A stretch of DNA of 64,000 nt, from contig NZ_CP028158.1 of NCBI RefSeq assembly GCF_003030345.1, forward strand, positions 6,262,001-6,326,000, written 5' to 3'. Positions 1-64,000 of this stretch are shown here, piece by piece (the first letter of the stretch is position 1; every line of letters begins with the position of its first letter). Under the pieces are notes generated by a model. It ran no database searches. It worked only from the letters and a program-made list of their open reading frames with translations, and had not been told where the DNA came from. A program made the position numbers and the translations under genes. This DNA comes from Plantactinospora sp. BC1 (GTDB lineage Bacteria > Actinomycetota > Actinomycetes > Mycobacteriales > Micromonosporaceae).

Positions 1-1
1 C

Positions 2-613
2 CGGGCCTCGGCCGGGCTGGTCCTGCTCACCGTGGCGCTCACCCTGGTGCTGCTGGTGCCGACCGTGATCTGGGTCCGGCTGCGGCTGCCCCGGCTGCGC
101 CGGCTGGTCGAGTTCCTCTGTCTGCTCCCGCTCACCATTCCGGCGATCGTGCTGGTGGTCGGGCTCGCCCCGGTCTACGCCTGGGTGACGTACCTGCTCG
201 GCGGTTCACCGCTGACGCTCAGCCTGGCCTACACGGTGCTGGTGCTGCCGTACGCGTACCGGTCGATCGACGCGGGGCTGTCGGCGATCGACGTCCGTAC
301 CCTCGCCGAGGCGGCCCGGAGTCTCGGCGCCGGCTGGCCGACGGTGATCTGGCGGGTGGTGCTGCCGAACATCCGCTCGGCGCTGCTCTCCGCCGCCTTC
401 CTCACCGTGGCCCTGGTACTCGGCGAGTTCACCGTCGCCTCCCTGCTCAACCGGACCAACCTCCAGGTCGCGGTCAACCTGCTCGGCAAGAGCAGCGCGA
501 CGATGTCGGTGGCGGTCTCGCTGGCGGCGCTGCTGCTCGCCTTCGTGCTGTTGCTGCTGCTCTCCCTCGTCGGCGAGGGCCGGCGCCGCACACCCGGAAA
601 GGGAATCTCGTGA
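2..613 (+). CDS. ABC transporter permease, 5' truncated by window edge
   Basis: Membrane permease of a binding-protein-dependent ABC importer. The reading frame is open from base 2, so the N-terminus lies outside the window and 203 residues are visible. Several hydrophobic membrane segments are seen, and the ATPase-docking EAA loop is present as EAARSLGAG followed by an xxLP ending. This resembles the second permease of polyamine, iron or phosphonate-type (PotB/FbpB-like) systems. Its TGA stop overlaps the GTG start of the ATPase gene (GTGA), so the two are translationally coupled. The substrate cannot be told from the sequence. Confidence 0.88.
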   Translation, partial: RASAGLVLLTVALTLVLLVPTVIWVRLRLPRLRRLVEFLCLLPLTIPAIVLVVGLAPVYAWVTYLLGGSPLTLSLAYTVLVLPYAYRSIDAGLSAIDVRTLAEAARSLGAGWPTVIWRVVLPNIRSALLSAAFLTVALVLGEFTVASLLNRTNLQVAVNLLGKSSATMSVAVSLAALLLAFVLLLLLSLVGEGRRRTPGKGIS

Positions 614-1695
614 CCGCCTCCCCCGTCGCCGCCCCGGCCACCGGCCCCGCCCGCCGGGGCGTCCCGGTACGCCTGGAGGCGTTGCGCCGCAGCTTCGGTG
701 ACACGCCCGCGCTGGCCGGGCTCGACCTGGAACTCGCACCCGGCGAACTGGTCGCGCTGCTCGGCCCCTCCGGCTGCGGCAAGACGACCGCGCTGCGGGT
801 ACTCGCCGGCCTGGAGGAGGCCGACTCCGGCCGGGTACTGGTCGACGGCGAGGACGTCACCGACCGGCCGGTCAACCGGCGCGGCATGGGGATGGTGTTC
901 CAGGCGTACAGCCTCTTCCCGCACCTGACCGCCCGGGAGAACGTCGAGTTCGGGCTGCGGCTGCGCGGCCGGCCCGGCGGGCAGCGGCGGCGGCGCGCCG
1001 ACGAGATGCTGGAACTGGTCGGCATCGGCTCGCAGAGCCGCCGCTATCCGCACCAGCTCTCCGGCGGCCAGCAGCAGCGGGTGGCGCTGGCCCGGGCACT
1101 GGCGATCGAACCTCGGGTGCTCCTGCTCGACGAGCCGCTCTCCGCGCTGGACGCCAAGGTGCGGGTGCAGTTGCGCGACGAGATCCGGCGGATCCAACTG
1201 GAGGTCGGCACCACCACGCTCTTCGTCACGCACGACCAGGAGGAGGCGCTCGCCGTCGCCGACCGGGTCGGCGTGATGCGCGCCGGCCGGCTGGAGCAGT
1301 TGGCGAGCCCGGCGGAGATCTACCTGCGCCCGGCGAGTGCGTTCGTCGCCGACTTCGTCGGGCTGAGCAACCGGATCTCCGGGTACGCCGGGCCGGGCGG
1401 GACCGTCCGGGTGCTCGGCCAGGAGCTGCCGCTGGTCGAACCGGCCGCCGCACCGGCCGGCCCGGACACCCCGGTCACCGCCCTGGTCCGCCCGGAGGCG
1501 GTCGAGCTGCTTCCGGACGGCGACGCCCGGGTGCTCGCGGCCAGCTTCCTCGGCCCGATCAGCCGGGTCACCGTCACGCTGCCGGACGGCACGCCGCTGG
1601 TCGCGCAGGTCGGCAGCGACCGGCTGGCCGAGCTGGCCCCGGGCACTCCGGTCCGGGTACGCCTGCGCGGCGCCCCGGTCGCGCTGGCCGGCTGA
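610..1695 (+). CDS. ABC transporter ATP-binding protein, PotA/FbpC type
   Basis: Cytoplasmic ATPase energising the importer whose permease lies immediately upstream. It is 361 residues long with Walker A GPSGCGKT at residues 52-59, the signature LSGGQQQR near 150, Walker B LLLDEP with Asp near 174, an H-loop THDQEE, and a C-terminal TOBE-like region (about 285-361) typical of polyamine, iron and sugar importers. The GTG start overlaps the permease stop by four bases. Family membership is secure. The substrate (polyamine, Fe(III), thiamine or phosphonate) is not determined, and the binding protein is outside the window. Confidence 0.93.
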   Translation: MTASPVAAPATGPARRGVPVRLEALRRSFGDTPALAGLDLELAPGELVALLGPSGCGKTTALRVLAGLEEADSGRVLVDGEDVTDRPVNRRGMGMVFQAYSLFPHLTARENVEFGLRLRGRPGGQRRRRADEMLELVGIGSQSRRYPHQLSGGQQQRVALARALAIEPRVLLLDEPLSALDAKVRVQLRDEIRRIQLEVGTTTLFVTHDQEEALAVADRVGVMRAGRLEQLASPAEIYLRPASAFVADFVGLSNRISGYAGPGGTVRVLGQELPLVEPAAAPAGPDTPVTALVRPEAVELLPDGDARVLAASFLGPISRVTVTLPDGTPLVAQVGSDRLAELAPGTPVRVRLRGAPVALAG

Positions 1696-1752
1696 CCGGC
1701 CGCCGGGGAGTCGTCCCGGGCCGACGCACCCGCGAGGACTCCCCAGGCCGGT
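1695..1752. terminator. Bidirectional terminator between convergent genes
   Basis: Nested inverted repeats lie between the ATPase stop and the stop of the opposing oxidoreductase/methyltransferase gene. ACCGGCC (1695-1701) pairs with GGCCGGT (1746-1752), and GGGGAGTC (1705-1712) pairs with GACTCCCC (1737-1744). The loop is long and there is no U-tract, as is common in high-GC actinobacteria. The terminator role is inferred from position. Confidence 0.55.
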
Positions 1753-1773
1753 CTCCCGCCGCCGGTGCCGCCG

Positions 1774-3360
1774 CTACCGCTGGCGGCGTGCCACCACCAC
1801 CGCGTCGGCGATGTTGATCTCACGCCCCTCCTGGTCCAGCACCGACCTGGGCCGGGACTCGGCTACCAGTACCGTCCAGTCGGTCGGGTCGAGCGCGGCG
1901 GCCACCTCCTCGGCGGTGAACATCATGTCCGGGAAGTGCATCCGGTGCGCCGAGGTGTGCAGGTCGGACGGGTGGTGCCCGACGATCAGCAGGGTGCCGC
2001 CGGGCGCCACCGAGGCGGCCAGCCGGGCGAAGAGTTCCCGCCGCGTCTCGCCGGGCAGGTGCATGTACTGCGCCGTCACCAGGTCGTACCGGCCCTCGGC
2101 GGGCGGCTGCTCGCGCAGGTCGGCGTGGTGCCACTCGATCCGGGCGGCGACCTCGGCACCGGCCGCCTCGGCGTGCTCGGCGGCCCGGCCGAGTGCCGTG
2201 GTCGAGATGTCGACCCCGGTCACCTGCCAGCCCCGCTCGGCCAGCCAGATGGCGTCGGCGCCCTCTCCACTGCCGACGTCGAGGGCCCGGCCCGGTGCCA
2301 GCCCGGCCGCCTCGGCCACGAGTTGCGGGTTGGGGCGCCCGCTCCAGATCGCCGGGCGGGCCCGGTAACGCTCCTCCCAGCCCTCCTGCTCGAACATGGT
2401 GCGCACCTGGTGCCGGTAGGACTCGACGGCCTCCCGGGTCTCCTCGGCGACCAGGTCGGCGTTGATGCCCGCACCGGCGAGCAGGCCGGAGGCGGCGGCC
2501 GAGATCACCTGGGCGCGTACGTCCGCCACGTTGCCGGCCACCCAGACCCCGGGGGCGGCCAGTCCGCCCGGGTCGGCCGGGATCTGGCTGCCGACGACGT
2601 GACCGCCCAGCTCCACGTCGACCGGCTTGATCCCGAGCGACTCCAGCACGCCGGCCCGGGCGGTGAACCGGGGCGCCACCACGAGGGCGTCCAGCGCGAC
2701 GACCTCGCCGGAGGCCAGGCGTACCCCGGTGAGGGTGTCGTCGGCGATCTCCAGGCCGGTGACCCGGCCGGGTACCACCGGGATGGTGCGCGCGGCCAGC
2801 AGTTCGGCGTCGGCCGGCTCCAGGGCCGGGGCGTCCTGGGTCAGCAGCAGCACGTGCGGGCTCAACTGCCGCCACAGGTTCACCTGGTGCAGCGCCAGCG
2901 CCGTCGGCCCGGCCACGAGTACGCCGATCCGGCGGTCGCGCACCTCCCAGCCGTGGCAGTACGGGCAGTGCAGCACGTCGCGGCCCCACCGCTGGGCCAG
3001 CCCCGGCACCTCGGGCAGCTCGTCGACCAGCCCGGTCGTCACCAGCAGCCGCCGGGCCCGCAGTTCGGCTCCGCCGTCCAGGGTCAGCCGGAACCCGTCG
3101 CCGTCCCGGGTGGCCGCCTCGACCCGACCGCCGAGGGTCTCGCCGCCGTACCGGGCCAGCTCGGCACGCCCGTCCGCGACCAGTTCCGCCGGTGGGCTCC
3201 CCTCCCGGCCGAGGTAGTTGTGCACCCCGTCGGCCGGTGCGTTCCGGGGTGCTCCGGCGTCCACCACCAGCACCGAGCGCCGCGCCCGGGCCAGCGCGAC
3301 GGCTCCGGCCAGCCCGGCGGCGCCACCGCCCACCACCACTACGTCATATGTCCTGTCCAT
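1774..3360 (-). CDS. FAD-dependent (thioredoxin reductase-like) oxidoreductase fused to SAM methyltransferase
   Basis: 528-residue two-domain protein. The N-terminal half starts MDRTYDVVVVGGGAAG, a Rossmann FAD-binding motif, and carries the redox motif CPYC (in HCPYCHGWE) found in thioredoxin-reductase-like proteins. The C-terminal half (from about residue 330) is a class I SAM methyltransferase with the motif LDVGSGEGADAIWLA. The start at 3360 is chosen because the glycine-rich motif follows at once. The upstream extension of the frame runs into the divergent regulator gene. Such fusions are known in actinobacteria, but their substrate is unsettled. A link between redox chemistry of a thiol or metalloid and methylation is only speculation. 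Confidence 0.88.
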   Translation of the reverse strand: MDRTYDVVVVGGGAAGLAGAVALARARRSVLVVDAGAPRNAPADGVHNYLGREGSPPAELVADGRAELARYGGETLGGRVEAATRDGDGFRLTLDGGAELRARRLLVTTGLVDELPEVPGLAQRWGRDVLHCPYCHGWEVRDRRIGVLVAGPTALALHQVNLWRQLSPHVLLLTQDAPALEPADAELLAARTIPVVPGRVTGLEIADDTLTGVRLASGEVVALDALVVAPRFTARAGVLESLGIKPVDVELGGHVVGSQIPADPGGLAAPGVWVAGNVADVRAQVISAAASGLLAGAGINADLVAEETREAVESYRHQVRTMFEQEGWEERYRARPAIWSGRPNPQLVAEAAGLAPGRALDVGSGEGADAIWLAERGWQVTGVDISTTALGRAAEHAEAAGAEVAARIEWHHADLREQPPAEGRYDLVTAQYMHLPGETRRELFARLAASVAPGGTLLIVGHHPSDLHTSAHRMHFPDMMFTAEEVAAALDPTDWTVLVAESRPRSVLDQEGREINIADAVVVARRQR

Positions 3361-3415
3361 GCCGCGCTCCCCTTCGTCCGTGGTACGCCTCCACGGTGCG
3401 GTGCGGGCGGTCGAA

Positions 3416-3433
3416 CGGCAACTATCCTTGCCG
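3416..3433. promoter_or_regulatory. Inverted repeat, likely XRE-cupin operator with -10 element
   Basis: CGGCAA-N6-TTGCCG lies in the 75-bp gap between the divergent fusion gene and the XRE-cupin gene. A -10-like TATCCT (3423-3428) falls inside it, seven bases before the ATG at 3436, so the regulator mRNA is probably leaderless. A protein bound here would block the regulator's promoter and could also affect the divergent gene. Confidence 0.5.
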
Positions 3434-3435
3434 GT

Positions 3436-4017
3436 ATGGCAAACGAGGAGTTCGCACTGGCGTCGGTCGGCCCCCGGCTGCGCGCGCTGCGCAACCAGCG
3501 GGGCACCACGCTGACCCAGCTCGCCGAGGTGACCGGCATCTCGGTGAGTACCCTGTCCCGGCTGGAGTCCGGCGGCCGCAAGCCGACGCTGGAGCTGTTG
3601 CTGCCGCTCGCCCGGGCCTTCCAGGTCTCCCTCGACGAGCTGGTCGACGCGCCCGCCACGGCCGACCCGCGGGTGCACCCGCGCCCGATCGTCCGGCACG
3701 GCGTCACGTTCCTCCCGCTGACCCGCCGGCCGGGCGGTCTACAGGCGTTCAAGCAGATCCTCCCGCCGAACACCCCGAGCGGCGACGGGGAACAGCAGAC
3801 CCACGAGGGCTACGAGTGGCTCTACGTGCTCTCCGGGCGGCTGCGGCTGCGGCTCGGCGAGCACGACCTGATCCTCACCCCCGGCGAGGTCGCCGAGTTC
3901 GACACCCGGATCCCGCACCGCGTCTCCAACCCCGGCCCGGGGGTCACCGAGGTCCTCTCGCTCTTCGGACCGCAGGGCGAACGGCTGCACGTACGGGCCC
4001 GCCCGAGCACGAAATGA
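3436..4017 (+). CDS. XRE-family transcriptional regulator with C-terminal cupin domain
   Basis: 193-residue regulator. The N-terminal helix-turn-helix (about residues 10-65) contains TLTQLAEVTGISVSTLSRLESGGRKPTL split across the recognition helix, and the C-terminal cupin fold (about 105-185) is rich in Gly/Pro/Glu turns with YEWLYVLSGRLRLRLGEH. Cupin-fused XRE proteins sense small ligands and usually control a neighbouring gene. It is divergent from the oxidoreductase/methyltransferase, so that gene is the most likely target. The ATG at 3436 fits a leaderless transcript. Confidence 0.9.
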   Translation: MANEEFALASVGPRLRALRNQRGTTLTQLAEVTGISVSTLSRLESGGRKPTLELLLPLARAFQVSLDELVDAPATADPRVHPRPIVRHGVTFLPLTRRPGGLQAFKQILPPNTPSGDGEQQTHEGYEWLYVLSGRLRLRLGEHDLILTPGEVAEFDTRIPHRVSNPGPGVTEVLSLFGPQGERLHVRARPSTK

Positions 4018-4032
4018 TCTCGACCGCCGCGC

Positions 4033-5232
4033 TCAGAGCGGCGAGGCGGGTGATCTCGGCCGCCGGCCCCGAGTCCGGAGCAGGTCGTGCAGGGTGATGC
4101 CGAGCAGGATGGTGCTCACCGTGCCGGCGACGGCCAGCGGCGGCACGAAGAGCATCCCGGGGGCCACCGCCACCAGCACGGCGATGCCGACCAGCCGGGA
4201 CGGGAGCAGCGTGCCGAAGATCTCGTACCCGAACCGGGCCCGGCCGGCCAGGAAGAGCGCCGGGCCGCCGACGATGACCCCGACCCAGGCGCCGTCGGTG
4301 TGCCCGAGCGGGCGGGCCACCACGAGTTCGTACCCGACCGCGGAGGTGACCACGCCGGCCACGATCACCAGGTGGGTGTAGGTGGCCGACCAGGCGAACC
4401 GGGTCGGGTCCCGGGCGGTGGCGAACCCCTCGGCCAGTTGGAACCCGGCCTGGAAGAAGTAGATCCGCCAGAGCAGCACGGTGGTGCTGAAGGCGATCAG
4501 GAACGCGGCCGACTGGGCGGTGGTGAACTCGCCGCCGCTGAAGGCGAAGCCGGTGACCAGGATCGACTCGCCGAGGGCGATCAGGAAGAACTGCTGGTAC
4601 CGCTCGGCGATGTGTTCGCCCGCGAAGACCCACTCCTGACTCGCCGACGAGCCCAGTCTCGGGGTGGGCCAGCGCAGCCGGTGCCCCAGGTAGTCGGCGA
4701 TCAGCGCCACGCCCCAGAGCAGCAGCCGGAGGTCGCCGACGACGAAGGCTCCGCCGATCCAGAGCGGGGCGGTGCAGAGTGTCCAGAAGACCAGCCGTAC
4801 GGAGATCCGCTGCCGGGGGTCGCCGCGCAGCGTGAGTCCCAGCACGAACGGCCGGCCGAACTGGAGCCCGACGTAGGCCAGCGCGAACATCAGCCCGTGC
4901 TCGCCGAACGCCCGGGGCACGGCGACCGCCATCACCATCGAACCGAACATGGTGACCACCACGACGGCCTGTACCAGCGGCCGCTCCGGATCGAAGCGGC
5001 TGGTCATCAGGGTGGTCATCGACCAGAGCAGCCAGAGGGTCAGCAGCAGTACCAGTGCGCGGAGCGCCTCGACGAAGACCGCCTGGTCGAGTGCGGTGAG
5101 GTCGTGCACCAGCCGCTGCGACACCCGGGTCAGCGCGAAGACGTAGACCAGGTCCAGGAAGAGTTCCAGGAAGGTCGCCCGTGGCGAGCTTTCCTCTCTT
5201 CGCAGCAGTTCCGCCCCGCCACCGAGTACCAT
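4033..5232 (-). CDS. Low temperature requirement protein A (LtrA) family membrane protein
   Basis: 399-residue integral membrane protein with about ten hydrophobic segments. The N-terminal signature [20 protein letters not shown] matches the LtrA family, named for a Listeria gene needed for growth in the cold and of unproven biochemical function. Length fits the family. It converges on the XRE-cupin gene with 15 bases between stops. The first in-frame ATG is used, and the ribosome binding site upstream is weak. Confidence 0.87.
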
Positions 5233-5416
5233 CCGCCGCCCGATTTCCCCCGCTGCGCGCCGCTGCTACCGAATGCTCCACGTCCCTGAGCGAGGAATAC
5301 CACGCCGGCGCCGGCTACCGGAGCGGTGCCGGACAAACCCGCCCGGAAGATCGGGAAAATCGCCGGTCGGGGCCGCCGCCCGGAAGAAATCGGGGCCGTG
5401 GCGGGTTGCCGCACGT

Positions 5417-6427
5417 GTGATCGACGTACCGTTGTCTGTCCTTGACCTCGCACCGGTCGCCGCCGGCACCACCGTCGGCGCGGCCCTGCGGCACACCACC
5501 GAACTCGCCCGGCGCACCGAGGAGCTCGGCTACCACCGGTTCTGGGTGGCCGAACACCACAACATGCCGGCGATCGCCAGCTCCGCCCCGGCGGTGTTGA
5601 TCGCCCACGTGGCGGCGGCCACCTCGACCATCCGGGTCGGGTCCGGCGGAGTGATGCTGCCCAACCACGCGCCGCTGGTGGTGGCCGAGCAGTTCGGCAC
5701 GCTGGAGGCGCTGCACCCGGGCCGGATCGACCTGGGCATCGGCCGGGCCCCCGGCACGGACCAGCCGACCGCGCTGGCCCTGCGCCGCACCATGGCCGGG
5801 CTCTCGGCCGAGAACTTCCCGGAGGAACTGGACGACCTGGTGAACTACTTCACCGGGGAACGGCCCGGTCCGATCACCGCCACCCCGGGCCTGGGCGACC
5901 GGCCGGCGATCTGGCTGCTCGGCTCCAGCGGGTTCAGCGCCCGGCTCGCCGGGCTGCTCGGCCTGCCGTTCTCCTTCGCGCACCACTTCAGCGCCGCGAA
6001 CACCCTGCCGGCGCTGGCCCTCTACCGGCAGAGTTTCCGGCCGTCGCGCTGGCTGGACCGGCCGTACGCGATGGTGGCGGTCAACGCGGTCTGCGCCGAG
6101 GACGACGAGCGGGCGGCCTGGCTCTCCGGGCCCGCCTCGCTCTCCTTCCTGCGGCTGCGTACCGGCCGGCCGGCCCCGCTGGCCAGCCCGGAGGAGGCGG
6201 CGGCGTACCCGTACACCGAGGCGGAGCGGCAGTTCGTGCTCGAACGGCGGGCGGGGCAGGCACTCGGCTCGCCGGAGACGGTACGCGGGCAGCTCGCCGA
6301 GCTGCTGGCCCGGACCGAGGCCGACGAGCTGATGCTCACCACCATGGTCTACGACATCGCCGACCGGGTCCGCTCGTACGAGCTGATCGCCGAGAAGGTC
6401 GCCGGTGGGCTCCACCGCCAGGGCTGA
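5417..6427 (+). CDS. LLM-class flavin-dependent oxidoreductase
   Basis: 336-residue luciferase-like monooxygenase (MsnO8-like subgroup): cytoplasmic, and expected to use reduced flavin and oxygen. Family features include the start [34 protein letters not shown], and the [19 protein letters not shown] region. The GTG at 5417 is chosen because homologous sequence starts there; the frame stays open upstream without similarity. The gene is divergent from LtrA across a 184-bp gap and monocistronic. The substrate is unknown. Confidence 0.88.
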
Positions 6428-6607
6428 TGTTCTCCACCGGCAGCGCCGGTCGCGGCGGTGGCCGTGACCGGCGTCACGCCCTCCGGATGTCGTGAAACAC
6501 ACTCTTCACCGTGCCGTCATCGCCGCGCACCGCAGACCGCCTAATGTTCTTACCGGTGGTGGTTCGACAAGCGCGATCGGGACGGGTCGCGTGATGTCGC
6601 GGTGTGT

Positions 6608-6655
6608 GCCGCACCGGCACGTGGGGAGATGAGCGACCCCACGGGCCGGTGCGGC
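6608..6655. terminator. Strong bidirectional hairpin terminator
   Basis: GCCGCACCGG (6608-6617) pairs with CCGGTGCGGC (6646-6655), and CGTGGGG (6620-6626) pairs with CCCCACG (6637-6643), giving 17 base pairs with a 2x2 internal loop and a 10-base apical loop. It lies in the 265-bp gap between two convergent genes (stops at 6427 and 6693), so it can end transcription from both sides. I see no gene in the rest of this gap. Confidence 0.75.
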
Positions 6656-6692
6656 TTCGCGTTTCCGGACCCACCGAAGGTTCCGCGGGCCC

Positions 6693-8978
6693 CTAGCGGA
6701 GATAGATCGACGGGGCGGGCGGGCTGGACATGCCGTTGCCGATGAAGAAGCTCGGGTGCGGCGGCTGGTTGTAGGCGGTGTTCTGCCAGGCGATCGCCAC
6801 CCGGTACATCGGGTCGTGCATCAGGGTGTGGATCCGGGTGCTGGTCTGGGTCGGCGTGCTGTAGATCCGCAGTGCGCTGTTGTCACTGGTCCGCCAGATC
6901 ACCTCCTCGCGCCAGTCGCCGAGGATGTCCGCCGAGAGCGCCGGAGTGGCCTTGGTGCCGTTGTTCGACGCCACCCCGCTGCCGGTGAGCAGCCGGGTGT
7001 CGGAGCCGGTGCCGTACTTGTCGATCCGGGTCTGGTCGAGCAGTTCCCGGACCGGGTCGCCGTCCCACCAGATCAGGAAGTTCGCCGACGACGGCTTGCG
7101 GCCGACGTTCGACCCGCTCGGGCTGCGCAGCCCGTCGACCGCCGACGACCACGACTCCGCCCCGGGGCTGCCGGCGTGCACGTCCCCGGCCACGCCCCGG
7201 CCGTTGTCCCCGGCCGCCGCCGTCGACCAGTAGATCTGCCCGGTACGCGCGTTGGCGAACCAGGACGACGGCTTGGACGAGTCCTCACTGACCTTGAAGT
7301 ACTCCAGGCCGGCCCGGCTCGGGTCGAGATCGCCGAGGTGGGCCGCGTCGCCGTGCCCGTGCCCGGTGTTCCAGAGCGCGGAGCCGTTGTCGTCGATCGC
7401 CATCGCCCCGTACAGGATCTCGTCCCGGCCGTCGGCGTCCACGTCGCCGACGGTCAGCGAGTGGTTGCCCTGTCCGGCGTACTGCGAGCCGGCGGAGTTG
7501 GAGTCGAAGGTCCAGCGCCGGGTCAGCGAGCCGTTCCGGAAGTCCCAGGCGACGACGACGCTCCGGGTGTAGTAGCCGCGCGCCATGATCAGCGAGGGCC
7601 GCTGCCCGTCCAGGTACGCCGTGCCGGCGAGGAACCGGTCCACCCGGTTGCCGTAGTTGTCGCCCCAGGACGAGACCGTGCCCCGGGCCGGCTCGTAGTT
7701 GACCGTGGAGCGGACCGCGCCGGTCTGCCCGTCGAACATGGTCAGGAACTCCGGCCCGGCCAGCACGTAGCCGCTGGAGTTGCGGTGGTCGGCCGAGGCG
7801 GAGCCGATCACCTGACCGGTGCCGGAGCGGCTGCCGTCGGCGGTCTTCATCGCCACCTCGGCCCGGCCGTCGCCGTCGTAGTCGTAGACCTGGAACTGGG
7901 TGTAGTGCGCGCCGGCCCGGATGTTGCGACCCAGGTCGATCCGCCACAGCCGGGTGCCGGTCAGGGTGTACGCGTCGACGTAGACGTTGCCGGTGTAGCC
8001 GGACTGCGAGTTGTCCTTGGCGTTCGACGGATCCCACTTGAGGACGATCTCGTACCGGCCGTCGCCGTCGAGGTCACCGACGGAGGCGTCGTTCGCCGCG
8101 TAGCTGTACGCCTCCCCGGAGGGCGTCGTGCCGCCGGGCGGCACCTGGAGCCGTACGTCGAGATAGCCGTTGCCGAACTGGAGGGCCGGCGCGGACGCCG
8201 CCTGCTCGGTCCCGTTCACCACCGCCCGCACCGTGTACGCCGAGCCGGCGGCGGCGCCGGAGTCGAGGTAGTTGGTGGCGCCGGTGATCGGGGTCGGGTT
8301 GACCCGGGTCGAGCCCCGGTAGAGGTTGAACGACACTCCGGAGGTCTCGGTGCCGAGCAGTCGCCAGGAGACCAGGTTGGCGCTGCCGGAGCGGACGCTG
8401 ACCAGGCCCCGGTCGAGGTTCTCCACCTGCTTCGCCCCGGCCGGCGGAGTGGTCGGCGGCGGGGTGGTCGGCGGCGGCGTGGTCGGTGGTGGGGTGGGTG
8501 GCGCGGTGGTGGCCGGAGGGGTGCCGGTCGGCGGTCCGCCCGGCGTGGTCGCGGTCGGCGCCACCCCGCCGGTGCAGGTGGTGCCGTTCATCGCGAAGCT
8601 CGTCGGTACCGGGTTGCCGGAGGTCCACGAGCCGTTGAAGCCGAAGGTGACGCTGGCGTTGGTGCCGAGCGCGCCGTTGTAGCTGACGTTGCCGGCGGTC
8701 ACCTGGCTGCCGCTCTGGCTGACCGTGGCGTTCCAGGCCTGCACGACCTGCTGGCCGGCGCCGTACGTCCAGGTCAGGCTCCAACCGGTGACCGGGTCGC
8801 CGAGGTTGGTGAGGCTGACGCTGGCGCCGAAGCCGCCCTGCCATTCGTTGGTCACCTGGTAGTCGACCCGGCAACCGGCGGCGGCGGCCGAGGCCATCAC
8901 CGTGAAGGTGCCGGTCGCGGCGAGTACTGCCGCGGTGGTCGCGGCGAGCAGGGTATGGCGACGTGCTGAGGTACGCAT
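6693..8978 (-). CDS. Secreted rhamnogalacturonan lyase (PL11) with N-terminal CBM2
   Basis: 761-residue extracellular enzyme that should cleave the rhamnogalacturonan I backbone of pectin by beta-elimination. Order of parts: signal peptide (MRTSARRHTLLAATTAAVL, cleavage near ASAAAA), a CBM2 cellulose-binding module (about 35-140, GCRVDYQVTNEWQGGF start), a Pro/Thr linker, then the PL11 catalytic region beginning VENLDRGLVSVRSGS and ending at the C-terminus. The ATG at 8978 has a GGAG ribosome binding site six bases upstream. Calcium-binding-like repeats (DGDGR, DADGRDE) fit the PL11 beta-propeller. The gene is monocistronic behind a LacI-type operator. Confidence 0.94.
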   Translation of the reverse strand: MRTSARRHTLLAATTAAVLAATGTFTVMASAAAAGCRVDYQVTNEWQGGFGASVSLTNLGDPVTGWSLTWTYGAGQQVVQAWNATVSQSGSQVTAGNVSYNGALGTNASVTFGFNGSWTSGNPVPTSFAMNGTTCTGGVAPTATTPGGPPTGTPPATTAPPTPPPTTPPPTTPPPTTPPAGAKQVENLDRGLVSVRSGSANLVSWRLLGTETSGVSFNLYRGSTRVNPTPITGATNYLDSGAAAGSAYTVRAVVNGTEQAASAPALQFGNGYLDVRLQVPPGGTTPSGEAYSYAANDASVGDLDGDGRYEIVLKWDPSNAKDNSQSGYTGNVYVDAYTLTGTRLWRIDLGRNIRAGAHYTQFQVYDYDGDGRAEVAMKTADGSRSGTGQVIGSASADHRNSSGYVLAGPEFLTMFDGQTGAVRSTVNYEPARGTVSSWGDNYGNRVDRFLAGTAYLDGQRPSLIMARGYYTRSVVVAWDFRNGSLTRRWTFDSNSAGSQYAGQGNHSLTVGDVDADGRDEILYGAMAIDDNGSALWNTGHGHGDAAHLGDLDPSRAGLEYFKVSEDSSKPSSWFANARTGQIYWSTAAAGDNGRGVAGDVHAGSPGAESWSSAVDGLRSPSGSNVGRKPSSANFLIWWDGDPVRELLDQTRIDKYGTGSDTRLLTGSGVASNNGTKATPALSADILGDWREEVIWRTSDNSALRIYSTPTQTSTRIHTLMHDPMYRVAIAWQNTAYNQPPHPSFFIGNGMSSPPAPSIYLR

Positions 8979-9303
8979 GATCAACTCCGTTGGGGGCGGG
9001 GAGCGCGGTACCGGATGTCGACAGCCCGTCAGGACTGGCGGTGCCGTACCGACCCTGCCCGGGGTCGGCCGGACGCGGACCGCGGGAGGGTGGCCGAAAT
9101 GGAACAGTTCAACGGCAACCCGACAACGGGGGTACGGCTTCCTGCGCACTTGAATGCTAGGGCAACCGCTTTCCGCGACACAACATCGACGGCGCTGGGT
9201 TTAAAGGTTTCAGTCGACCGGCGCGGCCCGGTTCCCGACGCCGCCCCCGGGGTCGGACCCCACTCGGTGCAGACGCCACCGACCGGCTGGCTAGGCTCGG
9301 CCG
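8979..9303. other. Divergent intergenic region of PL11 and acetyltransferase genes
   Basis: 325 bases with no convincing gene. It holds the ribosome binding site and leader of the lyase gene on the minus strand, a LacI-type operator-like site (9161-9174), and the short upstream region of the acetyltransferase. Confidence 0.6.
9161..9174 (-). promoter_or_regulatory. LacI-family operator-like site upstream of PL11
   Basis: Minus-strand GGAAAGCGGTTGCC is an imperfect palindrome around a central CG, the usual form of LacI-family sugar-repressor sites, 183 bases upstream of the lyase start. It differs from the TCGAAGCGCTTCGA sites before the GH3 gene, so a different LacI protein, not encoded next to it, is the likely reader. 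Confidence 0.45.
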
Positions 9304-10503
9304 GTGCACCCCACCACCGTGATCCGGCGGCTCGAAGCCGACGACCTGGCCGCAGCGGGTGAACTGGGCCGGCTGGCCTTCGGCGGCGGCCCGCCCACCG
9401 CGCCGCCACCCCGGGATCCCCCGCCCGGCCGCACCGGCTACGGCGCCTTCGACCCGGACGGCCGGTTCGTCGGCAAGGCCGTCGACCTGCACCACGAGCA
9501 GTGGTGGGCCGGCCGCCGGGTGCCGGCCGCCGACGTCGCCGGAGTCGCGGTACTGCCCGAGGCGCGCGGCCGGGGCGTGGCACTGGCGCTGCTCCGCGAG
9601 CTGCTCCGGGGCGCCCGGGAGCGGGGCGCCGCGATCAGCGCCCTCTATCCCACGGTGACCGGGCCGTACCGGCGGGCCGGCTGGGAGGTGACCGGCGCGC
9701 TGCGCGCCGTCGACCTGCCGACCGTGGCGCTGCCCCGGCACCGGCCGGCGGCCGGGCTGACGGTCCGGCCCGGCGGTCCCGCCGATCTCGACGCCGCCAC
9801 CGACCTCTACGAGCGGATCGCCCGGCACCGCTGCGGCCTGCTCACCCGCCGGGGCGGCGCCTTTCACCGGGACGGGGCCCCGACGGCGCTGCCGGACGGG
9901 GTGGACGGGCTCACCCTGGTCGAGCAGGACGGCCGGCTGGTCGGGTACGCGAGCTGGCAGCGCGGTCGGGGTTACGACCGGCAGGCCGTACTGACCGTCG
10001 AGGAGGTGCTGGCCACCACCCCGGAGGCGGCCCGGGAGCTGGTCGGGGTATTGGCCAGCTGGCAGAGCGTCACCCCGACCGTCCGGCTCTGGCCGCTCGG
10101 CTCCGACGCGATCGCCGCAGAGCTGCCGCTGGAACAGGCCCGGGAGCACGAACAGCGGATCTGGATGCACCGACCGGTCGACGTGGTCCGGGCGGTACGC
10201 GGTCGGGGCTGGCCGGCACACGTCCGAGGTCGGGTCGACTTCGCGGTGACCGACGAGATCGCACCGTGGAACACCGGCGCCTGGCGGCTGGAGGTGGACG
10301 GCGGCGATGCCGAACTGCACCGGATCACCGACGAACCGGCGGCCCGGCTCTCGGTACGCGGTTTCGCGCTGCTCTACACCGGCGCCGCCGACGGGTACGC
10401 GGTCGCCGAGGCCGGCCTGCTGCACTGCCCCGCCGGCACCGACCCGGGCGCGCTCGACCTGCTCGGCGCCGGTCCCCGGGCGGAACTGCTCGACTATTTC
10501 TGA
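9304..10503 (+). CDS. GNAT N-acetyltransferase, Eis-like
   Basis: 399-residue acetyltransferase of the Eis architecture: an N-terminal GNAT domain with the acetyl-CoA loop VLPEARGRGVALALL (about residues 81-95), a second GNAT-like domain and a C-terminal sterol-carrier-like domain. The protein ends in Phe, as in Mycobacterium Eis, where the terminal carboxylate takes part in catalysis. Eis enzymes acetylate amines at several positions and can modify aminoglycosides or proteins; the natural substrate here is unknown. It starts at GTG 9304. Confidence 0.88.
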   Translation: MHPTTVIRRLEADDLAAAGELGRLAFGGGPPTAPPPRDPPPGRTGYGAFDPDGRFVGKAVDLHHEQWWAGRRVPAADVAGVAVLPEARGRGVALALLRELLRGARERGAAISALYPTVTGPYRRAGWEVTGALRAVDLPTVALPRHRPAAGLTVRPGGPADLDAATDLYERIARHRCGLLTRRGGAFHRDGAPTALPDGVDGLTLVEQDGRLVGYASWQRGRGYDRQAVLTVEEVLATTPEAARELVGVLASWQSVTPTVRLWPLGSDAIAAELPLEQAREHEQRIWMHRPVDVVRAVRGRGWPAHVRGRVDFAVTDEIAPWNTGAWRLEVDGGDAELHRITDEPAARLSVRGFALLYTGAADGYAVAEAGLLHCPAGTDPGALDLLGAGPRAELLDYF

Positions 10504-10657
10504 CGGTCGACTATCTCTGATCCGGAAGTCAGCTCGCGCCCGGACCGGCCGGGGCCGGCTCGCGTCCTCACCGGCCTGCACCAGGAGCCGGGCGTGGGAA
10601 CCATCGGCTACCACACCGCCGCATGGTGGCACAGCCGGGAGACGAGCGGTGGGGCGG

Positions 10658-11131
10658 TCAGCTCGGGCCCGAGCTGTCCAGCATCGCGAGCAGGCCCAGT
10701 CCACCGCAGCAGACGACGCCGATCACCGCGGAAGTGATCAGCAGGAGGGTGTAGTTCGACCACATGCCGAACTTCGTCACGTCCGTGCCCGCGCCGTCGT
10801 AGACCCGGTTGCGCCACCCTCCGAACCGGAACGACAACCGGTGCCCGGTGCCCGGCTGCACCACCACCCTCGTGGTCATCGCCGGGACTCCCAGCAGGTC
10901 GGTGAACCGGACGTCGTGCTCACCGGCCGGTACCGGGATGTGGAAGGTGCCCTCGGCCATGCCGGGGACGTCGCGCCCGTCGATCTTCAACCTGTAGCTG
11001 CTCGGCGCGGAGACCAGATAGGGGCCCCGGTTGGCCGAGATAACCAGCGCACCCCACCCCGGCGGCAGCGGCACCGGGTACGGGCTGGCGGCCAGCGTCA
11101 TGCCGGGCGGCGGAGTCGGCGGGTAGGACAC
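10658..11131 (-). CDS. Small hypothetical membrane protein
   Basis: 157 residues. A Pro-rich N-terminus (SYPPTPPPGM) is followed by a soluble beta-rich region, about residues 25-115, and one C-terminal transmembrane helix (YTLLLITSAVIGVVCCGGLG) ending a few residues before the stop. The pattern suggests a tail-anchored protein with a cytoplasmic domain. No known function is recognised. The GTG at 11131 has an AGGA nine bases upstream; an internal ATG ten codons on is a possible alternative. It lies 32 bases downstream of the GH42 gene on the same strand but has no obvious link to sugar metabolism. Confidence 0.7.
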   Translation of the reverse strand: MSYPPTPPPGMTLAASPYPVPLPPGWGALVISANRGPYLVSAPSSYRLKIDGRDVPGMAEGTFHIPVPAGEHDVRFTDLLGVPAMTTRVVVQPGTGHRLSFRFGGWRNRVYDGAGTDVTKFGMWSNYTLLLITSAVIGVVCCGGLGLLAMLDSSGPS

Positions 11132-11163
11132 CGGAGCATCCTGGCACAGCCGGCGATCCGCGG

Positions 11164-13239
11164 TCAGCCCTGCCCAACGGCATGCTCGACAGCGGTTTCC
11201 CGGAGCACCGCGCAGCCGCCGGCCGGCAGCCGCACCGGGTCGACGTACTCGCCGCTGAGCAGGTCCAATCCGGACACCTCGACGGTCTGCGCCGCGTCGG
11301 TGTGGTTGAGCAGGAACAGCCAGCTCGTCCCGGCGGCGCAGCGGCGGACCGCCTCCACCCCGGCCGGCGCGACCGGGCAGGTCGGTTCCGCACCGGCCGC
11401 CGCCGCCACCCGGGCCAGCAGGTCGCGGTACGGGTCGTCGTCGAGCCGGGTGGAGAGATACCAGGCCACCCCGTCGCCGTACCCGTGCCGGGTCAGCGCC
11501 GGCTGGCCGTCGAGTGCTCCGCCGAGGTAGCTGACCGACGGCGTCGCACCGGTCAGGCGTACCGTCTCGGCCCAGAGCCGGCCGGTGCCGCCGTCCGAGA
11601 GCGGCAGCCGGGTGGCCGGGTCGAGCGGATGGAACTCCTCCACCCGGATCCCGAGCAGGTCGCGCAGCGCTCCCGGATAGCCGCCGACCCGGACCCGGGC
11701 GTGTTCGTCGGCGATCCCGCTGAAGTAGCTGACCAGCAGGTGACCGCCGGCCGCCACGTAGTCGCGGATCCGCGAGGCGTACCGGTCGGAGACCAGGTAG
11801 AGCGCCGGAAGCACCAGCAGGGCGTACCCGAAGAGGTCGTCGCCGTCGGTGACGAAGTCGCTCGGAACGCCGGCCCGGAACAGCGCCCGGTGCGCCGCCG
11901 CCACCTCGGCGGCGTAGTCGAGCTGCGCCGAGGGGAGCATGGTGGCCTGCAACGCCCACCAGCTGGCGGCGTCCCAGGCGATCGCCACCGGCGCCCGTAC
12001 CGTTCCGGCGTCCACTTCGGAGATCCGGTCGAGCAGCGCGCCGAGCGAGACCGCCTCGCGGAACGCCCGGCTGTCCGGGCCGGCGTGCGGGACGAGTGCG
12101 GAGTGGAAGACCTCCGCGCCGCCCCGGGAGGCCCGCCACTGGAAGAACATCGCCCCCCGGGACCCCCGGGCGACGTGCGCCAGGCTGTGCCGGGTCATCC
12201 GCCCCGGCTCCTTGGCGTGCATCCGGCCGGGGGTGAGGATCAGGTTCGGCGCGCTCTCCATCAGCAGCCAGGCCGGACCGCCGGGCGGGTTCCGGCCCTC
12301 CGGCGGGCCGGCGGCGCTCCGACCGGCCCGGCCGGTCCGCTGCCCGTGCCGGGCCCAGGACCGGGCCAGGTCGGCGGCGAACGCGGTCTGCTCCTCGGCG
12401 CCCGGCCCGACCTCGGCCGGATAGTGGTCGATCGCCACCAGGTCCACCTCGGCGGACCACCGGGCATGGTCCACCGGTACCCAGCCGCCGAGGACGTAGT
12501 TGGTGGTCACCGGTACGTCCGGGGTGGCGGCCCGGAGCAGGTCCCGCTGCTCGACGTACGCCGCCAGCAGCTCGTCGGAGACGAACCGGCGGAAGTCCAG
12601 CAGCTGGCTCGGGTTGCCCAGGTATTGCGTGGCCCGGGGCGGCCGGATCTGTTCCCAGCCCGAGTAGTGCTGGCTCCAGAAGCTGCCGGTCCACGCCTCG
12701 TTCAGTCGGTCGAGGTCACCGTAGCGGGCCCGCAGCCAGGCCCGGAACGCGACGGCGACGTGCTCGCAGTGGCAGGTGGTGCCGTACTCGTTGTGCACGT
12801 GCCAGAGCGCCAGCGCCGGATGGTCCCGGTAGCGGTCGGCGAGCGCGGCGGCGATCTCCCGGGCCGCCGCCCGGTACGCCGGGGCGCTGGCGCAGTAGGT
12901 GTCCCGGCTGCCGTGGCTGAGCCGTACCCCGTCGGCGGTGACCGGCAGCGCGTCCGGGTGCCGGAGCGAGAACCACGGCGGCGGGGAGGCGGTCGGGGTG
13001 GCCAGCGCCACCCGGATGCCGCCGTCGTGCAGCAGGTCGAGCACCCGGTCGAGCCAGTCGAAGTCGTACCGGCCGGGCTGTGGTTCGAGTCGGGACCAGG
13101 CGAAGACCCCGACGGTGACCAGGTTGACCCGGGCCCGCCGCATCAGCTCGACGTCGGTGGCCCAGACCTCCGCCGGCCACTGCTCCGGGTTGTAGTCACC
13201 GCCGTAGCAGAGCCCGGTCAGACCCTTCGGCCAGCGCAC
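11164..13239 (-). CDS. Beta-galactosidase, GH42
   Basis: 691-residue cytoplasmic glycosidase removing terminal beta-galactose. The N-terminus GLCYGGDYNPEQWP is typical of GH42. The acid/base Glu is E151 in HVHNEYG and the nucleophile is E328 in WLLMESAPN, both conserved. The trimerisation/Rossmann-like domain follows, and a C-terminal beta domain ends the protein. There is no signal peptide. The GTG at 13239 has a GAGAGG ribosome binding site upstream. It is divergent from GH95 and shares the operator-like site at 13284-13310. In this setting it probably removes galactose from xyloglucan oligosaccharides after defucosylation. Confidence 0.93.
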   Translation of the reverse strand: MRWPKGLTGLCYGGDYNPEQWPAEVWATDVELMRRARVNLVTVGVFAWSRLEPQPGRYDFDWLDRVLDLLHDGGIRVALATPTASPPPWFSLRHPDALPVTADGVRLSHGSRDTYCASAPAYRAAAREIAAALADRYRDHPALALWHVHNEYGTTCHCEHVAVAFRAWLRARYGDLDRLNEAWTGSFWSQHYSGWEQIRPPRATQYLGNPSQLLDFRRFVSDELLAAYVEQRDLLRAATPDVPVTTNYVLGGWVPVDHARWSAEVDLVAIDHYPAEVGPGAEEQTAFAADLARSWARHGQRTGRAGRSAAGPPEGRNPPGGPAWLLMESAPNLILTPGRMHAKEPGRMTRHSLAHVARGSRGAMFFQWRASRGGAEVFHSALVPHAGPDSRAFREAVSLGALLDRISEVDAGTVRAPVAIAWDAASWWALQATMLPSAQLDYAAEVAAAHRALFRAGVPSDFVTDGDDLFGYALLVLPALYLVSDRYASRIRDYVAAGGHLLVSYFSGIADEHARVRVGGYPGALRDLLGIRVEEFHPLDPATRLPLSDGGTGRLWAETVRLTGATPSVSYLGGALDGQPALTRHGYGDGVAWYLSTRLDDDPYRDLLARVAAAAGAEPTCPVAPAGVEAVRRCAAGTSWLFLLNHTDAAQTVEVSGLDLLSGEYVDPVRLPAGGCAVLRETAVEHAVGQG

Positions 13240-13283
13240 CCCGCCCCGCCTCTCCCGGCACACCCGCAACCGTCGCCGTTGAC

Positions 13284-13310
13284 CTTTGTTTGGGCTCCCG
13301 CCAAAGTAGG
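13284..13310. promoter_or_regulatory. ROK operator-like site A with GH95 promoter
   Basis: A 27-bp element matching the pattern TTTGTT-N2-G-N4-C-N5-AA-N-TA seen again at 15615 and 24151. It overlaps a promoter for GH95: TTGACC (13279-13284), 17 bases, CAAAGT (13302-13307), then seven bases to the GTG at 13315. Repressor bound here would shut GH95 and probably the divergent GH42. Confidence 0.65.
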
Positions 13311-13314
13311 CGGG

Positions 13315-15612
13315 GTGCATCCCCCTGTCAACGGCCTCGTCTCGACCAGCCGGACCGACGACTGGGAGGCGGCGCTGGTCAGCGGCAACGGCCGGCAGGG
13401 CGCGCTCTGCTACGGCGGGCCGGACGCCGTCCGGATCACCGTCTCGCACGAACGGCTCTTCCTGCCGCTGACCCCGCCGCTGGACCCGCCGCCGACCGCG
13501 CGGATCCTCGCCGAACTGCGGGCGCTGCTCACCGCGGGCGAACACCGGCGGGCCGCCGAGCGGGTGGCGGAGTTCGCCGCCGCGCACGATCCCGGGTACG
13601 CCGAGACCCGCTGGGTCGACCCGCTGGTCGGCGCGGCCACCCTCACCTGCACACCGGTCCCGGTCGACGCGGCGGGCGCGCGGTCGGGCAGCGCTGGGCC
13701 GGCGACCGGCTACCGGCGGAGCACCGACTTCGACACCGGGGTGGTGCGGCAGTCCTGGCGGTCGGCCGACGGGCCGGTCGAGGTGGCCGCCTTCGTGTCC
13801 CGCCCGCACGACGCGCTGGTCGTCCGGCTGACCGGGCCGACCGGCTGGCGGAGCACGCTCGCCCCGATCGACGGGGACCCGCCGGTACCGGTGCAGCGGC
13901 GGATCGCCCCCGACGGGCTGGGCCTGCGGGTGGAGTTCCCGGCCGCCACCGGCCGGCAGGTGACCGGGTACACGGTCCGGTGCCGGATGGTCGACGACAC
14001 GCTCCTGCTGCTGCGGACCACCGTGGACGGCGTACCGTCGCCGGGGCCGGACCTGGCGGAGCTGCCGGCGGACTTCGACGCGCTGCTGGCCGCACACGTC
14101 GCGGTGCACGGTGAGCTGGTCGGCCGGGTCCGGCTGGACCTCGACGGGTCGCCGGCCGCCCGGACCGCCACCTCCGAGGAGCTGCTGCGACCGTTCCGGC
14201 CGGAGGGCTCCGACGGCTCCGACGGCCCGGCCGAGCCCGCCGCGCCGGTCGGCAACGCCCTGGTGGAACGGCTCTTCGCGGCCGGCCGGTACGCGATCGT
14301 CTCCGCCAGCGGCGACCTGCCGCCGACCCTGCTCGGCGTCTGGAGCGGCAGTTACCGGCCGGCCTGGAGCGGCGGCTACACGCTGAACGGCAACCTGCCG
14401 GCCGCGCTGGCCGCGCTGGCGGTCACCGGCACCCCGGAACTGGTCGTCCCGCTCTTCGACCTGCTCGACTCGGTCGCCGACGACCTGGCCGGGAACGCCC
14501 GGCGGCTCTACGGTGCCGGCGGCATCCTCACCCCGACCCACCTGACCGGTCACGGCCGGCAGAACCACTTCGGTCCGGTCTGGTGCCAGACGTTCTGGAC
14601 CGCCGGGGCGGCCTGGTTGGCCCGGTTCTATCACGACCACTGGTGCCACACCGGGGACCGGACGTTCCTGCGGGAGCGGGCGCTGCCGTTCCTGCGCCGG
14701 GCCGCCGAGTTCTACCTCGACTTCGTGACCATCGACCCGGACGGCCGGGCCCGGTTCGTGCCGTCGTACTCCCCGGAGAACGCCGCGGCGAACACCGGCG
14801 CGCAGGCCAGCCTGGACGCCACGATGGACGTCGCGGCCGTCGCCGACCTGCTGCGCAACCTGCTGGCCGCGACGGCGGTGCTGGGCGAGCCCGACCCGGC
14901 CGAGCCGCGCTGGCGGGCCCTGCTGGCGGCGCTGCCGCCGTACCGGATCGCGCCGACCGGGGAACTCGCCGAGTGGATCGCCCCGGGACTGGTCGACAAC
15001 CACGCGCACCGGCACGCCTCGCAGCTCTATCCGCTCTGGTACGAGATCGATCCGGCGTTCGCCGCCGATCCGGCGCTGCGCCGGGCCGCCGCGCTGGCGA
15101 TCCGCCGCCGGCTGGCCTGGTGGCAGGGGGCGGAGTCGGACGAGATGGGGTACGGGCTGGCGCAGCTCGGCCTGGCGGCGGCCCGGCTCGGGCTGGCCGA
15201 GGAGGCGTACCGGACGGTGCTGCTGATGGCCGGCCGGTACTGGCGACCGAATCTGGTCTCCACGCACAACCGGGATGCGATCTTCAACCTGGACCTCTGT
15301 GGCGGACTGCCGGCCGTGGTCGCCGCCATGCTGCTGCGCAGCACCCTCGGTCCCGGCGACGAGCCGGCGATGCCGTCGGTCCGGTTGGACCTGCTGCCGG
15401 CGCTGCCGTCGGCCTGGCCCCGGGGCAGCGTCTCCGGCCTGCTCGCCCGGGGCCCGGTGACGGTGGCCCGACTGGCCTGGACATCGACACAGGTCGAGGC
15501 GTTGCTGATCTCCCCGGTCGACCGGACGGTCACCGTCGAGCTGCCCGGCGCGGCGCCGGTCCGGATCGGGCTGACGGCCGGCCGGACGCATCGACTACGG
15601 TCGCGCCGTTGA
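13315..15612 (+). CDS. Alpha-L-fucosidase, GH95
   Basis: 765-residue inverting glycosidase that releases alpha-1,2-linked fucose, the linkage at the tip of fucosylated xyloglucan side chains. An N-terminal beta-domain (starts near NGLVSTSRTDDWEAALVSGNGRQGALCYGG) precedes an (alpha/alpha)6 barrel with the conserved N-x-N pair (TLNGNLPAA) and SYSPEN carrying the catalytic Glu region. No signal peptide, so cytoplasmic. The GTG at 13315 is supported by a promoter whose -10 lies seven bases upstream, implying a leaderless mRNA. GH31 follows after 99 bases with its own promoter. Confidence 0.92.
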   Translation: MHPPVNGLVSTSRTDDWEAALVSGNGRQGALCYGGPDAVRITVSHERLFLPLTPPLDPPPTARILAELRALLTAGEHRRAAERVAEFAAAHDPGYAETRWVDPLVGAATLTCTPVPVDAAGARSGSAGPATGYRRSTDFDTGVVRQSWRSADGPVEVAAFVSRPHDALVVRLTGPTGWRSTLAPIDGDPPVPVQRRIAPDGLGLRVEFPAATGRQVTGYTVRCRMVDDTLLLLRTTVDGVPSPGPDLAELPADFDALLAAHVAVHGELVGRVRLDLDGSPAARTATSEELLRPFRPEGSDGSDGPAEPAAPVGNALVERLFAAGRYAIVSASGDLPPTLLGVWSGSYRPAWSGGYTLNGNLPAALAALAVTGTPELVVPLFDLLDSVADDLAGNARRLYGAGGILTPTHLTGHGRQNHFGPVWCQTFWTAGAAWLARFYHDHWCHTGDRTFLRERALPFLRRAAEFYLDFVTIDPDGRARFVPSYSPENAAANTGAQASLDATMDVAAVADLLRNLLAATAVLGEPDPAEPRWRALLAALPPYRIAPTGELAEWIAPGLVDNHAHRHASQLYPLWYEIDPAFAADPALRRAAALAIRRRLAWWQGAESDEMGYGLAQLGLAAARLGLAEEAYRTVLLMAGRYWRPNLVSTHNRDAIFNLDLCGGLPAVVAAMLLRSTLGPGDEPAMPSVRLDLLPALPSAWPRGSVSGLLARGPVTVARLAWTSTQVEALLISPVDRTVTVELPGAAPVRIGLTAGRTHRLRSRR

Positions 15613-15614
15613 CA

Positions 15615-15641
15615 GTTTGTTGGGTTACCAAAGAAACTAAG
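15615..15641 (+). promoter_or_regulatory. ROK operator-like site B with GH31 promoter
   Basis: Second copy of the 27-bp element, 71 bases upstream of the GH31 start and just after the GH95 stop. It overlaps TTGACA (15610-15615), 17 bases, GAAACT (15633-15638). It matches site A at 16 of 27 positions and site C at 17 of 27 by eye. Confidence 0.68.
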
Positions 15642-15711
15642 GGGAGTCCATGCGCCGGCCGGCACCGTCGGCGGTGCGCGGGACCCGCGTCCCGGGAGCC
15701 GAGGAGACCGC

Positions 15712-18057
15712 ATGCCGTACCGCCCGCCCCTGGTGCCGCACGAGACGTTCGTCGCCGACCCGCCCGACCTGCCGGTCCGGGCCCCGGGCGAGCACGGGCT
15801 CTCCGCACTGCACCGGGCCGAGGTGCTGAGCACGGACGGCCAGGGCGTGACCCTCAAGGCGTCCACCTCGGACGGCGGCTCGCTCGCGGTCCGGATCACC
15901 GCCGCCGCCGAGGGCGTCATCCGGGTACGGCTGAGCGAGGACCCGCTCGCCCGGGGCCGGGCCAGCCGGGCGCTGCCCCTGGTGCACCCCCAGCCGCACC
16001 GGGCCGAGGTACGCGTCGACGGCGACCGGGTCCGGGTCGACGCCGGGGCGGTGGTCGCCGAGCTGAGCCTCGACCCGTGGCACCTGCGCTTCGTCGACCC
16101 GACCGGCGCGGTACTGGTCAGCCAGAGCCGGGGCGAGCAGGACATCAGCGGCCGGCTGCGCACCCTGCCGTTCGGCCGGTCGCTGGTCGACGGCGCGGTC
16201 GCCGCCTACCACGAAAGTTTCGTGACCCCCGGCGACGAACGGTTCGTCGGGCTCGGCGAGAAGTTCACCCCGCTGGACAAGCGCGGCCAGCGCGCCCTGA
16301 TGTGGAACTTCGACGCCTTCGGCAGCGAGTCGGACCGCTCGCACAAGAACGTCCCGCTCTACCTCTCCAACCGGGGCTACGGGGTGCTGGTCGACAGCGG
16401 CATGCCGGTCGAGTTCGACATCTGCCAGTCCACGCACAGTTGCGTGCAGATCCTGGTGCCGGACGACCTGATCGACTACTACGTGATCGCCGGACCCACC
16501 CCGACGCAGATCCTGGACCGCTACGACCGGCTGACCAGCCGGCCGGCGCTGCCGCCGAAGTGGGCGTTCGGCGCCTGGATCTCCTCCGGCTTCTTCCGGG
16601 ACAGCCAGCAGCGGGTGCTGGAGCGGGCCCGGAAGATCCGCGAGCGCGGCATCCCCTGCGACGTGCTGCACCTGGACTGCTACTGGCAGGTCGCCGGGGC
16701 CTGGTCCGACCTGCGCTGGGACGCCGAGCAGTTCCCCGACCCGGCCGGCATGCTGGCCGAGCTGGCCGGACAGGGCTTCAAGGTCAGCCTCTGGATGAAC
16801 CCGTACGTGATGACCGGCAGCCCGCTCTACGCCGAGGCGGCCGAGGCCGGCTACTTCCTGCGCCGGGCCGACGGCTCGGTCTACGTCGCCGACACCTGGC
16901 ACGGCAGCCACCCGGCCGGCGGGATCGTCGACTTCACCAACCCGGCCGCGGTCGACTGGTTCACCGGGCTGCTCCGGCCGCTGCTGGAGCAGGGCGCCAG
17001 CGTCTTCAAGACCGACTTCGCCGAGGGGGTCCCGGCGGACGCGGTGGCACAGAACGGGATGACCGGCGTCGAGCTGCACAACGTCTACTCGCTGCTCTTC
17101 AACGACGTGGTGGTCAAGGTGACCCGGGAGGTGGCCGGGCACGGCACGGTGTGGGCCCGCTCGTCGTACCTGGGTGGGCAGCGGCACTCGGCACAGTGGA
17201 GCGGCGACGTGAACGCGACGTACCCGGCGCTGGCGAGCACGTTGCGCGGCGGGCTGAGCCACGGACTCTCCGGGGTGCCGTTCTGGAGCCACGACAGCGG
17301 CGGTTTCCACGGCACGCCGACGCCGGACCTCTACGTACGCTGGGCGCAGTTCGGGGCGTTCTCCCCGCTGGTCCGGTTCCACGGCACCACCAGCCGGCTG
17401 CCCTGGGACTTCCCGGCCGAGGCGGAACGGCTCGCGGTCGAGGCGCTGCGGCTGCGCTACCGGCTGATGCCGTACCTCTACTCGGCGGCAGTCACCTCGG
17501 CCCGGACCGGTGCGCCGATGATGCGGGCCCTGCTGGTCGACTCCCCCGACGACCCGGCCGCCTGGACGGCCGAGCTGGAATACCGGCTCGGCCCGGACCT
17601 GCTGGTGGCGCCGATGACCACTCCGGAGAACCGCCGGCACGTCTATCTGCCGGCCGGCGACTGGGTGGACTTCTGGACCGGCCAGGTGCACGCCGGTGGC
17701 CGGCACCTGCGGGTGCACCGGCCGCTGGACCAGGTCCCGCTCTTCGTCCGGTACGGCGCGCTGATCCCGGTGATGCCGCTGGCCGACCGGGTCGGCGACG
17801 GGGCCTTCTCCGACGTCACCGTGCTGAGCTTCGGCGCCACCGACGGCAGCACGGTGGTGCACGACATCGACGGCGACACCACGATCCGGGCGAGCCGGTC
17901 GGGCGACGAGTTCCGGGTGGAGGCCGACGGGCCGCTGCGGGTCAGCGGCGTCGCCCTCGCCCCGGTCGAGGGTGCCCGGCTGCCCGGGCGGCTGCTGCTG
18001 GGCGGTACCGCGACGAGCGCGGTGCCGCTGGACGGACTACCCACCGTGCGGGGTTGA
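15712..18057 (+). CDS. Alpha-xylosidase, GH31 (YicI-like)
   Basis: 781-residue cytoplasmic GH31 enzyme expected to remove alpha-1,6-xylose from xyloglucan oligosaccharides. The catalytic nucleophile is D435 in FKTDFAEG, matching the KTDFGE motif of E. coli YicI. Also seen are an N-terminal beta-sandwich, the WMNPYV and SHDSGGF substrate-site motifs and C-terminal beta domains. Length is close to YicI (772). ATG 15712 has GAGGAG upstream. It follows GH95 on the same strand and has its own operator-like site B. Confidence 0.92.
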   Translation: MPYRPPLVPHETFVADPPDLPVRAPGEHGLSALHRAEVLSTDGQGVTLKASTSDGGSLAVRITAAAEGVIRVRLSEDPLARGRASRALPLVHPQPHRAEVRVDGDRVRVDAGAVVAELSLDPWHLRFVDPTGAVLVSQSRGEQDISGRLRTLPFGRSLVDGAVAAYHESFVTPGDERFVGLGEKFTPLDKRGQRALMWNFDAFGSESDRSHKNVPLYLSNRGYGVLVDSGMPVEFDICQSTHSCVQILVPDDLIDYYVIAGPTPTQILDRYDRLTSRPALPPKWAFGAWISSGFFRDSQQRVLERARKIRERGIPCDVLHLDCYWQVAGAWSDLRWDAEQFPDPAGMLAELAGQGFKVSLWMNPYVMTGSPLYAEAAEAGYFLRRADGSVYVADTWHGSHPAGGIVDFTNPAAVDWFTGLLRPLLEQGASVFKTDFAEGVPADAVAQNGMTGVELHNVYSLLFNDVVVKVTREVAGHGTVWARSSYLGGQRHSAQWSGDVNATYPALASTLRGGLSHGLSGVPFWSHDSGGFHGTPTPDLYVRWAQFGAFSPLVRFHGTTSRLPWDFPAEAERLAVEALRLRYRLMPYLYSAAVTSARTGAPMMRALLVDSPDDPAAWTAELEYRLGPDLLVAPMTTPENRRHVYLPAGDWVDFWTGQVHAGGRHLRVHRPLDQVPLFVRYGALIPVMPLADRVGDGAFSDVTVLSFGATDGSTVVHDIDGDTTIRASRSGDEFRVEADGPLRVSGVALAPVEGARLPGRLLLGGTATSAVPLDGLPTVRG

Positions 18058-18103
18058 AGGTCGGGGCGGGGTGCCCAGGTGGGGGGCGCCCCGTCCCCCT
18101 TCA
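18055..18103. terminator. Terminator between convergent GH31 and MFS genes
   Basis: TGAAGG (18055-18060) pairs with CCTTCA (18098-18103), and the G-rich run that follows (18063-18070) can pair with CCCCGTCCCC (18089-18098) allowing a G-U pair. It spans the GH31 stop and the gap before the opposing MFS stop at 18118. Confidence 0.5.
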
Positions 18104-18117
18104 GGTGAGCGTCGAGG

Positions 18118-19590
18118 TCAGCGCCGGGCGGGCTGGCGCAGTACCGTGAACGCCACGACGAAGGCGGCGACCAGCAGCCCGGTGGCGACCGCGAAGGCCA
18201 GCCGGAACCCGCCGGTCAGCGCCGCCGGCTGGCTCGCACCGGCCGCGAGCAGTGCTTCGGTACGCCCGGCGGCGAGCGTGGCGAGCACCGCGACGCCGAC
18301 CGCCATCCCGAGCTGCTGGGTGGTGTTGAAGAGTCCGGAGGCGAGCCCGGCGTCGTCGGAGCGGGAGCCGGACATGCCGAGGCTGGTCAGCGCCGGCAGG
18401 GCGAGTCCGAAACCGGCGGTCAGCAGCATCACCGGCAGCAGGTCGGTGAGATAGTCGGCCCGCACCGGGACCCGGGCCAGCAGCCCGAGCACCCCGACCA
18501 GCAGCACCAGCCCGGCGAGCAGGACGTTCCGCTCGCCGAACCGGGTGTTGAGCCGGGCCGAGACGCCGAGCGAGACCGCGCCGATCGTCACGGCGGCCGG
18601 CAGCATCGCCAGCCCCGTCCCGGCGGCGCCGTAGTCGAGCACCTGCTGGAGGTAGAGCGCGACCAGCACCTGGAACGCGAAGCACGCCGCGACCATCAGC
18701 ACCTGCACCAGGTTGGCTCCGGCGACGTTGCGGGACCGGAGGATCCGCAGCGGCATCAGCGGGCTGGCCGCGGTGACCTGCCGGGCGACGAAGGCGGCGA
18801 GCAGCAGTACGGCGATTCCGCCGAAGCCGAGGGTGGCCGGCGAGGTCCAGCCGCGCGACTCGACGCTGACCACGGTGTGCAGGCCCAGCCCGAGGCCGGT
18901 GGTGACCAGCAGGGCGCCGAGGACGTCGGCGCCGGCCGCCCGGCCGAGTCCCCGGTCCGCCGGCAGTACGGGTCGGGCGATCGCCAGCGCCGCCAGCCCG
19001 ATCGGCAGGTTGACGAAGAAGATCCACTGCCAACTGAGCAGGTCGGTGAGGACCCCGCCGAGTACCGAGCCGAGCGAGGCGCCGGCCGCGCCGGTGAAGG
19101 CGAAGACCGCGATGGCCCGGGCCCGCTCCCGGGGCTCGACGAAGAGCGTCACCAGGATGCCGAGGGCGACCGCGGTCGCCGCCGCGCTGCCGACGCCCTG
19201 GCCGAATCGGGCGATGATCAGCACCGCCGGGGAGTTGGCCATCCCGGCCAGTACCGACGCGCCGGTGAAGACCGCCGTGCCGGCCAGGAACATCCGCTTG
19301 CGGCCGAAGAGGTCGCCGAGCCGGCCGGCGAGCAGCAGCAGGCTGCCGAAGGCGAGCAGGTAGGCGTTGACCACCCAGCTCAGGCCGGCGGCGGAGAAGC
19401 CCAGGTCCCGCTGGATGGCCGGCATCGCCACGGTCACGATGCTGCCGTCGAGGATGGTCATCAGGGTTCCGGACGCGATCACCCCGAGGGCGAGCCAGCG
19501 CTGCCGGTACGCGGATCCGCCGGGTTCGGGCGGCGCGGCCGTCGCCGGGGCGGCGGCCGTGGGGGTGGTGGGAGCGGAAGTCTCGGACAC
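18118..19590 (-). CDS. MFS efflux transporter, DHA2 (EmrB/QacA) type
   Basis: 490-residue multidrug-type exporter with about 14 hydrophobic segments. Motif C-like and DHA2 features are visible: LMTILDGSIVTVAMPAIQRD near the start and RLGDLFGRKRMFL (motif A). The N-terminus is Pro/Ala/Thr rich. The GTG at 19590 has a clear AGGAGG six bases upstream, but that site lies in the 3' arm of a perfect 9-bp hairpin. The marR gene is 75 bases upstream on the same strand and shares an operator-like sequence. It sits within the carbohydrate island but looks unrelated to it. Confidence 0.92.
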   Translation of the reverse strand: MSETSAPTTPTAAAPATAAPPEPGGSAYRQRWLALGVIASGTLMTILDGSIVTVAMPAIQRDLGFSAAGLSWVVNAYLLAFGSLLLLAGRLGDLFGRKRMFLAGTAVFTGASVLAGMANSPAVLIIARFGQGVGSAAATAVALGILVTLFVEPRERARAIAVFAFTGAAGASLGSVLGGVLTDLLSWQWIFFVNLPIGLAALAIARPVLPADRGLGRAAGADVLGALLVTTGLGLGLHTVVSVESRGWTSPATLGFGGIAVLLLAAFVARQVTAASPLMPLRILRSRNVAGANLVQVLMVAACFAFQVLVALYLQQVLDYGAAGTGLAMLPAAVTIGAVSLGVSARLNTRFGERNVLLAGLVLLVGVLGLLARVPVRADYLTDLLPVMLLTAGFGLALPALTSLGMSGSRSDDAGLASGLFNTTQQLGMAVGVAVLATLAAGRTEALLAAGASQPAALTGGFRLAFAVATGLLVAAFVVAFTVLRQPARR

Positions 19591-19595
19591 GCTGT

Positions 19596-19623
19596 CCTCC
19601 TGTCAGGTGACACCGACAGGAGG
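19596..19623 (-). promoter_or_regulatory. Hairpin sequestering the MFS ribosome binding site
   Basis: In the minus-strand mRNA CCTCCTGTC (19623-19615) pairs perfectly with GACAGGAGG (19604-19596), with a 10-base loop. The 3' arm contains the AGGAGG ribosome binding site of the MFS gene and the 5' arm acts as anti-Shine-Dalgarno. A likely -10 (TATCTG, in the operator just upstream) would start the transcript almost at the hairpin. Translation control by this hairpin is inferred. Confidence 0.55.
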
Positions 19624-19629
19624 GACCGT

Positions 19630-19659
19630 AACAGATAGTTCCGTTACAGACTATCTGTT
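19630..19659. promoter_or_regulatory. MarR operator-like palindrome before MFS gene
   Basis: Perfect 10-bp arms AACAGATAGT (19630-19639) and ACTATCTGTT (19650-19659) with a 10-base spacer. The inner part TTCCGTTAC with the following GA-TATCT recurs almost exactly at the marR promoter (20169-20190). It covers the expected MFS promoter, so it is probably the MarR target; a terminator for marR is a weaker alternative. Confidence 0.65.
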
Positions 19660-19665
19660 TGCGAT

Positions 19666-20154
19666 CTAGCTCTCGCGCTGGCGCGCCCGGCGTACCGGCC
19701 CGGGCGTCTCGACCGGCTCGGCCAGGTGACCCGTGACCAGCCCCTCCATCACCCGCAGGAAGACCTGCCGGTCCCGCTCGCCGAGCGCCGCCAGGACCTC
19801 CGCGTGCACCCGGTCCACGATCGCCTGGCTCTCCGCCGCCACCCGCGCCCCCTCGGCGGTGACCGCGATGATCCTGGCCCGCCGGTCCGTACTCGACGGC
19901 CGCCGCTGCGCCAGACCGGCCGCCTCCAGCGCGTCGACCGTGACCACCATGGTGGTCTTGTCCATGTCACCGATCTCGGCGAGCTGGGCCTGGGTCCGCT
20001 CCTCCCCGATGGCATGCACCAGCACGCAGTGCATCCGGGCGGTCAGCCCGATCTCGGCCAGCGCCGCGGCCATCCGGGTACGCAGCACGTGGCTGGTGCG
20101 GTCCAGCAGGAAGGAGACGTCCGGAACGGTCCGGGCCGGTGCCATGGCGGTCAT
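19666..20154 (-). CDS. MarR-family transcriptional regulator
   Basis: 162-residue winged-helix repressor. Helices and wing are visible: RTQAQLAEIGDMDKTTMVVTVDALEAAGL as recognition region and RRPSSTDRRARIIAVT as the wing with DRR. MarR proteins bind phenolic or drug-like ligands and usually repress an adjacent efflux pump, here the MFS gene. ATG 20154 follows a TATGCT -10 by six bases, so the transcript is probably leaderless and autoregulated through the operator at 20169-20188. Confidence 0.9.
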   Translation of the reverse strand: MTAMAPARTVPDVSFLLDRTSHVLRTRMAAALAEIGLTARMHCVLVHAIGEERTQAQLAEIGDMDKTTMVVTVDALEAAGLAQRRPSSTDRRARIIAVTAEGARVAAESQAIVDRVHAEVLAALGERDRQVFLRVMEGLVTGHLAEPVETPGPVRRARQRES

Positions 20155-20168
20155 GCCACCAGCATACC

Positions 20169-20188
20169 AATCCGTTCCGTTACGGATT
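20169..20188. promoter_or_regulatory. MarR autoregulatory operator-like site
   Basis: AATCCGT (20169-20175) and ACGGATT (20182-20188) are exact inverted repeats with a 6-base spacer, just upstream of the -10 element (TATGCT, minus strand 20166-20161) of marR. The core TTCCGTTAC is shared with the site before the MFS gene. Confidence 0.65.
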
Positions 20189-20236
20189 ATCTACCAGCAG
20201 TCATACTCGCCCGTCGCGCGCTCCCCGTGCCCGCGC

Positions 20237-21172
20237 TCAGCCCTTCACGGCGCCGATGATCACACCCTTGACGAAGTGCCGCTGCACGAAGGGATAGACC
20301 AGGACGATCGGCGAGACCGTGACCACCACCACCGCCATCTTGATCGCCAGCGTCGGCGGCATCGAGACGCCGAGCGTACCGGCGTTGTTCGGCGACTGGC
20401 CGGCCAGGATGAAGCTCTGCAACACCCGCTGGATCGGGAACTTCGAGTTGTCGTCGATGTAGAGCAGGGCGTTGAACCAGACGTTCCAGTAGCCGACCGC
20501 GTAGAAGAGCCCGACCACCGCGATCACCGCCCGGGAGAGCGGCAGCACGATCCGGGCCAGGATCCGGAACTCGCCGGCACCGTCGATCCGGGCGCTGTCC
20601 AGCAGCTCCGCCGGGATGTTCTGGAAGAACGCCCGCACCACCACCAGATTGAAGACGCTGATCGCGGTCGGCAGGATCAGCGCCCAGATCTGGTCCTTCA
20701 GGCCGAGCCCGGTGACCACCAGATAGCTCGGCACCATGCCGGGATAGATCAGGAAGGTCAGCAGGAAGTAGAAGAGCAGCCCTCGGTGCCCGACCGACCC
20801 CGGCCGGGACAACCCGTACGCGGCCAGCACGGTCAGCACCAGGCTCACCGCCGTACCGGCCAGGGTGACCAGGGTGCTGATCCAGAGCGCCTGGGTGACC
20901 AGTCCACCGGCGAAGATCGCCCGGTACGCCGAGAAGTCGATCTCCCTCGGCACCACCACCAGTCCCCCGGTGGCGTTGATCGTCTCCCGGGACGCCAGGC
21001 TGGTCACCAGCACCACCCAGAGCGGGATCAGCACCGCCAGCACCACACCGGTGAGTACGCCGCCCCGGAAGACCTGGCCGACGGTGCTCGGCTTCTCCTC
21101 CCAGGCCGGCCGCCGGTTCCGATCCCGGCGCCGCTGCGGCGGAGTCGTTCGCAGGGAATCCGTCACAGTCAT
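20237..21172 (-). CDS. Carbohydrate ABC transporter permease (LplC/YtcP type)
   Basis: 311-residue inner-membrane permease with six predicted membrane segments and the EAA loop (DSARIDGAGEFRILARIVLP). C-terminal residues VKGVIIGAVKG are typical of this MalG-like subgroup. It is the last gene of the binding protein-permease-permease operon, and its ATG overlaps the upstream permease stop by four bases (ATGA). No ATPase gene is in the operon, as usual for actinobacterial sugar importers that share an MsiK-type ATPase encoded elsewhere. Confidence 0.91.
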   Translation of the reverse strand: MTVTDSLRTTPPQRRRDRNRRPAWEEKPSTVGQVFRGGVLTGVVLAVLIPLWVVLVTSLASRETINATGGLVVVPREIDFSAYRAIFAGGLVTQALWISTLVTLAGTAVSLVLTVLAAYGLSRPGSVGHRGLLFYFLLTFLIYPGMVPSYLVVTGLGLKDQIWALILPTAISVFNLVVVRAFFQNIPAELLDSARIDGAGEFRILARIVLPLSRAVIAVVGLFYAVGYWNVWFNALLYIDDNSKFPIQRVLQSFILAGQSPNNAGTLGVSMPPTLAIKMAVVVVTVSPIVLVYPFVQRHFVKGVIIGAVKG

Positions 21173-22380
21173 GATCTTGAGTACACTCCCCGCTCGCCGA
21201 GCGCGTGGGCGAACCGGTTGGCCGCCAGGATCAGCACCAGCCCGACCACGGCCTTGAACAGCCCGGCCGCCGCGCCGTACCCGTAGTTGCCGGTGGTGAT
21301 TGAGTTGTAGTAGACGAAGGTGTCCAGCACCTCGGCCGCCTGCCGCCCCACCGCGTCGCGTTGCAGCATGAACTGCTCGAAGCCGACCGAGAGCGCGTCA
21401 CCGAGCCGCAGGATCAGCAGCAGTACGATCACCGGCCGCAACCCGGGCAGCGTCACGTGCCAGAGCCGCTTCCACCGGCTCGCCCCGTCGACCGCCGACG
21501 CCTCGTAGAGGTGCGGGTCGATGGTGGAGAGCGCGGCCAGGAAGACGATCGTGCCCCAACCGACGTCCTTCCACACCGTCTCGGCGGTGACCAGCACGAT
21601 GAAGGTGTCCGGATTGGACATGATGTTCCAGGGTTCCAGCCCGACGTCGCGCATCTCCTGGGCGAGCAGCCCCGCCCCGCCGAACATCTGCACGAAGAAC
21701 GTGACCACCAGTACCCAGCTGAAGAAGTGCGGCAGATAGACCACGGTCTGCACGAATCCCCGCAGCCTCGGCGAGAGGATGTTGTGCAGCATGATCGCCA
21801 ACATGATCGGCAGCGGGAAGTAGAAGACGAGCTGGAACGCGGTGATCGCCAGGGTGTTGCGCAGCGCGTCCCAGAACGCCGGGTCGCCGAAGAGCGTCTC
21901 GAAGTGCGCCGTGCCGATCCACGGGCTGTGCAGGAAGGCCGCCAGCGGGGTGTCCCCGGCGTACGGGTTGTAGTCCTGAAACGCGACGACGTTGCCCAGC
22001 GTCGGCAGGTAGTGGAAGACCAGCAGCAGCAGGGCCGCCGGGGCCACCATCACCAGCAGCGGCCAGTCCCGGCGCAGCCGGGCCCGCAGCGGTGCCCGGT
22101 CGCGCCGCCGCGTCCGGGCCCGCCCGTGCCGCACCGGCTCCCGCCCCGGCCGGCCCGCCGGATCGGGGACCGGCCGGTCCGCCGCACGGCCGTCCCGGGA
22201 CTGCTGCGGCAGGCTCCGCGGACTCTCTGCGGGGCGGGGCGGCGCGGCGGTGGGACCGGCGAGCGCGGTCGGCTCGTCGAGCCGGCCGCCGGCCTTCGGG
22301 GTTGTCGGGGCGTACCCGCCGGGCGGGCGGCTCCGGTCGTCGCCGGTGCCACCCGCCCGGGCTGTTTCGCGGGTACTCAT
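21169..22380 (-). CDS. Carbohydrate ABC transporter permease (LplB/YteP type)
   Basis: 403-residue permease, the MalF-like partner. About 100 residues of Pro/Arg-rich, poorly conserved N-terminal tail precede the first membrane helix (LLVMVAPAALLLLVFHYLP). The EAA loop is EASAVDGASRWKRLWHVTLPG. The ATG at 22380 overlaps the stop of the binding-protein gene by four bases. The long charged tail is unusual in length; a later in-frame start would remove it, but overlap with the upstream stop favours this one. Confidence 0.89.
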   Translation of the reverse strand: MSTRETARAGGTGDDRSRPPGGYAPTTPKAGGRLDEPTALAGPTAAPPRPAESPRSLPQQSRDGRAADRPVPDPAGRPGREPVRHGRARTRRRDRAPLRARLRRDWPLLVMVAPAALLLLVFHYLPTLGNVVAFQDYNPYAGDTPLAAFLHSPWIGTAHFETLFGDPAFWDALRNTLAITAFQLVFYFPLPIMLAIMLHNILSPRLRGFVQTVVYLPHFFSWVLVVTFFVQMFGGAGLLAQEMRDVGLEPWNIMSNPDTFIVLVTAETVWKDVGWGTIVFLAALSTIDPHLYEASAVDGASRWKRLWHVTLPGLRPVIVLLLILRLGDALSVGFEQFMLQRDAVGRQAAEVLDTFVYYNSITTGNYGYGAAAGLFKAVVGLVLILAANRFAHALGERGVYSRS

Positions 22381-24056
22381 CGCCCGGCGTCGGCCAACGC
22401 CTTGGCGCGGAACTCCCGGGCCTCGTCACCGCCGCCGTTGCGCCACTCGGTGATGATCGTGTCGAGGTCGCTCATCGGCCGGCGACCGCGCAGCAGGTCG
22501 GTCACCTTGTCGTCGGTCGGCGACAGGCTCGCCTTGAACCGGGCCGGCATCTCCAGCTTCAGTCCCGACCAGGGGTCCTTCTCCAGGTACTTCACCATCT
22601 CGTTGGAGTAGGTCAACATGTCCCGGACGTAGTTCGGGGTCTGCGGGAACGGCTGCACCACCGGGCTGCGCCCGCTGATGAAGAAGTACTGGTTGACGAT
22701 CTCCTTGAAGCCGAGGTCGGTCTTGACCGGGCCGGTCGCGGTCCGGTTGTGGTGCTTGCCCTCCACCCCGTACTCGCGCAGGTCGAACTCCTTGGTGCCG
22801 AAGGGTGCCGAGCACCAGTTGATCACCCGCAGCAGTTCCTCCACCCGGGCCTTGCCCAGCCCCTTCTTGATGAAGGTGTACGAGATCGGGTTGTCGTCGC
22901 CCCAGACCAGCGGGTCACCGCCGGTGGCCGAGAAGATCGGCACGGGCTGGATGTTGAAGCCGGGGGTGATCCGCTGCTGCTCGGCCTGCATCGCCTGCCA
23001 GGCGCCCGGACCGTCCTGGAAGAAGATGATCCTGCCGCTCTGGATCAGCTGCTTGGAGTCGGCGCCCTTGCTGGCCACCAGGTCGGGGTGGACCAGACCG
23101 GCCTGGTAGACCTTGGCCATGAACTCGACGGACTGCTTGTATTCCGGCGTCTCGTACTTGAACTCCGGGGTGCCGTCCGACTTCAGCCGCCAGCCGTCGT
23201 CGGTGCCCGGCACCTTGTGGAACATCTGGACCATCGCGAAGATGTCGTTGAACGCCCAGACCCCCTTGCCGGGGTCGGTCACCTTCTTGCCGACCTCGAA
23301 GAGTTCCTCGATCGTCTTCGGATAACCGAGCCCGGCGGCGTCGAGCAGGTCCTTGCGGTAGAAGAGCGCCCAGGGGAACGGCCCGTCCTTGGGGCAGGGC
23401 ACCGCCATCAGTCGCTCGTTCCAGAACGCGTTGCGCCAGGCCCCGGCCGGGAAGGTGGCCAGCATCGGGTACGGGTCGATCCCGGCGCCCTTGAGGTGGT
23501 CGGTGAGGTCCTCGAAGAGCGCGGCGGTGGCGTCGGCGAACCGCGGCAGCTTGGAGACCTCCCACTCCGGTACGCAGAGCAGGTCCGGTACGTCGCGGGC
23601 GCCGAGCATGGCGTTGAGCTTGTCGGCGTACGTGTTGCCGTCCTGGACGCTGAAGTTGACCTCGACGCCCAGCTCGGCGTTCACCGCCGCGAGGTACTGG
23701 CTCTGGCCGAGTCCGGGCGGAGCCGGCCCCCAGGCCGGGGTCATCGCGCTGATGCGCTGGCCGCTGGTGCCGGGCTTGTCGGTGATGGCGTCGACCAGCG
23801 TGCTCGGGAACTCGGTGTAGCCGTCCGGCACCGGGCGGGTGCCGACGATGCTCGGCTTGGGGATGCCGGGCGGCAGGTCCTTCTGGTTGGGCAGCAGGCC
23901 GGCGAGCTTGTCCAGGTTCTGCGCGCTGCTGGTGGAGGCCACCTCGCCGCCGCAGCCGGCGAGCAGGCCACTGCCGACGGTCGCCGCGGCACCGAGGCCC
24001 ACCAGGCTCAGGAAGTTCCTACGGTTGGTGGCGCTGCCCGGGCCGGATGGTTGCAC
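22377..24056 (-). CDS. Extracellular sugar-binding lipoprotein of ABC importer
   Basis: 559-residue solute-binding protein. The N-terminus has a twin-arginine motif (RRNFLSLVG) followed by a hydrophobic stretch and lipobox LLAGC, so it is probably exported folded by Tat and lipid-anchored. It is long for the family and resembles LipO/YtcQ-type proteins that bind large oligosaccharides. The GTG at 24056 has GGGAG upstream. First gene of the operon, preceded by operator-like site C. The likely ligand is a xyloglucan oligosaccharide, by context only; YtcQ-type proteins also serve rhamnogalacturonan fragments. Confidence 0.9.
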   Translation of the reverse strand: MQPSGPGSATNRRNFLSLVGLGAAATVGSGLLAGCGGEVASTSSAQNLDKLAGLLPNQKDLPPGIPKPSIVGTRPVPDGYTEFPSTLVDAITDKPGTSGQRISAMTPAWGPAPPGLGQSQYLAAVNAELGVEVNFSVQDGNTYADKLNAMLGARDVPDLLCVPEWEVSKLPRFADATAALFEDLTDHLKGAGIDPYPMLATFPAGAWRNAFWNERLMAVPCPKDGPFPWALFYRKDLLDAAGLGYPKTIEELFEVGKKVTDPGKGVWAFNDIFAMVQMFHKVPGTDDGWRLKSDGTPEFKYETPEYKQSVEFMAKVYQAGLVHPDLVASKGADSKQLIQSGRIIFFQDGPGAWQAMQAEQQRITPGFNIQPVPIFSATGGDPLVWGDDNPISYTFIKKGLGKARVEELLRVINWCSAPFGTKEFDLREYGVEGKHHNRTATGPVKTDLGFKEIVNQYFFISGRSPVVQPFPQTPNYVRDMLTYSNEMVKYLEKDPWSGLKLEMPARFKASLSPTDDKVTDLLRGRRPMSDLDTIITEWRNGGGDEAREFRAKALADAGR

Positions 24057-24150
24057 GGGGGCGCTCCCTTCGATATCGCCGACCGGGTCACGGACCCGCG
24101 TGGGACGCGGGAAAGTAACCCGTTCGGTTGCTGGGTGGATATGGGGTAGA

Positions 24151-24177
24151 GTTAGTTCGTCGGTTGACTAAACAAAC
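24151..24177. promoter_or_regulatory. ROK operator-like site C between ABC operon and ROK gene
   Basis: Third copy of the 27-bp element, read on the minus strand (GTTTGTTTAGTCAACC then GACGAACTAAC). It lies in the divergent promoter region of the binding-protein gene and the ROK gene, 94 bases from the former, as expected for an autoregulating ROK repressor. Its sequence resembles published ROK/XylR-type sites built on TTAGT and ACTAA half-sites. Confidence 0.7.
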
Positions 24178-24258
24178 GTAATCGACGGTGACCGGTGCCA
24201 CAAGACACCGGAATCATGGCGCGGCGGGCGAGCGTGGCCCGGCGCGTGGCGGTGCGGC

Positions 24259-25740
24259 ATGATGGGCGCACCGTCGGCAACCGGCGCGACACGGGGCCCG
24301 GAGACCGAAACGCGGGGAGCGGGGCTGATCTTGTTCACGACGCAGACCGGGCCACAGCCGGCCGATCTCGCCGACGTACGGGCCACGAATCTCGCCGTCG
24401 TCCTGCGCTTCGTCCGGACGCACGCGCCCTGCTCACGCGCTGACATCGCCGCCTCGACCGGGTTGAACAAGGCGACCGTCTCCAGCCTGGTCGCCGAGTT
24501 GCTCGACCGGCGTCTGGTCCGGGAGACCGGCCTGGCCGAGAACCGGATCGGCCGTCCCGCCACCATGCTGGTGGTCGACGGCGCCCCGTACGCGGCGATC
24601 GGCATCGAGGTGAGCATCGACGAGCTGACGGTGGTCGCCGTCGACCTCGCCGGCACCGAACTGCTCTCCTGGCGACGCGCCTTCGACGGCTCGTCCGCCT
24701 CCCCCGGCCGGGCGGTCAGCGCGATCGCGGCGCTCGCCGGCCGGGCCGTCAACCGGGTCGGCGGCCAGGGCCGGGAGGTGCTCGGCCTCACCGTCGCGGT
24801 CCCCGGCCTGGTCGACGCCGGTGGCACCGTCCGGCTCGCCACCACCCTCGGCTGGCGTGACCTGCCGCTCGGCGCCGACCTGCGCCGTGCGCTGCGCGAC
24901 CCCGGCTACGAGGTGGTGGTGGACAACGACGCCAACCTCGCCGCCCTCGCCGAATACCGGCACGGTCCGCAGGCCGGCACCGCCAACCTGGTGCACCTGA
25001 CCGGCGGCGCCGGGCTCGGCGCGGGGGTGGTCGCCGACGGCCGGCTGCTGCGCGGCGGACGCGGCTTCGCCGGCGAGCTGGGGCACGTACCGGTCGAACC
25101 GGACGGTCCGCTCTGTCCGTGCGGCCGGCGCGGCTGCCTGGAGGTGGTGGCCGGCATTCCGGCGCTGATCCGCCGGGCGCTGCCGGACGCGGCCGAGGAC
25201 GGCCCGGTCACCGACTTCGCCCCCGAGGTCGACCGGATCCGCACCAAGGCCCGCCGGGGTGACCGCGCCACCCTCGACGCGCTGGCCGAGATCGGCCGGC
25301 ACCTGGGCCGGGGCGTCGCGTTGCTGGCGAACCTGGTCAACCCCGAGGTCGTCCTGCTCGGCGGCTATTACGCGACGCTGGCACCGTGGCTGCTCCCCGC
25401 CGCCGAGGCCGAACTGCACGCCCACACGCTGGCTCCGGAGGCCGGCGGGGCCCGGCTGCTCGCCTCGGCCCTGGGCACCGGCGCGGCGGCGTCCGGTGGG
25501 GCGGCCCGGACGCTGGAGACCGTGGACGCCGGTCGGTTGCCGCTGCGCGACCCGGACCGTGGCGCCGCCCGTGAGCCGGGCCCGTCGGCCCGGGTCTCCC
25601 GGAAGACCCCCACCCGGTCCAGTACCGCACCCGGCGACCCGGAGCCGGAGGCGAAGGCCGATCCGGCCGCCGCGCAGGCGTCCGCCCCGCCGGAACCGCA
25701 GCCCACCGACCCGCCACGGCAACCGGCCGCCCAGCGCTGA
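24259..25740 (+). CDS. ROK-family transcriptional repressor
   Basis: Up to 493 residues. An N-terminal winged helix (SRADIAASTGLNKATVSSLVAELLDRRLVRE) is followed by the ROK sugar-sensing fold with VDNDANLAALAE, the GELGHVPVE loop and the zinc motif CPCGRRGCLE. It probably senses a sugar released from the imported oligosaccharide (xylose, glucose or similar) and represses via sites A-C. The start is uncertain: ATG 24259 and TTG 24331 are in frame, and the conserved region begins near FTTQTGPQPADL, which favours the later one. The last 90 residues are low-complexity Pro/Ala/Glu and not part of the fold. Confidence 0.9.
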   Translation: MMGAPSATGATRGPETETRGAGLILFTTQTGPQPADLADVRATNLAVVLRFVRTHAPCSRADIAASTGLNKATVSSLVAELLDRRLVRETGLAENRIGRPATMLVVDGAPYAAIGIEVSIDELTVVAVDLAGTELLSWRRAFDGSSASPGRAVSAIAALAGRAVNRVGGQGREVLGLTVAVPGLVDAGGTVRLATTLGWRDLPLGADLRRALRDPGYEVVVDNDANLAALAEYRHGPQAGTANLVHLTGGAGLGAGVVADGRLLRGGRGFAGELGHVPVEPDGPLCPCGRRGCLEVVAGIPALIRRALPDAAEDGPVTDFAPEVDRIRTKARRGDRATLDALAEIGRHLGRGVALLANLVNPEVVLLGGYYATLAPWLLPAAEAELHAHTLAPEAGGARLLASALGTGAAASGGAARTLETVDAGRLPLRDPDRGAAREPGPSARVSRKTPTRSSTAPGDPEPEAKADPAAAQASAPPEPQPTDPPRQPAAQR

Positions 25741-25936
25741 CCACCCACCACCGCTGACGGCGCGTCCACTGCGGGAACCCGTGCAGATTCGAGCGGGAAC
25801 CGCCGTGGAAACCGATACCCACCAATCCGTTCGGCGCAACCCCTTGACCGGTACGGCGGCTGGTGGAAGCCTCGAAATGCTCCCTCGTGACCAGCGGGAA
25901 ACCGCTATCCACGGTGGAGTATCTTTTCCCTGGCCG

Positions 25937-25950
25937 TCGAAGCGCTTCGA
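25937..25950. promoter_or_regulatory. LacI-type operator 1 of GH3 gene
   Basis: TCGAAGCGCTTCGA, a perfect 14-bp palindrome with central CG, 131 bases upstream of the GH3 start. Identical to the second site 67 bp further on. Confidence 0.72.
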
Positions 25951-26003
25951 GCTTCCCGGGCTGACGGCCGGGCACCCGCCGCTCCATCCCGTCCCCGCCG
26001 GAT

Positions 26004-26017
26004 TCGAAGCGCTTCGA
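26004..26017. promoter_or_regulatory. LacI-type operator 2 of GH3 gene
   Basis: A second perfect copy of TCGAAGCGCTTCGA, centred 67 bp after the first and 64 bases before the GH3 start codon. Two identical sites on roughly the same DNA face suit a looping tetramer or cooperative dimers of the LacI protein encoded after GH3. Confidence 0.72.
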
Positions 26018-26080
26018 CTCGCCACCACCCCGGTTCCCACCGCCGCCGCGCTAGTCGAAGATCATGGAAGGTGATCGACC

Positions 26081-29000
26081 ATGACCGACCCGACGTTCCG
26101 CGACCCCGACCAGCCGCTCGACGTACGCGTCGCCGACCTGCTCGGCCGGCTCAGCCGGGCGGAGAAGATCGCGCTGCTGCACCAGCACCAGGCCCCGGTG
26201 CCCCGACTCGGGCTGCCGGCGTTCCGCACCGGCACCGAGGCGTTGCACGGGCTGGCCTGGCTCGGCCCGGCCACGGTCTTCCCGCAGGCGCTCGGGCTCG
26301 GCAGCACCTGGAACCCCGAACTGATCCGGGCCGTCGGCGCGGCGGTCGGCGACGAGGTGCGGGGCCTGCACCAGAAGGACCCGACCCGGGTCGGGCTGAA
26401 CGTCTGGGCGCCGGTGGTCAACCCGCTGCGCGACCCCCGCTGGGGCCGCAACGAGGAGGGCTACGCCGAGGACCCCTGGTTGACCAGTTGGCTCGGCACG
26501 GCGTACGCCCGGGGACTGCGCGGCGACCACCCCGACTACCTGAAGACCGCGCCGACGCTGAAGCACTTCCTCGGCTACAACAACGAGACCGACCGGTGCA
26601 CCACGTCGAGCAACCTGCCGCCCCGGGTGCTCTACGAATACGAGCTGCCCGCGTTCCGGGCCCCCATCGCCACCGGGGCGGCGGTGGCCGTGATGGCCTC
26701 CTACAACCTGGTCAACGGCCGGCCGGCACACCTGAGCCCGTTGATCGGCACCGAGCTGCGCCGCTGGACCAGTGACGAGATCCTGGTGGTCAGCGACGCC
26801 GGTGCGGTCTCCAACATCGCCGGTGCGCAGGGCTACCACCCCGACCACCCCAGTGGGTACGCCGCCGCGCTGCGGGCCGGCATCGACAGCTTCACCGAGG
26901 ACAGCGAGGACCCCGGGCCCACCGTCGAGCGGCTCACCGAGGCGCTGCGGCGCGGACTGCTCGACGAGTCCGACCTGGACACGGCGGTACGGCGGATCCT
27001 CACCGTCCGGTTCCGGCTCGGCGACCTCGACCCGCCCGAGCGGAACCCGTACACGGCGATCACGGCAGACGTGATCAACTGCCCGGCACACCAGGAGCTG
27101 GCCCGGGAGGCCGCCCGGCAGTCGCTGGTGCTGCTCCGCAACGTACCCCGGCCCGGCACCGGGGCGCTGCTGCCGCTGGACCCGGGCCGGATCGGCCGGC
27201 TGGCCGTACTCGGGCCGCTCGCCGACACGCTCTACGAGGACTGGTACAGCGGCACCCTGCCGTACGCGATCACCGCCCGCGACGGGCTGGCCGCCCGGTT
27301 CGCCCCGGCGAGCACGCCGCACCACTGCGGTGCGGACCGGATCGCGCTGCGCACCGCCGACGGCTACGTCCGGGCCGCCGGTGACCCGGAGGGCGCGCCG
27401 CTGCGCCTGGCGGTCGGCCCGGAGCCGGCGCCGGGCGGCGTCGCCATCCCGGACGGCAGGGTCGGGCCGCCGGAGGATGCCGCCGGGCCGCCCGGGGCCG
27501 GCGGCGGCACGGCCCAGGGCGACACGACCGGGCCGGTGCCGCAGGACGGCTGGTTCGAGGTCTTCGACTGGGGCCAGGACGTCGTCGCGCTGCGCAGCGT
27601 GGCCAACGGCCGGCACGTCGGCGCCGACGAGGCGGGCCTGCTGGTCAACGACCGGCCCGGCCCGGGCGGCTGGGTGGTCCGGGAGACGTTCCGGCTGGTC
27701 GACCGGGACACCGGCGACCGGGTGCTGCACCACCTGGCCAGCGGACGCTACGTCCGGGTCGGTCCGGACGGGGTGCTCCGGGCCGACGCGGTCGCCCCCG
27801 CCGACGGTACCGGTTTCACCGTCGAACTGGTCGCCGACGGTGCGGCCGAGGCGGCGGCGCTGGCCCGGGACGCCGACGTCGCCGTCGTGGTGCTCGGCAA
27901 CCACCCGATGGTCTGCGGCCGGGAGACCGAGGACCGGGCCGACCTGGCCCTGCCGAAGGCGCAGGAGGCGCTGCTCCGGGCGGTCCACGCGGCCAACCCG
28001 CGTACCGTGCTGGTGGTCAGCAGCAGCTACCCGTACGCGCTGAACTGGGCCGACGAGCACCTGCCGGCGATCGTATGGTCGGCGCACGGCGGTCAGGAGT
28101 ACGGCGCCGCGCTGGCGGCCGTGCTCGCCGGGGACGCCGACCCGGGCGGCCGGCTGACCCAGACCTGGTACCACGACGCCGCCAGACTGCCGGACCTCTT
28201 CGACTACGACGTGATAGCCACCGACACCACCTATCTCTACCATCGGGGCACCCCGCTCTATCCGTTCGGCCACGGGCTGAGCTACGCCGAATTCGCCTAC
28301 TCCGACCTGCGGCTGAGCGCGGACGAGGTGGACGCGGCCGGGGAGGTCGAGGTCAGCGTGCGGGTGACCAACGTCGGTTCGCGGCCGGGCGACGAGGTGG
28401 TCCAGCTCTACACCCGACAGCGGCGGTCCCGGGTCAAGCAGCCGCTGCGCCAGCTCCGCGGCTTCGCCCGGGTGAGCCTGGCCCCGGGCGCGCAGACCAC
28501 GGTACGGCTGCGGCTGCGCGCCAGCGAGTTGGCGCACTGGGACGTGACCCGGGGCCGGTACGTGGTGGAGGACGCCCGGCACACCGTCGCGGTCGGCCGG
28601 TCCAGTGCCGACCTGGTGTTGACCGCCACCCTGGCGGTGCACGGTGAGCCGGTGCGTCCCCGCGCGGCGCTGGCCGGCCCACTCCGCGCAACCGACCACG
28701 ACGAGTACGCCGGCACCGAGCCGCTGCCGGACGGCCCGGACGGCGCGGCGGTGGTCGCCCGGGAGGCGGGCGGCTGGATCCGCTTCTCCCGGGTCGACTT
28801 CGGTGCCGGGGTACGCGGCGTCACCGCCCGGGTCGGTGCCGAGCGACCGCTGCCGGACGGGGCCGAGCTGCTGCTCCGGCTGGACGACCCGGTCCGGGGT
28901 CCGGTGGCCGGCACGGTCGCCATCCCACCGGTCGTCGACCCGGAACCGGGCGACGGCGCGGCGCCGAACGGCGAGGTGACCGGCGACTGGCGCGGCGGGG

Positions 29001-29128
29001 CGACCGGGGTACGGGATCTGTACCTGCTCTTCGACTCCCCCGGCGCTACGGTGAGCTGGTTGACCTTCGTGGCCGGTGCGGACGGCCCGGACGCGGACGC
29101 TGCCGGGACGGGAAGTGGAGGCGCCTAG
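26081..29128 (+). CDS. Intracellular GH3 beta-glucosidase/xylosidase with inserted beta-trefoil-like domain
   Basis: 1015-residue GH3 enzyme without a signal peptide. The (beta/alpha)8 domain carries the nucleophile D239 in VVSDAGAVS. The second domain is split: residues about 425-580 form an insert with a Gly-rich linker and a fascin/ricin-like pattern (VALRSVANGRHVGADEAG, LASGRYVRVGPDGVL), after which the GH3 sandwich resumes (VAVVVLGNHPMVCGRETEDR). A fibronectin-III-like domain and about 170 residues of extra C-terminal beta-rich sequence follow. It likely degrades the backbone of imported oligosaccharides; glucosidase or xylosidase activity is not resolved. The TAG stop overlaps the GTG of lacI by one base. 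Confidence 0.9.
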   Translation: MTDPTFRDPDQPLDVRVADLLGRLSRAEKIALLHQHQAPVPRLGLPAFRTGTEALHGLAWLGPATVFPQALGLGSTWNPELIRAVGAAVGDEVRGLHQKDPTRVGLNVWAPVVNPLRDPRWGRNEEGYAEDPWLTSWLGTAYARGLRGDHPDYLKTAPTLKHFLGYNNETDRCTTSSNLPPRVLYEYELPAFRAPIATGAAVAVMASYNLVNGRPAHLSPLIGTELRRWTSDEILVVSDAGAVSNIAGAQGYHPDHPSGYAAALRAGIDSFTEDSEDPGPTVERLTEALRRGLLDESDLDTAVRRILTVRFRLGDLDPPERNPYTAITADVINCPAHQELAREAARQSLVLLRNVPRPGTGALLPLDPGRIGRLAVLGPLADTLYEDWYSGTLPYAITARDGLAARFAPASTPHHCGADRIALRTADGYVRAAGDPEGAPLRLAVGPEPAPGGVAIPDGRVGPPEDAAGPPGAGGGTAQGDTTGPVPQDGWFEVFDWGQDVVALRSVANGRHVGADEAGLLVNDRPGPGGWVVRETFRLVDRDTGDRVLHHLASGRYVRVGPDGVLRADAVAPADGTGFTVELVADGAAEAAALARDADVAVVVLGNHPMVCGRETEDRADLALPKAQEALLRAVHAANPRTVLVVSSSYPYALNWADEHLPAIVWSAHGGQEYGAALAAVLAGDADPGGRLTQTWYHDAARLPDLFDYDVIATDTTYLYHRGTPLYPFGHGLSYAEFAYSDLRLSADEVDAAGEVEVSVRVTNVGSRPGDEVVQLYTRQRRSRVKQPLRQLRGFARVSLAPGAQTTVRLRLRASELAHWDVTRGRYVVEDARHTVAVGRSSADLVLTATLAVHGEPVRPRAALAGPLRATDHDEYAGTEPLPDGPDGAAVVAREAGGWIRFSRVDFGAGVRGVTARVGAERPLPDGAELLLRLDDPVRGPVAGTVAIPPVVDPEPGDGAAPNGEVTGDWRGGATGVRDLYLLFDSPGATVSWLTFVAGADGPDADAAGTGSGGA

Positions 29129-30255
29129 TGTCCGAGTCGTCGCCTCCCACCGCCCCGCGACCGGCGCCCCCGCAGTCCGCCGAGGGCCCCGCCAAGCGGG
29201 CCGACATGGTGACCATCGCCGACGTGGCCCGGCACGCCGGAGTCGCGGTCAGCACCGTCTCCTACGTGCTCAGCGGCAAGCGCGCCATCTCGGCGTCGAC
29301 CCGGGAGCGGGTACTCGCCAGCGTGCGCGGCCTCGGCTACCACCCGAACGCCGGGGCCCGGGCGCTGGCCAGCAGGCGGGCCAACGTGATCGCCCTGGTG
29401 CTGCCGCTGCGCTCCGGCATGCACCTGCCGGTACTCATGCAGTTCGCCACCGCCGTGGTGACCACGGCCCGGCAGTTCGACCACGACGTGCTGCTGATGA
29501 CCGCCGACGAGGGACCGGCCGGGCTGCGCCGGATCGCCGCCAGCGCGATGGTCGACGGCATCGTGCTGATGGACGTGGAGATGCACGACCCCCGGGTGCC
29601 GCTGCTGCGCGACCTGGAACGACCCAGCGTGCTGATCGGCTTTCCGGCCGACTCCTCCGGGCTCACCTGCGTCGACCTGGACTTCTACCGGGCCGGTCAG
29701 GCCTGTGTCGAGCATCTGGCCGGGCTCGGGCACCGCTCGATCGCGCTGCTCGGCGCCCCGGCGGTGGTCTACGACCGGGACACCGGTTTCGCCCACCGCA
29801 CCCGGGCCGGTTTCGCCGAGACGGCACAGCGGCACGGGATCGCGGCGGTCGCCCAGCCCTGCGAGGAGAACTTCGACGCGGTCGCCCAGGAGCTGGCCGG
29901 GCTGCTGGAGCGCCAGCCGGAGCTGTCGGCGCTGGTGGTGCACAACGAGGCGGCGGTCGGCCAGGTGCTCGCCGCGCTGCCGTCGCTCGGCCGGCGGGTG
30001 CCGGAGGACATCTCGGTGGTGGCGATCTGCCCGGACGAGGTCGCCGAACGGGCCAGCCCGGCGCTCACCTCGGTGCTGATCCCGGCCGAGGAGGTCGGCC
30101 GGCAGGCGGTGTCGCTGCTGATGCGCAAGCTGGAGGAGGAGCCGGTCCCGGAGGGCACCCTGCTGCCACCCCGGCTCACCGTCCGGGCCAGCACGGCGGC
30201 CGCGCCGCCGCCGGTCCAGGCCGGGCGGGTACGCACCGGCTCGCCGGCCGGCTGA
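29128..30255 (+). CDS. LacI-family transcriptional repressor
   Basis: 375-residue sugar-responsive repressor with the N-terminal helix-turn-helix TIADVARHAGVAVSTVSYVLSGKRAIS (near residues 28-55) and a periplasmic-binding-protein-like sensor domain. Coupled to GH3 by a TAGTG overlap, so both are made from one mRNA. The twin TCGAAGCGCTTCGA palindromes before GH3 are the likely sites, giving negative autoregulation. The N-terminal 25 residues are Pro-rich and may be untranslated if the ATG at 29206 is used. Confidence 0.92.
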   Translation: MSESSPPTAPRPAPPQSAEGPAKRADMVTIADVARHAGVAVSTVSYVLSGKRAISASTRERVLASVRGLGYHPNAGARALASRRANVIALVLPLRSGMHLPVLMQFATAVVTTARQFDHDVLLMTADEGPAGLRRIAASAMVDGIVLMDVEMHDPRVPLLRDLERPSVLIGFPADSSGLTCVDLDFYRAGQACVEHLAGLGHRSIALLGAPAVVYDRDTGFAHRTRAGFAETAQRHGIAAVAQPCEENFDAVAQELAGLLERQPELSALVVHNEAAVGQVLAALPSLGRRVPEDISVVAICPDEVAERASPALTSVLIPAEEVGRQAVSLLMRKLEEEPVPEGTLLPPRLTVRASTAAAPPPVQAGRVRTGSPAG

Positions 30256-30324
30256 GCGCGGGGGCCGGCTTCCCCGGCGTACGGCTTCTTGATCGGCAAC
30301 GGTCGGGCTGGTCGACTCGGGGGC

Positions 30325-31782
30325 ATGGCCAACCACATGACCCCGGACGAGTTCCGCCGGCACGGGCACCAGGTCGTCGACTGGATCGCCGACTACTGGG
30401 CCACCCTGGACCAGCGGCCGGTCACCTCCGCCGATCCGCCCGGCACGGTCGCCGCCCGGCTGCCGACCGGCCCGCCCGAGCGGGGTGAGCCGTTCGACCG
30501 GCTCCTCGCCGACCTGGACACGGTGATCACGCCCGGTCTCACCCACTGGCAGCATCCCCGGTTCTTCGGCTACTTTCCGGCGAACACCTCCGGCCCGAGC
30601 GTGCTCGGCGACCTGGTCGGCGCCGGCCTCGGGGTGCAGGGCATGCTCTGGTCGACCGGTCCGGCCTGCACCGAGGTCGAGACGGTGGTGCTGGACTGGC
30701 TGGCCGAACTGCTCGACCTGCCGGCCCGGTTCCGGTCCACCGGCTCCGGCGGCGGGGTGATCCAGGACTCGGCCTCCTCGGCCATCCTGATCGCCGTACT
30801 GGCCGCGCTGCACCGGGCCGGCGGCGGGCGGTGGCGGGGGTACGGGGTGCGGCGGGCGTACCGGGTATACACCTCCACCCAGGGGCATTCGGCGATCGAG
30901 AAGGCGGTCCGGATCGCCGGACTCGGCGACGCGGGGCTGCGTACGGTCGCGGTCGATCCGCAGACCCTGGCGATGGACCCGGCGGCGCTGCGTACGGCGA
31001 TCGAGGCGGACCGGGCCGCCGGACTGGTCCCGGCGGCGGTGGTGGCGACGATCGGCACCACCTCCACCAACGCGGTCGACCCGATCCCGGCGATCGGCGA
31101 GCTGTGCCGGGAGTACGGCCTCTGGCTGCACGTCGACGCCGCGTACGCCGGTGCCGCGGCGGTCTGCCCGGAACTGCGCCACACCCACGCCGGGCTGGAG
31201 CACGCCGACTCGTACTGCTTCGACCCGCACAAGTGGCTGCTCACCGGCTTCGACTGCGACGCGTTCTGGGTGGCGGACCGGGCGGAGCTGGTCGAGGCGC
31301 TGACGGTGCTGCCGGAGTACCTGCGCAACGCGGCGACCGACTCCGGCGAGGTGCTCGACTACCGCGACTGGCAGGTGCCGCTCGGGCGGCGGTTCCGGGC
31401 CCTGAAACTCTGGTTCGTGCTGCGCTGGTACGGCGCCGAGGGGCTGCGGGCGCACATCCGGGAGACGATCGGGCTGGCCGGCTGGTTCGCCGAGCAGGTC
31501 CGGGCCGACCGGCGCTTCGAACTGGTCGCGTCGGGCCCGTTCGCGCTGGTCTGCTTCCGGCTGCGGTCGACCGGTGACGATGCCGCCGACGACGAGGCCA
31601 ACGCCGAACTGCTGGCCCGGGTGAACGCGACCGGCCGGGCGTACCTGACGCACACCCGGGTGGCGGGGCGTTACACGCTGCGGCTGGTGCCCGGTTCGCC
31701 GTACACCCGGCAGGAGCACGTGGCGCAGACCTGGCGGCTGATCGGCGAGACCGCGGCGGCGCTGCCGGATCGGCGGAACTGA
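30325..31782 (+). CDS. Pyridoxal-phosphate-dependent group II decarboxylase
   Basis: 485-residue PLP enzyme of the aromatic-L-amino-acid/glutamate decarboxylase family. The start MANHMTPDEFRRHGHQVVDWIADY is characteristic. The PLP lysine is K303 in DPHKWLLTGFDCD, and HVDAAYAGAA holds the cofactor-ring Asp. Family members turn aromatic amino acids into amines; the actual substrate is unknown. ATG 30325 fits homologous starts. The gene is monocistronic, 69 bases after lacI, ending in a strong terminator. Confidence 0.92.
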   Translation: MANHMTPDEFRRHGHQVVDWIADYWATLDQRPVTSADPPGTVAARLPTGPPERGEPFDRLLADLDTVITPGLTHWQHPRFFGYFPANTSGPSVLGDLVGAGLGVQGMLWSTGPACTEVETVVLDWLAELLDLPARFRSTGSGGGVIQDSASSAILIAVLAALHRAGGGRWRGYGVRRAYRVYTSTQGHSAIEKAVRIAGLGDAGLRTVAVDPQTLAMDPAALRTAIEADRAAGLVPAAVVATIGTTSTNAVDPIPAIGELCREYGLWLHVDAAYAGAAAVCPELRHTHAGLEHADSYCFDPHKWLLTGFDCDAFWVADRAELVEALTVLPEYLRNAATDSGEVLDYRDWQVPLGRRFRALKLWFVLRWYGAEGLRAHIRETIGLAGWFAEQVRADRRFELVASGPFALVCFRLRSTGDDAADDEANAELLARVNATGRAYLTHTRVAGRYTLRLVPGSPYTRQEHVAQTWRLIGETAAALPDRRN

Positions 31783-31790
31783 GCTGGGCC

Positions 31791-31824
31791 GGGCGGCGGT
31801 CGGTGAGCGGACCGACCGCCGCCC
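31791..31824. terminator. Perfect hairpin terminator, bidirectional
   Basis: GGGCGGCGGTCGGT (31791-31804) and ACCGACCGCCGCCC (31811-31824) form a perfect 14-bp stem with a 6-base loop. It lies between the convergent decarboxylase and merR stops. Confidence 0.82.
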
Positions 31825-31842
31825 GGTGGGCGCTGCTCCGGG

Positions 31843-32760
31843 TCAGGCGGAGGCGCGCAACGCGGCGATGAACCACTCGAACATCGGCACCCGGGGCGGG
31901 AACGGCGGCCGGTCGTTGAGCACGCCCAGCAGCTCCCAGTACCGCTCGACCCGGCGGTCGGTGAAGGTCGCCACCTCGTCGGCGACCCGGACCCGCTCCC
32001 GCGCCGGAAGTCCCGGATCCACGATCCGGTCCAGGACCGCCCGGCCCTGCGCCGAGTCCGGGGCGATCCCCTCCGCCAGCGCCTGACCGGCCTGCTCGAT
32101 CACCACCGTCGGGTCGTACGGCGGCGGCCCGGTCGGGGCGCCACCCGGCTGCCCGCCGGCCACCGCCATCTGCCGGGTCCGCTGCGCGAACTCCGGGTCG
32201 CTGACGAGTTCGGCGAGTTCGAGCCAGGCGTCCACCTGCTCCGGGGTGGGGTCGTCGGGCAGCTCGGCGGGCATCTGCCGCATCGCCTCGGCGATCCTCG
32301 CCCCGGGCTCCTGCGGGTCGATGCCGGCGAAGATACGGTCCACGAATTCGTCGATCATCCGCTGCCGCTCCTGCGCGGAAAGTCGGGCCAGCCTGTTCAT
32401 CACGCTCATCTCCTCGGTCGTACTGTTCCGTCGCGCGATCGACCGCAGCACGGCCCGACGCACCTGGAGCGTGCGGATCTCCGCGTCCAGGGCGCGCACG
32501 TGCGCCCGGGCCACGTCGGCCACCGTGCTCTGCCGGGCCAGGACCCGCTGCACCGTGCCGAGGTCGAGCCCGAGTTCCCGCAGCGTCCGGACCAGTTCCA
32601 GCCGGGCCACCGCCTCGGTGTCGTAGAGGCGATAACCACCCGCGGACCGGCCGGTCGGCGGGATGACGTCGATGTCCGACCAGAAGCGGATGGTCCGGAC
32701 CGGCAGGCCGGTACGTCGGGCGAGCTGTCCGATCGTGAACAGCTCGGTACGGTCGTTCAC
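31843..32760 (-). CDS. MerR-family transcriptional regulator
   Basis: 305-residue regulator. The N-terminal MerR winged helix is ELFTIGQLARRTGLPVRTIRFWSD followed by GYRLYDTEAV, then a coiled-coil helix. The long C-terminal region (about residues 110-305) has no metal-binding cysteines, so it belongs to the non-metal, ligand- or stress-sensing members. Start ATG 32760 gives the canonical N-terminus. The target is unknown; the nearest operon is the ABC-2 exporter behind it on the same strand, 249 bases upstream. Confidence 0.9.
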   Translation of the reverse strand: MNDRTELFTIGQLARRTGLPVRTIRFWSDIDVIPPTGRSAGGYRLYDTEAVARLELVRTLRELGLDLGTVQRVLARQSTVADVARAHVRALDAEIRTLQVRRAVLRSIARRNSTTEEMSVMNRLARLSAQERQRMIDEFVDRIFAGIDPQEPGARIAEAMRQMPAELPDDPTPEQVDAWLELAELVSDPEFAQRTRQMAVAGGQPGGAPTGPPPYDPTVVIEQAGQALAEGIAPDSAQGRAVLDRIVDPGLPARERVRVADEVATFTDRRVERYWELLGVLNDRPPFPPRVPMFEWFIAALRASA

Positions 32761-33008
32761 GGGAAGAGCATCAACCTTCCAGTCGCTGGAGACTCAAATC
32801 CAATATCCCGCACCGGGCCGCCCGGCGGCGGCTGACGGTCGGTGTCGGGGCGTCAGGACCGCTACGGGCTGCGGGAGAATCACCACCTATCCGGCAGGCG
32901 GCACGCGCGTCAGCTCCGTGGGCGCGGCGCGCGGGCCGGGCTTCCGCCCGACCCGCGCCCGGTCCAGGTTCACGTCCCCGAGGCCGGGTGACGCGATCGC
33001 CGTCCCGA

Positions 33009-33845
33009 TCATCCGTGCCGGGGCTCCCACCGGAAGTACCGGCCGGCGACGAGCAGCGACACCAGCAGCCAGACCAGCAGTACCCCGAAGGAGGGCAGCG
33101 TCTCGACGAAGGTGCCGGCGAAGCTCAGGGTCTGACCCTCGTCGGTGCGGCCGAGCCAACCGACGCGCATCACCTCGGTGAACGGGCCGTTGGGCAGGAA
33201 CCAGAGCACCCGCTCCAGCGACTCCGGCAACGCGCCGAGCGGCAGCAGCGCACCCGGCGTGGCCAGGAAGATCACCACGGTCGGCAGGGTGGTGAGCATG
33301 GCCGCCTCGGAGCTGCGGGTGATCGCGGAGAGCGCGGCCGAGAACGCCGCCATGATCGAGCAGCCGAAGAGCAGCGCCACCACCATGACCACCGGGTTCC
33401 TGGGCATCGGCAGGTCCAGGACCAGGACCGCGTAGGCGGCCAGCGCGACGAACTGGGCGAGGAAGATCGCCACGGTACTGCTGGCCGTGCCGAAGAGGAT
33501 CGTGCGGTCCGAGGCGAGCCCGGCGCGCAGCCGCTTGAGCACCAGTTCCTGGCGGCGTGCGGCGTACACGGTGGTCAGATGGTGGTGCACCAGGAAGACC
33601 ATGACCAGGGTGGTGACGCTGACGACCCGGCGCACCCCGGGCACCGGCTGGCCGCCGTACTCGCTGACCAGCAGCAGGGCGATCATCAGCGGGGTCACCA
33701 CGGACATCGCGGTGGAGGTCCAGCTACGGCGTAGCGCCAGCAGCTCCATCTTGAGCATCGCGGCCATCTGCCAGAACGGCCTGCTCGCGCGGTCGCCCGA
33801 GGTGGCCTCGGGGAGGGGGCTCGGCGTCGTCATCGTCCCGCTCAT
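33009..33845 (-). CDS. ABC-2 type exporter permease
   Basis: 278-residue membrane subunit with six hydrophobic segments in the ABC-2 arrangement (first: STAMSVVTPLMIALLLVSEY). Partner of the ATPase whose stop overlaps this ATG by four bases. The pair probably exports a drug, lipid or natural product; the substrate is unknown. Upstream in-frame residues would run into the ATPase gene, so ATG 33845 is preferred. Confidence 0.88.
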   Translation of the reverse strand: MSGTMTTPSPLPEATSGDRASRPFWQMAAMLKMELLALRRSWTSTAMSVVTPLMIALLLVSEYGGQPVPGVRRVVSVTTLVMVFLVHHHLTTVYAARRQELVLKRLRAGLASDRTILFGTASSTVAIFLAQFVALAAYAVLVLDLPMPRNPVVMVVALLFGCSIMAAFSAALSAITRSSEAAMLTTLPTVVIFLATPGALLPLGALPESLERVLWFLPNGPFTEVMRVGWLGRTDEGQTLSFAGTFVETLPSFGVLLVWLLVSLLVAGRYFRWEPRHG

Positions 33846-34774
33846 CGGGCGGCCTCCGATTCCGCGTACCGGTCGGTCGGGTCGTGGTCGGCGGCGATGT
33901 CCAGGAAGACGTCCTCCAGGGTGGCGGGTCGGGCCGACAGGGAGGTCAGCCGGATGTTGCCCGCGCTGGCCCATTCGAGCAGCCGGGTGAGGTCGGTCTG
34001 GAGCTGGCGGGACTCGTAGCTGACCCGGTCGCCCTCGACCAGGCGGGCGGCGTGCGGCAGGTCGGGCAGCGCGTCCGTGGCCGGCGGCCGGAAGCTGATC
34101 CGGGCGGGCAGGGTTCGCACGACGTCCTCCGGTGCCCCGGTGGCGACGATGCTGCCACCCCGCATGATCGCCACCCGGTCGGCGAGGACCTCCGCCTCCT
34201 CCAGGTAGTGGGTGGTGAGCAGGATGGTGGTACCGCCCCGCTGGAGTTCCCGGACGACGTCCCAGGTACGGCGGCGGGAGGCCGGGTCCATGCCGGCGGT
34301 GGGCTCGTCGAGGAAGAGCACCTCCGGGCGGCCGAGCACGGCCAGCGCCAGCTCCAGCCGCCGGCCCTCGCCGCCGGAGAGCTGCTCGACCGCGACGTTC
34401 CTCCGGCCGCCGAGGTCCACCAGGTCCAGCACCTCCGCGGTGGTCTGCGGCCGGACGGTGAGGGACCGCCAGATCTCCACCGTCTCTCGGACGGTAAGCG
34501 CCCCGGTGAATCCGCCGTGCTGGAGCATCACCCCCGTCCGGGGGCGCAGCGCGTTCCGGTCCCGGACCGGGTCCAGCCCGAGCACCCGGACCCGGCCGGC
34601 GGTGGCCGGTTGCAGCCCCTCCAGCACCTCGATGGTGGTGGTCTTCCCGGCACCGTTGGTGCCCAGCAGCGCGAACAGCTCACCCCGGCGGATCCGCAGG
34701 GAGATGCCGCGCACCGCCTCGAACTCCCGGTAGCTGCGGCGCAGCCCGTTCACTTCGATCACGACGTCATCCAT
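33842..34774 (-). CDS. ABC-2 exporter ATP-binding protein (DrrA/CcmA type)
   Basis: 310-residue ATPase with Walker A GTNGAGKTTT, signature LSGGEGRRLELALA, Walker B VLFLDEPTAGMD and H-loop LLTTHYLEEAE, the last typical of drug-exporter ATPases. A C-terminal extension of about 90 residues follows, as in DrrA-like proteins. ATG 34774 (MDDVVIEVNGL) is chosen by homology; an upstream in-frame ATG at 34825 would add 17 residues. It forms a two-gene operon with the permease. Confidence 0.9.
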   Translation of the reverse strand: MDDVVIEVNGLRRSYREFEAVRGISLRIRRGELFALLGTNGAGKTTTIEVLEGLQPATAGRVRVLGLDPVRDRNALRPRTGVMLQHGGFTGALTVRETVEIWRSLTVRPQTTAEVLDLVDLGGRRNVAVEQLSGGEGRRLELALAVLGRPEVLFLDEPTAGMDPASRRRTWDVVRELQRGGTTILLTTHYLEEAEVLADRVAIMRGGSIVATGAPEDVVRTLPARISFRPPATDALPDLPHAARLVEGDRVSYESRQLQTDLTRLLEWASAGNIRLTSLSARPATLEDVFLDIAADHDPTDRYAESEAAR

Positions 34775-34933
34775 GCTGACCAGGTTGTCGTCGGCGGGCG
34801 ACAGTTCCCACCCCCGTCGCATCATGTCCCGACCGTGTCGTTCGCATGCCCGACCCGTGTGTTTCCCACGGCAGGGGCATGCCGGTTCACGGCCAGGCGA
34901 CTCGGGCCCAGAGGCGAGTCGGGTGCAGGCGGC

Positions 34934-35479
34934 TCAGGTCCAGGCGGCCGGGTCGGCGGCGAGGTCCCGGACCCGGTCCGGCAGCTTGCCGTTCGCCACG
35001 TCGGCGATGGTGACCAGCTCCAGGATCTCCCGCTCGCTGGCCCGCAGCGCGATCCAGACCTCCTGGAGGGCCCGCGCCGCGCCGGAGTAACCCAGGTCCT
35101 CCGGGCGCTGCCCCCGGATGTTGGCCAGCGGGCCGTCGATCACCCGGATGATCTCGGCCAGCGAGATCTCCGTCGCCGGGCGGGCCAGCCAGTAGCCGCC
35201 CTCGGGGCCGCGCTGGGCGTGCACGATGCCGCCCCGGCGCATCTGCAACAGGATGCTCTCCAGGAACTTCGGCGGGATGTCCTGGGCCCGGGCGATCTGC
35301 TCGGCGGTCAGCGGCACCGGCCGCCGGTGCGCCCCGGTCGCGGCGCCGTCACCGGCCGGGCCGGCGGAGCGGAGCCGGCCCCCGCCGGCCGGCCGCGGAT
35401 CCGCCCCGCCCGCCTCCGCGCGTGCGGCGATTTCGGCAACCGCGCGCAGCGCGTAGTCGACCCGGGCGGAGAGACGCAT
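34934..35479 (-). CDS. Rrf2-family transcriptional regulator without iron-sulfur cysteines
   Basis: 181-residue winged-helix regulator starting MRLSARVDYALRAVAEIA, with PLTAEQIARAQDIPPKFLESILLQMRRGGIVHAQRGPEGGYWLARP as the DNA-binding part. IscR/NsrR-type members use three cysteines for an Fe-S cluster; none is present here, so it is of the apo type (CymR-like). A low-complexity Gly/Ala insert of about 33 residues follows helix 1 and makes the protein longer than usual. It is 23 bases after tesB, so probably the third gene of the pyk operon. Confidence 0.87.
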   Translation of the reverse strand: MRLSARVDYALRAVAEIAARAEAGGADPRPAGGGRLRSAGPAGDGAATGAHRRPVPLTAEQIARAQDIPPKFLESILLQMRRGGIVHAQRGPEGGYWLARPATEISLAEIIRVIDGPLANIRGQRPEDLGYSGAARALQEVWIALRASEREILELVTIADVANGKLPDRVRDLAADPAAWT

Positions 35480-35502
35480 GCCGGAAAGGTTATCCGGCCC
35501 GG

Positions 35503-36396
35503 TCAGGCGCCGACCCGGCGGAGCAGGCCTTCCTGCACCGCACTGGCGATCTGCCGGCCGTCGACGGTGAACATCCGGCCGGTGGCGAGCCCCCGCCCAC
35601 CCGAGGCGGAGGGGCTCCAGCAGTCGTAGAGGAACCACTCGTCGGCCCGGAACCGGCGGTGGAACCAGAGCGCGTGGTCGAGGCTGGCCCCGACCAGGCC
35701 GCCTGGCCCCCACACCTCGCCGTGCACCGAGAGGACCGAGTCGAGCAGGGTCAGGTCGGAGGCGAAGGTGAGCGCGCAGGCGTGCAGCAGCGGGTCGTCG
35801 GGGAGCTTGCCGTCGATCCGCATCCAGACCCGCTGGTGCGGGTCGGCGGGCCGGTCACCGGGGCGTACCCAGCCGGGCTCGCCGACGTACCGGACGTCGA
35901 TCGGGCGCGGGATCATCGCCCAGATGCCCAGCCGTTCCGGATAGCGGGCCAGCCGGTCGGACATGGTCGGCAGCTCCTCCGGCGGCGGCACGTCGACCGG
36001 GACCGGGGCGTGGTGGTCGAGCCCCTCCTCCTCGCGGTGGAAGGAGGCGGACATGAAGAAGATCGTCTTGCCGTGCTGGAGTGCGACGGAACGGCGTACC
36101 GAGAAGGAGCGGCCGTCCCGGATCTTCTCCACCTGGTATTCGATCGGCTCGGCCGGGTCGCCGGGCCGGACGAAGTAGCCGTGCAGGGAGTGCACGAACC
36201 GGGTGGGCTCGACCGTCCGGCCGGCCGCGACCAGGGCCTGGCCGGCGACCTGGCCGCCGTAGACCCGCTGCGGGCCGACCGGGGGACTCATCCCCCGGAA
36301 GGTCATCTCGTCGAGCTGGCGGAGATCGAGTACGTCCAGGAGCTGGTCGACCGCCGCCTGCCCGACGACCACCTCGCCGGGGCTGTCCGGGCTCAC
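35503..36396 (-). CDS. tesB: Acyl-CoA thioesterase II
   Basis: 297-residue double-hotdog thioesterase hydrolysing acyl-CoA to free acid and CoA. Recognisable features are RVYGGQVAGQALVAAGRTV, HSLHGYFVRPGDP and the C-terminal SLDHALWFHRRFRADEWFLYD, with the conserved Asp-Thr/Ser-Gln set (VGASLDH, SASGGRGLATGRMF). GTG 36396 overlaps the pyk stop by four bases. The pyk-tesB pairing is also known from mycobacteria (pykA-tesB1). Confidence 0.94.
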   Translation of the reverse strand: MSPDSPGEVVVGQAAVDQLLDVLDLRQLDEMTFRGMSPPVGPQRVYGGQVAGQALVAAGRTVEPTRFVHSLHGYFVRPGDPAEPIEYQVEKIRDGRSFSVRRSVALQHGKTIFFMSASFHREEEGLDHHAPVPVDVPPPEELPTMSDRLARYPERLGIWAMIPRPIDVRYVGEPGWVRPGDRPADPHQRVWMRIDGKLPDDPLLHACALTFASDLTLLDSVLSVHGEVWGPGGLVGASLDHALWFHRRFRADEWFLYDCWSPSASGGRGLATGRMFTVDGRQIASAVQEGLLRRVGA

Positions 36397-37844
36397 TGTC
36401 CGGTCCGAGCCACCGCCGCCGGGTCGACCAGCGAACCGAGCTGGTGCACCCGCAGCGTGTTGGTGGAGCCGGGGGTGCCGGACGGGGTACCGGCGACGAT
36501 CACCACGTAGTCGCCGGGGTTGGCGTGGCTGAGCCCGATCAGCGCCTGGTCGACCTGCCGGAACATGTCGTCGGTGTGCTGCACGAACGGCATCAGGAAG
36601 GTCTGCACGCCCCAGGAGAGGGCGAGCAGGTCGCGGACCTCGGGTACCGGGGTGAAGGCGAGCAGCGGCAGGTCGCAGTGCAGCCGGGAGAGCCGCCGCA
36701 CGGTGTCACCGGTCTGCGAGAACGCGACCAGCGCCTTGGCGCCGATCGCCTTGGCGATCTGCGAGGCGGCGACGGTGAGCGCCCCGCCGTGGGTACGCGG
36801 GTCGTGCTGGAGCCGGGGCACGCCGATCGACCCGGACTCCGTGGTGGTGACGATCTTGGCCATCGTGCTGACCGTGAGCACCGGGTATTTTCCGACGCTG
36901 GTCTCGCCGGAGAGCATCACCGCGTCCGCGCCGTCCAGCACCGCGTTGGCGACGTCGGACGCCTCGGCGCGGGTCGGCCGGGAATTCTCGATCATGGAGT
37001 CGAGCATCTGGGTGGCCACGATGACCGGCTTGGCGTTCTCCCGGCAGAGCTGCACGGCCCGCTTCTGCACCAGCGGCACCTGGTCGAGCGGCAGCTCGAC
37101 ACCGAGGTCGCCACGGGCCACCATGATGCCGTCGAAGGCGTTGACGATCGCCTCCAGGTGGGTCACCGCCTCGGGCTTCTCCACCTTCGCCATCACCGGC
37201 CGGTGCACCCCGACCTCGTGCATGATGTTGTGCGCCAGCTTGATGTCGTCGGGCGAGCGGACGAAGGACATCGCCACCATGTCGACCCCGAGCCCGAGCG
37301 CGAAGCGCAGGTCCTCGCTGTCCTTGTCCGACATCGCCGGCACGCTGACCGCGACGTTGGGCAGCGAGACGCCCTTGTTGTTGGAGACGGCGCCACCCTC
37401 GGTGACCAGTACCCGGATGTCGTTGCCCTGCACGTCGCTGACCTCGACGGCGACCCGGCCGTCGTCGATCAGCAGCCGGTCACCCGGCCGCACCTCGGCC
37501 GGCAGCTTCTCGTAGGTGCAGGAGACCCGGTCCCGGGTGCCCAGGACGACGTCCCCGGTGATCACCACGGAGTCGCCGGTCCGCCACTCGTGCGGGCCGT
37601 CGGCGAACCGGCCGAGCCGGATCTTGGGGCCCTGGAGATCGGCGAGGACCGCGACGGCCCGACCGGTGGTCCGGGCGGCCTCGCGGACCAGGTGGTAGAC
37701 CTGCTCGTGGTCGGCATGGCTGCCGTGGCTGAAGTTGAGCCGGGCTACGTCCATGCCCGCCTCGACGAGCCCGCGGATGCGCTCCGGTGAGGAGGTCGCG
37801 GGACCAAGGGTGCAGACGATCTTCGCTCGGCGCGTTACGGCCAT
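36393..37844 (-). CDS. pyk: Pyruvate kinase
   Basis: 483-residue glycolytic enzyme that makes pyruvate and ATP from phosphoenolpyruvate and ADP. The N-terminus TRRAKIVCTLGPATSS, the substrate/metal motif MVARGDLGVELP, KPVIVATQMLDSMI and the C-terminal allosteric domain are all intact. It is the first gene of a pyk-tesB-rrf2 operon. The ATG gives the standard N-terminus. It is a core housekeeping gene. Confidence 0.97.
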   Translation of the reverse strand: MAVTRRAKIVCTLGPATSSPERIRGLVEAGMDVARLNFSHGSHADHEQVYHLVREAARTTGRAVAVLADLQGPKIRLGRFADGPHEWRTGDSVVITGDVVLGTRDRVSCTYEKLPAEVRPGDRLLIDDGRVAVEVSDVQGNDIRVLVTEGGAVSNNKGVSLPNVAVSVPAMSDKDSEDLRFALGLGVDMVAMSFVRSPDDIKLAHNIMHEVGVHRPVMAKVEKPEAVTHLEAIVNAFDGIMVARGDLGVELPLDQVPLVQKRAVQLCRENAKPVIVATQMLDSMIENSRPTRAEASDVANAVLDGADAVMLSGETSVGKYPVLTVSTMAKIVTTTESGSIGVPRLQHDPRTHGGALTVAASQIAKAIGAKALVAFSQTGDTVRRLSRLHCDLPLLAFTPVPEVRDLLALSWGVQTFLMPFVQHTDDMFRQVDQALIGLSHANPGDYVVIVAGTPSGTPGSTNTLRVHQLGSLVDPAAVARTGQ

Positions 37845-38448
37845 CAGGCTAGTCTCTCTCTCGGATCGGCCCGCCGGACCCTCGGGATGCCGAAGTCTTG
37901 ACCAACGTCACGCGGCTGGTGGGTGACCGGCGGGTCGTCACACCGGGACGTCGTTGGCGGGCGTCAGCGACCGCGCGGCGCCGAGCCTACTCCCGCCGCG
38001 CCAGCGCCGTGCTCCCGGCCGGCGAAGGTCCGGGTCCGTGCGCGGGCGGCCAGCGGCGCCCGAGCAGAAAGTCTACGCCGCCGGCCGCCAGTTCACCGCG
38101 ACGTGATCTTGCTGTTATCACCCCGATACCGTCCGGCCGGACAGTCGTGCTCGATGTAGTTGATCAAGATCCGGAACCGCCGGTGGCCCGGCCACCCGGC
38201 TCCCGGTCGGAACCGCCGACCGGGACATCCGGTCGGAACCCGCCGACCCGGACACCCCTGGTCGGAACCCGCCGACCGGACACCGCTGGTCGGAACCGCC
38301 GACCCGGACACCGCTGGTCGGGGCCGCCGACCGGGGAAGCCGGTCGGAACCCCGACCAGGACCGTCGGTCGGAACGCCGACGATCGGTCCCGGACCGCCC
38401 GGTCGACGCATCACCGTCCGAGTCGCACCGATCGTCGCGAGGAGCGCC
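37845..38448. other. Gene-poor region between pyk and the amidase operon
   Basis: 604 bases. Open frames here have no plausible protein features. It holds the pyk promoter region on the minus side, a possible promoter for the plus-strand amidase operon, and a seven-copy tandem repeat (38205-38391). Confidence 0.6.
38205..38391. repeat. Tandem repeat, seven units of 25-29 bp, each with a dyad
   Basis: GGTCGG recurs at 38205, 38231, 38260, 38288, 38316, 38342 and 38367. Most units read GGTCGGAACC, GCCGACC, then GGACACC with small changes, so each can form a short hairpin (GGTCGG with CCGACC). The array ends about 60 bases before the small-protein gene that precedes the amidase. Confidence 0.75.
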
Positions 38449-38748
38449 ATGGCACCGACCCCGCCCACCGACGCCGAACTCAACACCCTGATCCGGGCCC
38501 GACTGGCCAGCCTGGGCATCGACCTCGACCAGCTGCCACCCGGCACCACCGCCGACCCCGAGACCGGATCGCCCGGCCGGGACTCCGTACTCGCCTCGCT
38601 CCGCTCCTTCGTCCGGGGCACCGTGGCCGAACTGGCCGCCTACCAGTTGCCGGCCCCGGCCGGTACCGACCCGGCACTGGCCAAGGCGCTCTCCCAGCAG
38701 GCGGCCCCGATGCTCTACCCCTCGATCAGCACGGAATGGCGGCGGTGA
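38449..38748 (+). CDS. Small hypothetical protein coupled to amidase
   Basis: 99 residues, acidic to neutral and helix-rich (DAELNTLIRARLASLGIDLDQLP ... LAAYQLPAP), no signal peptide or membrane segment. GCGAGGAGCGCC gives a GAGGAG ribosome binding site before the ATG. Its TGA overlaps the amidase ATG (TGATG), so the pair is made together; a subunit or cytoplasmic companion of the exported amidase is possible. I do not recognise the family. Confidence 0.72.
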   Translation: MAPTPPTDAELNTLIRARLASLGIDLDQLPPGTTADPETGSPGRDSVLASLRSFVRGTVAELAAYQLPAPAGTDPALAKALSQQAAPMLYPSISTEWRR

Positions 38749-40472
38749 TGACAGTGAGCTTCGAACCGCAGGACCGGGCCGTCGACCGGCGCGCCTTCCT
38801 GGCCCGGGCCGCCGCGCTGGCCGCCGCCGGGGCGGTCGGCGGCGCCGTCGCGCTGCCCCAGGTGGCCGGCGCCTTCTCCCCCGGTGCCAGCGGCTCAACC
38901 GGTGCCACCTTCTCGCCCGGTGCCACCGGCCCGGCCGGGCACGGCGGCGGCTCCGGCCGGCCGGACCCGGCGCTGGACCGGCCGGAGGCGTACCGGCGGC
39001 CTCGCCCGGAGGCGCTGGCCGACCCGACCGAGCTGACCATCGCCGAGGCGGCCTGGCTGATCCGGGCCCGCCGACTCAGCCCGGAAGAACTGGTCGAGGC
39101 GTACCTGGCGCGGATCGGGGCGTACGACCGGACGTACCAGGCCTTCAATCTGGTACTCGCGGACGCGGCACTGGCCGCCGCCCGGGCCGCCGGCCGGCAG
39201 CGGCACTCCGGAGCCCTGCACGGCATCCCGTTGGCGATCAAGGACAACTACTACACCGCCGGGGTGCCGACCACCGCCAACTCGTACCTCTTCCAGGACT
39301 TCGTGCCGCCGTTCGACGCGACGGCGGTGGCCCGGCTCAAGGCGAGCGGCGCGATCGTGCTCGGCAAGACCCAGATGGGTCCGCTGGCCACCACCCGGGC
39401 CACCACCCCGGCCGGGATCGTCACCACGGTCAACGCCTGGACGCCGACCAACCCGGGCACCGACCCGGGCGGCTCGTCGACCGGTACCGCCACGGCGGTC
39501 GCCGGCCGACTCGCCACCGCCGGCACCGGGACCCAGACCGGCGGTTCGATCACCGCGCCGGCCAACGCGCAGAACCTGACCGGGCTCAAACCGACCATGG
39601 GCCGGGTCTCGCTGAACGGGATCATCCCGCTCAGCTACACCCGGGACCATCCCGGTCCGCTGGCCAGGGATGCCCGGGACGCCGCGATCATGCTGACCGC
39701 GATGACCGGTGAGGACCCGGCCGACCCGCGCAGCCAGGGCCTGCCGCCAGTGCCCCGACTGATCGAGGCCGCCACCCCGGTGTACGCCGGCAGGCGGGTC
39801 AAGCTGCGCTGGAAGACCCGGATCGGGGTACTCCCCAACTACGCCACCGGCACCTCGGCGACCGCGCTGGCCCGGCAGGCGTTCCTGGCCGAGCTGGCGA
39901 AGATCTCCGGGGTGACCCTGGTCGACGTGACCCTGCCGGAGGAGTGGGACCGGCTCGGCGGCAACACCTTCAACAACATCCGGCTGCCGGAACGCAGCGA
40001 GCCGTTCATGCCGTACCTCCGGACCGACCTGCGCGGCTTCGGAGTCTCGGTGACGAGCTGGTTGCAGGGGGCGCTGCTCGGCGGCAACGAGTTCCTCACC
40101 GGACAGCGGGCCAAGCTGGTCTTCCTGGAGCGGGTACTGGACCAGCTCTTCGACGCCTGCGACGTGGTGGTGCAGACCGGTCCGGTGCCGTTCGACATCC
40201 TCGGCCTGCCGGAGATCGGCTTCCCGATCGGCTTCACCTCGGCCGGGGTGCCGATCGGCACCATCCTCGGCGGCCTCCCGTACGGGGAGGAGCGGCTGCT
40301 CTCCGTCGTGGCCGCGTACCAGGAGGTCACCGACTGGCACTGGCGCCGGCCGGCGGATCCGCCGGCCGTGGCGGCGGACGCCCGCTCCGCCCGGGGCATC
40401 CTCGCGGCGCCGGAGCCGGACGAGTCCCGGGGCCGGCTCACCGCCGAGCAGGTGGCCGAGCTGACCCAGTAG
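38748..40472 (+). CDS. Exported amidase (amidase signature family)
   Basis: 574-residue hydrolase with the Ser-cisSer-Lys triad: K165 in AIKDNYYTAG, the GGSSTG loop, and nucleophile S267 in TQTGGSI. The N-terminus DRRAFLARAAALAAAGAVG looks like a Tat signal, followed by a Gly/Ala/Pro-rich spacer. Amidase signature enzymes cleave C-N bonds of varied amides; the substrate here is unknown. ATG 38748 overlaps the upstream TGA; ATG 38736 is also in frame. A strong terminator follows. Confidence 0.9.
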   Translation: MTVSFEPQDRAVDRRAFLARAAALAAAGAVGGAVALPQVAGAFSPGASGSTGATFSPGATGPAGHGGGSGRPDPALDRPEAYRRPRPEALADPTELTIAEAAWLIRARRLSPEELVEAYLARIGAYDRTYQAFNLVLADAALAAARAAGRQRHSGALHGIPLAIKDNYYTAGVPTTANSYLFQDFVPPFDATAVARLKASGAIVLGKTQMGPLATTRATTPAGIVTTVNAWTPTNPGTDPGGSSTGTATAVAGRLATAGTGTQTGGSITAPANAQNLTGLKPTMGRVSLNGIIPLSYTRDHPGPLARDARDAAIMLTAMTGEDPADPRSQGLPPVPRLIEAATPVYAGRRVKLRWKTRIGVLPNYATGTSATALARQAFLAELAKISGVTLVDVTLPEEWDRLGGNTFNNIRLPERSEPFMPYLRTDLRGFGVSVTSWLQGALLGGNEFLTGQRAKLVFLERVLDQLFDACDVVVQTGPVPFDILGLPEIGFPIGFTSAGVPIGTILGGLPYGEERLLSVVAAYQEVTDWHWRRPADPPAVAADARSARGILAAPEPDESRGRLTAEQVAELTQ

Positions 40473-40485
40473 CCGACGAGATCGC

Positions 40486-40523
40486 GTGGAGGGCCTCCGG
40501 CATCGCTGCCGGAGGCCCTCCAC
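40486..40523 (+). terminator. Perfect 16-bp hairpin terminator after amidase
   Basis: GTGGAGGGCCTCCGGC (40486-40501) and GCCGGAGGCCCTCCAC (40508-40523) pair completely around a 6-base loop, 13 bases after the amidase stop. It separates this operon from the next plus-strand gene at 40580. Confidence 0.85.
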
Positions 40524-40579
40524 AGTGGTGGGACGGCGACCGCCCCCGTCTCGTTGAACGTTCTGGCAAGATCTGCCGG

Positions 40580-41122
40580 ATGAGGAGACCGCTGTCGCTG
40601 CTCGTCGTCGCCGTGCTGACCGGAAGTGCTGCGCTGACCGGGCTCGCCGGTTGCGGGACTGCCACCGCGAGCGGCGAGACCGAGCAGTTCACCCAGGGCG
40701 GCGTCAGCATGGAGCCGGCGGTCAGGTCCGGACAGGTCATCACCGTCCGGAAGGTCGGGGATGGTTACCAGCCACGGCACGGCGACGTCGTCCTGTTCCA
40801 GCGCGACGGCGGTCGATGGGGTGACGGCACGGCACCGCTGCTCAAGCGGGTCGTGGCGGTCGGCGGCGAAACCATCGCCTGCTGCGACCCCGCCGGGAAG
40901 GTGACGATCGACGACAGGCCGCTGGACGAGCCGTACGTGGCCGACGACGCACCACTCGACATGCCGTCGAATCCGCAGGACTGCGGACCACGTCGGTTCG
41001 CCCCGGCCGAGGTGCCGACGGGCAGCGTTTTCGTCATGGGCGACAACCGCGCGAACTCGAACGACTCCCGGTGTGCCGGGCCGATCCCGACCTCGTCGAT
41101 ATCCGCCGTGATGGTCAGCTGA
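40580..41122 (+). CDS. Signal peptidase I-like lipoprotein (S26 family)
   Basis: 180-residue protein with an intact S26 catalytic core: S43 in GGVSMEPAV, K89 in LLKRVVAVGGE, and the box E motif VFVMGDNRANSNDSR near residue 151. Instead of the usual N-terminal membrane anchor it has a lipoprotein signal with lipobox LAGC near residue 25. It would then be lipid-anchored outside the membrane with the catalytic domain close to it. It could process secreted precursors or a particular partner. Confidence 0.85.
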   Translation: MRRPLSLLVVAVLTGSAALTGLAGCGTATASGETEQFTQGGVSMEPAVRSGQVITVRKVGDGYQPRHGDVVLFQRDGGRWGDGTAPLLKRVVAVGGETIACCDPAGKVTIDDRPLDEPYVADDAPLDMPSNPQDCGPRRFAPAEVPTGSVFVMGDNRANSNDSRCAGPIPTSSISAVMVS

Positions 41123-41150
41123 CCGCCCTCGCCGAGACTACGGGGATGGC

Positions 41151-41561
41151 ATGACGCACCAGCACCGTACGTTCCACAATCCTCCACCGGCACGGCCGGC
41201 CGACGTCCGGAACGCTCTCGATCGCGGAGACCTCGCGGGCGCCCTCGACGCCATGGTGGGATGCGCGTTGTACGGCGACGGCGACTGGAGGCAGTCGCAG
41301 CAGCTCTACCTGGCCCTGCTCGACCATGACGATCACCAGGTCCAGGCGCTCGCCGCCACCTGCCTCGGGCATCTCGCGAGGGTTCACCGTCGACTCGACG
41401 AGGATCGTGTCGTCGTCGCGTTGCGCCAGGCGCGCCGAAGGCCGCACGTCCGAGGGACCGTGACCGACGCGCTGGAGGACATCGAGTTGTTCCTGCACCC
41501 TCGGCGGGCACGCTGGCGTGGGCGGCTGTGGCGACTCGTCCGCCCCTGGACCTGGTTCTGA
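41151..41561 (+). CDS. Hypothetical HEAT-like small protein
   Basis: 136 residues, helical, soluble. The pattern DGDWRQSQQLYLALLDHDDHQVQALAATCLGHLARVH resembles a single-domain HEAT-type protein family found in many bacteria as a small orphan and sometimes near toxins; that likeness is from memory of the pattern, not a search. The C-terminus is Arg/Trp rich (RWRGRLWRLVRPWTWF). It follows the signal-peptidase-like gene after 28 bases, so the two are probably cotranscribed. Function unknown. Confidence 0.7.
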   Translation: MTHQHRTFHNPPPARPADVRNALDRGDLAGALDAMVGCALYGDGDWRQSQQLYLALLDHDDHQVQALAATCLGHLARVHRRLDEDRVVVALRQARRRPHVRGTVTDALEDIELFLHPRRARWRGRLWRLVRPWTWF

Positions 41562-41585
41562 CGCCGTCGGGGCGAACCGATTGAC

Positions 41586-41657
41586 GGTTCAGCCGGCCAG
41601 AGCGGCGGGCGGTTCAGCCGGCCAGAGCGGCGGGCGGTTCAGCCGGCCAGAGCGGCC
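41586..41657. repeat. Tandem repeat, three units of 25 bp
   Basis: GGTTCAGCCGGCCAGAGCGG followed by CGGGC repeats at 41586, 41611 and 41636, with only the end of the last copy changed. It lies just after the HEAT-like gene and before the xylanase stop. Confidence 0.85.
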
Positions 41658-41711
41658 GGTGGACGGGGCGCGGCGGGTGTCCGGCGACGTCGGGGTCGTG
41701 CCCGCACCTGC

Positions 41712-42470
41712 TCACGGGGTCGACGGCGGGCCGGTGGTGCACCGGGGCGGCCTGGTGGCGGCGCTCTCCACCGTGATGTCGGACCACCCACTACTCTGGT
41801 AGCCCTCGGTAGCCATGATCATGTAGCCCATGGTGCTGCCGAGGTCCATGCCGACCCGGGCCCAGGCGTCGAAGTGCTCACCGGTGTTGATCGTCCCGCC
41901 GCTGCGCTTCTGCTGCCGGACGCTGAAGTACTGGTGGTACGGCGTGCTGCCCGGAGTACCGATCCGCTGTACCCGGTAGATGTCGTACGTGCCGTCGGCG
42001 CTGACGACGGCGCCCATCCGGGTACCGGTCGGCCGGTAGCTGCCCCAGTTCTCCAGGATGTAGTACTCGATGTACGGCTCCCTGGTGAAGCCGAGGAGCG
42101 CCAGGTAGGAATCGCCACCCGGGTGGAACGTGCCGCAGTAGTCGAAGGTCCGACGACCGCCGGTCGCCCAGCCCTTGCCGCCGAACCAGTTGTTCACGCC
42201 GCTCCACCGGGCGCTGTAGTGACCATGCGGGCCCAGGGTCAGGGCGGCATCGCCGGTGTCCTGCCAGAAGGCATAGAAGTAACCGTCGTGGGTGCCGGTC
42301 TGGTTGGTGGTGATGACCGGGCGGCTCAGGGTCGTGTCGGCGTGGGCGTGGGCGTCGGTGACCGTCATCGTCGCGGCGGCCAGCAGTACCGTGCCGCAGG
42401 CGGCGCCGACCAGCATCCTGATCCGGCCGCGCCGGCCGCTCGTCGAGCCGGCGCCGGGTGTCTTCCGCAT
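41712..42470 (-). CDS. Secreted endo-1,4-beta-xylanase, GH11
   Basis: 252-residue xylanase cutting internal xylan bonds outside the cell. Signal peptide MRKTPGAGSTSGRRGRIRM then a hydrophobic core to about ADTTLS. The beta-jelly-roll has GVNNWFGGKGW, nucleophile E135 in IEYYILENWG and acid/base E222 in MATEGYQSSG, all conserved. There is no carbohydrate-binding module, only a short Arg/Pro tail. ATG 42470 has AGGAGGTG nine bases upstream, which fixes the start even though the frame stays open further out. Confidence 0.93.
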   Translation of the reverse strand: MRKTPGAGSTSGRRGRIRMLVGAACGTVLLAAATMTVTDAHAHADTTLSRPVITTNQTGTHDGYFYAFWQDTGDAALTLGPHGHYSARWSGVNNWFGGKGWATGGRRTFDYCGTFHPGGDSYLALLGFTREPYIEYYILENWGSYRPTGTRMGAVVSADGTYDIYRVQRIGTPGSTPYHQYFSVRQQKRSGGTINTGEHFDAWARVGMDLGSTMGYMIMATEGYQSSGWSDITVESAATRPPRCTTGPPSTP

Positions 42471-42480
42471 GCCCGCACCT

Positions 42481-42552
42481 CCTGGGGATAGTCCGGTTCC
42501 TGGGGATAGTCCGGTTCCTGGCGGCAGTCCGGTTCCTGGGGGTGGTCCGGTG
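42481..42552. repeat. Tandem repeat, four units of 18 bp in xylanase leader
   Basis: CCTGGGGATAGTCCGGTT at 42481 and 42499, with two diverged copies at 42517 and 42535. The period keeps the xylanase frame and would read as repeated PGTGLP/S if translated, but the strong ribosome binding site lies downstream of it, so it is probably leader sequence. Confidence 0.82.
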
Positions 42553-42618
42553 CTGCGTCCGACCGTTCGACGCCGCGCACCGGCATCGCGCGAACGTCCA
42601 CCACGGGCACTCCACAAT

Positions 42619-42630
42619 GACATCGATGTC
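42619..42630. promoter_or_regulatory. Palindrome GACATCGATGTC in xylanase promoter region
   Basis: Perfect 12-bp palindrome about 150 bases upstream of the xylanase start, flanked by TTGATA on the minus strand. Similar ATCGAT-centred sequence occurs before the membrane protein at 63773 and the GH3 gene at 52654. Regulatory role inferred. Confidence 0.4.
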
Positions 42631-42785
42631 TATCAATGCTGCGGCCTCAAGTGTCAGTTGAACTCCGACGACCTGTCAACGGGCCACGGAGCCGGCAGGC
42701 AGCACCAGCCCGGCCGGGGTGACGCCTTCCGGCGACGTCGCCGGTGTTTGATGGACCCGGTGTCCGGGCGGACCGCCGCCGCCGA

Positions 42786-42836
42786 CAGGCTGTGGCCGCC
42801 GACAGGCTGTGCCAAGAAGCAGGCTGTGCCAAGAAA
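42786..42836. repeat. Tandem repeat, three units of 17 bp
   Basis: CAGGCTGTG starts at 42786, 42803 and 42820; the last two units read CAGGCTGTGCCAAGAAG/A and the final one runs directly into AAGGA, the ribosome binding site for the gene at 42846. Confidence 0.82.
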
Positions 42837-42845
42837 GGAAAACCG

Positions 42846-43205
42846 ATGGCATCGGAACGAGTACTCGTGATCGGCCTCGACCCCGCCAGGATCCCGGGCT
42901 GGGATCCGGAGCCGGTCGTGGCGGCGATGGAGCGCGGTGCGGCCCGGTTCGGCGAGTACGGGATCGAAGCGGACTACTGCCTGGTGGTACCCGACGACGA
43001 CGTCGAAGGAACGATCGTCGAGGCACTGACCCGCAGGGAGTACGCCTGCGTGGTGGTCGGTGGCGGCATCCGCAAGCACGAGCCGTTTCTCGAACTCTTC
43101 GAGAGGGTGGTCAACCTAGTGCGGCAGCACGCTCCAGGCGCGGCCATCGCGTTCAACAGAAGCCCCGAGGACACCGCCGACGCCGCACTCCGCTGGCTGC
43201 GGTAG
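42846..43205 (+). CDS. Small hypothetical Rossmann-like protein
   Basis: 119 residues, soluble, alternating beta and alpha segments: RVLVIGLDPARIPGWDPEPV at the start and ACVVVGGGIRKHEP in the middle, ending in a helix. The fold suggests a small Rossmann-like unit, and similar short proteins are common in actinobacteria and rhizobia without assigned function. AAAGGA precedes the ATG by six bases. Divergent from the xylanase gene. Confidence 0.75.
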   Translation: MASERVLVIGLDPARIPGWDPEPVVAAMERGAARFGEYGIEADYCLVVPDDDVEGTIVEALTRREYACVVVGGGIRKHEPFLELFERVVNLVRQHAPGAAIAFNRSPEDTADAALRWLR

Positions 43206-43293
43206 TCCGGAAGGTCGCAACGGCCGACACGTCAGCACGAACACGGCGATGCAGGAGGCGTGGCCCGTCCGGTGTCGTCCCGACCTGGCGGAC

Positions 43294-43322
43294 TTGACAG
43301 TCCTATAGCTACCGGTTATCTA
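43294..43322 (+). promoter_or_regulatory. Promoter of padR-ABC operon, with overlapping dyad
   Basis: TTGACA (43294-43299), 17-base spacer and TATCTA (43317-43322), a near-consensus housekeeping promoter. An imperfect dyad (CTATAG-CTA ... TATCT-AATAG) covers the spacer and -10, as expected for a PadR operator giving autoregulation. Confidence 0.65.
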
Positions 43323-43355
43323 ATAGCGGTCTGTCGGTCGAAGGGGTGTGCCTGG

Positions 43356-43895
43356 GTGCAGGACGTGGTGCTGGCCATGCTGGCGAAGGAGCCGGCGTAC
43401 GGGTACGACCTGCGCGGCCGGCTGCGTGACGCGCTCGGCCCGGTCGGCGACGCGATGAACGCCGGACAGATCTACGTGGTGCTGGCCCGCCTGGCCAAGG
43501 CCGGGCTGGTGACCTCGGAGCGGACCGAGGGTCTGCCGGACCGGCCCGACCGCCGGGTCTACGCGCTGACCCCGGCCGGACAGCAGCGGGTCACCGGCTG
43601 GCTGGCCGAGGTGAGCTGGCCGAAGCCGGACCTCACGGAGTTCCACCTGAAGCTGGTGGCCGCCTCGGCGGGCCGGCTGGCCGACCCCGTGGCGTTGATC
43701 GACGCGCAGCGGCGGGAGCTGTTACGCCGGCTGCGCGACACCCAGCGCGCGGTGCTGGACCGGTCGGTGGATCCGGTCGCCGGAGTACTGCTGGAGGGCG
43801 TCGTGCTGCGGCTGCGGGCCGACCTGGAGTGGCTGGAGGCATGCGAGCGGATGTGGGCCGAGCGTGACCGGACTGGGCGGAAGGCGGAGGCATGA
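43356..43895 (+). CDS. PadR-family transcriptional regulator
   Basis: 179-residue regulator. The N-terminal winged helix is VLAMLAKEPAYGYDLRGRL followed by NAGQIYVVLARLAKAGLV and the wing DRRVYALTPAGQQ; the C-terminal Vir-type helical region mediates dimerisation. GTG 43356 is chosen because GAAGGGG lies nine bases upstream. Its stop overlaps the ABC ATPase ATG (ATGA), so it likely represses this exporter until a ligand binds. Confidence 0.9.
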   Translation: MQDVVLAMLAKEPAYGYDLRGRLRDALGPVGDAMNAGQIYVVLARLAKAGLVTSERTEGLPDRPDRRVYALTPAGQQRVTGWLAEVSWPKPDLTEFHLKLVAASAGRLADPVALIDAQRRELLRRLRDTQRAVLDRSVDPVAGVLLEGVVLRLRADLEWLEACERMWAERDRTGRKAEA

Positions 43896-44674
43896 CCGGA
43901 TCGACGGCGTTGCGGGCACGCGGGCTGACCAAACGGTACGGCTGGAACAACGCCCTGGTGCGCGCGGTCGACGACGTCGACCTGGAGGTGCCCGCCGGGC
44001 AGACGCTGGCGGTGATGGGGCCCAGCGGCTGTGGAAAGTCCACCCTGCTGCACCTGCTCGGCGGGCTGCAACGCCCCACCGGCGGAGAGGTGTGGCTGGC
44101 GGACCGCCGGCTCGACACGATGAGCGAACGGGCCCTGGCCCGGCTGCGCCGGGACAGCCTCGGGTTCGTCTTCCAGTCGTTCCACCTGATGGACGAGCTG
44201 ACCGCGGTGGAGAACGTCGAGCTGGCCGCGCTGCTGGCCGGGCAGCCGCCCCGCCGGGCGCGTAGGCGGGCGCTGCACCTGCTCGACCGGATCGGGCTCG
44301 CCGACCGCGCCGGGCACCTGCCCTCGGCGCTCTCCGGCGGCCAGCGCCAGCGGGTCGCCATCGCCCGCGCCCTGAGCAACGAACCGCTGGTCGTACTCGC
44401 CGACGAACCCACCGGCAACCTGGACAGCGCCGCCACCCTGGAGGTGCTGCGGCTCTTCGAGGAGCTTCGCAGCACGGGACAGACGCTGGTGGTGGTCACC
44501 CACGACGCCCGGATCGCCGCGGTCGCCGACCGGGTGATATCGATGCGCGACGGGGCGTTCGCCGACGACAGCCTGTTCGCCACCGCCACCGCCACCGCCA
44601 CTGTCAGCACCAGCGCCAGCAGTGGCACCGGCAGCGGCAGCGGCAGCGGCACGGTCTACGGCGGGTGGCGCTGA
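43892..44674 (+). CDS. ABC transporter ATPase, MacB/LolD type
   Basis: 260-residue ATPase with Walker A GPSGCGKST, signature LSGGQRQRVAIARAL and Walker B VVLADEPTGNLDS, the last motif typical of the MacB/LolD/FtsE group. The C-terminal 35 residues are an unusual low-complexity tail of Ala/Thr then Ser/Gly repeats, encoded by short direct repeats. Coupled to padR upstream and followed by the permease after one base. Confidence 0.93.
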   Translation: MTGSTALRARGLTKRYGWNNALVRAVDDVDLEVPAGQTLAVMGPSGCGKSTLLHLLGGLQRPTGGEVWLADRRLDTMSERALARLRRDSLGFVFQSFHLMDELTAVENVELAALLAGQPPRRARRRALHLLDRIGLADRAGHLPSALSGGQRQRVAIARALSNEPLVVLADEPTGNLDSAATLEVLRLFEELRSTGQTLVVVTHDARIAAVADRVISMRDGAFADDSLFATATATATVSTSASSGTGSGSGSGTVYGGWR

Positions 44675-44675
44675 G

Positions 44676-46439
44676 GTGGTCGGCCGCCTGCTGCTCGTCT
44701 GCCGGCTGCTGGTCCGGGACCTGCGGCGGCGCCGGACCGAGACCGTCCTGCTCCTGGTCGCCATCACCGCCGCCACCGCCACGCTGACCCTCGGCCTCAC
44801 CCTCACCGAGATCGCCGACCGGCCGTACGAGCAGACCCGGACCGCCACCGCCGGCCCGGACGTGATCGTCACACCCCGGACCACCGGCCAGGCCGCGTTG
44901 GACGAGCTGGCACCGATGACCAGCGCGGCCGGCGTCACCGACCACAGTGGCCCGTTCCCGATCGCGTACCTGACGATGACGGCCGGCGGCACGTCCGCGC
45001 ACGCCGTCGTCGAGGGCCGGGACACCGCACCCGTGTCGGTCGACCGGCCCGCCGTGACCGACGGCACCTGGGTACGCCCCGGCGGTGTGGTCGTCGAGCG
45101 TGCCTTCGCCGACGCCCTCGGCATCCGCACCGGCGACACGGTCAGCGTCGACGGCCACCCGCTGCGGGTGACCGGCACGGCGGTCACCGCCGCGAGACCG
45201 ACCTATCCGTACGCCGGGTGGCACTACCCGGGCAGCGTCCTGGTCGAGCGCGGCGGCCTGGTCTGGGTCGACCGCGGCGACCTGGCCACGCTCGCCGGCA
45301 ACCGGCCGCTGTCGTACACCCTCAACCTCAGGCTCGCCGACCCGGCCGCCAGCACGGGGTACACCGTCGGCGACCAGCTCACCACCTGGCAGGCGATCGG
45401 CCACCTCAACGGTCGGCTGTACAGCGACGCGCAGAGGGCGCTGCTCGTCGGCAGTTGGCTGCTCAGCGGCCTTGCGCTGGCCGGCGTCGCCGGTATCGTC
45501 GCGGGCCGGATCATCGGGCAGCGCCGCCGGGTGGGACTGCTCAAGGCCGTCGGCGCCGGACCGGCCATGATCGCTGCCGTGCACCTCGCCGAGTACCTCG
45601 TGATCGGGCTCGCCGCCGCCGCCACCGGCCTGGCCGCGGGCTGGTTCGCGGCGCCGGTGCTGATCCGGCCCAGCGCCGGGCTCATCGGCTCCGTCCACGC
45701 CCAGCCACCCGCGCTGCGCACGATGATCGCCGTCACGGCCCTCGCCGTCGTGATCGCGGTGGCGGCCACCCTGGTACCGGTGCTGCGCGCCGCCGCCACC
45801 GACACCGTGCACGCCCTGGCCGACGCCGCCACGCCGCCGCAGCGCCGACGGTGGCGCATCTGGCTGTCGCGGCGGCTGCCCACCGCCCTGCTGATCGGGG
45901 TACGCATCAACGCGCGCCGCCCGCGCCGGGCCCGGCTGGTCACCGTGAACACCCTGATCACCACGACCGCACTCGTCGCCATGCTCACGGTCAACGCCCG
46001 GGTGGTGCGCTTCGACCTCGGCTACACGGAGCTGGTCAATCCCCGCTGGGAACGGGGCGAACGGGCCACCCTCCTGCTCACCGTCGTACTCTGCGTACTC
46101 GCGCTCATCAACGCCGTGGTGAGCACCTGGACCGCGGTCCTCGACGCCCGACAGCCGCTGGCCGTCGCCCGGACGCTCGGTGCGACGCCCGCGCAGGCGG
46201 GTGTGGGCCTGGCGGTGGCGCAACTGCTGCCCGCCGTACCCGGCGTCGCGGTGGGGATCCCGGCCGGCCTCGGGCTTGTCGTGTCCGTCAGCCTCGGCGA
46301 GGTCCAGTACCCGCCCGCTTCCTGGCTGCTCGGCGCCGCACTCGGGGTCCTGCTCGCCGTCGCCGCGCTCACCGCCATCCCCGCGATGACGGCCGCCCGG
46401 CGCCCGGTCGCGGAGAGTCTCCGGTCCGCACCGACCTGA
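44676..46439 (+). CDS. FtsX-like ABC transporter permease
   Basis: 587-residue MacB-family membrane subunit with about eight hydrophobic segments: one N-terminal (TVLLLVAITAATATLTLGL), an extracytoplasmic domain, then two FtsX-type clusters. Such complexes work by mechanotransmission, moving lipids, peptides or antibiotics from the membrane surface. GTG 44676 lies two bases after the ATPase stop. Third gene of padR-ATPase-permease. Confidence 0.88.
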   Translation: MVGRLLLVCRLLVRDLRRRRTETVLLLVAITAATATLTLGLTLTEIADRPYEQTRTATAGPDVIVTPRTTGQAALDELAPMTSAAGVTDHSGPFPIAYLTMTAGGTSAHAVVEGRDTAPVSVDRPAVTDGTWVRPGGVVVERAFADALGIRTGDTVSVDGHPLRVTGTAVTAARPTYPYAGWHYPGSVLVERGGLVWVDRGDLATLAGNRPLSYTLNLRLADPAASTGYTVGDQLTTWQAIGHLNGRLYSDAQRALLVGSWLLSGLALAGVAGIVAGRIIGQRRRVGLLKAVGAGPAMIAAVHLAEYLVIGLAAAATGLAAGWFAAPVLIRPSAGLIGSVHAQPPALRTMIAVTALAVVIAVAATLVPVLRAAATDTVHALADAATPPQRRRWRIWLSRRLPTALLIGVRINARRPRRARLVTVNTLITTTALVAMLTVNARVVRFDLGYTELVNPRWERGERATLLLTVVLCVLALINAVVSTWTAVLDARQPLAVARTLGATPAQAGVGLAVAQLLPAVPGVAVGIPAGLGLVVSVSLGEVQYPPASWLLGAALGVLLAVAALTAIPAMTAARRPVAESLRSAPT

Positions 46440-46467
46440 CGGGCGTAGACGGCGTCACCGACGACGA

Positions 46468-46935
46468 TCAGTACAGCGGGGAGAAGTCCGGTCCGTCGGC
46501 CGTCGTCACCACCTCCCACCCGAAGGCGGCCAGGGTGATGTCCTGCCGGGCGCCGAACCTGCGCAACAGTCCGGCGACGTGGCCGTCGGGCAGGTCGTCC
46601 GCGACCGCCGCGAACTCCGTGGCCGGGGAGGCCCCGAGCTGCTGGGCCACGACCCACGGCAGGGCCAGGCCGACCATGACGTCCCGGTCGTCGTCGTCCC
46701 GCAGGCAACGGCCGAGTCCCGTTGCCAGCAGGGACCGTCGGAGCAGCGCCACCGACCGCTCCCGCAGCGCGGTCGTCGCGAGGCGGACACCGTATCGGCC
46801 GAGGGCCAGCGCGGTGGGGGGATCGAGGGAGGCGAGGAACCCCGGGTCGACGGGGCGGGGTGCCCGGGCCAGGACGGCCTGGGCAACCGCGTCGCGGTCG
46901 CCCGGGATTCTCGCCAGGTTCGGCCTCATGGCCAC
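46468..46935 (-). CDS. Hypothetical protein
   Basis: 155 residues, soluble, helix-rich and Ala/Leu/Arg rich (NLARIPGDRDAVAQAVLARAP near the N-terminus). No motif recognised. It lies 16 bases after the arginase-family gene on the same strand, so may be cotranscribed with it. GTG 46935 and ATG 46929 are both in frame. Convergent with the ABC permease gene. Confidence 0.6.
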   Translation of the reverse strand: MAMRPNLARIPGDRDAVAQAVLARAPRPVDPGFLASLDPPTALALGRYGVRLATTALRERSVALLRRSLLATGLGRCLRDDDDRDVMVGLALPWVVAQQLGASPATEFAAVADDLPDGHVAGLLRRFGARQDITLAAFGWEVVTTADGPDFSPLY

Positions 46936-46951
46936 AGGGTGGGCACCCTGG

Positions 46952-47857
46952 TCAAGCCGCGCCCTCCAGCCGCTCGGCAGCGTCGCCGTCCAGCACGGCG
47001 GCCAGTGTCGCGATCAGGCCGGCAAGGCCGTCGCGGTCGGCGCTGCCGTCGCGGTCGGCGCTGCCGTCGCGGTCCGCGTTGCCGTCGTCGTGTGGTTCGT
47101 ACTCGGCGAGGCACACTCCGGCGACGGTGAACCGCGCGGCGAGGCCGCGCACGGCGCTGTCGAGCTGTTGGAAGGTCAGGCCACCCGGCTCGGGCGTGCC
47201 GACGGCGTCGAACACCTCCGGGTCCAGCACGTCGAGATCGATGTGCAGGTAGACGGCCTCGGCACCGGTGGCGGCGACCTGGTCGATCAGGACGGTCGGG
47301 TCGGCCAGCCGTGCCGCCGCGACGTGTCGGATCCGGTGCTCGGCCACGAACTCCCGTTCACCGGGATCGAGCGCGCGTACGCCGGCCAGCACGACCTGGC
47401 TCGGCCGCAACGCCCTGGTCGGGGCCAGCTCGTGCGGGCCGTCGCCGAGCAGGGTCCGCAGAATCATGCCGTGGAACGCGCCGGACGGTGACGAGGCGGG
47501 GCTGTTCAGGTCGCCGTGTGCGTCGAACCAGACCACGGCGAGCCCGTCGCCGTACGCCGCCACGGCCGCCTCGATCGGGGCGAGGTCGACAGCGCAGTCC
47601 CCACCGACGGTCACGACCCCTCGCCCGTGCGCCAGGGCGTCGGCGTGGGCGGCGCGTACCGCGTCCAGGTTCGCCGAGAGCGTGTCGAGGGCGGCGACGC
47701 GGTCCCGGAGCCCGGCCGGTCGGCCGTCCGCGTCGACCCGGATCCGTTGCCCGGCGGGAAAGAACCCGGCCAGCACGGACGCGCCGTGCCGCAACCGGTA
47801 CGCGCCAGGTGAACCCGATCCCTGCCATTGCGGTACTTCCAGGACGGTGACCGTCAA
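46952..47857 (-). CDS. Arginase/agmatinase-family protein with Cys at a metal-ligand position
   Basis: About 301 residues with the ureohydrolase fold. Metal motifs: GGDCAVD (usual GGDHS, so the first metal-ligand His is Cys), WFDAHGDLN (intact Asp-His-Asp) and HIDLDVLDP (intact Asp-Asp). A Cys-bearing subfamily exists in bacteria; whether it is active on guanidino substrates is not clear. An in-frame insert of GSADRD repeats (18-bp units at 47029-47082) lies near the C-terminus. Start uncertain: TTG 47857 has GAGAGGGG upstream, and ATG 47890 is possible. Confidence 0.8.
   Translation of the reverse strand: MTVTVLEVPQWQGSGSPGAYRLRHGASVLAGFFPAGQRIRVDADGRPAGLRDRVAALDTLSANLDAVRAAHADALAHGRGVVTVGGDCAVDLAPIEAAVAAYGDGLAVVWFDAHGDLNSPASSPSGAFHGMILRTLLGDGPHELAPTRALRPSQVVLAGVRALDPGEREFVAEHRIRHVAAARLADPTVLIDQVAATGAEAVYLHIDLDVLDPEVFDAVGTPEPGGLTFQQLDSAVRGLAARFTVAGVCLAEYEPHDDGNADRDGSADRDGSADRDGLAGLIATLAAVLDGDAAERLEGAA
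47029..47082. repeat. In-frame 18-bp tandem repeat within arginase-family gene
   Basis: Units CCGTCGCGGTCGGCGCTG at 47029 and 47047 and a diverged copy at 47065, encoding repeated GSADRD on the minus strand. The period is a multiple of three, so the frame is kept. Confidence 0.75.
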
Positions 47858-47886
47858 CGTTCCACCCCTCTCTCGACATGCCTCCT

Positions 47887-47921
47887 CCATGGTGCTCCGG
47901 CTTTCTCCCATGGTGCTCCGG
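47887..47921. repeat. Direct repeat CCATGGTGCTCCGG, 21-bp period
   Basis: Two copies at 47887 and 47908, upstream of the arginase-family gene; a further short duplication (GGCGGAGTGTC) sits at about 47945-47968 against the stop of the next gene. Confidence 0.7.
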
Positions 47922-47969
47922 GGACCAGCCAACGGCCGGTCCCCGGAGTGTCGGCGGAGTGTCGGCGGA

Positions 47970-49016
47970 CTAGGACCAGGTCAGCCCGGCCACGAACGCC
48001 TCGACCTCCTCCCGGGTGAAACTTCCGGTGATGAGCACCAGGACATTGCGACCGCCGGGAAGGTCGACGGTGAGGATGTCACCCGACACGCCCTGGACAT
48101 CCCCGGTTCGCCAGTTCGCGGGATGACCCGCCACCTCGGCGTTCGGGGTTTCCCGGGACGGCTCCCCGCCACGGTCCCGGATGTCCAGTGTGGAGCCGTC
48201 GGCCCGGCGGTAGACCAGCCGACCGCCACTGGCGATGCCCTCGTCGGTCACGTTCGTGTCGCAGCGCGACAACGCCGCCGCAGGTGGCGGGGCAGGGGAC
48301 GCGAACCGCACCGCACAGGAACTGACCCGGTCGAACCGGAGCCCGGCGGCCGCGGCGGCGAGCACCTCCTCGGTGGTCCCGTTGATGCCCCGGGCCGCGA
48401 CCGAGACGCCGGGCACAGGTTCCCAGACGATCAACCGCTGCCTCGCGGCGACGTAGACCTCGGCCGGCTTGCCGTCGACGGTGACCGCACCCTGCCGGGT
48501 GAAGCCACGCTTCTGTTCGAGCGCCCAGGGACCGGCCCAGAAGTCCACCGCGATCGGGCTGCCGAGGCTGAGGTACTCCGAGCCGGCCGTACTGGCCCAG
48601 CCGGTGGCCGGGGCAGGGCCGCCGACCGATGACGCCGGCTGGAGGGCGGCCAGCACGGAGGGCTCGACCTCGACCGAGAGGTGCAGGAGCGTCGGATCGC
48701 TGCCGAGCACGCCCGGGTCCTCCAGAACCGTCGGTCTGCCCGCTACGGAGGGTGGCATCGGAACGCCTGCCAGCCCCTGCCCGTCCACCCCGGTCCCGCC
48801 GACGATCTCACCGGGCTGACCCGATGTCGGCCAGGCCAGCACCGAGCCACCGACCCCGACGCCGAGTACGGCCAGCACGGCGGATGCCACCGCCAGACGG
48901 CGATACCGACGCAGCACCCGGCCCCGGCTCGTCGACCGGCTCAGGAGGGATCCGACATCCACCAGACCGTCGGCCTGGACGGTCATGCTCCGACGCAGTT
49001 CGTCATCCATGCTCAT
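47970..49016 (-). CDS. Membrane protein coupled to sigma factor, probable anti-sigma or sensor
   Basis: 348 residues: a short cytoplasmic N-terminus (DDELRRSMTVQADGLVDVGSLLSR), one transmembrane helix (LAVASAVLAVLGVGVGGSVLAW) and a large extracytoplasmic part. The arrangement and the ATGA overlap with the sigma-factor gene suggest that it controls that sigma factor from the membrane, although no ZAS zinc motif (HxxxCxxC) is visible. That absence makes a non-zinc anti-sigma or accessory role equally possible. Confidence 0.75.
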   Translation of the reverse strand: MSMDDELRRSMTVQADGLVDVGSLLSRSTSRGRVLRRYRRLAVASAVLAVLGVGVGGSVLAWPTSGQPGEIVGGTGVDGQGLAGVPMPPSVAGRPTVLEDPGVLGSDPTLLHLSVEVEPSVLAALQPASSVGGPAPATGWASTAGSEYLSLGSPIAVDFWAGPWALEQKRGFTRQGAVTVDGKPAEVYVAARQRLIVWEPVPGVSVAARGINGTTEEVLAAAAAGLRFDRVSSCAVRFASPAPPPAAALSRCDTNVTDEGIASGGRLVYRRADGSTLDIRDRGGEPSRETPNAEVAGHPANWRTGDVQGVSGDILTVDLPGGRNVLVLITGSFTREEVEAFVAGLTWS

Positions 49017-49513
49017 CGTGTCCCTCCGAACTCGTTGGCCAACTCCCGCGCCCTCAGGTCACGGAGCTTGCCGAGTGCCCGCATCGCGTGGGTACGGACC
49101 GTGGGAAGGGAGCAGTCGAGAATCTCCGCGATCGCGCTGTCGTCAAGATCCTCGTAGTACCGCAGTACCAGTACGGCCCGTTGCCGATAGGGCAGGGTCA
49201 AGACCATCTGCCACAGGTGATCCCGTTCGACCACCATGGAATCCTCACCACCGACCACCTCCGGACGGGTCGGGGCGGCGTACGGCAGCTCCCGGTTCCT
49301 ACCCAGCCGCCACCACGACCGGTTCGCGTTGACCAGCATCTGTCGTACGTACGCCTCCGGGCGACCGGTCGCGGAGATCCGCCGCCAGCGGACGTACGCC
49401 CGGGCCAGGACATCCTGGACCAGGTCCTCGGCCCGGTGCCGATCACCGGAGAGCAGCCGGGCAAGCCGGACCAGGCTGGCACCTCTCGTCGTCACGAACT
49501 CCTCGAACGTCAC
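49013..49513 (-). CDS. RNA polymerase sigma factor, SigE/ECF type
   Basis: 166-residue group 4 sigma factor of the SigE subfamily common in Streptomyces and Micromonospora. Region 2 is AEDLVQDVLARAYVRWRRI, and region 4 is LPYRQRAVLVLRYYEDLDDSAIAEILDCSLPTVRTHAMRALGKL. GTG 49513 is preferred to the upstream TTG because AGGAGG lies six bases before it. Its stop overlaps the start of the membrane partner, so both are cotranslated. Confidence 0.92.
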   Translation of the reverse strand: MTFEEFVTTRGASLVRLARLLSGDRHRAEDLVQDVLARAYVRWRRISATGRPEAYVRQMLVNANRSWWRLGRNRELPYAAPTRPEVVGGEDSMVVERDHLWQMVLTLPYRQRAVLVLRYYEDLDDSAIAEILDCSLPTVRTHAMRALGKLRDLRARELANEFGGTR

Positions 49514-49755
49514 ACGGGGCCTCCTCAATCGTTCGCGTCACCGGAAGCAACGCCGCGGACCCGCCGGTGTGTTGACACCGACCACGGAGACGACCGGCCG
49601 GCGCCGGAGCCCCGTCCGGAATCGCATACGCCGGATCACCACCTCGCAGCCGGACGGGTTCACCCGCCCGGCTGCGGTCGGTGGTCCAGCGGGATCGATG
49701 GTGGCGAGCAGCGATCCGGCCGCTCCGGGACGGACCGCCCGTCGGCAGTGCGCGG

Positions 49756-50217
49756 CTACGCGGCGGAGAGCTGCTGGGCCAGCCGCTCCATTCCGTCCTT
49801 GATCAGCCGCCCGTACTCGTCGTCGCCGAGCGCGCCGATCCCCGCCCGCGCATGCTCAAGGTGCTCGCGGGCCCGGTCGAGATCGCCGAGCCTGCGGTAG
49901 CACTCACCGAGGTTGAGGTGCAACGACGGATACAGGCCGGCCACCGGCAGCGGCACCCCCGCCGCCGTCACCCGGTCCTCGGTGAGCAGGTCGGCCGCTG
50001 CCAGCGCGCGCTGGTCCCAGACCAACTCCTGCCGGACGTCGTCCTGGACATCGGCCATCGAGTGGGCGAGGACGCAGACGTGCAGTGGATCGCCTTGTTC
50101 CCCACCGATCTCGTCCCAGATCTGCACGAACAGGTCGCGGGCCGCCTCGCGCTGGCCCTGATGGTGGTGCAACGCCACCGCTTCGCCGATCCGGACGAGT
50201 GTCGCATCGCTGATCAT
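49756..50217 (-). CDS. Hypothetical TPR-like protein
   Basis: 153 residues, helical and soluble. The segment PSLHLNLGECYRRLGDLDRAREHLEHARAGIGALG is a clear tetratricopeptide repeat, and the N-terminal half can form one or two more degenerate ones. Such small TPR proteins occur widely in actinobacteria; the partner is unknown. ATG 50217 has GGGAG six bases upstream. The 242 bases between it and the sigma factor gene hold no further gene. Confidence 0.75.
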   Translation of the reverse strand: MISDATLVRIGEAVALHHHQGQREAARDLFVQIWDEIGGEQGDPLHVCVLAHSMADVQDDVRQELVWDQRALAAADLLTEDRVTAAGVPLPVAGLYPSLHLNLGECYRRLGDLDRAREHLEHARAGIGALGDDEYGRLIKDGMERLAQQLSAA

Positions 50218-50367
50218 CGGCACTCCCGGATGGCTCGTCCCGCGACGGTGGCATGGATCGTACTTGCCCCCGACGTCCGCGGCACAGCCCGCACTGCGTG
50301 GAGTTCCGGTCCTACCCGTACGGCTCCCCGGCGATGCTCAGGTCGACCACGACGGCCGTACCGGTGC

Positions 50368-51303
50368 TCAGTGCTGCGCTTCCTCTTCCTCAGCGACCCG
50401 GATGATCGTCTTGCCCGGCGTACGGCGGTGGCGGGCGAAGGCGGACGCCGTCTCGGAGAGCGGTCGCACGGCACCGACGATGGGGTTGAGCCGTCCGGCC
50501 CGGAGGCGCTGGGCGAGATCGATCAGTTGGGCGCGATCGGGTTCGACGACGAAGAAGATCGCTCGCCCGTCCCTGGGCTGCACGGTCGGCGGCATGGCGA
50601 CACTGACGACGACGCCGCCCGGGCGGACCAGTGCGGTCGATCGCTGGAGAATCTCGCCGCCGATGACGTCGAACACCACGTCCACCTCGCCGGCCTGCCG
50701 AAGGTCGTCGGCGTCCAGGTCGAGGAAGGTCTGCGCGCCGAGGCCGAGCGCGACCTCACGATCGTCGGCTCGACCGGTACCGACGACGTGCGCGCCCACC
50801 TCCCGGGCGAGTTGCACGGCGATCGAGCCGACGCCACCCGCAGCGCCGTGGATGAGGACGGTCTGTCCCGTCCTGAGCTGTCCGTGCTCGAAGAGTCCCT
50901 GCCAGGCGGTCAGTCCGGAGATGGGCAGCGCGGCGGCGACGGTGTGGTCGATGTCGGCCGCGAGCGGGGCGAGGTTGCGCGCCTCCACCGCGACGTACTC
51001 GGCCAGCGATCCGTTCCGGGCCCAGTCGGTCAGCCCGAAGACCCGCTGGCCCACGCTGAGGCCGGTGGTCCCGTAGCCGAGTTCGACCACCGTTCCGGAG
51101 AGTTCGTGCCCGGGGATGCTCGGCGTCCGGTCGCGGCCGGCCCGATCGGTCCAGGTCGCCGGCCAGTCGAGTTCGCCGGGCGTGAAGCCGGCGGCGTGTA
51201 CCCGCACGATGACGTCGTTCTCCGCGGCGTGCGGGTAGGGCATGTCGGTCAGGGTGAGGCCGCTGACACCCGCGTCACGGTCTCGTACGGTGATCGCTCG
51301 CAT
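50368..51303 (-). CDS. Zinc-independent quinone oxidoreductase-like MDR protein
   Basis: 311-residue NAD(P)H-dependent enzyme of the medium-chain dehydrogenase/reductase superfamily. Catalytic-domain motif PSIPGHELSGTVVELG and the nucleotide-binding motif HGAAGGVGSIAVQLA are present, and the zinc cysteines of true alcohol dehydrogenases are absent. Reduces quinone-like or enone compounds in the family; substrate unknown here. On the same strand as the HD-domain gene upstream (122 bases apart). Confidence 0.9.
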   Translation of the reverse strand: MRAITVRDRDAGVSGLTLTDMPYPHAAENDVIVRVHAAGFTPGELDWPATWTDRAGRDRTPSIPGHELSGTVVELGYGTTGLSVGQRVFGLTDWARNGSLAEYVAVEARNLAPLAADIDHTVAAALPISGLTAWQGLFEHGQLRTGQTVLIHGAAGGVGSIAVQLAREVGAHVVGTGRADDREVALGLGAQTFLDLDADDLRQAGEVDVVFDVIGGEILQRSTALVRPGGVVVSVAMPPTVQPRDGRAIFFVVEPDRAQLIDLAQRLRAGRLNPIVGAVRPLSETASAFARHRRTPGKTIIRVAEEEEAQH

Positions 51304-51425
51304 CCTCGAATCCTTTCAAGAACATTCTTCGGTACGGGCCGGTTCTGCCGGACCCGCAGGAGGGTCCGCTCGTGGCACGGTGGCGGCTCCGCCGGCCCCA
51401 GGCTCGCGTTTCGGGTGCTGCCCGG

Positions 51426-52064
51426 TCAGCTCGGCCAGGCCGAGCCGAGGACGCGCTCGACCATTGTCGTGCGCTGGAAGCCGGGGACGAAGTGCTCGAG
51501 TACGTCGGAGTTCACGGTGCCGTTCGTGGTTTCGGGACGATTCCTGAGCCCGTCGGCGTACGTGCGCAGGAACTCGTGCTTGAAGTCCCCTCGCGGGTGT
51601 ACGGCGAGGATTTCGTCCAGCTGATCGCGTGCTATTCCGTCCAGCCCGAACCCGAGAACGTCGGTCAGGACGCCGAATTGCGTGGTGGCGATCTCCGGGG
51701 ACATCCGCTCGGGGATGCCCGGAGTGGTGTGCAGCGCGATCGCCGTCCAGACGGTCTCGGCGGCGGCCGCCGGGAATCCCCGTTCCAGGAGGAATTTGCG
51801 CGCATGGTCGGCGCCGTCGACCTCGAAGCGCTGCTCGACGTCGGAAAAGGGGGTCAGCAGGCCGCTGTCGTGGAAAATGGCCGCCAGGTAGAGCAGTTCC
51901 GGGTCCGGCTTCACGCCGAGCCGGTCGGCGTGGATCTGGCTGAAGAGGAAGACCCGCCGGGAGTGGTGGTAGATGAGCGGGCTGGTCGTCTGCTGGATGC
52001 GCCTGGTCGCCTCGGCGACAGCCGCCGTCTCGGGAATCTCCAGTCCCGCGATTACCTCTGGCAT
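51426..52064 (-). CDS. HD-domain protein, cyanamide hydratase-like
   Basis: 212-residue metal-dependent HD-superfamily protein. Ligands are visible as HHSRRVFLF (His), AAIFHDSGLL (His-Asp) and later HARKFLLERG plus AIALHTTPG. The order and length match the family that includes fungal cyanamide hydratases and related bacterial hydrolases. Substrate unknown. It is transcribed with the quinone oxidoreductase gene downstream, or from the same promoter region; a two-gene detoxification role is conjecture. Confidence 0.85.
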   Translation of the reverse strand: MPEVIAGLEIPETAAVAEATRRIQQTTSPLIYHHSRRVFLFSQIHADRLGVKPDPELLYLAAIFHDSGLLTPFSDVEQRFEVDGADHARKFLLERGFPAAAAETVWTAIALHTTPGIPERMSPEIATTQFGVLTDVLGFGLDGIARDQLDEILAVHPRGDFKHEFLRTYADGLRNRPETTNGTVNSDVLEHFVPGFQRTTMVERVLGSAWPS

Positions 52065-52653
52065 GATCCTGGCCTTTCGGAACTGTGTGGGCTGTGCATT
52101 GTTCGGTCGACTTCCATGCTGCCCAACGAGCGGGCTGCGGCGCCGCCTCCGTCCAGCCAGAAAGCCCTTGTATCCGGACAGCCGAGATCCCGGCGGTCCG
52201 CTCCGTCAGGGACCACCCTCAACCCCTGCGGTCGCGGTCGAGCGCCTGCGGTGCCATTTCGCGACGTCCGTCACACCTGGTGGTGTGCCATGCCGGCTGT
52301 CGGGTTCGCCGCGTCGCGTCGAAACCGGACACCGATTGCGTACGCGCATTTCGGAAGGCGGCTTGCGAGGGCTCCGCGTCGGTTACCCCCCGCCACGGGA
52401 TCCCCGCCGTCGCCGTTGACGGTGTGTTACCAATGAACCGTGCCCGTGCCTCCTGCGTCGCCGATCCGACGGCCATCGTGGCACCGGGGTCCAGTCGGGT
52501 GTCGCCCGGTCCCGGCTCCGGAGATTCCGCAATCGTAATCCGACACCGGCGGCGGTACGCCGTCACCGCGCGATGCCCAAATACCTTGACGGTCATCGAT
52601 ATCCGTCCTACCTTCGCCCGGGGTCCACCGGACCGGCGGAGGGGGATGGCGGG
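52065..52653. other. Long divergent region upstream of secreted GH3 gene
   Basis: 589 bases. I see no protein or RNA gene I can support. It holds the HD-gene promoter on the minus side and, near its right end, a promoter (52586-52614) and ribosome binding site for GH3. Confidence 0.6.
52586..52614 (+). promoter_or_regulatory. Promoter of secreted GH3 gene
   Basis: TTGACG (52586-52591), 17-base spacer containing ATCGATATC, and TACCTT (52609-52614). The start codon follows 40 bases later with GGAGGGGG in between. The spacer motif resembles the ATCGAT-centred dyads before the xylanase and the gene at 63773. Confidence 0.55.
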
Positions 52654-55374
52654 ATGCGAGCGCGTGCCTGGACGGCGACGGCGGTCGCCGTCGTACTGGT
52701 CAGCGGCGGCGGATGTGCGACGGGGCCGGAGGCGGCGGTCCCCACCGGGACCAGCGGCGACGGCAGCGCCATCTACCTGGACCGGTCCTACTCGGCACGG
52801 GAACGGGCGGTCGACCTGGTCTCCCGGATGACCCTCGCCGAGAAGGCCGCCCAGATGGTCAGCAGCCAGTCCGCGGCGCTGCCCCGGCTCGGCATCGCCG
52901 CCTACGGCTGGTGGAACGAGGCCGGGCACGGGGTCGCCCGGGAGGGCACCCTGCACAACGCCAACCCGCCGATCCTGGTCAACACCACCTCGTACCCGGT
53001 CGACCTGTCCCTCGGCGCCACCTGGAACCCCGACCTGGTCCACCGGGAGGCCACCCTGATCTCGGACGAGGCCCGGGAGGTGGTCCGGGACAACCGGCTG
53101 GACCTGAACTTCTACTCCCCCACCGTCAACCTGGCCCGCGATCCGCGCTGGGGCCGCAACGACGAGGCGTTCAGCGAGGACCCGCTGCTCACCGCCGCCC
53201 TCGCCGCGCAGTTCGTGAACGGGATGGAGGGCAAGGACCGGTCCGGCCGGATGCTGCCGGAGAGCGGCGGATATCTGAAGACCAGCACCACGCTCAAGCA
53301 CTACGCCGCCAACAACAGCGAGTTCGACCGGCTGCGCGGCACCGCGAACATGGACGACCGGACGCTGCGGGAGTATTACACCGCGCAGTTCCGGGAGGTG
53401 GTCGAGCGCAGCTCACCGGCGTCCATCATGACCTCGTACAACCGGCTCAACGGGGTACCGACCTCGGCCAGCGGCTATCTGATGGACGAGCTGGCCCGGC
53501 AGACCTTCGGGTTCGACGGCTTCTTCACCTCGGACTGCGACTCGATCCGGGAGATCCAGCACGGCCACCGCTGGCAGCCGCCGGGCCACCCGGCCCCGCT
53601 GGACCACATCGAACGGCACGCCTGGGCCAACGCGGCCGGTGAGGACTTGAACTGCCAGCAGGGCTACCACGACGAGTGGAGCTACGCCAACACCATCCCG
53701 GAGGCGATCGCCCGGGGCGTCGACACCCCCTACGGGCGCTACACCGAGGAGCACGTGGACGCCTCGCTGGTCCGGCTGCTGACCACCCGGATCCGGCTCG
53801 GCGAGTTCGACCGGCCCGAGGACGTACCGTGGGTGACCGCCGCCCGGTCCCGGGTCGCGCCGGGGACTTGGACCAACTCGGACGCCAACGGCGCGGTCAC
53901 CCAGACCCCGGCCCGGCTGGCGACGGCCCGCGAGGTCGCCGCCGAGAGCATCGTGCTGCTGAAGAACCAGGCCCCGAGGACCCGGCCGACACGTGCCGGC
54001 CGGGCCGCGCTGCTGCCGCTGCGGGTACCGGCGTCCGGGCCGTACCGGGTGGCGGTGCTCGGCTACTACGCCAACCCGCCGACGATGTACCTCGGCGGCT
54101 ACTCCAGCATCCAGGCCAGCGCCGGGCAGGCCAACGAGGTCAACGGTTACCAGGGGCTCAGGGCGGCGATCCAGCGGATCAACCCCGGCGCGGTCGTCGA
54201 CCACCTGCCCGGGGTCACCCCGGGCAGCCTGGCCGAGGTGGACCCGGCCTCGGTGGCGGCCGTCGCCGACTACGACGCGGTGATCGTGTACGCCGGCACC
54301 GACGATCGGCACTCCCGGGAGGACGTCGACCGGTCCACACTGGCGTTGCCGGGCGCGCAGGCGTCGCTGATCAGTCAGGTGGCGGCCCGCAACCCGAACA
54401 CCGTGGTCTATCTGGAGACCGTCGGCCAGGTCGACGTGGCCGGTTTCGAGGCGGCCGTGCCGGCGATCCTGTGGAGTTCGCACAACGGGCAGCGAAAGGG
54501 CGAGGCGCTGGCCGACGTACTGCTCGGGGCCCGCAACCCGAGCGGGCACCTGCCGTTCACCTGGTACCGGGACGCCGGGCAGCTCCCGCCGATCGACGAC
54601 TACGCGATCCGCGGCGGCGACGGGCGCCCCGGGCGGACGTACATGTACTTCGACGGCGAGGTGTCGTACCCGTTCGGCCACGGCCTCGGCTACAGCGGCT
54701 TCGGCTACTCGAAGCTGCGGGTGGACCGCCGGACGGCGCACGCCGACGACACCGTCCGGGTCGGCGTGGACGTCACCAACACCGGTCGGGTGCCGGGTGC
54801 CGAGGTGGTGCAGCTCTACGTCTCCACCCCGGGTGCCCCGGCCGGCCTGGAACGCCCGGCCAAGCGGCTGGCCGGCTTCGAGAAGGTCTCGCTGCGCCCG
54901 GGGCAGACCAGGCGGGTGGAGTTCCGGGTACCCGTCGCCGACCTCGCCTTCTTCGACGAGCGTGCCGGCCGGTACGTCGTCGACCCGGGGGCGTACGCGT
55001 TCCAGGTCGGACGCTCCAGTGCGGACGCCGACCGTCGGCTGCGGGCGGTGGTGAGCGTCCGAGGGGCGTTGCGCCCGGCGTTGTCGGTCGTCACCGCGAC
55101 CGCGCCGACGCTGGTCTCCCCGGGCACCGTCCTCGCCCCGAAGTTGACGATCGCGATGACCGACGACACCCGGTACGGCCACCGCGCCGAGGGTGCCAGC
55201 ACGCCGCTGCCGGCCGGCGCGACCGTGCGGTACCGCAGCAACCGCCCGCAGGTGGTCTCGGTCGACCGGTCGGGCGGCATCCGGGCCGAGGCGACCGGGG
55301 TCGCCACGATCACCGCCACCGTCAGCTATCGCGGCGTCAGCCGGTCCACCGAGTTCGTCGTCGGGGTGCGATAG
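52654..55374 (+). CDS. Secreted GH3 beta-xylosidase
   Basis: 906-residue exported glycosidase. The N-terminal signal (MRARAWTATAVAVVLVSGGGC) ends in a Cys that may be lipid-modified, though GGGC is not a perfect lipobox. GH3 domain 1 has nucleophile D294 in FFTSDCDSI, the form seen in plant and fungal beta-xylosidases; domain 2 includes SAGTDDR-like IVYAGTDDRHSRE. A fibronectin-III-like domain follows (near 690-780), then an Ig-like BIG2 domain (near 820-906). It likely frees xylose from xylo-oligosaccharides made by GH11. ATG 52654 has GGAGGGGG upstream. Confidence 0.9.
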   Translation: MRARAWTATAVAVVLVSGGGCATGPEAAVPTGTSGDGSAIYLDRSYSARERAVDLVSRMTLAEKAAQMVSSQSAALPRLGIAAYGWWNEAGHGVAREGTLHNANPPILVNTTSYPVDLSLGATWNPDLVHREATLISDEAREVVRDNRLDLNFYSPTVNLARDPRWGRNDEAFSEDPLLTAALAAQFVNGMEGKDRSGRMLPESGGYLKTSTTLKHYAANNSEFDRLRGTANMDDRTLREYYTAQFREVVERSSPASIMTSYNRLNGVPTSASGYLMDELARQTFGFDGFFTSDCDSIREIQHGHRWQPPGHPAPLDHIERHAWANAAGEDLNCQQGYHDEWSYANTIPEAIARGVDTPYGRYTEEHVDASLVRLLTTRIRLGEFDRPEDVPWVTAARSRVAPGTWTNSDANGAVTQTPARLATAREVAAESIVLLKNQAPRTRPTRAGRAALLPLRVPASGPYRVAVLGYYANPPTMYLGGYSSIQASAGQANEVNGYQGLRAAIQRINPGAVVDHLPGVTPGSLAEVDPASVAAVADYDAVIVYAGTDDRHSREDVDRSTLALPGAQASLISQVAARNPNTVVYLETVGQVDVAGFEAAVPAILWSSHNGQRKGEALADVLLGARNPSGHLPFTWYRDAGQLPPIDDYAIRGGDGRPGRTYMYFDGEVSYPFGHGLGYSGFGYSKLRVDRRTAHADDTVRVGVDVTNTGRVPGAEVVQLYVSTPGAPAGLERPAKRLAGFEKVSLRPGQTRRVEFRVPVADLAFFDERAGRYVVDPGAYAFQVGRSSADADRRLRAVVSVRGALRPALSVVTATAPTLVSPGTVLAPKLTIAMTDDTRYGHRAEGASTPLPAGATVRYRSNRPQVVSVDRSGGIRAEATGVATITATVSYRGVSRSTEFVVGVR

Positions 55375-55426
55375 GCCCGGGGGTGCGGTAGGTCCAGGTG
55401 CGGTAGGCCGGGGTGCGGTAGGCCGG
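55363..55426. repeat. Tandem repeat overlapping the GH3 stop codon
   Basis: The gene ends GGGGTGCGATAGG; the same block follows as GGTGCGGTAGG at about 55382, 55397 and 55412, giving four near-copies with 15-19 bp spacing. The first copy includes the last codons and the stop of GH3. Confidence 0.75.
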
Positions 55427-55463
55427 ACCGGCGGCAGCCACGCCGATGTCGCACAGGGTTGCG

Positions 55464-55473
55464 CTTATATAAG
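55464..55473. promoter_or_regulatory. Palindrome CTTATATAAG before SRPBCC gene
   Basis: Perfect 10-bp AT-rich palindrome between a weak -35 (TTGCGC, 55459-55464) and TACACT (55484-55489), in a 151-bp gap. AT-rich sites like this suit ArsR-type repressors, which often control SRPBCC genes, but no such regulator is adjacent here. Confidence 0.45.
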
Positions 55474-55525
55474 TTGAGCCTGATACACTCCCACCCGTTC
55501 CGGCACTGAAGGCCAGCTTGAGGGA

Positions 55526-56188
55526 GTGATGGTGGACATCGTCGACGAGATCAACGCGACCCATCGGACGGTCGGTCGGGCCGCGACGCCGGTCGGCGAG
55601 GCCCGGACCGTCCTGCTGCGCAGGACCTACGACACGTCGATGGACGACCTCTGGGACGCGGTCACCAACCCCGAACGGCTGCCCCGGTGGTTCGCACCGG
55701 TCACCGGGGAGTTCAAGCTCGGCGGCCGCTACCAGGTCGAGGGGAACGCCGGCGGCGAGATCATCCGCTGTGAGCCGCCCCGCCTGTTCAGGCTGACCTG
55801 GGTCTTCGGCGAGCCGGCCGAGGACGGGTTCAGCGAGGTCGAGGTACGGCTCTCCCCCGGCGACGGCGCCGAGCGGGTCGTATTCGAACTCGAACACATC
55901 GCGGTGACCGACCCGGAGCGGTGGACCGAGTACGGTCCCGGCGCGGTCGGCGTCGGCTGGGACCTCGCCCTGCTCGGCCTCGGCCTCTACCTGGGCGGTC
56001 AGGCCATCACCGACCCCAACGCCTGGGGCGAGTCCCGGGAGGCCCGCGAGTTCATGACGCTGAGCAGCAACGCCTGGGGTGCGGCCAACGTGGCCGGCGG
56101 CGAGCACCCGGACGCGGTGGCGACGATGGTCGCCAACACCACGCAGTTCTACGCCCCGGACCCGCCCGCCGGGCCGAGCGCCCCCTGA
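55526..56188 (+). CDS. SRPBCC (AHSA1-like) ligand-binding protein
   Basis: 220-residue START/Bet v1-fold protein. ARTVLLRRTYDTSMDDLWDAVTNPERLPRWFAPVTGEFKLGGRYQV is the diagnostic N-terminal half of the AHSA1-like family, and the rest continues the helix-grip fold (about residues 30-190). Binds a hydrophobic ligand or acts as co-chaperone-like factor; role unknown. Start is ambiguous: GTG 55526, ATG 55529 and GTG 55532 share the GAGGGAG site, the last having the best spacing. Confidence 0.87.
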   Translation: MMVDIVDEINATHRTVGRAATPVGEARTVLLRRTYDTSMDDLWDAVTNPERLPRWFAPVTGEFKLGGRYQVEGNAGGEIIRCEPPRLFRLTWVFGEPAEDGFSEVEVRLSPGDGAERVVFELEHIAVTDPERWTEYGPGAVGVGWDLALLGLGLYLGGQAITDPNAWGESREAREFMTLSSNAWGAANVAGGEHPDAVATMVANTTQFYAPDPPAGPSAP

Positions 56189-56199
56189 GGCAGCCCGCC

Positions 56200-56226
56200 G
56201 GCCGAGACGCTACGGTCCGCTCGGCC
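56200..56226. terminator. Hairpin between convergent SRPBCC and SDR genes
   Basis: GGCCGAG (56200-56206) pairs with CTCGGCC (56220-56226) with a 13-base loop. It overlaps the 3' end of the SDR gene; only 21 bases separate the two stops. Confidence 0.5.
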
Positions 56227-56950
56227 CCGACTGCGCGACGTCGGACTCCCCGACGAACTCGAAGTGGAACTCCCGGATGAAACAGTCCCGGGGCTGCCCC
56301 ACCGCGAAGAGCACACACTCCACCACCGACCGGGCGGTGAGCGGGTCACCCGGCCCGCGCGGCCCGTCCGGCACGAAGTCCGGCGGATAGAGCGAGATCA
56401 CCCGGATCCCCTCGGCGCGCAGCCGGTGCGACAGGATGCCGGCGAACCCGGCCTGGGCGTGCTTGGCGGCGTAGTACGCCGGATGCGCCGCCAGGCGGTG
56501 GTTGCCGACCTCGGCGGAGGCGGAGACGAGGTTGACGATGTCCGGCCGCTCCGAGGCGCGCAGCAGCGGCAGCAGGTGCCGGGTGAGCAGCACCGTACCG
56601 GTCGCGGCTCCGGCGATGGTGTCGACGATCTCGTCGTCGGAGGCGTCGCCGAGTTCCACCCCGGGCAGAAAGCCGGCGCCGTTGTTGACCAGGACGTCGA
56701 TCCGGTCGGTCCGCTCGGCCAGCGCCGCCGCGAAGCCGCGTACCGAATCGGGGTCGGCCAGGTCGCAGCGGAACGCCTCGGCGGTGCCGGCACCGTCCCG
56801 GGCGATCAGGTCCGCGGTGCGGCCGGCCGCCGCCGGATCCCGGGCCGAGACGACGACGTGCGCGCCGCGCTCGGCGAACGCCAGTGCCAGGGTACGGCCG
56901 GTGCCCCGGCCCGCGCCGGTGACGACGACCCGCAGTCCGTTCGAGATCAT
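56210..56950 (-). CDS. Short-chain dehydrogenase/reductase (SDR)
   Basis: 246-residue classical SDR. Cofactor motif TGAGRGTGRTL is the TGxxxGxG loop, NNGA is present as VLVNNGAG, the catalytic Ser lies in NLVSASAEVG and Tyr-x-x-x-Lys in PAYYAAKHA. An Arg/Asp at the end of strand 2 (SARDP) leaves NAD or NADP preference open. Substrate unknown. ATG 56950 gives the standard start a few residues before the cofactor loop. Confidence 0.92.
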   Translation of the reverse strand: MISNGLRVVVTGAGRGTGRTLALAFAERGAHVVVSARDPAAAGRTADLIARDGAGTAEAFRCDLADPDSVRGFAAALAERTDRIDVLVNNGAGFLPGVELGDASDDEIVDTIAGAATGTVLLTRHLLPLLRASERPDIVNLVSASAEVGNHRLAAHPAYYAAKHAQAGFAGILSHRLRAEGIRVISLYPPDFVPDGPRGPGDPLTARSVVECVLFAVGQPRDCFIREFHFEFVGESDVAQSGPSGP

Positions 56951-57000
56951 GGCCCGAGTCCAGCACCTCAACCGGGCTTCAAGTCAACCCGTGCCCGCCG

Positions 57001-57072
57001 TCGACCGGTCCAGCCGCCGTCGACCGGTCCAGCCGCCGTCGACCGGTCCAGCCGCCGTCGACCGGTTCAGCC
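57001..57072. repeat. Tandem repeat, four units of 19 bp at regulator 3' end
   Basis: TCGACCGGTCCAGCCGCCG starts at 57001, 57020, 57039 and 57058; the fourth copy has one change (GGTTCAG) that contains the minus-strand stop codon of the NB-ARC/TPR gene at 57067-57069. Confidence 0.85.
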
Positions 57073-59673
57073 GTCCTCGTCGGAGAGCGCGGCGAGCGCG
57101 GTGCGGACGTGCTCGGCCTCCAGCGAGTCCAGCTCGGTGTAGCCGGTCAGCGCCTGTGCCAGGTGCCGCCGCGCCCGGGGCAGGTCACCGAGGTCCCGGT
57201 GGGCGTGTCCGAGGCCTGTGTGTGCCCGGGCCTGCGGCTCCCGGGCGCCGATCTCGGCGGCGATGCCGAGCGCCTCGGTGTGGTGAGCGACGGCGTCGGC
57301 GGGGCGGCCGGTGGCGCGGGCGGCCGCACCGAGACCGTTGAGCACCCAGGCCCGTACCTCCCGGTCGTCGATCTCGCGGCACAGCCCCAGCGCCTCGGTG
57401 AAGTACTCGACGGCCCGGTGCGGCTGCCCCAGGCTCAGGTGCACGCTGCCGAGGTTGTCCAGCGCGTTGGCCTGCCCCTGCCGGTGACCGAGCTGCCGGA
57501 ACACGGCCAGGGCCCGCCCGAGATGGTCGGCCGCCGACCGGTGCCGGTCCAGCCGCTGCTCCGCCAGCCCGAGATTGGTCAACGCCGTCGCCTCGCCGAG
57601 CCGGTTACCGGCCCGGTGGGCCAGTGCCGCGGCCCGGGCGAAGTGGCCGGCCGCGGCCTCGTAGCGGCCCTGCTGCGCGTCGACGGTGCCGAGGTTGCTC
57701 AACACCAGCGCCTGCTGGACGTCGTCGCCGGTCGCCTCGGCGAGGTCCATCGCCCGCCGGAGGTAGCCGGCGGCCGGTTCGGGCCGTCCCCGGAGCCGTT
57801 CGAGGTTGCCGAGGACGGTCAACACCCGCGCCCGCTGGGTACGGTCACCGGCCCGCCGCGCCACCGCCAGCGCCCGCCGGAGATGGTCGACGGCCCGCTC
57901 GTACCGGCACAGGTGCAGGTGCGTCACGCCGAGGCCGAGCAGCGCGTGCGCCTGGCCGGACCGGTCACCGGTCGACTCGGCGGCCTGGTACGCCTGACCG
58001 TGGATGGTCAGCGCGTCCGCGTAGTGGCCGCCGTCGAGGTAGCGGTAGAGCAGGGCCGACAGCGCGACGGCGTGCCCGGGCCAACCGCCGGTGCCGCTCT
58101 GCGTGGCGACCGCCGCCAGGTTGGGCAGTTCGGTGTCGAGCCACGCCCGGGCCGCCTCGGGGGTCGCCAGTGGCCGGCCCGGGTTGGCCGGCGCGTCGAC
58201 CCGGGGCGCGGGACGCGGGTCGGTCAGGTCGAGCAGCTCGGTCGCGACCCGGACCGTACCGAGGTAGGCGTCGAAGAGCCGGCCCAGCGCGGCCCGCCGG
58301 TCGGCGTCGGACTCGTGGCTGGTGGCGAGCCGGACGGCGTAGGCGCGCAGCAGGTCGTGCATGCCGTACCGGCCAGTCGGGACGGGATGCAGCAGGTGGG
58401 CCCGGGCCAGCACCTCCAGGTCGGCGCGGGCCGCCGCCGGCTCGGTGCCGGTCAGCGCGGCGGTGGCGTACTCCTCGAAATCCGCGCCCGGATGCAGGCC
58501 CAGCAGCCGGAACGTGCGGGCCACCGGCGGCGGCAGGTGTTGCACCGACCAGGAGAAGACGGCGGTGACGGCGGCCCGGGGGTCGCCGTCGGCGTCCATC
58601 AGCTCCAGCCGGCGCTGCCGGTCGGCCAGCTCGGCGGTCAGCTCGGCCAGGGTGGCGCCCGGATGCGCGGCGGCCCGCTCGGCGGCGACCCGCAACGCCA
58701 GCGGCAGCCGGGCGCAGAGGTTCGCCAGGCTGGCGACCGCCTCCGGCTCGGCCTCGGCCCGCGCCCCGACCAGATGGCTCAGCAGCGCGACCGCGTCGGG
58801 CAGCGACAGCAGGTCGAGGTCGACCCGGCGGGCGCCGTCCCGGGCCACCAGGCCGGCCAGCCGGTCCCGGCTGGTCACCACGACCGCGCAGGACGGGGTA
58901 CCGGGCAGCAGCGGCCGGACCTGCTCGACGGTTGCCGCGTTGTCCAGCACGATCAGCATCCGCCGGCCCGCCAACTGGGTGCGGTAGCGGGCGGCCCGCT
59001 CCTCGACATCGATCGGTATCTCCGCCCCGGTCACCCGCAACGAGGCCAGCAGCCGGGCCAGCGCGTCGGTGGGCGGCATCGGCTGCTCCGGGTCGTAGCC
59101 GCGCAGGTTGACGTAGAGCTGGCCGTCGGGGAAGCGGTCGGCCACCCGGTGCGCCCAGTGCACGGCCAGCGCGGTCTTGCCGACTCCGGCGGTACCGGAG
59201 ACCGCCGAGATCACCACCGCGTTCGGTGCCGGGCCGGCGAGGATGGCGTCGAGGTGGGCCAACTGCTCGTCCCGGCCCATGAAGGCGAAGACGTCCGCCG
59301 GCAACTGCCGGGGTACCGACCGGTGGCCCGTCCTGGCGGTCCGGCGCGGGGCCCGGCGGTGCTGTTCGGCGACCCGGTCCCGGGCGGTGGCCAGCATCCC
59401 CTGCTCCACCGGGGTGGCGCCGAGGAGTCCGACCAGGACGTCGAACCGGTCGGTGGGCGGCAGGGTCCGGCCGGTCAAATACTCCGCCACCGCCGCCGTC
59501 GACCAGCCGGTCCGGGCGGCGAGTTCGCGGTAGGTGAGTTCGCCGTCCCGGCGCTGGCGTGCGTGCCGGCGGCGCAGTGCCCGCAGCACCGTGGCCAGGT
59601 CGGGCAGCGTCCGCACCCCGGACACGTCGAGTGGCGGCTGGTCGAAGACCGGCCCGGTCGAGCGGTGCGCCAT
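57067..59673 (-). CDS. HTH / NB-ARC / TPR regulator (STAND family)
   Basis: 868-residue cytoplasmic regulator. Order: XRE-type helix-turn-helix near residues 30-80 (LTYRELAARTGWSTAAVAEYLTGRTLP), NB-ARC NTPase with Walker A GTAGVGKTALAV (about 165) and Walker B RRMLIVLDNA (about 235), a winged-helix region, then eight or so tetratricopeptide repeats from about 500. This is the AfsR-like build without the BTAD domain. Probably an ATP-switched transcription factor sensing a ligand through the TPRs. Divergent from the secreted protease. Confidence 0.88.
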   Translation of the reverse strand: MAHRSTGPVFDQPPLDVSGVRTLPDLATVLRALRRRHARQRRDGELTYRELAARTGWSTAAVAEYLTGRTLPPTDRFDVLVGLLGATPVEQGMLATARDRVAEQHRRAPRRTARTGHRSVPRQLPADVFAFMGRDEQLAHLDAILAGPAPNAVVISAVSGTAGVGKTALAVHWAHRVADRFPDGQLYVNLRGYDPEQPMPPTDALARLLASLRVTGAEIPIDVEERAARYRTQLAGRRMLIVLDNAATVEQVRPLLPGTPSCAVVVTSRDRLAGLVARDGARRVDLDLLSLPDAVALLSHLVGARAEAEPEAVASLANLCARLPLALRVAAERAAAHPGATLAELTAELADRQRRLELMDADGDPRAAVTAVFSWSVQHLPPPVARTFRLLGLHPGADFEEYATAALTGTEPAAARADLEVLARAHLLHPVPTGRYGMHDLLRAYAVRLATSHESDADRRAALGRLFDAYLGTVRVATELLDLTDPRPAPRVDAPANPGRPLATPEAARAWLDTELPNLAAVATQSGTGGWPGHAVALSALLYRYLDGGHYADALTIHGQAYQAAESTGDRSGQAHALLGLGVTHLHLCRYERAVDHLRRALAVARRAGDRTQRARVLTVLGNLERLRGRPEPAAGYLRRAMDLAEATGDDVQQALVLSNLGTVDAQQGRYEAAAGHFARAAALAHRAGNRLGEATALTNLGLAEQRLDRHRSAADHLGRALAVFRQLGHRQGQANALDNLGSVHLSLGQPHRAVEYFTEALGLCREIDDREVRAWVLNGLGAAARATGRPADAVAHHTEALGIAAEIGAREPQARAHTGLGHAHRDLGDLPRARRHLAQALTGYTELDSLEAEHVRTALAALSDEDG

Positions 59674-59740
59674 CCTGCTGGGACCCCTCCGGTCTCCGCC
59701 AACGGACGAAGCCTAGACCGCGGTACGAACTGATCAACAG

Positions 59741-59769
59741 TTGTCTGTCGATTTCTGCCCCTGTACGGA
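59741..59769 (+). promoter_or_regulatory. Possible promoter of secreted protease gene
   Basis: TTGTCT (59741-59746), exactly 17 bases, TACGGA (59764-59769), in the 283-bp gap between the regulator and the protease. The leader would be about 180 bases. A partial match only. Confidence 0.35.
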
Positions 59770-59956
59770 ATCCCGGCCCCGCCGCCCGTCGATCCGCCAC
59801 CATCGCCGGGTACGCACCCGGTGCTGCCGGTCGGATCTCCCGGAGGTGTGGTGGCGACGCGACGACGATGTCGCACCCGACTCGCCGCCCCGGTCCCCCT
59901 CCGGTGCTCCGCCCCAGCGGCGGCCCGGACGGTGTTCCGCGGGAAGGAGACTGTCC

Positions 59957-61678
<1,722 letters not shown>

Positions 61679-61718
61679 GCGTGCCCGACCGCGACGACCG
61701 GTAACGGCCGTACGGCCG

Positions 61719-61755
61719 CGACGGCGCACGGCGGATCCCCCGCCGTGCGCCGTCG
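61719..61755. terminator. Perfect hairpin terminator, bidirectional
   Basis: CGACGGCGCACGGCGG (61719-61734) pairs fully with CCGCCGTGCGCCGTCG (61740-61755) around a 5-base loop. It lies between the protease stop and the convergent secreted-protein gene. Confidence 0.85.
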
Positions 61756-61780
61756 TCAGCTCAGGACCGCGGCTGCTCGG

Positions 61781-62656
61781 TCAGGACCGAAGTTCCGTCA
61801 GGGCGGCGGCGAGCATTCCGGAGAGCGACCTTCCGGCGAGTTCCTCGCGCAGCGCCGGGTAGTGCGGATAGTGGTTCAACATCCGGCCGGGGTTGGCCGG
61901 ATCGGGGTACCCGGCGAAGGCCCCCCAGCGCCACAACGCGTACTCGTGCCGGCTCGCCATCGGCCCGCCACCGTGTTCGACGCACTGGAAATAGCCCGGG
62001 ATGAAGAGTTCGGGGTAGACCTGCCACACCTCCTCCTCGTTCGGGATGGGCAGGAAGAACCGGTCGAAGTACTCGTGGCAGAACACCTGGAACGTGGCCT
62101 GCATCTTGGTGAAGGCCGCGATCAGGTACTGCTCCAGCTGCGCGGTCTGTAGGTTGCCCTGCGCCCGGGCCGCCAACGCGACCGGTCCGAGCGAGACGAG
62201 CAGCACCCCGAGGTCGCGCATCGCCGCGAAGTTGAAGTTCTGCCCGACCACGTCGTAGCGGACGTTGATGGCGGTGACGCAGGCGGTGGCGTCCTGCGCG
62301 AACCGCTGCTTGAGGCTCATCGAGAAGTCCTGGCTCTCGACGAACTCCAGCATGGCGTGCTCGGTGCAGCCCCGGACCTCGGCGACGGTCAGCGCGTCCA
62401 TGTGGTTCTTGATCGCCTGCTCGGAGCGGCGGACCTCACTGATCATCAGCGTCACCGCCTGATCCAGGGTCAACCCGCCGCTCTTGGAGTCGTTGTAGAA
62501 GGAGTACGCGGCATAGGCGAACTGTGCCACCTGGATGATCGTCCCCGGGTCCACCGCCTGCGCGGGACGCGGGGCGACCGGTACCGCCAGCCCGGTGGCC
62601 GCCACCGCGGCGACCAGTCCCCGGGTCGCCACCTTCCTCAGCCTGGCCCTCATCAT
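61781..62656 (-). CDS. Secreted hypothetical protein A (paralogue of neighbour)
   Basis: 291 residues with a signal peptide (MMRARLRKVATRGLVAAVAAT, cleavage after PAQA). The mature part is helical with several Cys (CTEHAM, CVTAIN, FCHEYF, FQCVEH) that could pair. Its first 110 mature residues line up with the preceding gene: SGGLTLDQAVTLM, SEQAIKNHMDAL, CTEHAMLEF versus SGELTEQQIFQAL, AEDAILSHLDAV, GAAEHAILEV. No known family recognised. ATG 62656 overlaps the upstream TGA; GGAGGAG serves both ATGs at 62656 and 62653. Confidence 0.78.
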   Translation of the reverse strand: MMRARLRKVATRGLVAAVAATGLAVPVAPRPAQAVDPGTIIQVAQFAYAAYSFYNDSKSGGLTLDQAVTLMISEVRRSEQAIKNHMDALTVAEVRGCTEHAMLEFVESQDFSMSLKQRFAQDATACVTAINVRYDVVGQNFNFAAMRDLGVLLVSLGPVALAARAQGNLQTAQLEQYLIAAFTKMQATFQVFCHEYFDRFFLPIPNEEEVWQVYPELFIPGYFQCVEHGGGPMASRHEYALWRWGAFAGYPDPANPGRMLNHYPHYPALREELAGRSLSGMLAAALTELRS

Positions 62657-63432
62657 CAGACTCCTCCGTCGGTCATCCGTTGCAGCGTGTCTCTGGCCAG
62701 CTCCCAGCTCGTACCGGCGCCGGCCGCGGCCTCGACCGTCGCCGTGGTCCACGGCCCCTCCCGCCACTCGCCGTTGACCTGGTAGTCCTGGAAGGTGCGC
62801 GGGCCGTGCGGGGTCGAGCACTCGTACACCACGTGATAGATCGACGGATGCCAGTCCATGTCGCCCTCCCGGGAGACACACCTCGGCTTGAGCCGGTCGA
62901 CGATCGCCTGCATCGCCGCCCGGTAGTTCGGCATGTAGGTGGCCGTACCGAGCCCGGCGGCGATCCGCGCCTCCAGTCCGACGGAATAGAGCGAATAGAT
63001 GGCGAAGCCGAGGTGATCGGCCTCGACCGGGGATTCGACGGCGTCGAAGACGCTCTTGGCCTGACGCGCGTGCAGGGCGACCTCCAGCGCGTAGTCCAGC
63101 AACGCGTCCTCGGTGAGCAGGGGCAGGGACGGGACCTCCAGGATCGCGTGCTCGGCCGCGCCGACCCACGGTGCCGCGGCGACCGCGTCCAGATGCGAGA
63201 GGATGGCGTCCTCGGCCTCGCCGACCGCCCCGACGAACTCCTGTAGCGCCTGGAAGATCTGCTGCTCGGTCAGTTCGCCGGAACGGGCGTCCAGGAACAG
63301 GCTGAAGGCGATCCGACCCACCTTCCGGATCTCGTCGATACCGACGGCCTGTGCCGGCGTGGCCGTACCGGGCAGGGTCACCACCACCGCCAGCGCCGCC
63401 ACGGCGATGCCGCGTAACAATCTGGCTCTCAC
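62656..63432 (-). CDS. Secreted hypothetical protein B (paralogue of neighbour)
   Basis: 258 residues. Signal peptide ends PAQA like that of its neighbour. Helical N-terminal two-thirds, then a Cys-containing C-terminal region (PRCVSREGDMDWHPSIYHVVYECS) with predicted beta strands. The gene pair is coupled by TGATG, so equal synthesis is expected and the products may form a complex outside the cell. GTG 63432 is seven bases from GGAGGGAG; TTG 63435 is also possible. Confidence 0.78.
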   Translation of the reverse strand: MRARLLRGIAVAALAVVVTLPGTATPAQAVGIDEIRKVGRIAFSLFLDARSGELTEQQIFQALQEFVGAVGEAEDAILSHLDAVAAAPWVGAAEHAILEVPSLPLLTEDALLDYALEVALHARQAKSVFDAVESPVEADHLGFAIYSLYSVGLEARIAAGLGTATYMPNYRAAMQAIVDRLKPRCVSREGDMDWHPSIYHVVYECSTPHGPRTFQDYQVNGEWREGPWTTATVEAAAGAGTSWELARDTLQRMTDGGV

Positions 63433-63772
63433 CAAGGTTCTCCCTCCGCTGTGGCCGCGACCGGGGCCAGACCCGTCGATGCGGCACTGATTCCGGAGTC
63501 ACCCTGCCAAGCACGACTGGACAACGACTGGACGCGACACCGAAGAGACCAGTACCTCTCCGGTCGCCTTCCGGAGAACCACGTCGGACGTTCGGCCGGA
63601 CGCCGATGACCGGACGATTCCGCTACGGTGTGCCGCACACTGATTCGTCGACCAGGACGGCACATTCTCTCCGCGTTCAGACCCAACCTGATCCGATCTT
63701 GATTGACGTCGATAGCATCGATGTCGCGGTGATCGCCGTGGTCCTGTCCTGCCGTTTCGTGGAGAGAGGAAC
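63433..63772. other. Divergent region between secreted pair and a membrane protein
   Basis: 340 bases without a gene I can support. It contains the promoter of the secreted pair on the minus side and a dyad (63705-63725) with the ribosome binding site (GGAGAGAGGA) of the gene at 63773 on the plus side. Confidence 0.6.
63705..63725. promoter_or_regulatory. Dyad GAC-N-TCGAT / ATCGA-N-GTC
   Basis: Imperfect 21-bp inverted repeat with a 3-base centre, starting within a TTGACG that can serve as -35, 48 bases upstream of the ATG at 63773. Together with TTGAT on its left it matches the minus-strand xylanase site at 42619-42630 at about 15 of 19 positions. Confidence 0.45.
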
Positions 63773-64000
63773 ATGGGGCGTATCAGGCTCCGCTTCGCTT
63801 CCGTCCGCTTCGCCCTCGGCGCCGCGCTGCTGTCGGTCAGCGCAGGAGTCGCCCGACTCGAAACCACCTCGTCCGCCGCGTCCTCGGCGCTCTTCGCGGC
63901 CGGCCTGATGACGCTGGCGACCGGGGTGGCCAGCATCGAGTCCCGGTCCGTCGTCGTGCACGACCGATGGGACTACGGGCGGATCCACAGGGCACTGGAA
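63773..64000 (+). CDS. Membrane protein, 3' truncated by window edge
   Basis: 76 residues visible, frame still open at the window end. Two hydrophobic segments (FALGAALLSVSAGVARL and SSALFAAGLMTLATGVASI) are followed by a soluble stretch (VVVHDRWDYGRIHRALE). A strong ribosome binding site GGAGAGAGGA precedes the ATG. No family recognised from this portion. Confidence 0.65.
   Translation, partial: MGRIRLRFASVRFALGAALLSVSAGVARLETTSSAASSALFAAGLMTLATGVASIESRSVVVHDRWDYGRIHRALE

What the first reader, a model, noticed from the sequence alone, without database searches (positions are those of the whole stretch)
11164..29128. Candidate intracellular xyloglucan side-chain utilisation island
GH42 beta-galactosidase, GH95 alpha-fucosidase and GH31 alpha-xylosidase lie together with an oligosaccharide ABC importer, a ROK repressor and a GH3 enzyme. 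These are exactly the activities needed, in order, for the Fuc-Gal-Xyl-Glc side chain of fucosylated xyloglucan. None of the four glycosidases has a signal peptide, so the whole oligosaccharide would be imported by the Tat-lipoprotein system and dismantled inside. Most described xyloglucan loci (Bacteroidetes, Cellvibrio, Ruminiclostridium) are built differently.
Basis: partly seen in the sequence, partly recalled or inferred. Interest (0 to 1): 0.72.

Follow-up and report, generated by a model that had tools for sequence, protein, structure and literature searches.

The report
Xyloglucan sugar import and digestion regulon
A plant-associated soil actinobacterium carries a conserved, jointly controlled gene set that appears to cut the plant polymer xyloglucan outside the cell, import the fragments and take them apart inside; the general plan is known from another bacterium, but the predicted switch and the oxidative enzymes tied to it look new.

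Summary
The gene list is correct. The window, from a Plantactinospora, holds GH42, GH95, YicI-like GH31, an ABC importer with a Tat-lipoprotein binding protein, ROK, GH3 and LacI; the MFS/MarR pair between them looks like a bystander.

The strongest new evidence is regulatory. A palindrome, TTWGTTY-N7/N11-RAACWAA, lies at the GH42/GH95, GH31 and importer/ROK promoters. In the whole genome its best remote copies precede a GH74 xyloglucanase, two GH12s (the one compared is closest to the xyloglucanase NopAA) and two AA10 LPMOs. It lies upstream of GH31 in 77 of 80 orthologous loci, against 16 of 1441 control windows. GH74 is a neighbour in 15 of those 80.

So xyloglucan is well supported from sequence. 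Corrections: Ruminiclostridium cellulolyticum already uses GH42+GH31+GH3+ABC in the cytosol. GH3 has its own LacI-type operator and unsettled specificity. Fucose versus L-galactose for GH95 is untested, and GH95 is missing in two sister species, deleted in P. mayteni. 22 of 31 locus-bearing relatives searched lack a close GH31 ortholog. Verdict: new variant of a known kind; no biochemistry or expression data.

The parts
11164..13239 (-). GH42 beta-galactosidase gene (GTG start), cytosolic
   Evidence: Pfam GH42 425.8 bits with M and C domains; best PDB sequence matches are beta-galactosidases; no hydrophobic N-terminus
13285..13309 (.). ROK-type operator, N11 spacing, 2 mismatches, between GH42 and GH95
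13315..15612 (+). GH95 alpha-L-fucosidase/alpha-L-galactosidase family gene, cytosolic, accessory
   Evidence: Pfam 225.1 bits; N358/N360, E488, D660 and T356 aligned to the Xanthomonas GH95
15616..15640 (.). ROK-type operator, N11, 1 mismatch, upstream of GH31
   Evidence: a site (N7 or N11, <=2 mismatches) lies within 250 bp upstream in 77 of 80 GH31 orthologs
15712..18057 (+). GH31 YicI-type alpha-xylosidase gene, cytosolic
   Evidence: YicI best, 450.9 bits; F294, D322-C323-Y324-W325, W331, W361, D435, D499 aligned to YicI
20237..21172 (-). ABC permease 2
   Evidence: Pfam BPD_transp_1; found in 27 of 30 loci
21169..22380 (-). ABC permease 1
   Evidence: Pfam BPD_transp_1; found in 27 of 30 loci
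22377..24056 (-). Tat-lipoprotein solute-binding protein of the ABC importer
   Evidence: Pfam SBP_bac_1/8; NRRNFLSL and LAGC; 26 of 30 loci
24152..24176 (.). ROK-type operator, N11, 0 mismatches, SBP/ROK divergent promoter
   Evidence: upstream of ROK in 26 of 26 relatives with a ROK hit at <=1 mismatch
24259..25740 (+). ROK-family regulator with winged-helix N-terminus; proposed repressor of the regulon
   Evidence: Pfam ROK and MarR_2; 25 of 30 loci
25937..25950 (.). LacI-type operator TCGAAGCGCTTCGA, copy 1, upstream of GH3
26004..26017 (.). LacI-type operator TCGAAGCGCTTCGA, copy 2, upstream of GH3
   Evidence: exact copy upstream of GH3 in 23 of 23 relatives with a GH3 hit
26081..29128 (+). 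GH3 gene, cytosolic; beta-glucosidase or beta-xylosidase or isoprimeverose-type, unresolved
   Evidence: Pfam GH3 N, C and Fn3-like; PDB matches of all three kinds
29128..30255 (+). LacI-family regulator overlapping the end of GH3
   Evidence: Pfam LacI/Peripla_BP_3; shared base 29128
18118..20154 (-). MFS + MarR pair: lies inside the island but judged not part of the system
   Evidence: no ROK site at its promoter; a MarR hit in only 3 of 80 GH31 loci, all Plantactinospora

Best explanation
This is the import and cytosolic half of a xyloglucan utilisation regulon. GH74 and GH12 endo-xyloglucanases, encoded elsewhere in the genome with secretion-type N-termini and helped by two AA10 LPMOs, cut cell-wall xyloglucan into oligosaccharides. 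The Tat-lipoprotein binding protein and two permeases, using a shared ATPase, import the oligosaccharides whole. Inside, GH95 removes terminal alpha-1,2-L-fucose (or L-galactose), GH42 removes the exposed beta-1,2-galactose, GH31 removes the non-reducing-end alpha-1,6-xylose, and a beta-glucosidase (the LacI-controlled GH3 is the candidate) trims backbone glucose, in cycles. A ROK protein represses the importer, GH42, GH95, GH31, itself and the secreted enzymes through TTWGTTY-N7/N11-RAACWAA palindromes, and is released by a breakdown sugar, probably xylose or a xylose-bearing fragment. Shown here by sequence: families, catalytic residues of GH95 and GH31, synteny, operator sites and their conservation, regulon membership. 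Inferred: that ROK is the protein that binds the sites, its effector, ligand of the binding protein, shared ATPase, substrate linkage of each enzyme, and the role of GH3.
For: Only 3 places in the 64-kb window carry the operator, at the GH42/GH95, GH31 and SBP/ROK promoters. In the 8.33-Mb genome the N11 form has 5 places at <=2 mismatches (reversed-pattern control 3), 3 of them these. The N7 form has 15 places (control 6); 5 of the 12 remote ones lie upstream of GH12, CBM2-GH12, GH74-CBM2, AA10 and AA10-CBM2, and these five score best among the remote N7 sites on an 18-position consensus. GH74 matches structures named xyloglucanase at up to 1147 bits. The own GH12 at C1:4393679 and two relatives match NopAA best (own: 153 bits against 84 for the next), reported as xyloglucan-specific (PMC7303141). 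GH12 upstream regions carry the site in 14 of 30 loci against 0 of 30 downstream controls. GH31: 77 of 80 against 16 of 1441 control windows. GH74 lies in the fetched flanks (up to 10 kb) of the GH31 ortholog in 15 of 80 loci; one Phytomonospora has GH74, GH42, GH31, permeases, SBP and ROK together. GH12 sits beside the locus in 3 of 30 relatives. The same cytosolic GH42/GH31/GH3 set is proven in R. cellulolyticum (PMC4780118).
Against: No expression, binding or enzyme data. 22 of 31 genomes searched lack a close GH31 ortholog; 21 of these have only a 39-44% paralog. In genus g30 (my 'Actinoplanes-like') the N7 site is absent at GH74 in 12 of 12 loci seen. The GH74 site also occurs in 6 of 10 genomes where no close GH95 was found, so it does not track GH95. 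The GH12 site is missing in 16 of 30 GH12 loci, mostly the more distant ones. GH3 has no ROK site and its best PDB match is named beta-xylosidase. GH53 neighbours occur in 3 of 30 GH95-centred loci and GH53 hits in 14 of 80 GH31 loci. An AA10 from Kitasatospora did not cleave xyloglucan (PMC6509861).
Confidence: 0.83

Rival explanations
1. The locus serves complex glucuronoarabinoxylan side chains: GH95 as alpha-L-galactosidase, GH31 as xylan alpha-xylosidase, GH3 as beta-xylosidase, GH42 for terminal galactose.
For: Bacteroides ovatus uses GH95 and GH31 this way, beside GH3 (PMC4491172); its GH95 (4ufc) is the second-best PDB sequence match of ours; the best GH3 match is named beta-xylosidase; GH10 sits near 2 of 30 loci.
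Against: Of the 13 remote operator places 5 lie upstream of GH74/GH12/AA10 genes; around the other 8 I recognised no xylanase, but judged those neighbours by eye from N-termini only. GH74 is a recurrent neighbour of GH31, while the GH10 reference gave no hit in the 80 loci (GH11, GH43 and GH30 were not in the reference set).
Confidence: 0.06
2. The locus serves rhamnogalacturonan-I or type I galactan: GH42 as the main enzyme with a secreted PL11 or GH53.
For: PL11-CBM2 lies next door at 6693-9149 and is kept beside GH42 in Plantactinospora and Phytohabitans loci; GH53 neighbours occur in some relatives.
Against: No ROK site near PL11 at <=2 mismatches, N7 or N11. The GH42 next to GH53 in most of the GH53-bearing Streptosporangiaceae loci is a 45-48% paralog. 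GH31 and GH74 have no known role in this pathway (recalled).
Confidence: 0.05
3. Xyloglucan is right, but GH95 is not a fucosidase of xyloglucan; it removes L-galactose or acts on another glycan, and the ancestral system handles only non-fucosylated xyloglucan.
For: Thr at the -1 position as in the L-galactosidase. Of 80 GH31 loci only 9 have the close GH95; two Plantactinospora loci lack it.
Against: XacAfc95 also has Thr and is fucose-specific in a xyloglucan locus (PMC8245568). GH95 starts at the shared operator with GH42 and lies directly upstream of GH31.
Confidence: 0.2
4. GH3 is an isoprimeverose-producing enzyme, so breakdown proceeds through isoprimeverose, which GH31 then splits.
For: GH3 matches entries named isoprimeverose-producing (21ji, 5yot) at 244 and 233 bits. 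R. cellulolyticum Xyl31A hydrolyses isoprimeverose.
Against: Entries named beta-glucosidase and beta-xylosidase score equally or better.
Confidence: 0.12

Closest known systems
Xyloglucan oligosaccharide utilisation locus of Ruminiclostridium cellulolyticum (Ccel_2451-2458; PMC4780118)
   Same: ABC importer (SBP + 2 permeases, no ATPase gene nearby), cytosolic GH42, GH31 and GH3, separate secreted GH74
   Different: two-component sensor/AraC-type regulator instead of ROK and LacI; GH95 encoded in the genome but not named in its cluster in the parts I read; cellulosomal endo-enzymes instead of free GH74/GH12/AA10
Xanthomonas XyGUL (PMC8245568)
   Same: GH95 + GH31 + GH74 set for fucosylated xyloglucan
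   Different: TonB-dependent uptake, GH35 instead of GH42, CE20 esterase, GH74 inside the locus
Thermotoga maritima gloR-gloEFGKL-cel74-fucAI cluster (PMC3750489)
   Same: predicted xyloglucan-oligosaccharide ABC importer with cel74 and a fuc gene, repressor-controlled
   Different: LacI-family GloR (and CelR), no GH42/GH31 named in the passages seen
Bacteroides ovatus PUL-XylL (PMC4491172)
   Same: GH95, GH31 and GH3 together
   Different: targets complex arabinoxylan; GH31 and GH95 periplasmic

Membership tests
Gram-positive ABC-type xyloglucan oligosaccharide locus (R. cellulolyticum type) | Lipoprotein SBP + two permeases, no ATPase gene in the locus | tested here: met
Gram-positive ABC-type xyloglucan oligosaccharide locus (R. 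cellulolyticum type) | GH42, GH31 and GH3 genes without signal peptides | tested here: met
   (hydropathy only)
Gram-positive ABC-type xyloglucan oligosaccharide locus (R. cellulolyticum type) | Coordinated with secreted xyloglucanase | tested here: inconclusive
   shared operator at GH74 and GH12 and GH74 neighbour in 15 of 80 loci speak for it; expression not tested
Gram-positive ABC-type xyloglucan oligosaccharide locus (R. cellulolyticum type) | Two-component sensor and AraC-type regulator in the cluster | tested here: not met
   ROK and LacI regulators instead
Gram-positive ABC-type xyloglucan oligosaccharide locus (R. cellulolyticum type) | SBP binds XXXG; genes induced by xyloglucan | not testable with these tools
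   needs ITC and transcript data
GH95 | Catalytic Asn pair, general acid Glu, conserved Asp | tested here: met
   N358/N360, E488, D660 by alignment
GH95 | alpha-1,2-L-fucosidase rather than alpha-L-galactosidase | tested here: inconclusive
   T356 is found in both kinds
GH31 YicI-type alpha-xylosidase | Aligned YicI pocket positions (Phe, Asp-Cys-aromatic-Trp, Trp, Trp) and two catalytic Asp | tested here: met
   alignment; the roles of these positions in YicI are recalled, not looked up
ROK-family repressor | N-terminal winged helix + ROK domain, palindromic operator at its own promoter | tested here: met
   binding itself not testable
Xanthomonas-type XyGUL | TonB-dependent transporters and GH35 | tested here: not met
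   (ABC and GH42 instead)

The most novel reading that the evidence does not exclude
In Micromonosporaceae and Streptosporangiaceae one ROK repressor with a two-spacing (N7/N11) operator runs the whole xyloglucan programme, secreted GH74, GH12 and AA10 LPMOs included. The two AA10 LPMOs would then be xyloglucan-induced oxidases acting on xyloglucan-coated cellulose, a role I did not see for AA10 in the one listing and one paper I looked at, and GH95 would be a gain/loss switch between fucosylated and plain xyloglucan use among close relatives.
Probability: 0.35. Interest if true: 0.62.

Novelty: new variant of a known kind. Interest (0 to 1): 0.46.

Why it matters
Secreted xyloglucanases of soil actinobacteria are known (recalled), but the listings of my searches showed no paper that assigns them an importer, a cytosolic pathway or a regulator (open-licence papers only). 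This gives a concrete, testable regulon with named promoters, proposes a substrate for an ABC importer conserved in Micromonosporaceae, and links AA10 LPMOs to a hemicellulose programme. Strains with and without GH95 in one genus offer a natural test of what the fucosidase contributes.

Tried and rejected
Arabinoxylan, RG-I and galactan readings were considered and set low because operator sites fall at GH74/GH12/AA10 genes and not at PL11, nor at any xylanase I recognised. The Thr/His position in GH95 was considered as a specificity test and dropped because a fucose-specific enzyme has Thr. A structure of the binding protein was predicted but mean pLDDT was 51.7, so no fold search was made. 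Eight remote operator places with poor palindromes or an odd form (942188, 3385244, 3385396, 3570335, 4061286, 4841940, 5161280, 2085625) were looked at and taken as background, though five of them (942188, 3385244, 3570335, 5161280, 2085625) also lie within about 310 bp of a gene start; their neighbours were judged by eye, not scanned against Pfam. The first GH12 operator count (13 of 30) used wrong gene positions for two loci cut by contig ends; one search mends it to 14 of 30.
Full report
What is there. The window is G000:C1:6262001-6326000 of an 8.33-Mb single-contig genome. Pfam confirms GH42, GH95, GH31, two ABC permeases, a solute-binding protein, ROK and GH3, plus a MFS/MarR pair inside the stretch and a LacI gene overlapping the end of GH3. 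The 1475/1476-aa ORFs are opposite frames covering two divergent genes; GH42 starts at 13239 and GH95 at 13315. None of the four glycosidases has a clearly hydrophobic N-terminus; the binding protein has a Tat motif and lipobox. Catalytic residues are in place: in GH95, N358/N360, E488 and D660 align with the Xanthomonas xyloglucan fucosidase; in GH31, D435 and D499 and the YicI pocket residues align.

Conservation. Of 200 family genomes, 146 match GH95 at E <= 1e-30. In the listed places 32 genomes, the own one and one fragment (G033) included, have a close (>= 54%) ortholog; the other listed matches are 32-42% paralogs, and the list was cut. I took 30 of the 32 for stretches of up to 20 kb, leaving out the own genome and G033. 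Among these 30, called genes give permease 2 and permease 1 in 27 each, SBP in 26, ROK in 25, GH3 in 23 and GH31 in 7 (genes at contig or stretch ends are missed, so these are lower bounds). GH12 sits beside the locus in 3 of 30, GH53 in 3, GH10 in 2 (clusters named from one member each). A close GH31 ortholog exists in 9 of 31 genomes (the own one and 8 at 63-93%); of the other 22, 21 have only a 39-44% paralog and one incomplete genome has none at E <= 1e-60. One genome (G035) has GH42-GH31-ABC-ROK-GH3 without GH95, with GH95 elsewhere. In a named collection, 172 relatives of GH31 were found and the best 80 kept. Within their flanks, hits at any identity are: GH3 in 70, GH42 in 58, ROK in 33, GH95 in 22 (only 9 close, 49-77%), SBP in 17, GH74 in 15, GH53 in 14, GH12 in 1, AA10 and GH10 in none. 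In Nonomuraea and Phytomonospora GH74 is a neighbour; Phytomonospora endophytica (L281) has GH74, GH42, GH31, an MFS, permeases, SBP and ROK in one stretch.

The operator. Comparing SBP/ROK intergenic regions gave a palindrome TTWGTTY-N11-RAACWAA. In the window it occurs at three places only: 13285 (GH42/GH95), 15616 (just before GH31) and 24152 (SBP/ROK). In the 30 relatives' stretches there are 23, 11 and 24 sites at 0, 1 and 2 mismatches; the reversed pattern gave none at <= 2 in these and 30 more loci. The site lies upstream of ROK in 26 of 26 relatives with a ROK hit (<= 1 mismatch), and upstream of GH95 (N7 or N11, <= 2 mismatches) in 18 of 30. A tighter N7 spacing is used too: 11 relatives' loci carry a perfect N7 site, in the positions I checked between GH42 and GH95, and 11 of 30 GH95 upstream regions hold a perfect N7 or N11 site. 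For GH31, 77 of 80 orthologs have a site (<= 2 mismatches) within 250 bp upstream, against 16 of 1441 control windows from the same loci.

The regulon. In the whole own genome the N11 form has 5 places at <= 2 mismatches (reversed-pattern control 3); three are those in the window. The N7 form has 15 (control 6). Together there are 13 distinct remote places. Five of them lie 33-303 bp upstream of the called starts of CBM2-GH12, GH12, AA10, AA10-CBM2 and GH74-CBM2; the AA10-CBM2 site also faces a divergent gene. On an 18-position consensus these five score 15-17; the other seven remote N7 sites score 12-14. The eighth leftover place (2085625, N11) lies by a gene that looks by eye like another regulator and a transporter, and may belong to that. 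GH74 matches the xyloglucanase Gly74A at 1147 bits. The own GH12 at C1:4393679 and the relatives L118 and L039 match NopAA best, reported as active almost only on xyloglucan (PMC7303141, abstract and passages); the own CBM2-GH12 was not compared itself. GH12 upstream regions in 30 loci carry a site in 14 (<= 2 mismatches): 10 of the 12 with >= 73% identity to the L039 GH12, 3 of 3 Plantactinospora CBM2-GH12, 1 of the 15 others; downstream controls 0 of 30 (which mends). In a relative, G193, a site lies upstream of an AA10 gene too. This is the main reason for assigning xyloglucan.

Results against. GH74 upstream regions (30 loci seen of 36 genomes with a match, 41 searched): an N7 site at <= 2 mismatches occurs in 7 of 20 genomes that have the close GH95 and in 6 of 10 where no close GH95 was found; counting N11 as well it is 9 of 20 and 7 of 10. 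So the GH74 site does not track GH95. In g30 it is 0 of 12 for N7 (2 of 12 with a poor N11). Most g30 genomes also lack the GH31 ortholog, so there the locus may work with another alpha-xylosidase or serve a somewhat different ligand. GH53 or GH10 genes sit near a few relatives' loci. An AA10 of Kitasatospora did not cleave xyloglucan (PMC6509861, passages).

GH3 and LacI. Two exact copies of TCGAAGCGCTTCGA precede GH3 (25937, 26004). They are the only exact copies in the genome; at one mismatch there are two more places, and the reversed-pattern control gives 7 at <= 1 mismatch. An exact copy precedes GH3 in 23 of 23 relatives with a GH3 hit, although a LacI gene was seen in only 4 of 30 of these stretches. 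GH3 and the LacI gene overlap and look like a separate unit. By sequence GH3 is closest to an entry named beta-xylosidase, then beta-glucosidases and isoprimeverose-producing enzymes. Its place as the backbone beta-glucosidase is a guess from synteny and from R. cellulolyticum.

GH95 as an accessory. P. mayteni (L209) keeps about the first 54 and the last 38 bases of the GH95 gene and both flanking operators, but not the middle: an internal deletion. P. alkalitolerans (L211) lacks it as well. P. endophytica (L210) and the window have it. Presence thus varies inside one genus.

How it most likely works. Secreted GH74/GH12, with AA10 help, release oligosaccharides; SBP and permeases import them; GH95, GH42, GH31 and a beta-glucosidase act in that order, as shown for GH42, GH31 and GH3 in R. 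cellulolyticum (PMC4780118, sections 8 and 9). ROK represses all but GH3. Shown here by sequence: operator, synteny, families, residues. Inferred: binding, effector, ligand, linkages; secretion of the remote enzymes is read by eye from their N-termini.

What is known. The R. cellulolyticum locus has the same importer plan (no ATPase gene) and the same three cytosolic families, with GH74 elsewhere, but a two-component system (PMC4780118: abstract, sections 8, 9, part of 23 and passages; XygS/XygR is named in a reference of PMC8579813, passages). That paper says comparable clusters occur in other Gram-positive bacteria, and its figure legend mentions alpha-fucosidase genes. T. maritima has a predicted LacI-controlled gloEFGKL-cel74-fucAI cluster (PMC3750489, passages). 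Xanthomonas pairs GH95, GH35, GH31 and GH74 with TonB transport (PMC8245568, passages). B. ovatus uses GH95 and GH31 on corn xylan (PMC4491172, passages). The listings of searches showed no paper on an actinobacterial ROK xyloglucan regulon; the library holds open-licence papers only, and I did not open most of the listed papers.

Verdict. It is a new variant of a known kind, widened here to a predicted genome-wide regulon.

Noticed in passing
L209 (P. mayteni), L211 (P. alkalitolerans) versus window 13256-15575: GH95 is missing from otherwise colinear loci; in P. mayteni both gene ends and both operators remain, so it was deleted.
   Followed up: partly
window 6693-9149 (-): PL11 rhamnogalacturonan lyase with CBM2 stays next to GH42 in Plantactinospora and Phytohabitans loci, yet has no ROK-type operator.
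   Followed up: partly
window 26081-29128: GH3 C-terminal domain has a long insert (about residues 430-590) that looks beta-trefoil-like by eye, plus a weak CBM6 match; odd for a cytosolic enzyme.
   Followed up: no
L169 (own genome C1:322000-336000): The xyloglucan-operator AA10 gene lies in a cluster with GH62-CBM2, GH27, GH127 and AbfB-domain genes.
   Followed up: no
L241-L288 (mostly Streptosporangiaceae): The GH31 ortholog is often followed by a different ABC importer (about 30% to ours), a different GH3 (43-50%) and in Nonomuraea GH74: a parallel solution under the same operator.
   Followed up: partly
L214-L233 (13 Micromonospora-group loci): A different GH95 (31-42% identical) sits in the fetched stretch beyond the GH3-LacI end of the locus, perhaps replacing the window's GH95.
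   Followed up: no
L120, site at own genome C1:2085625: A TTAAGTTTCG...CGAAACTAA palindrome lies between a binding-protein-like gene and a regulator-like gene (by eye); perhaps the operator of another, related regulator.
   Followed up: no
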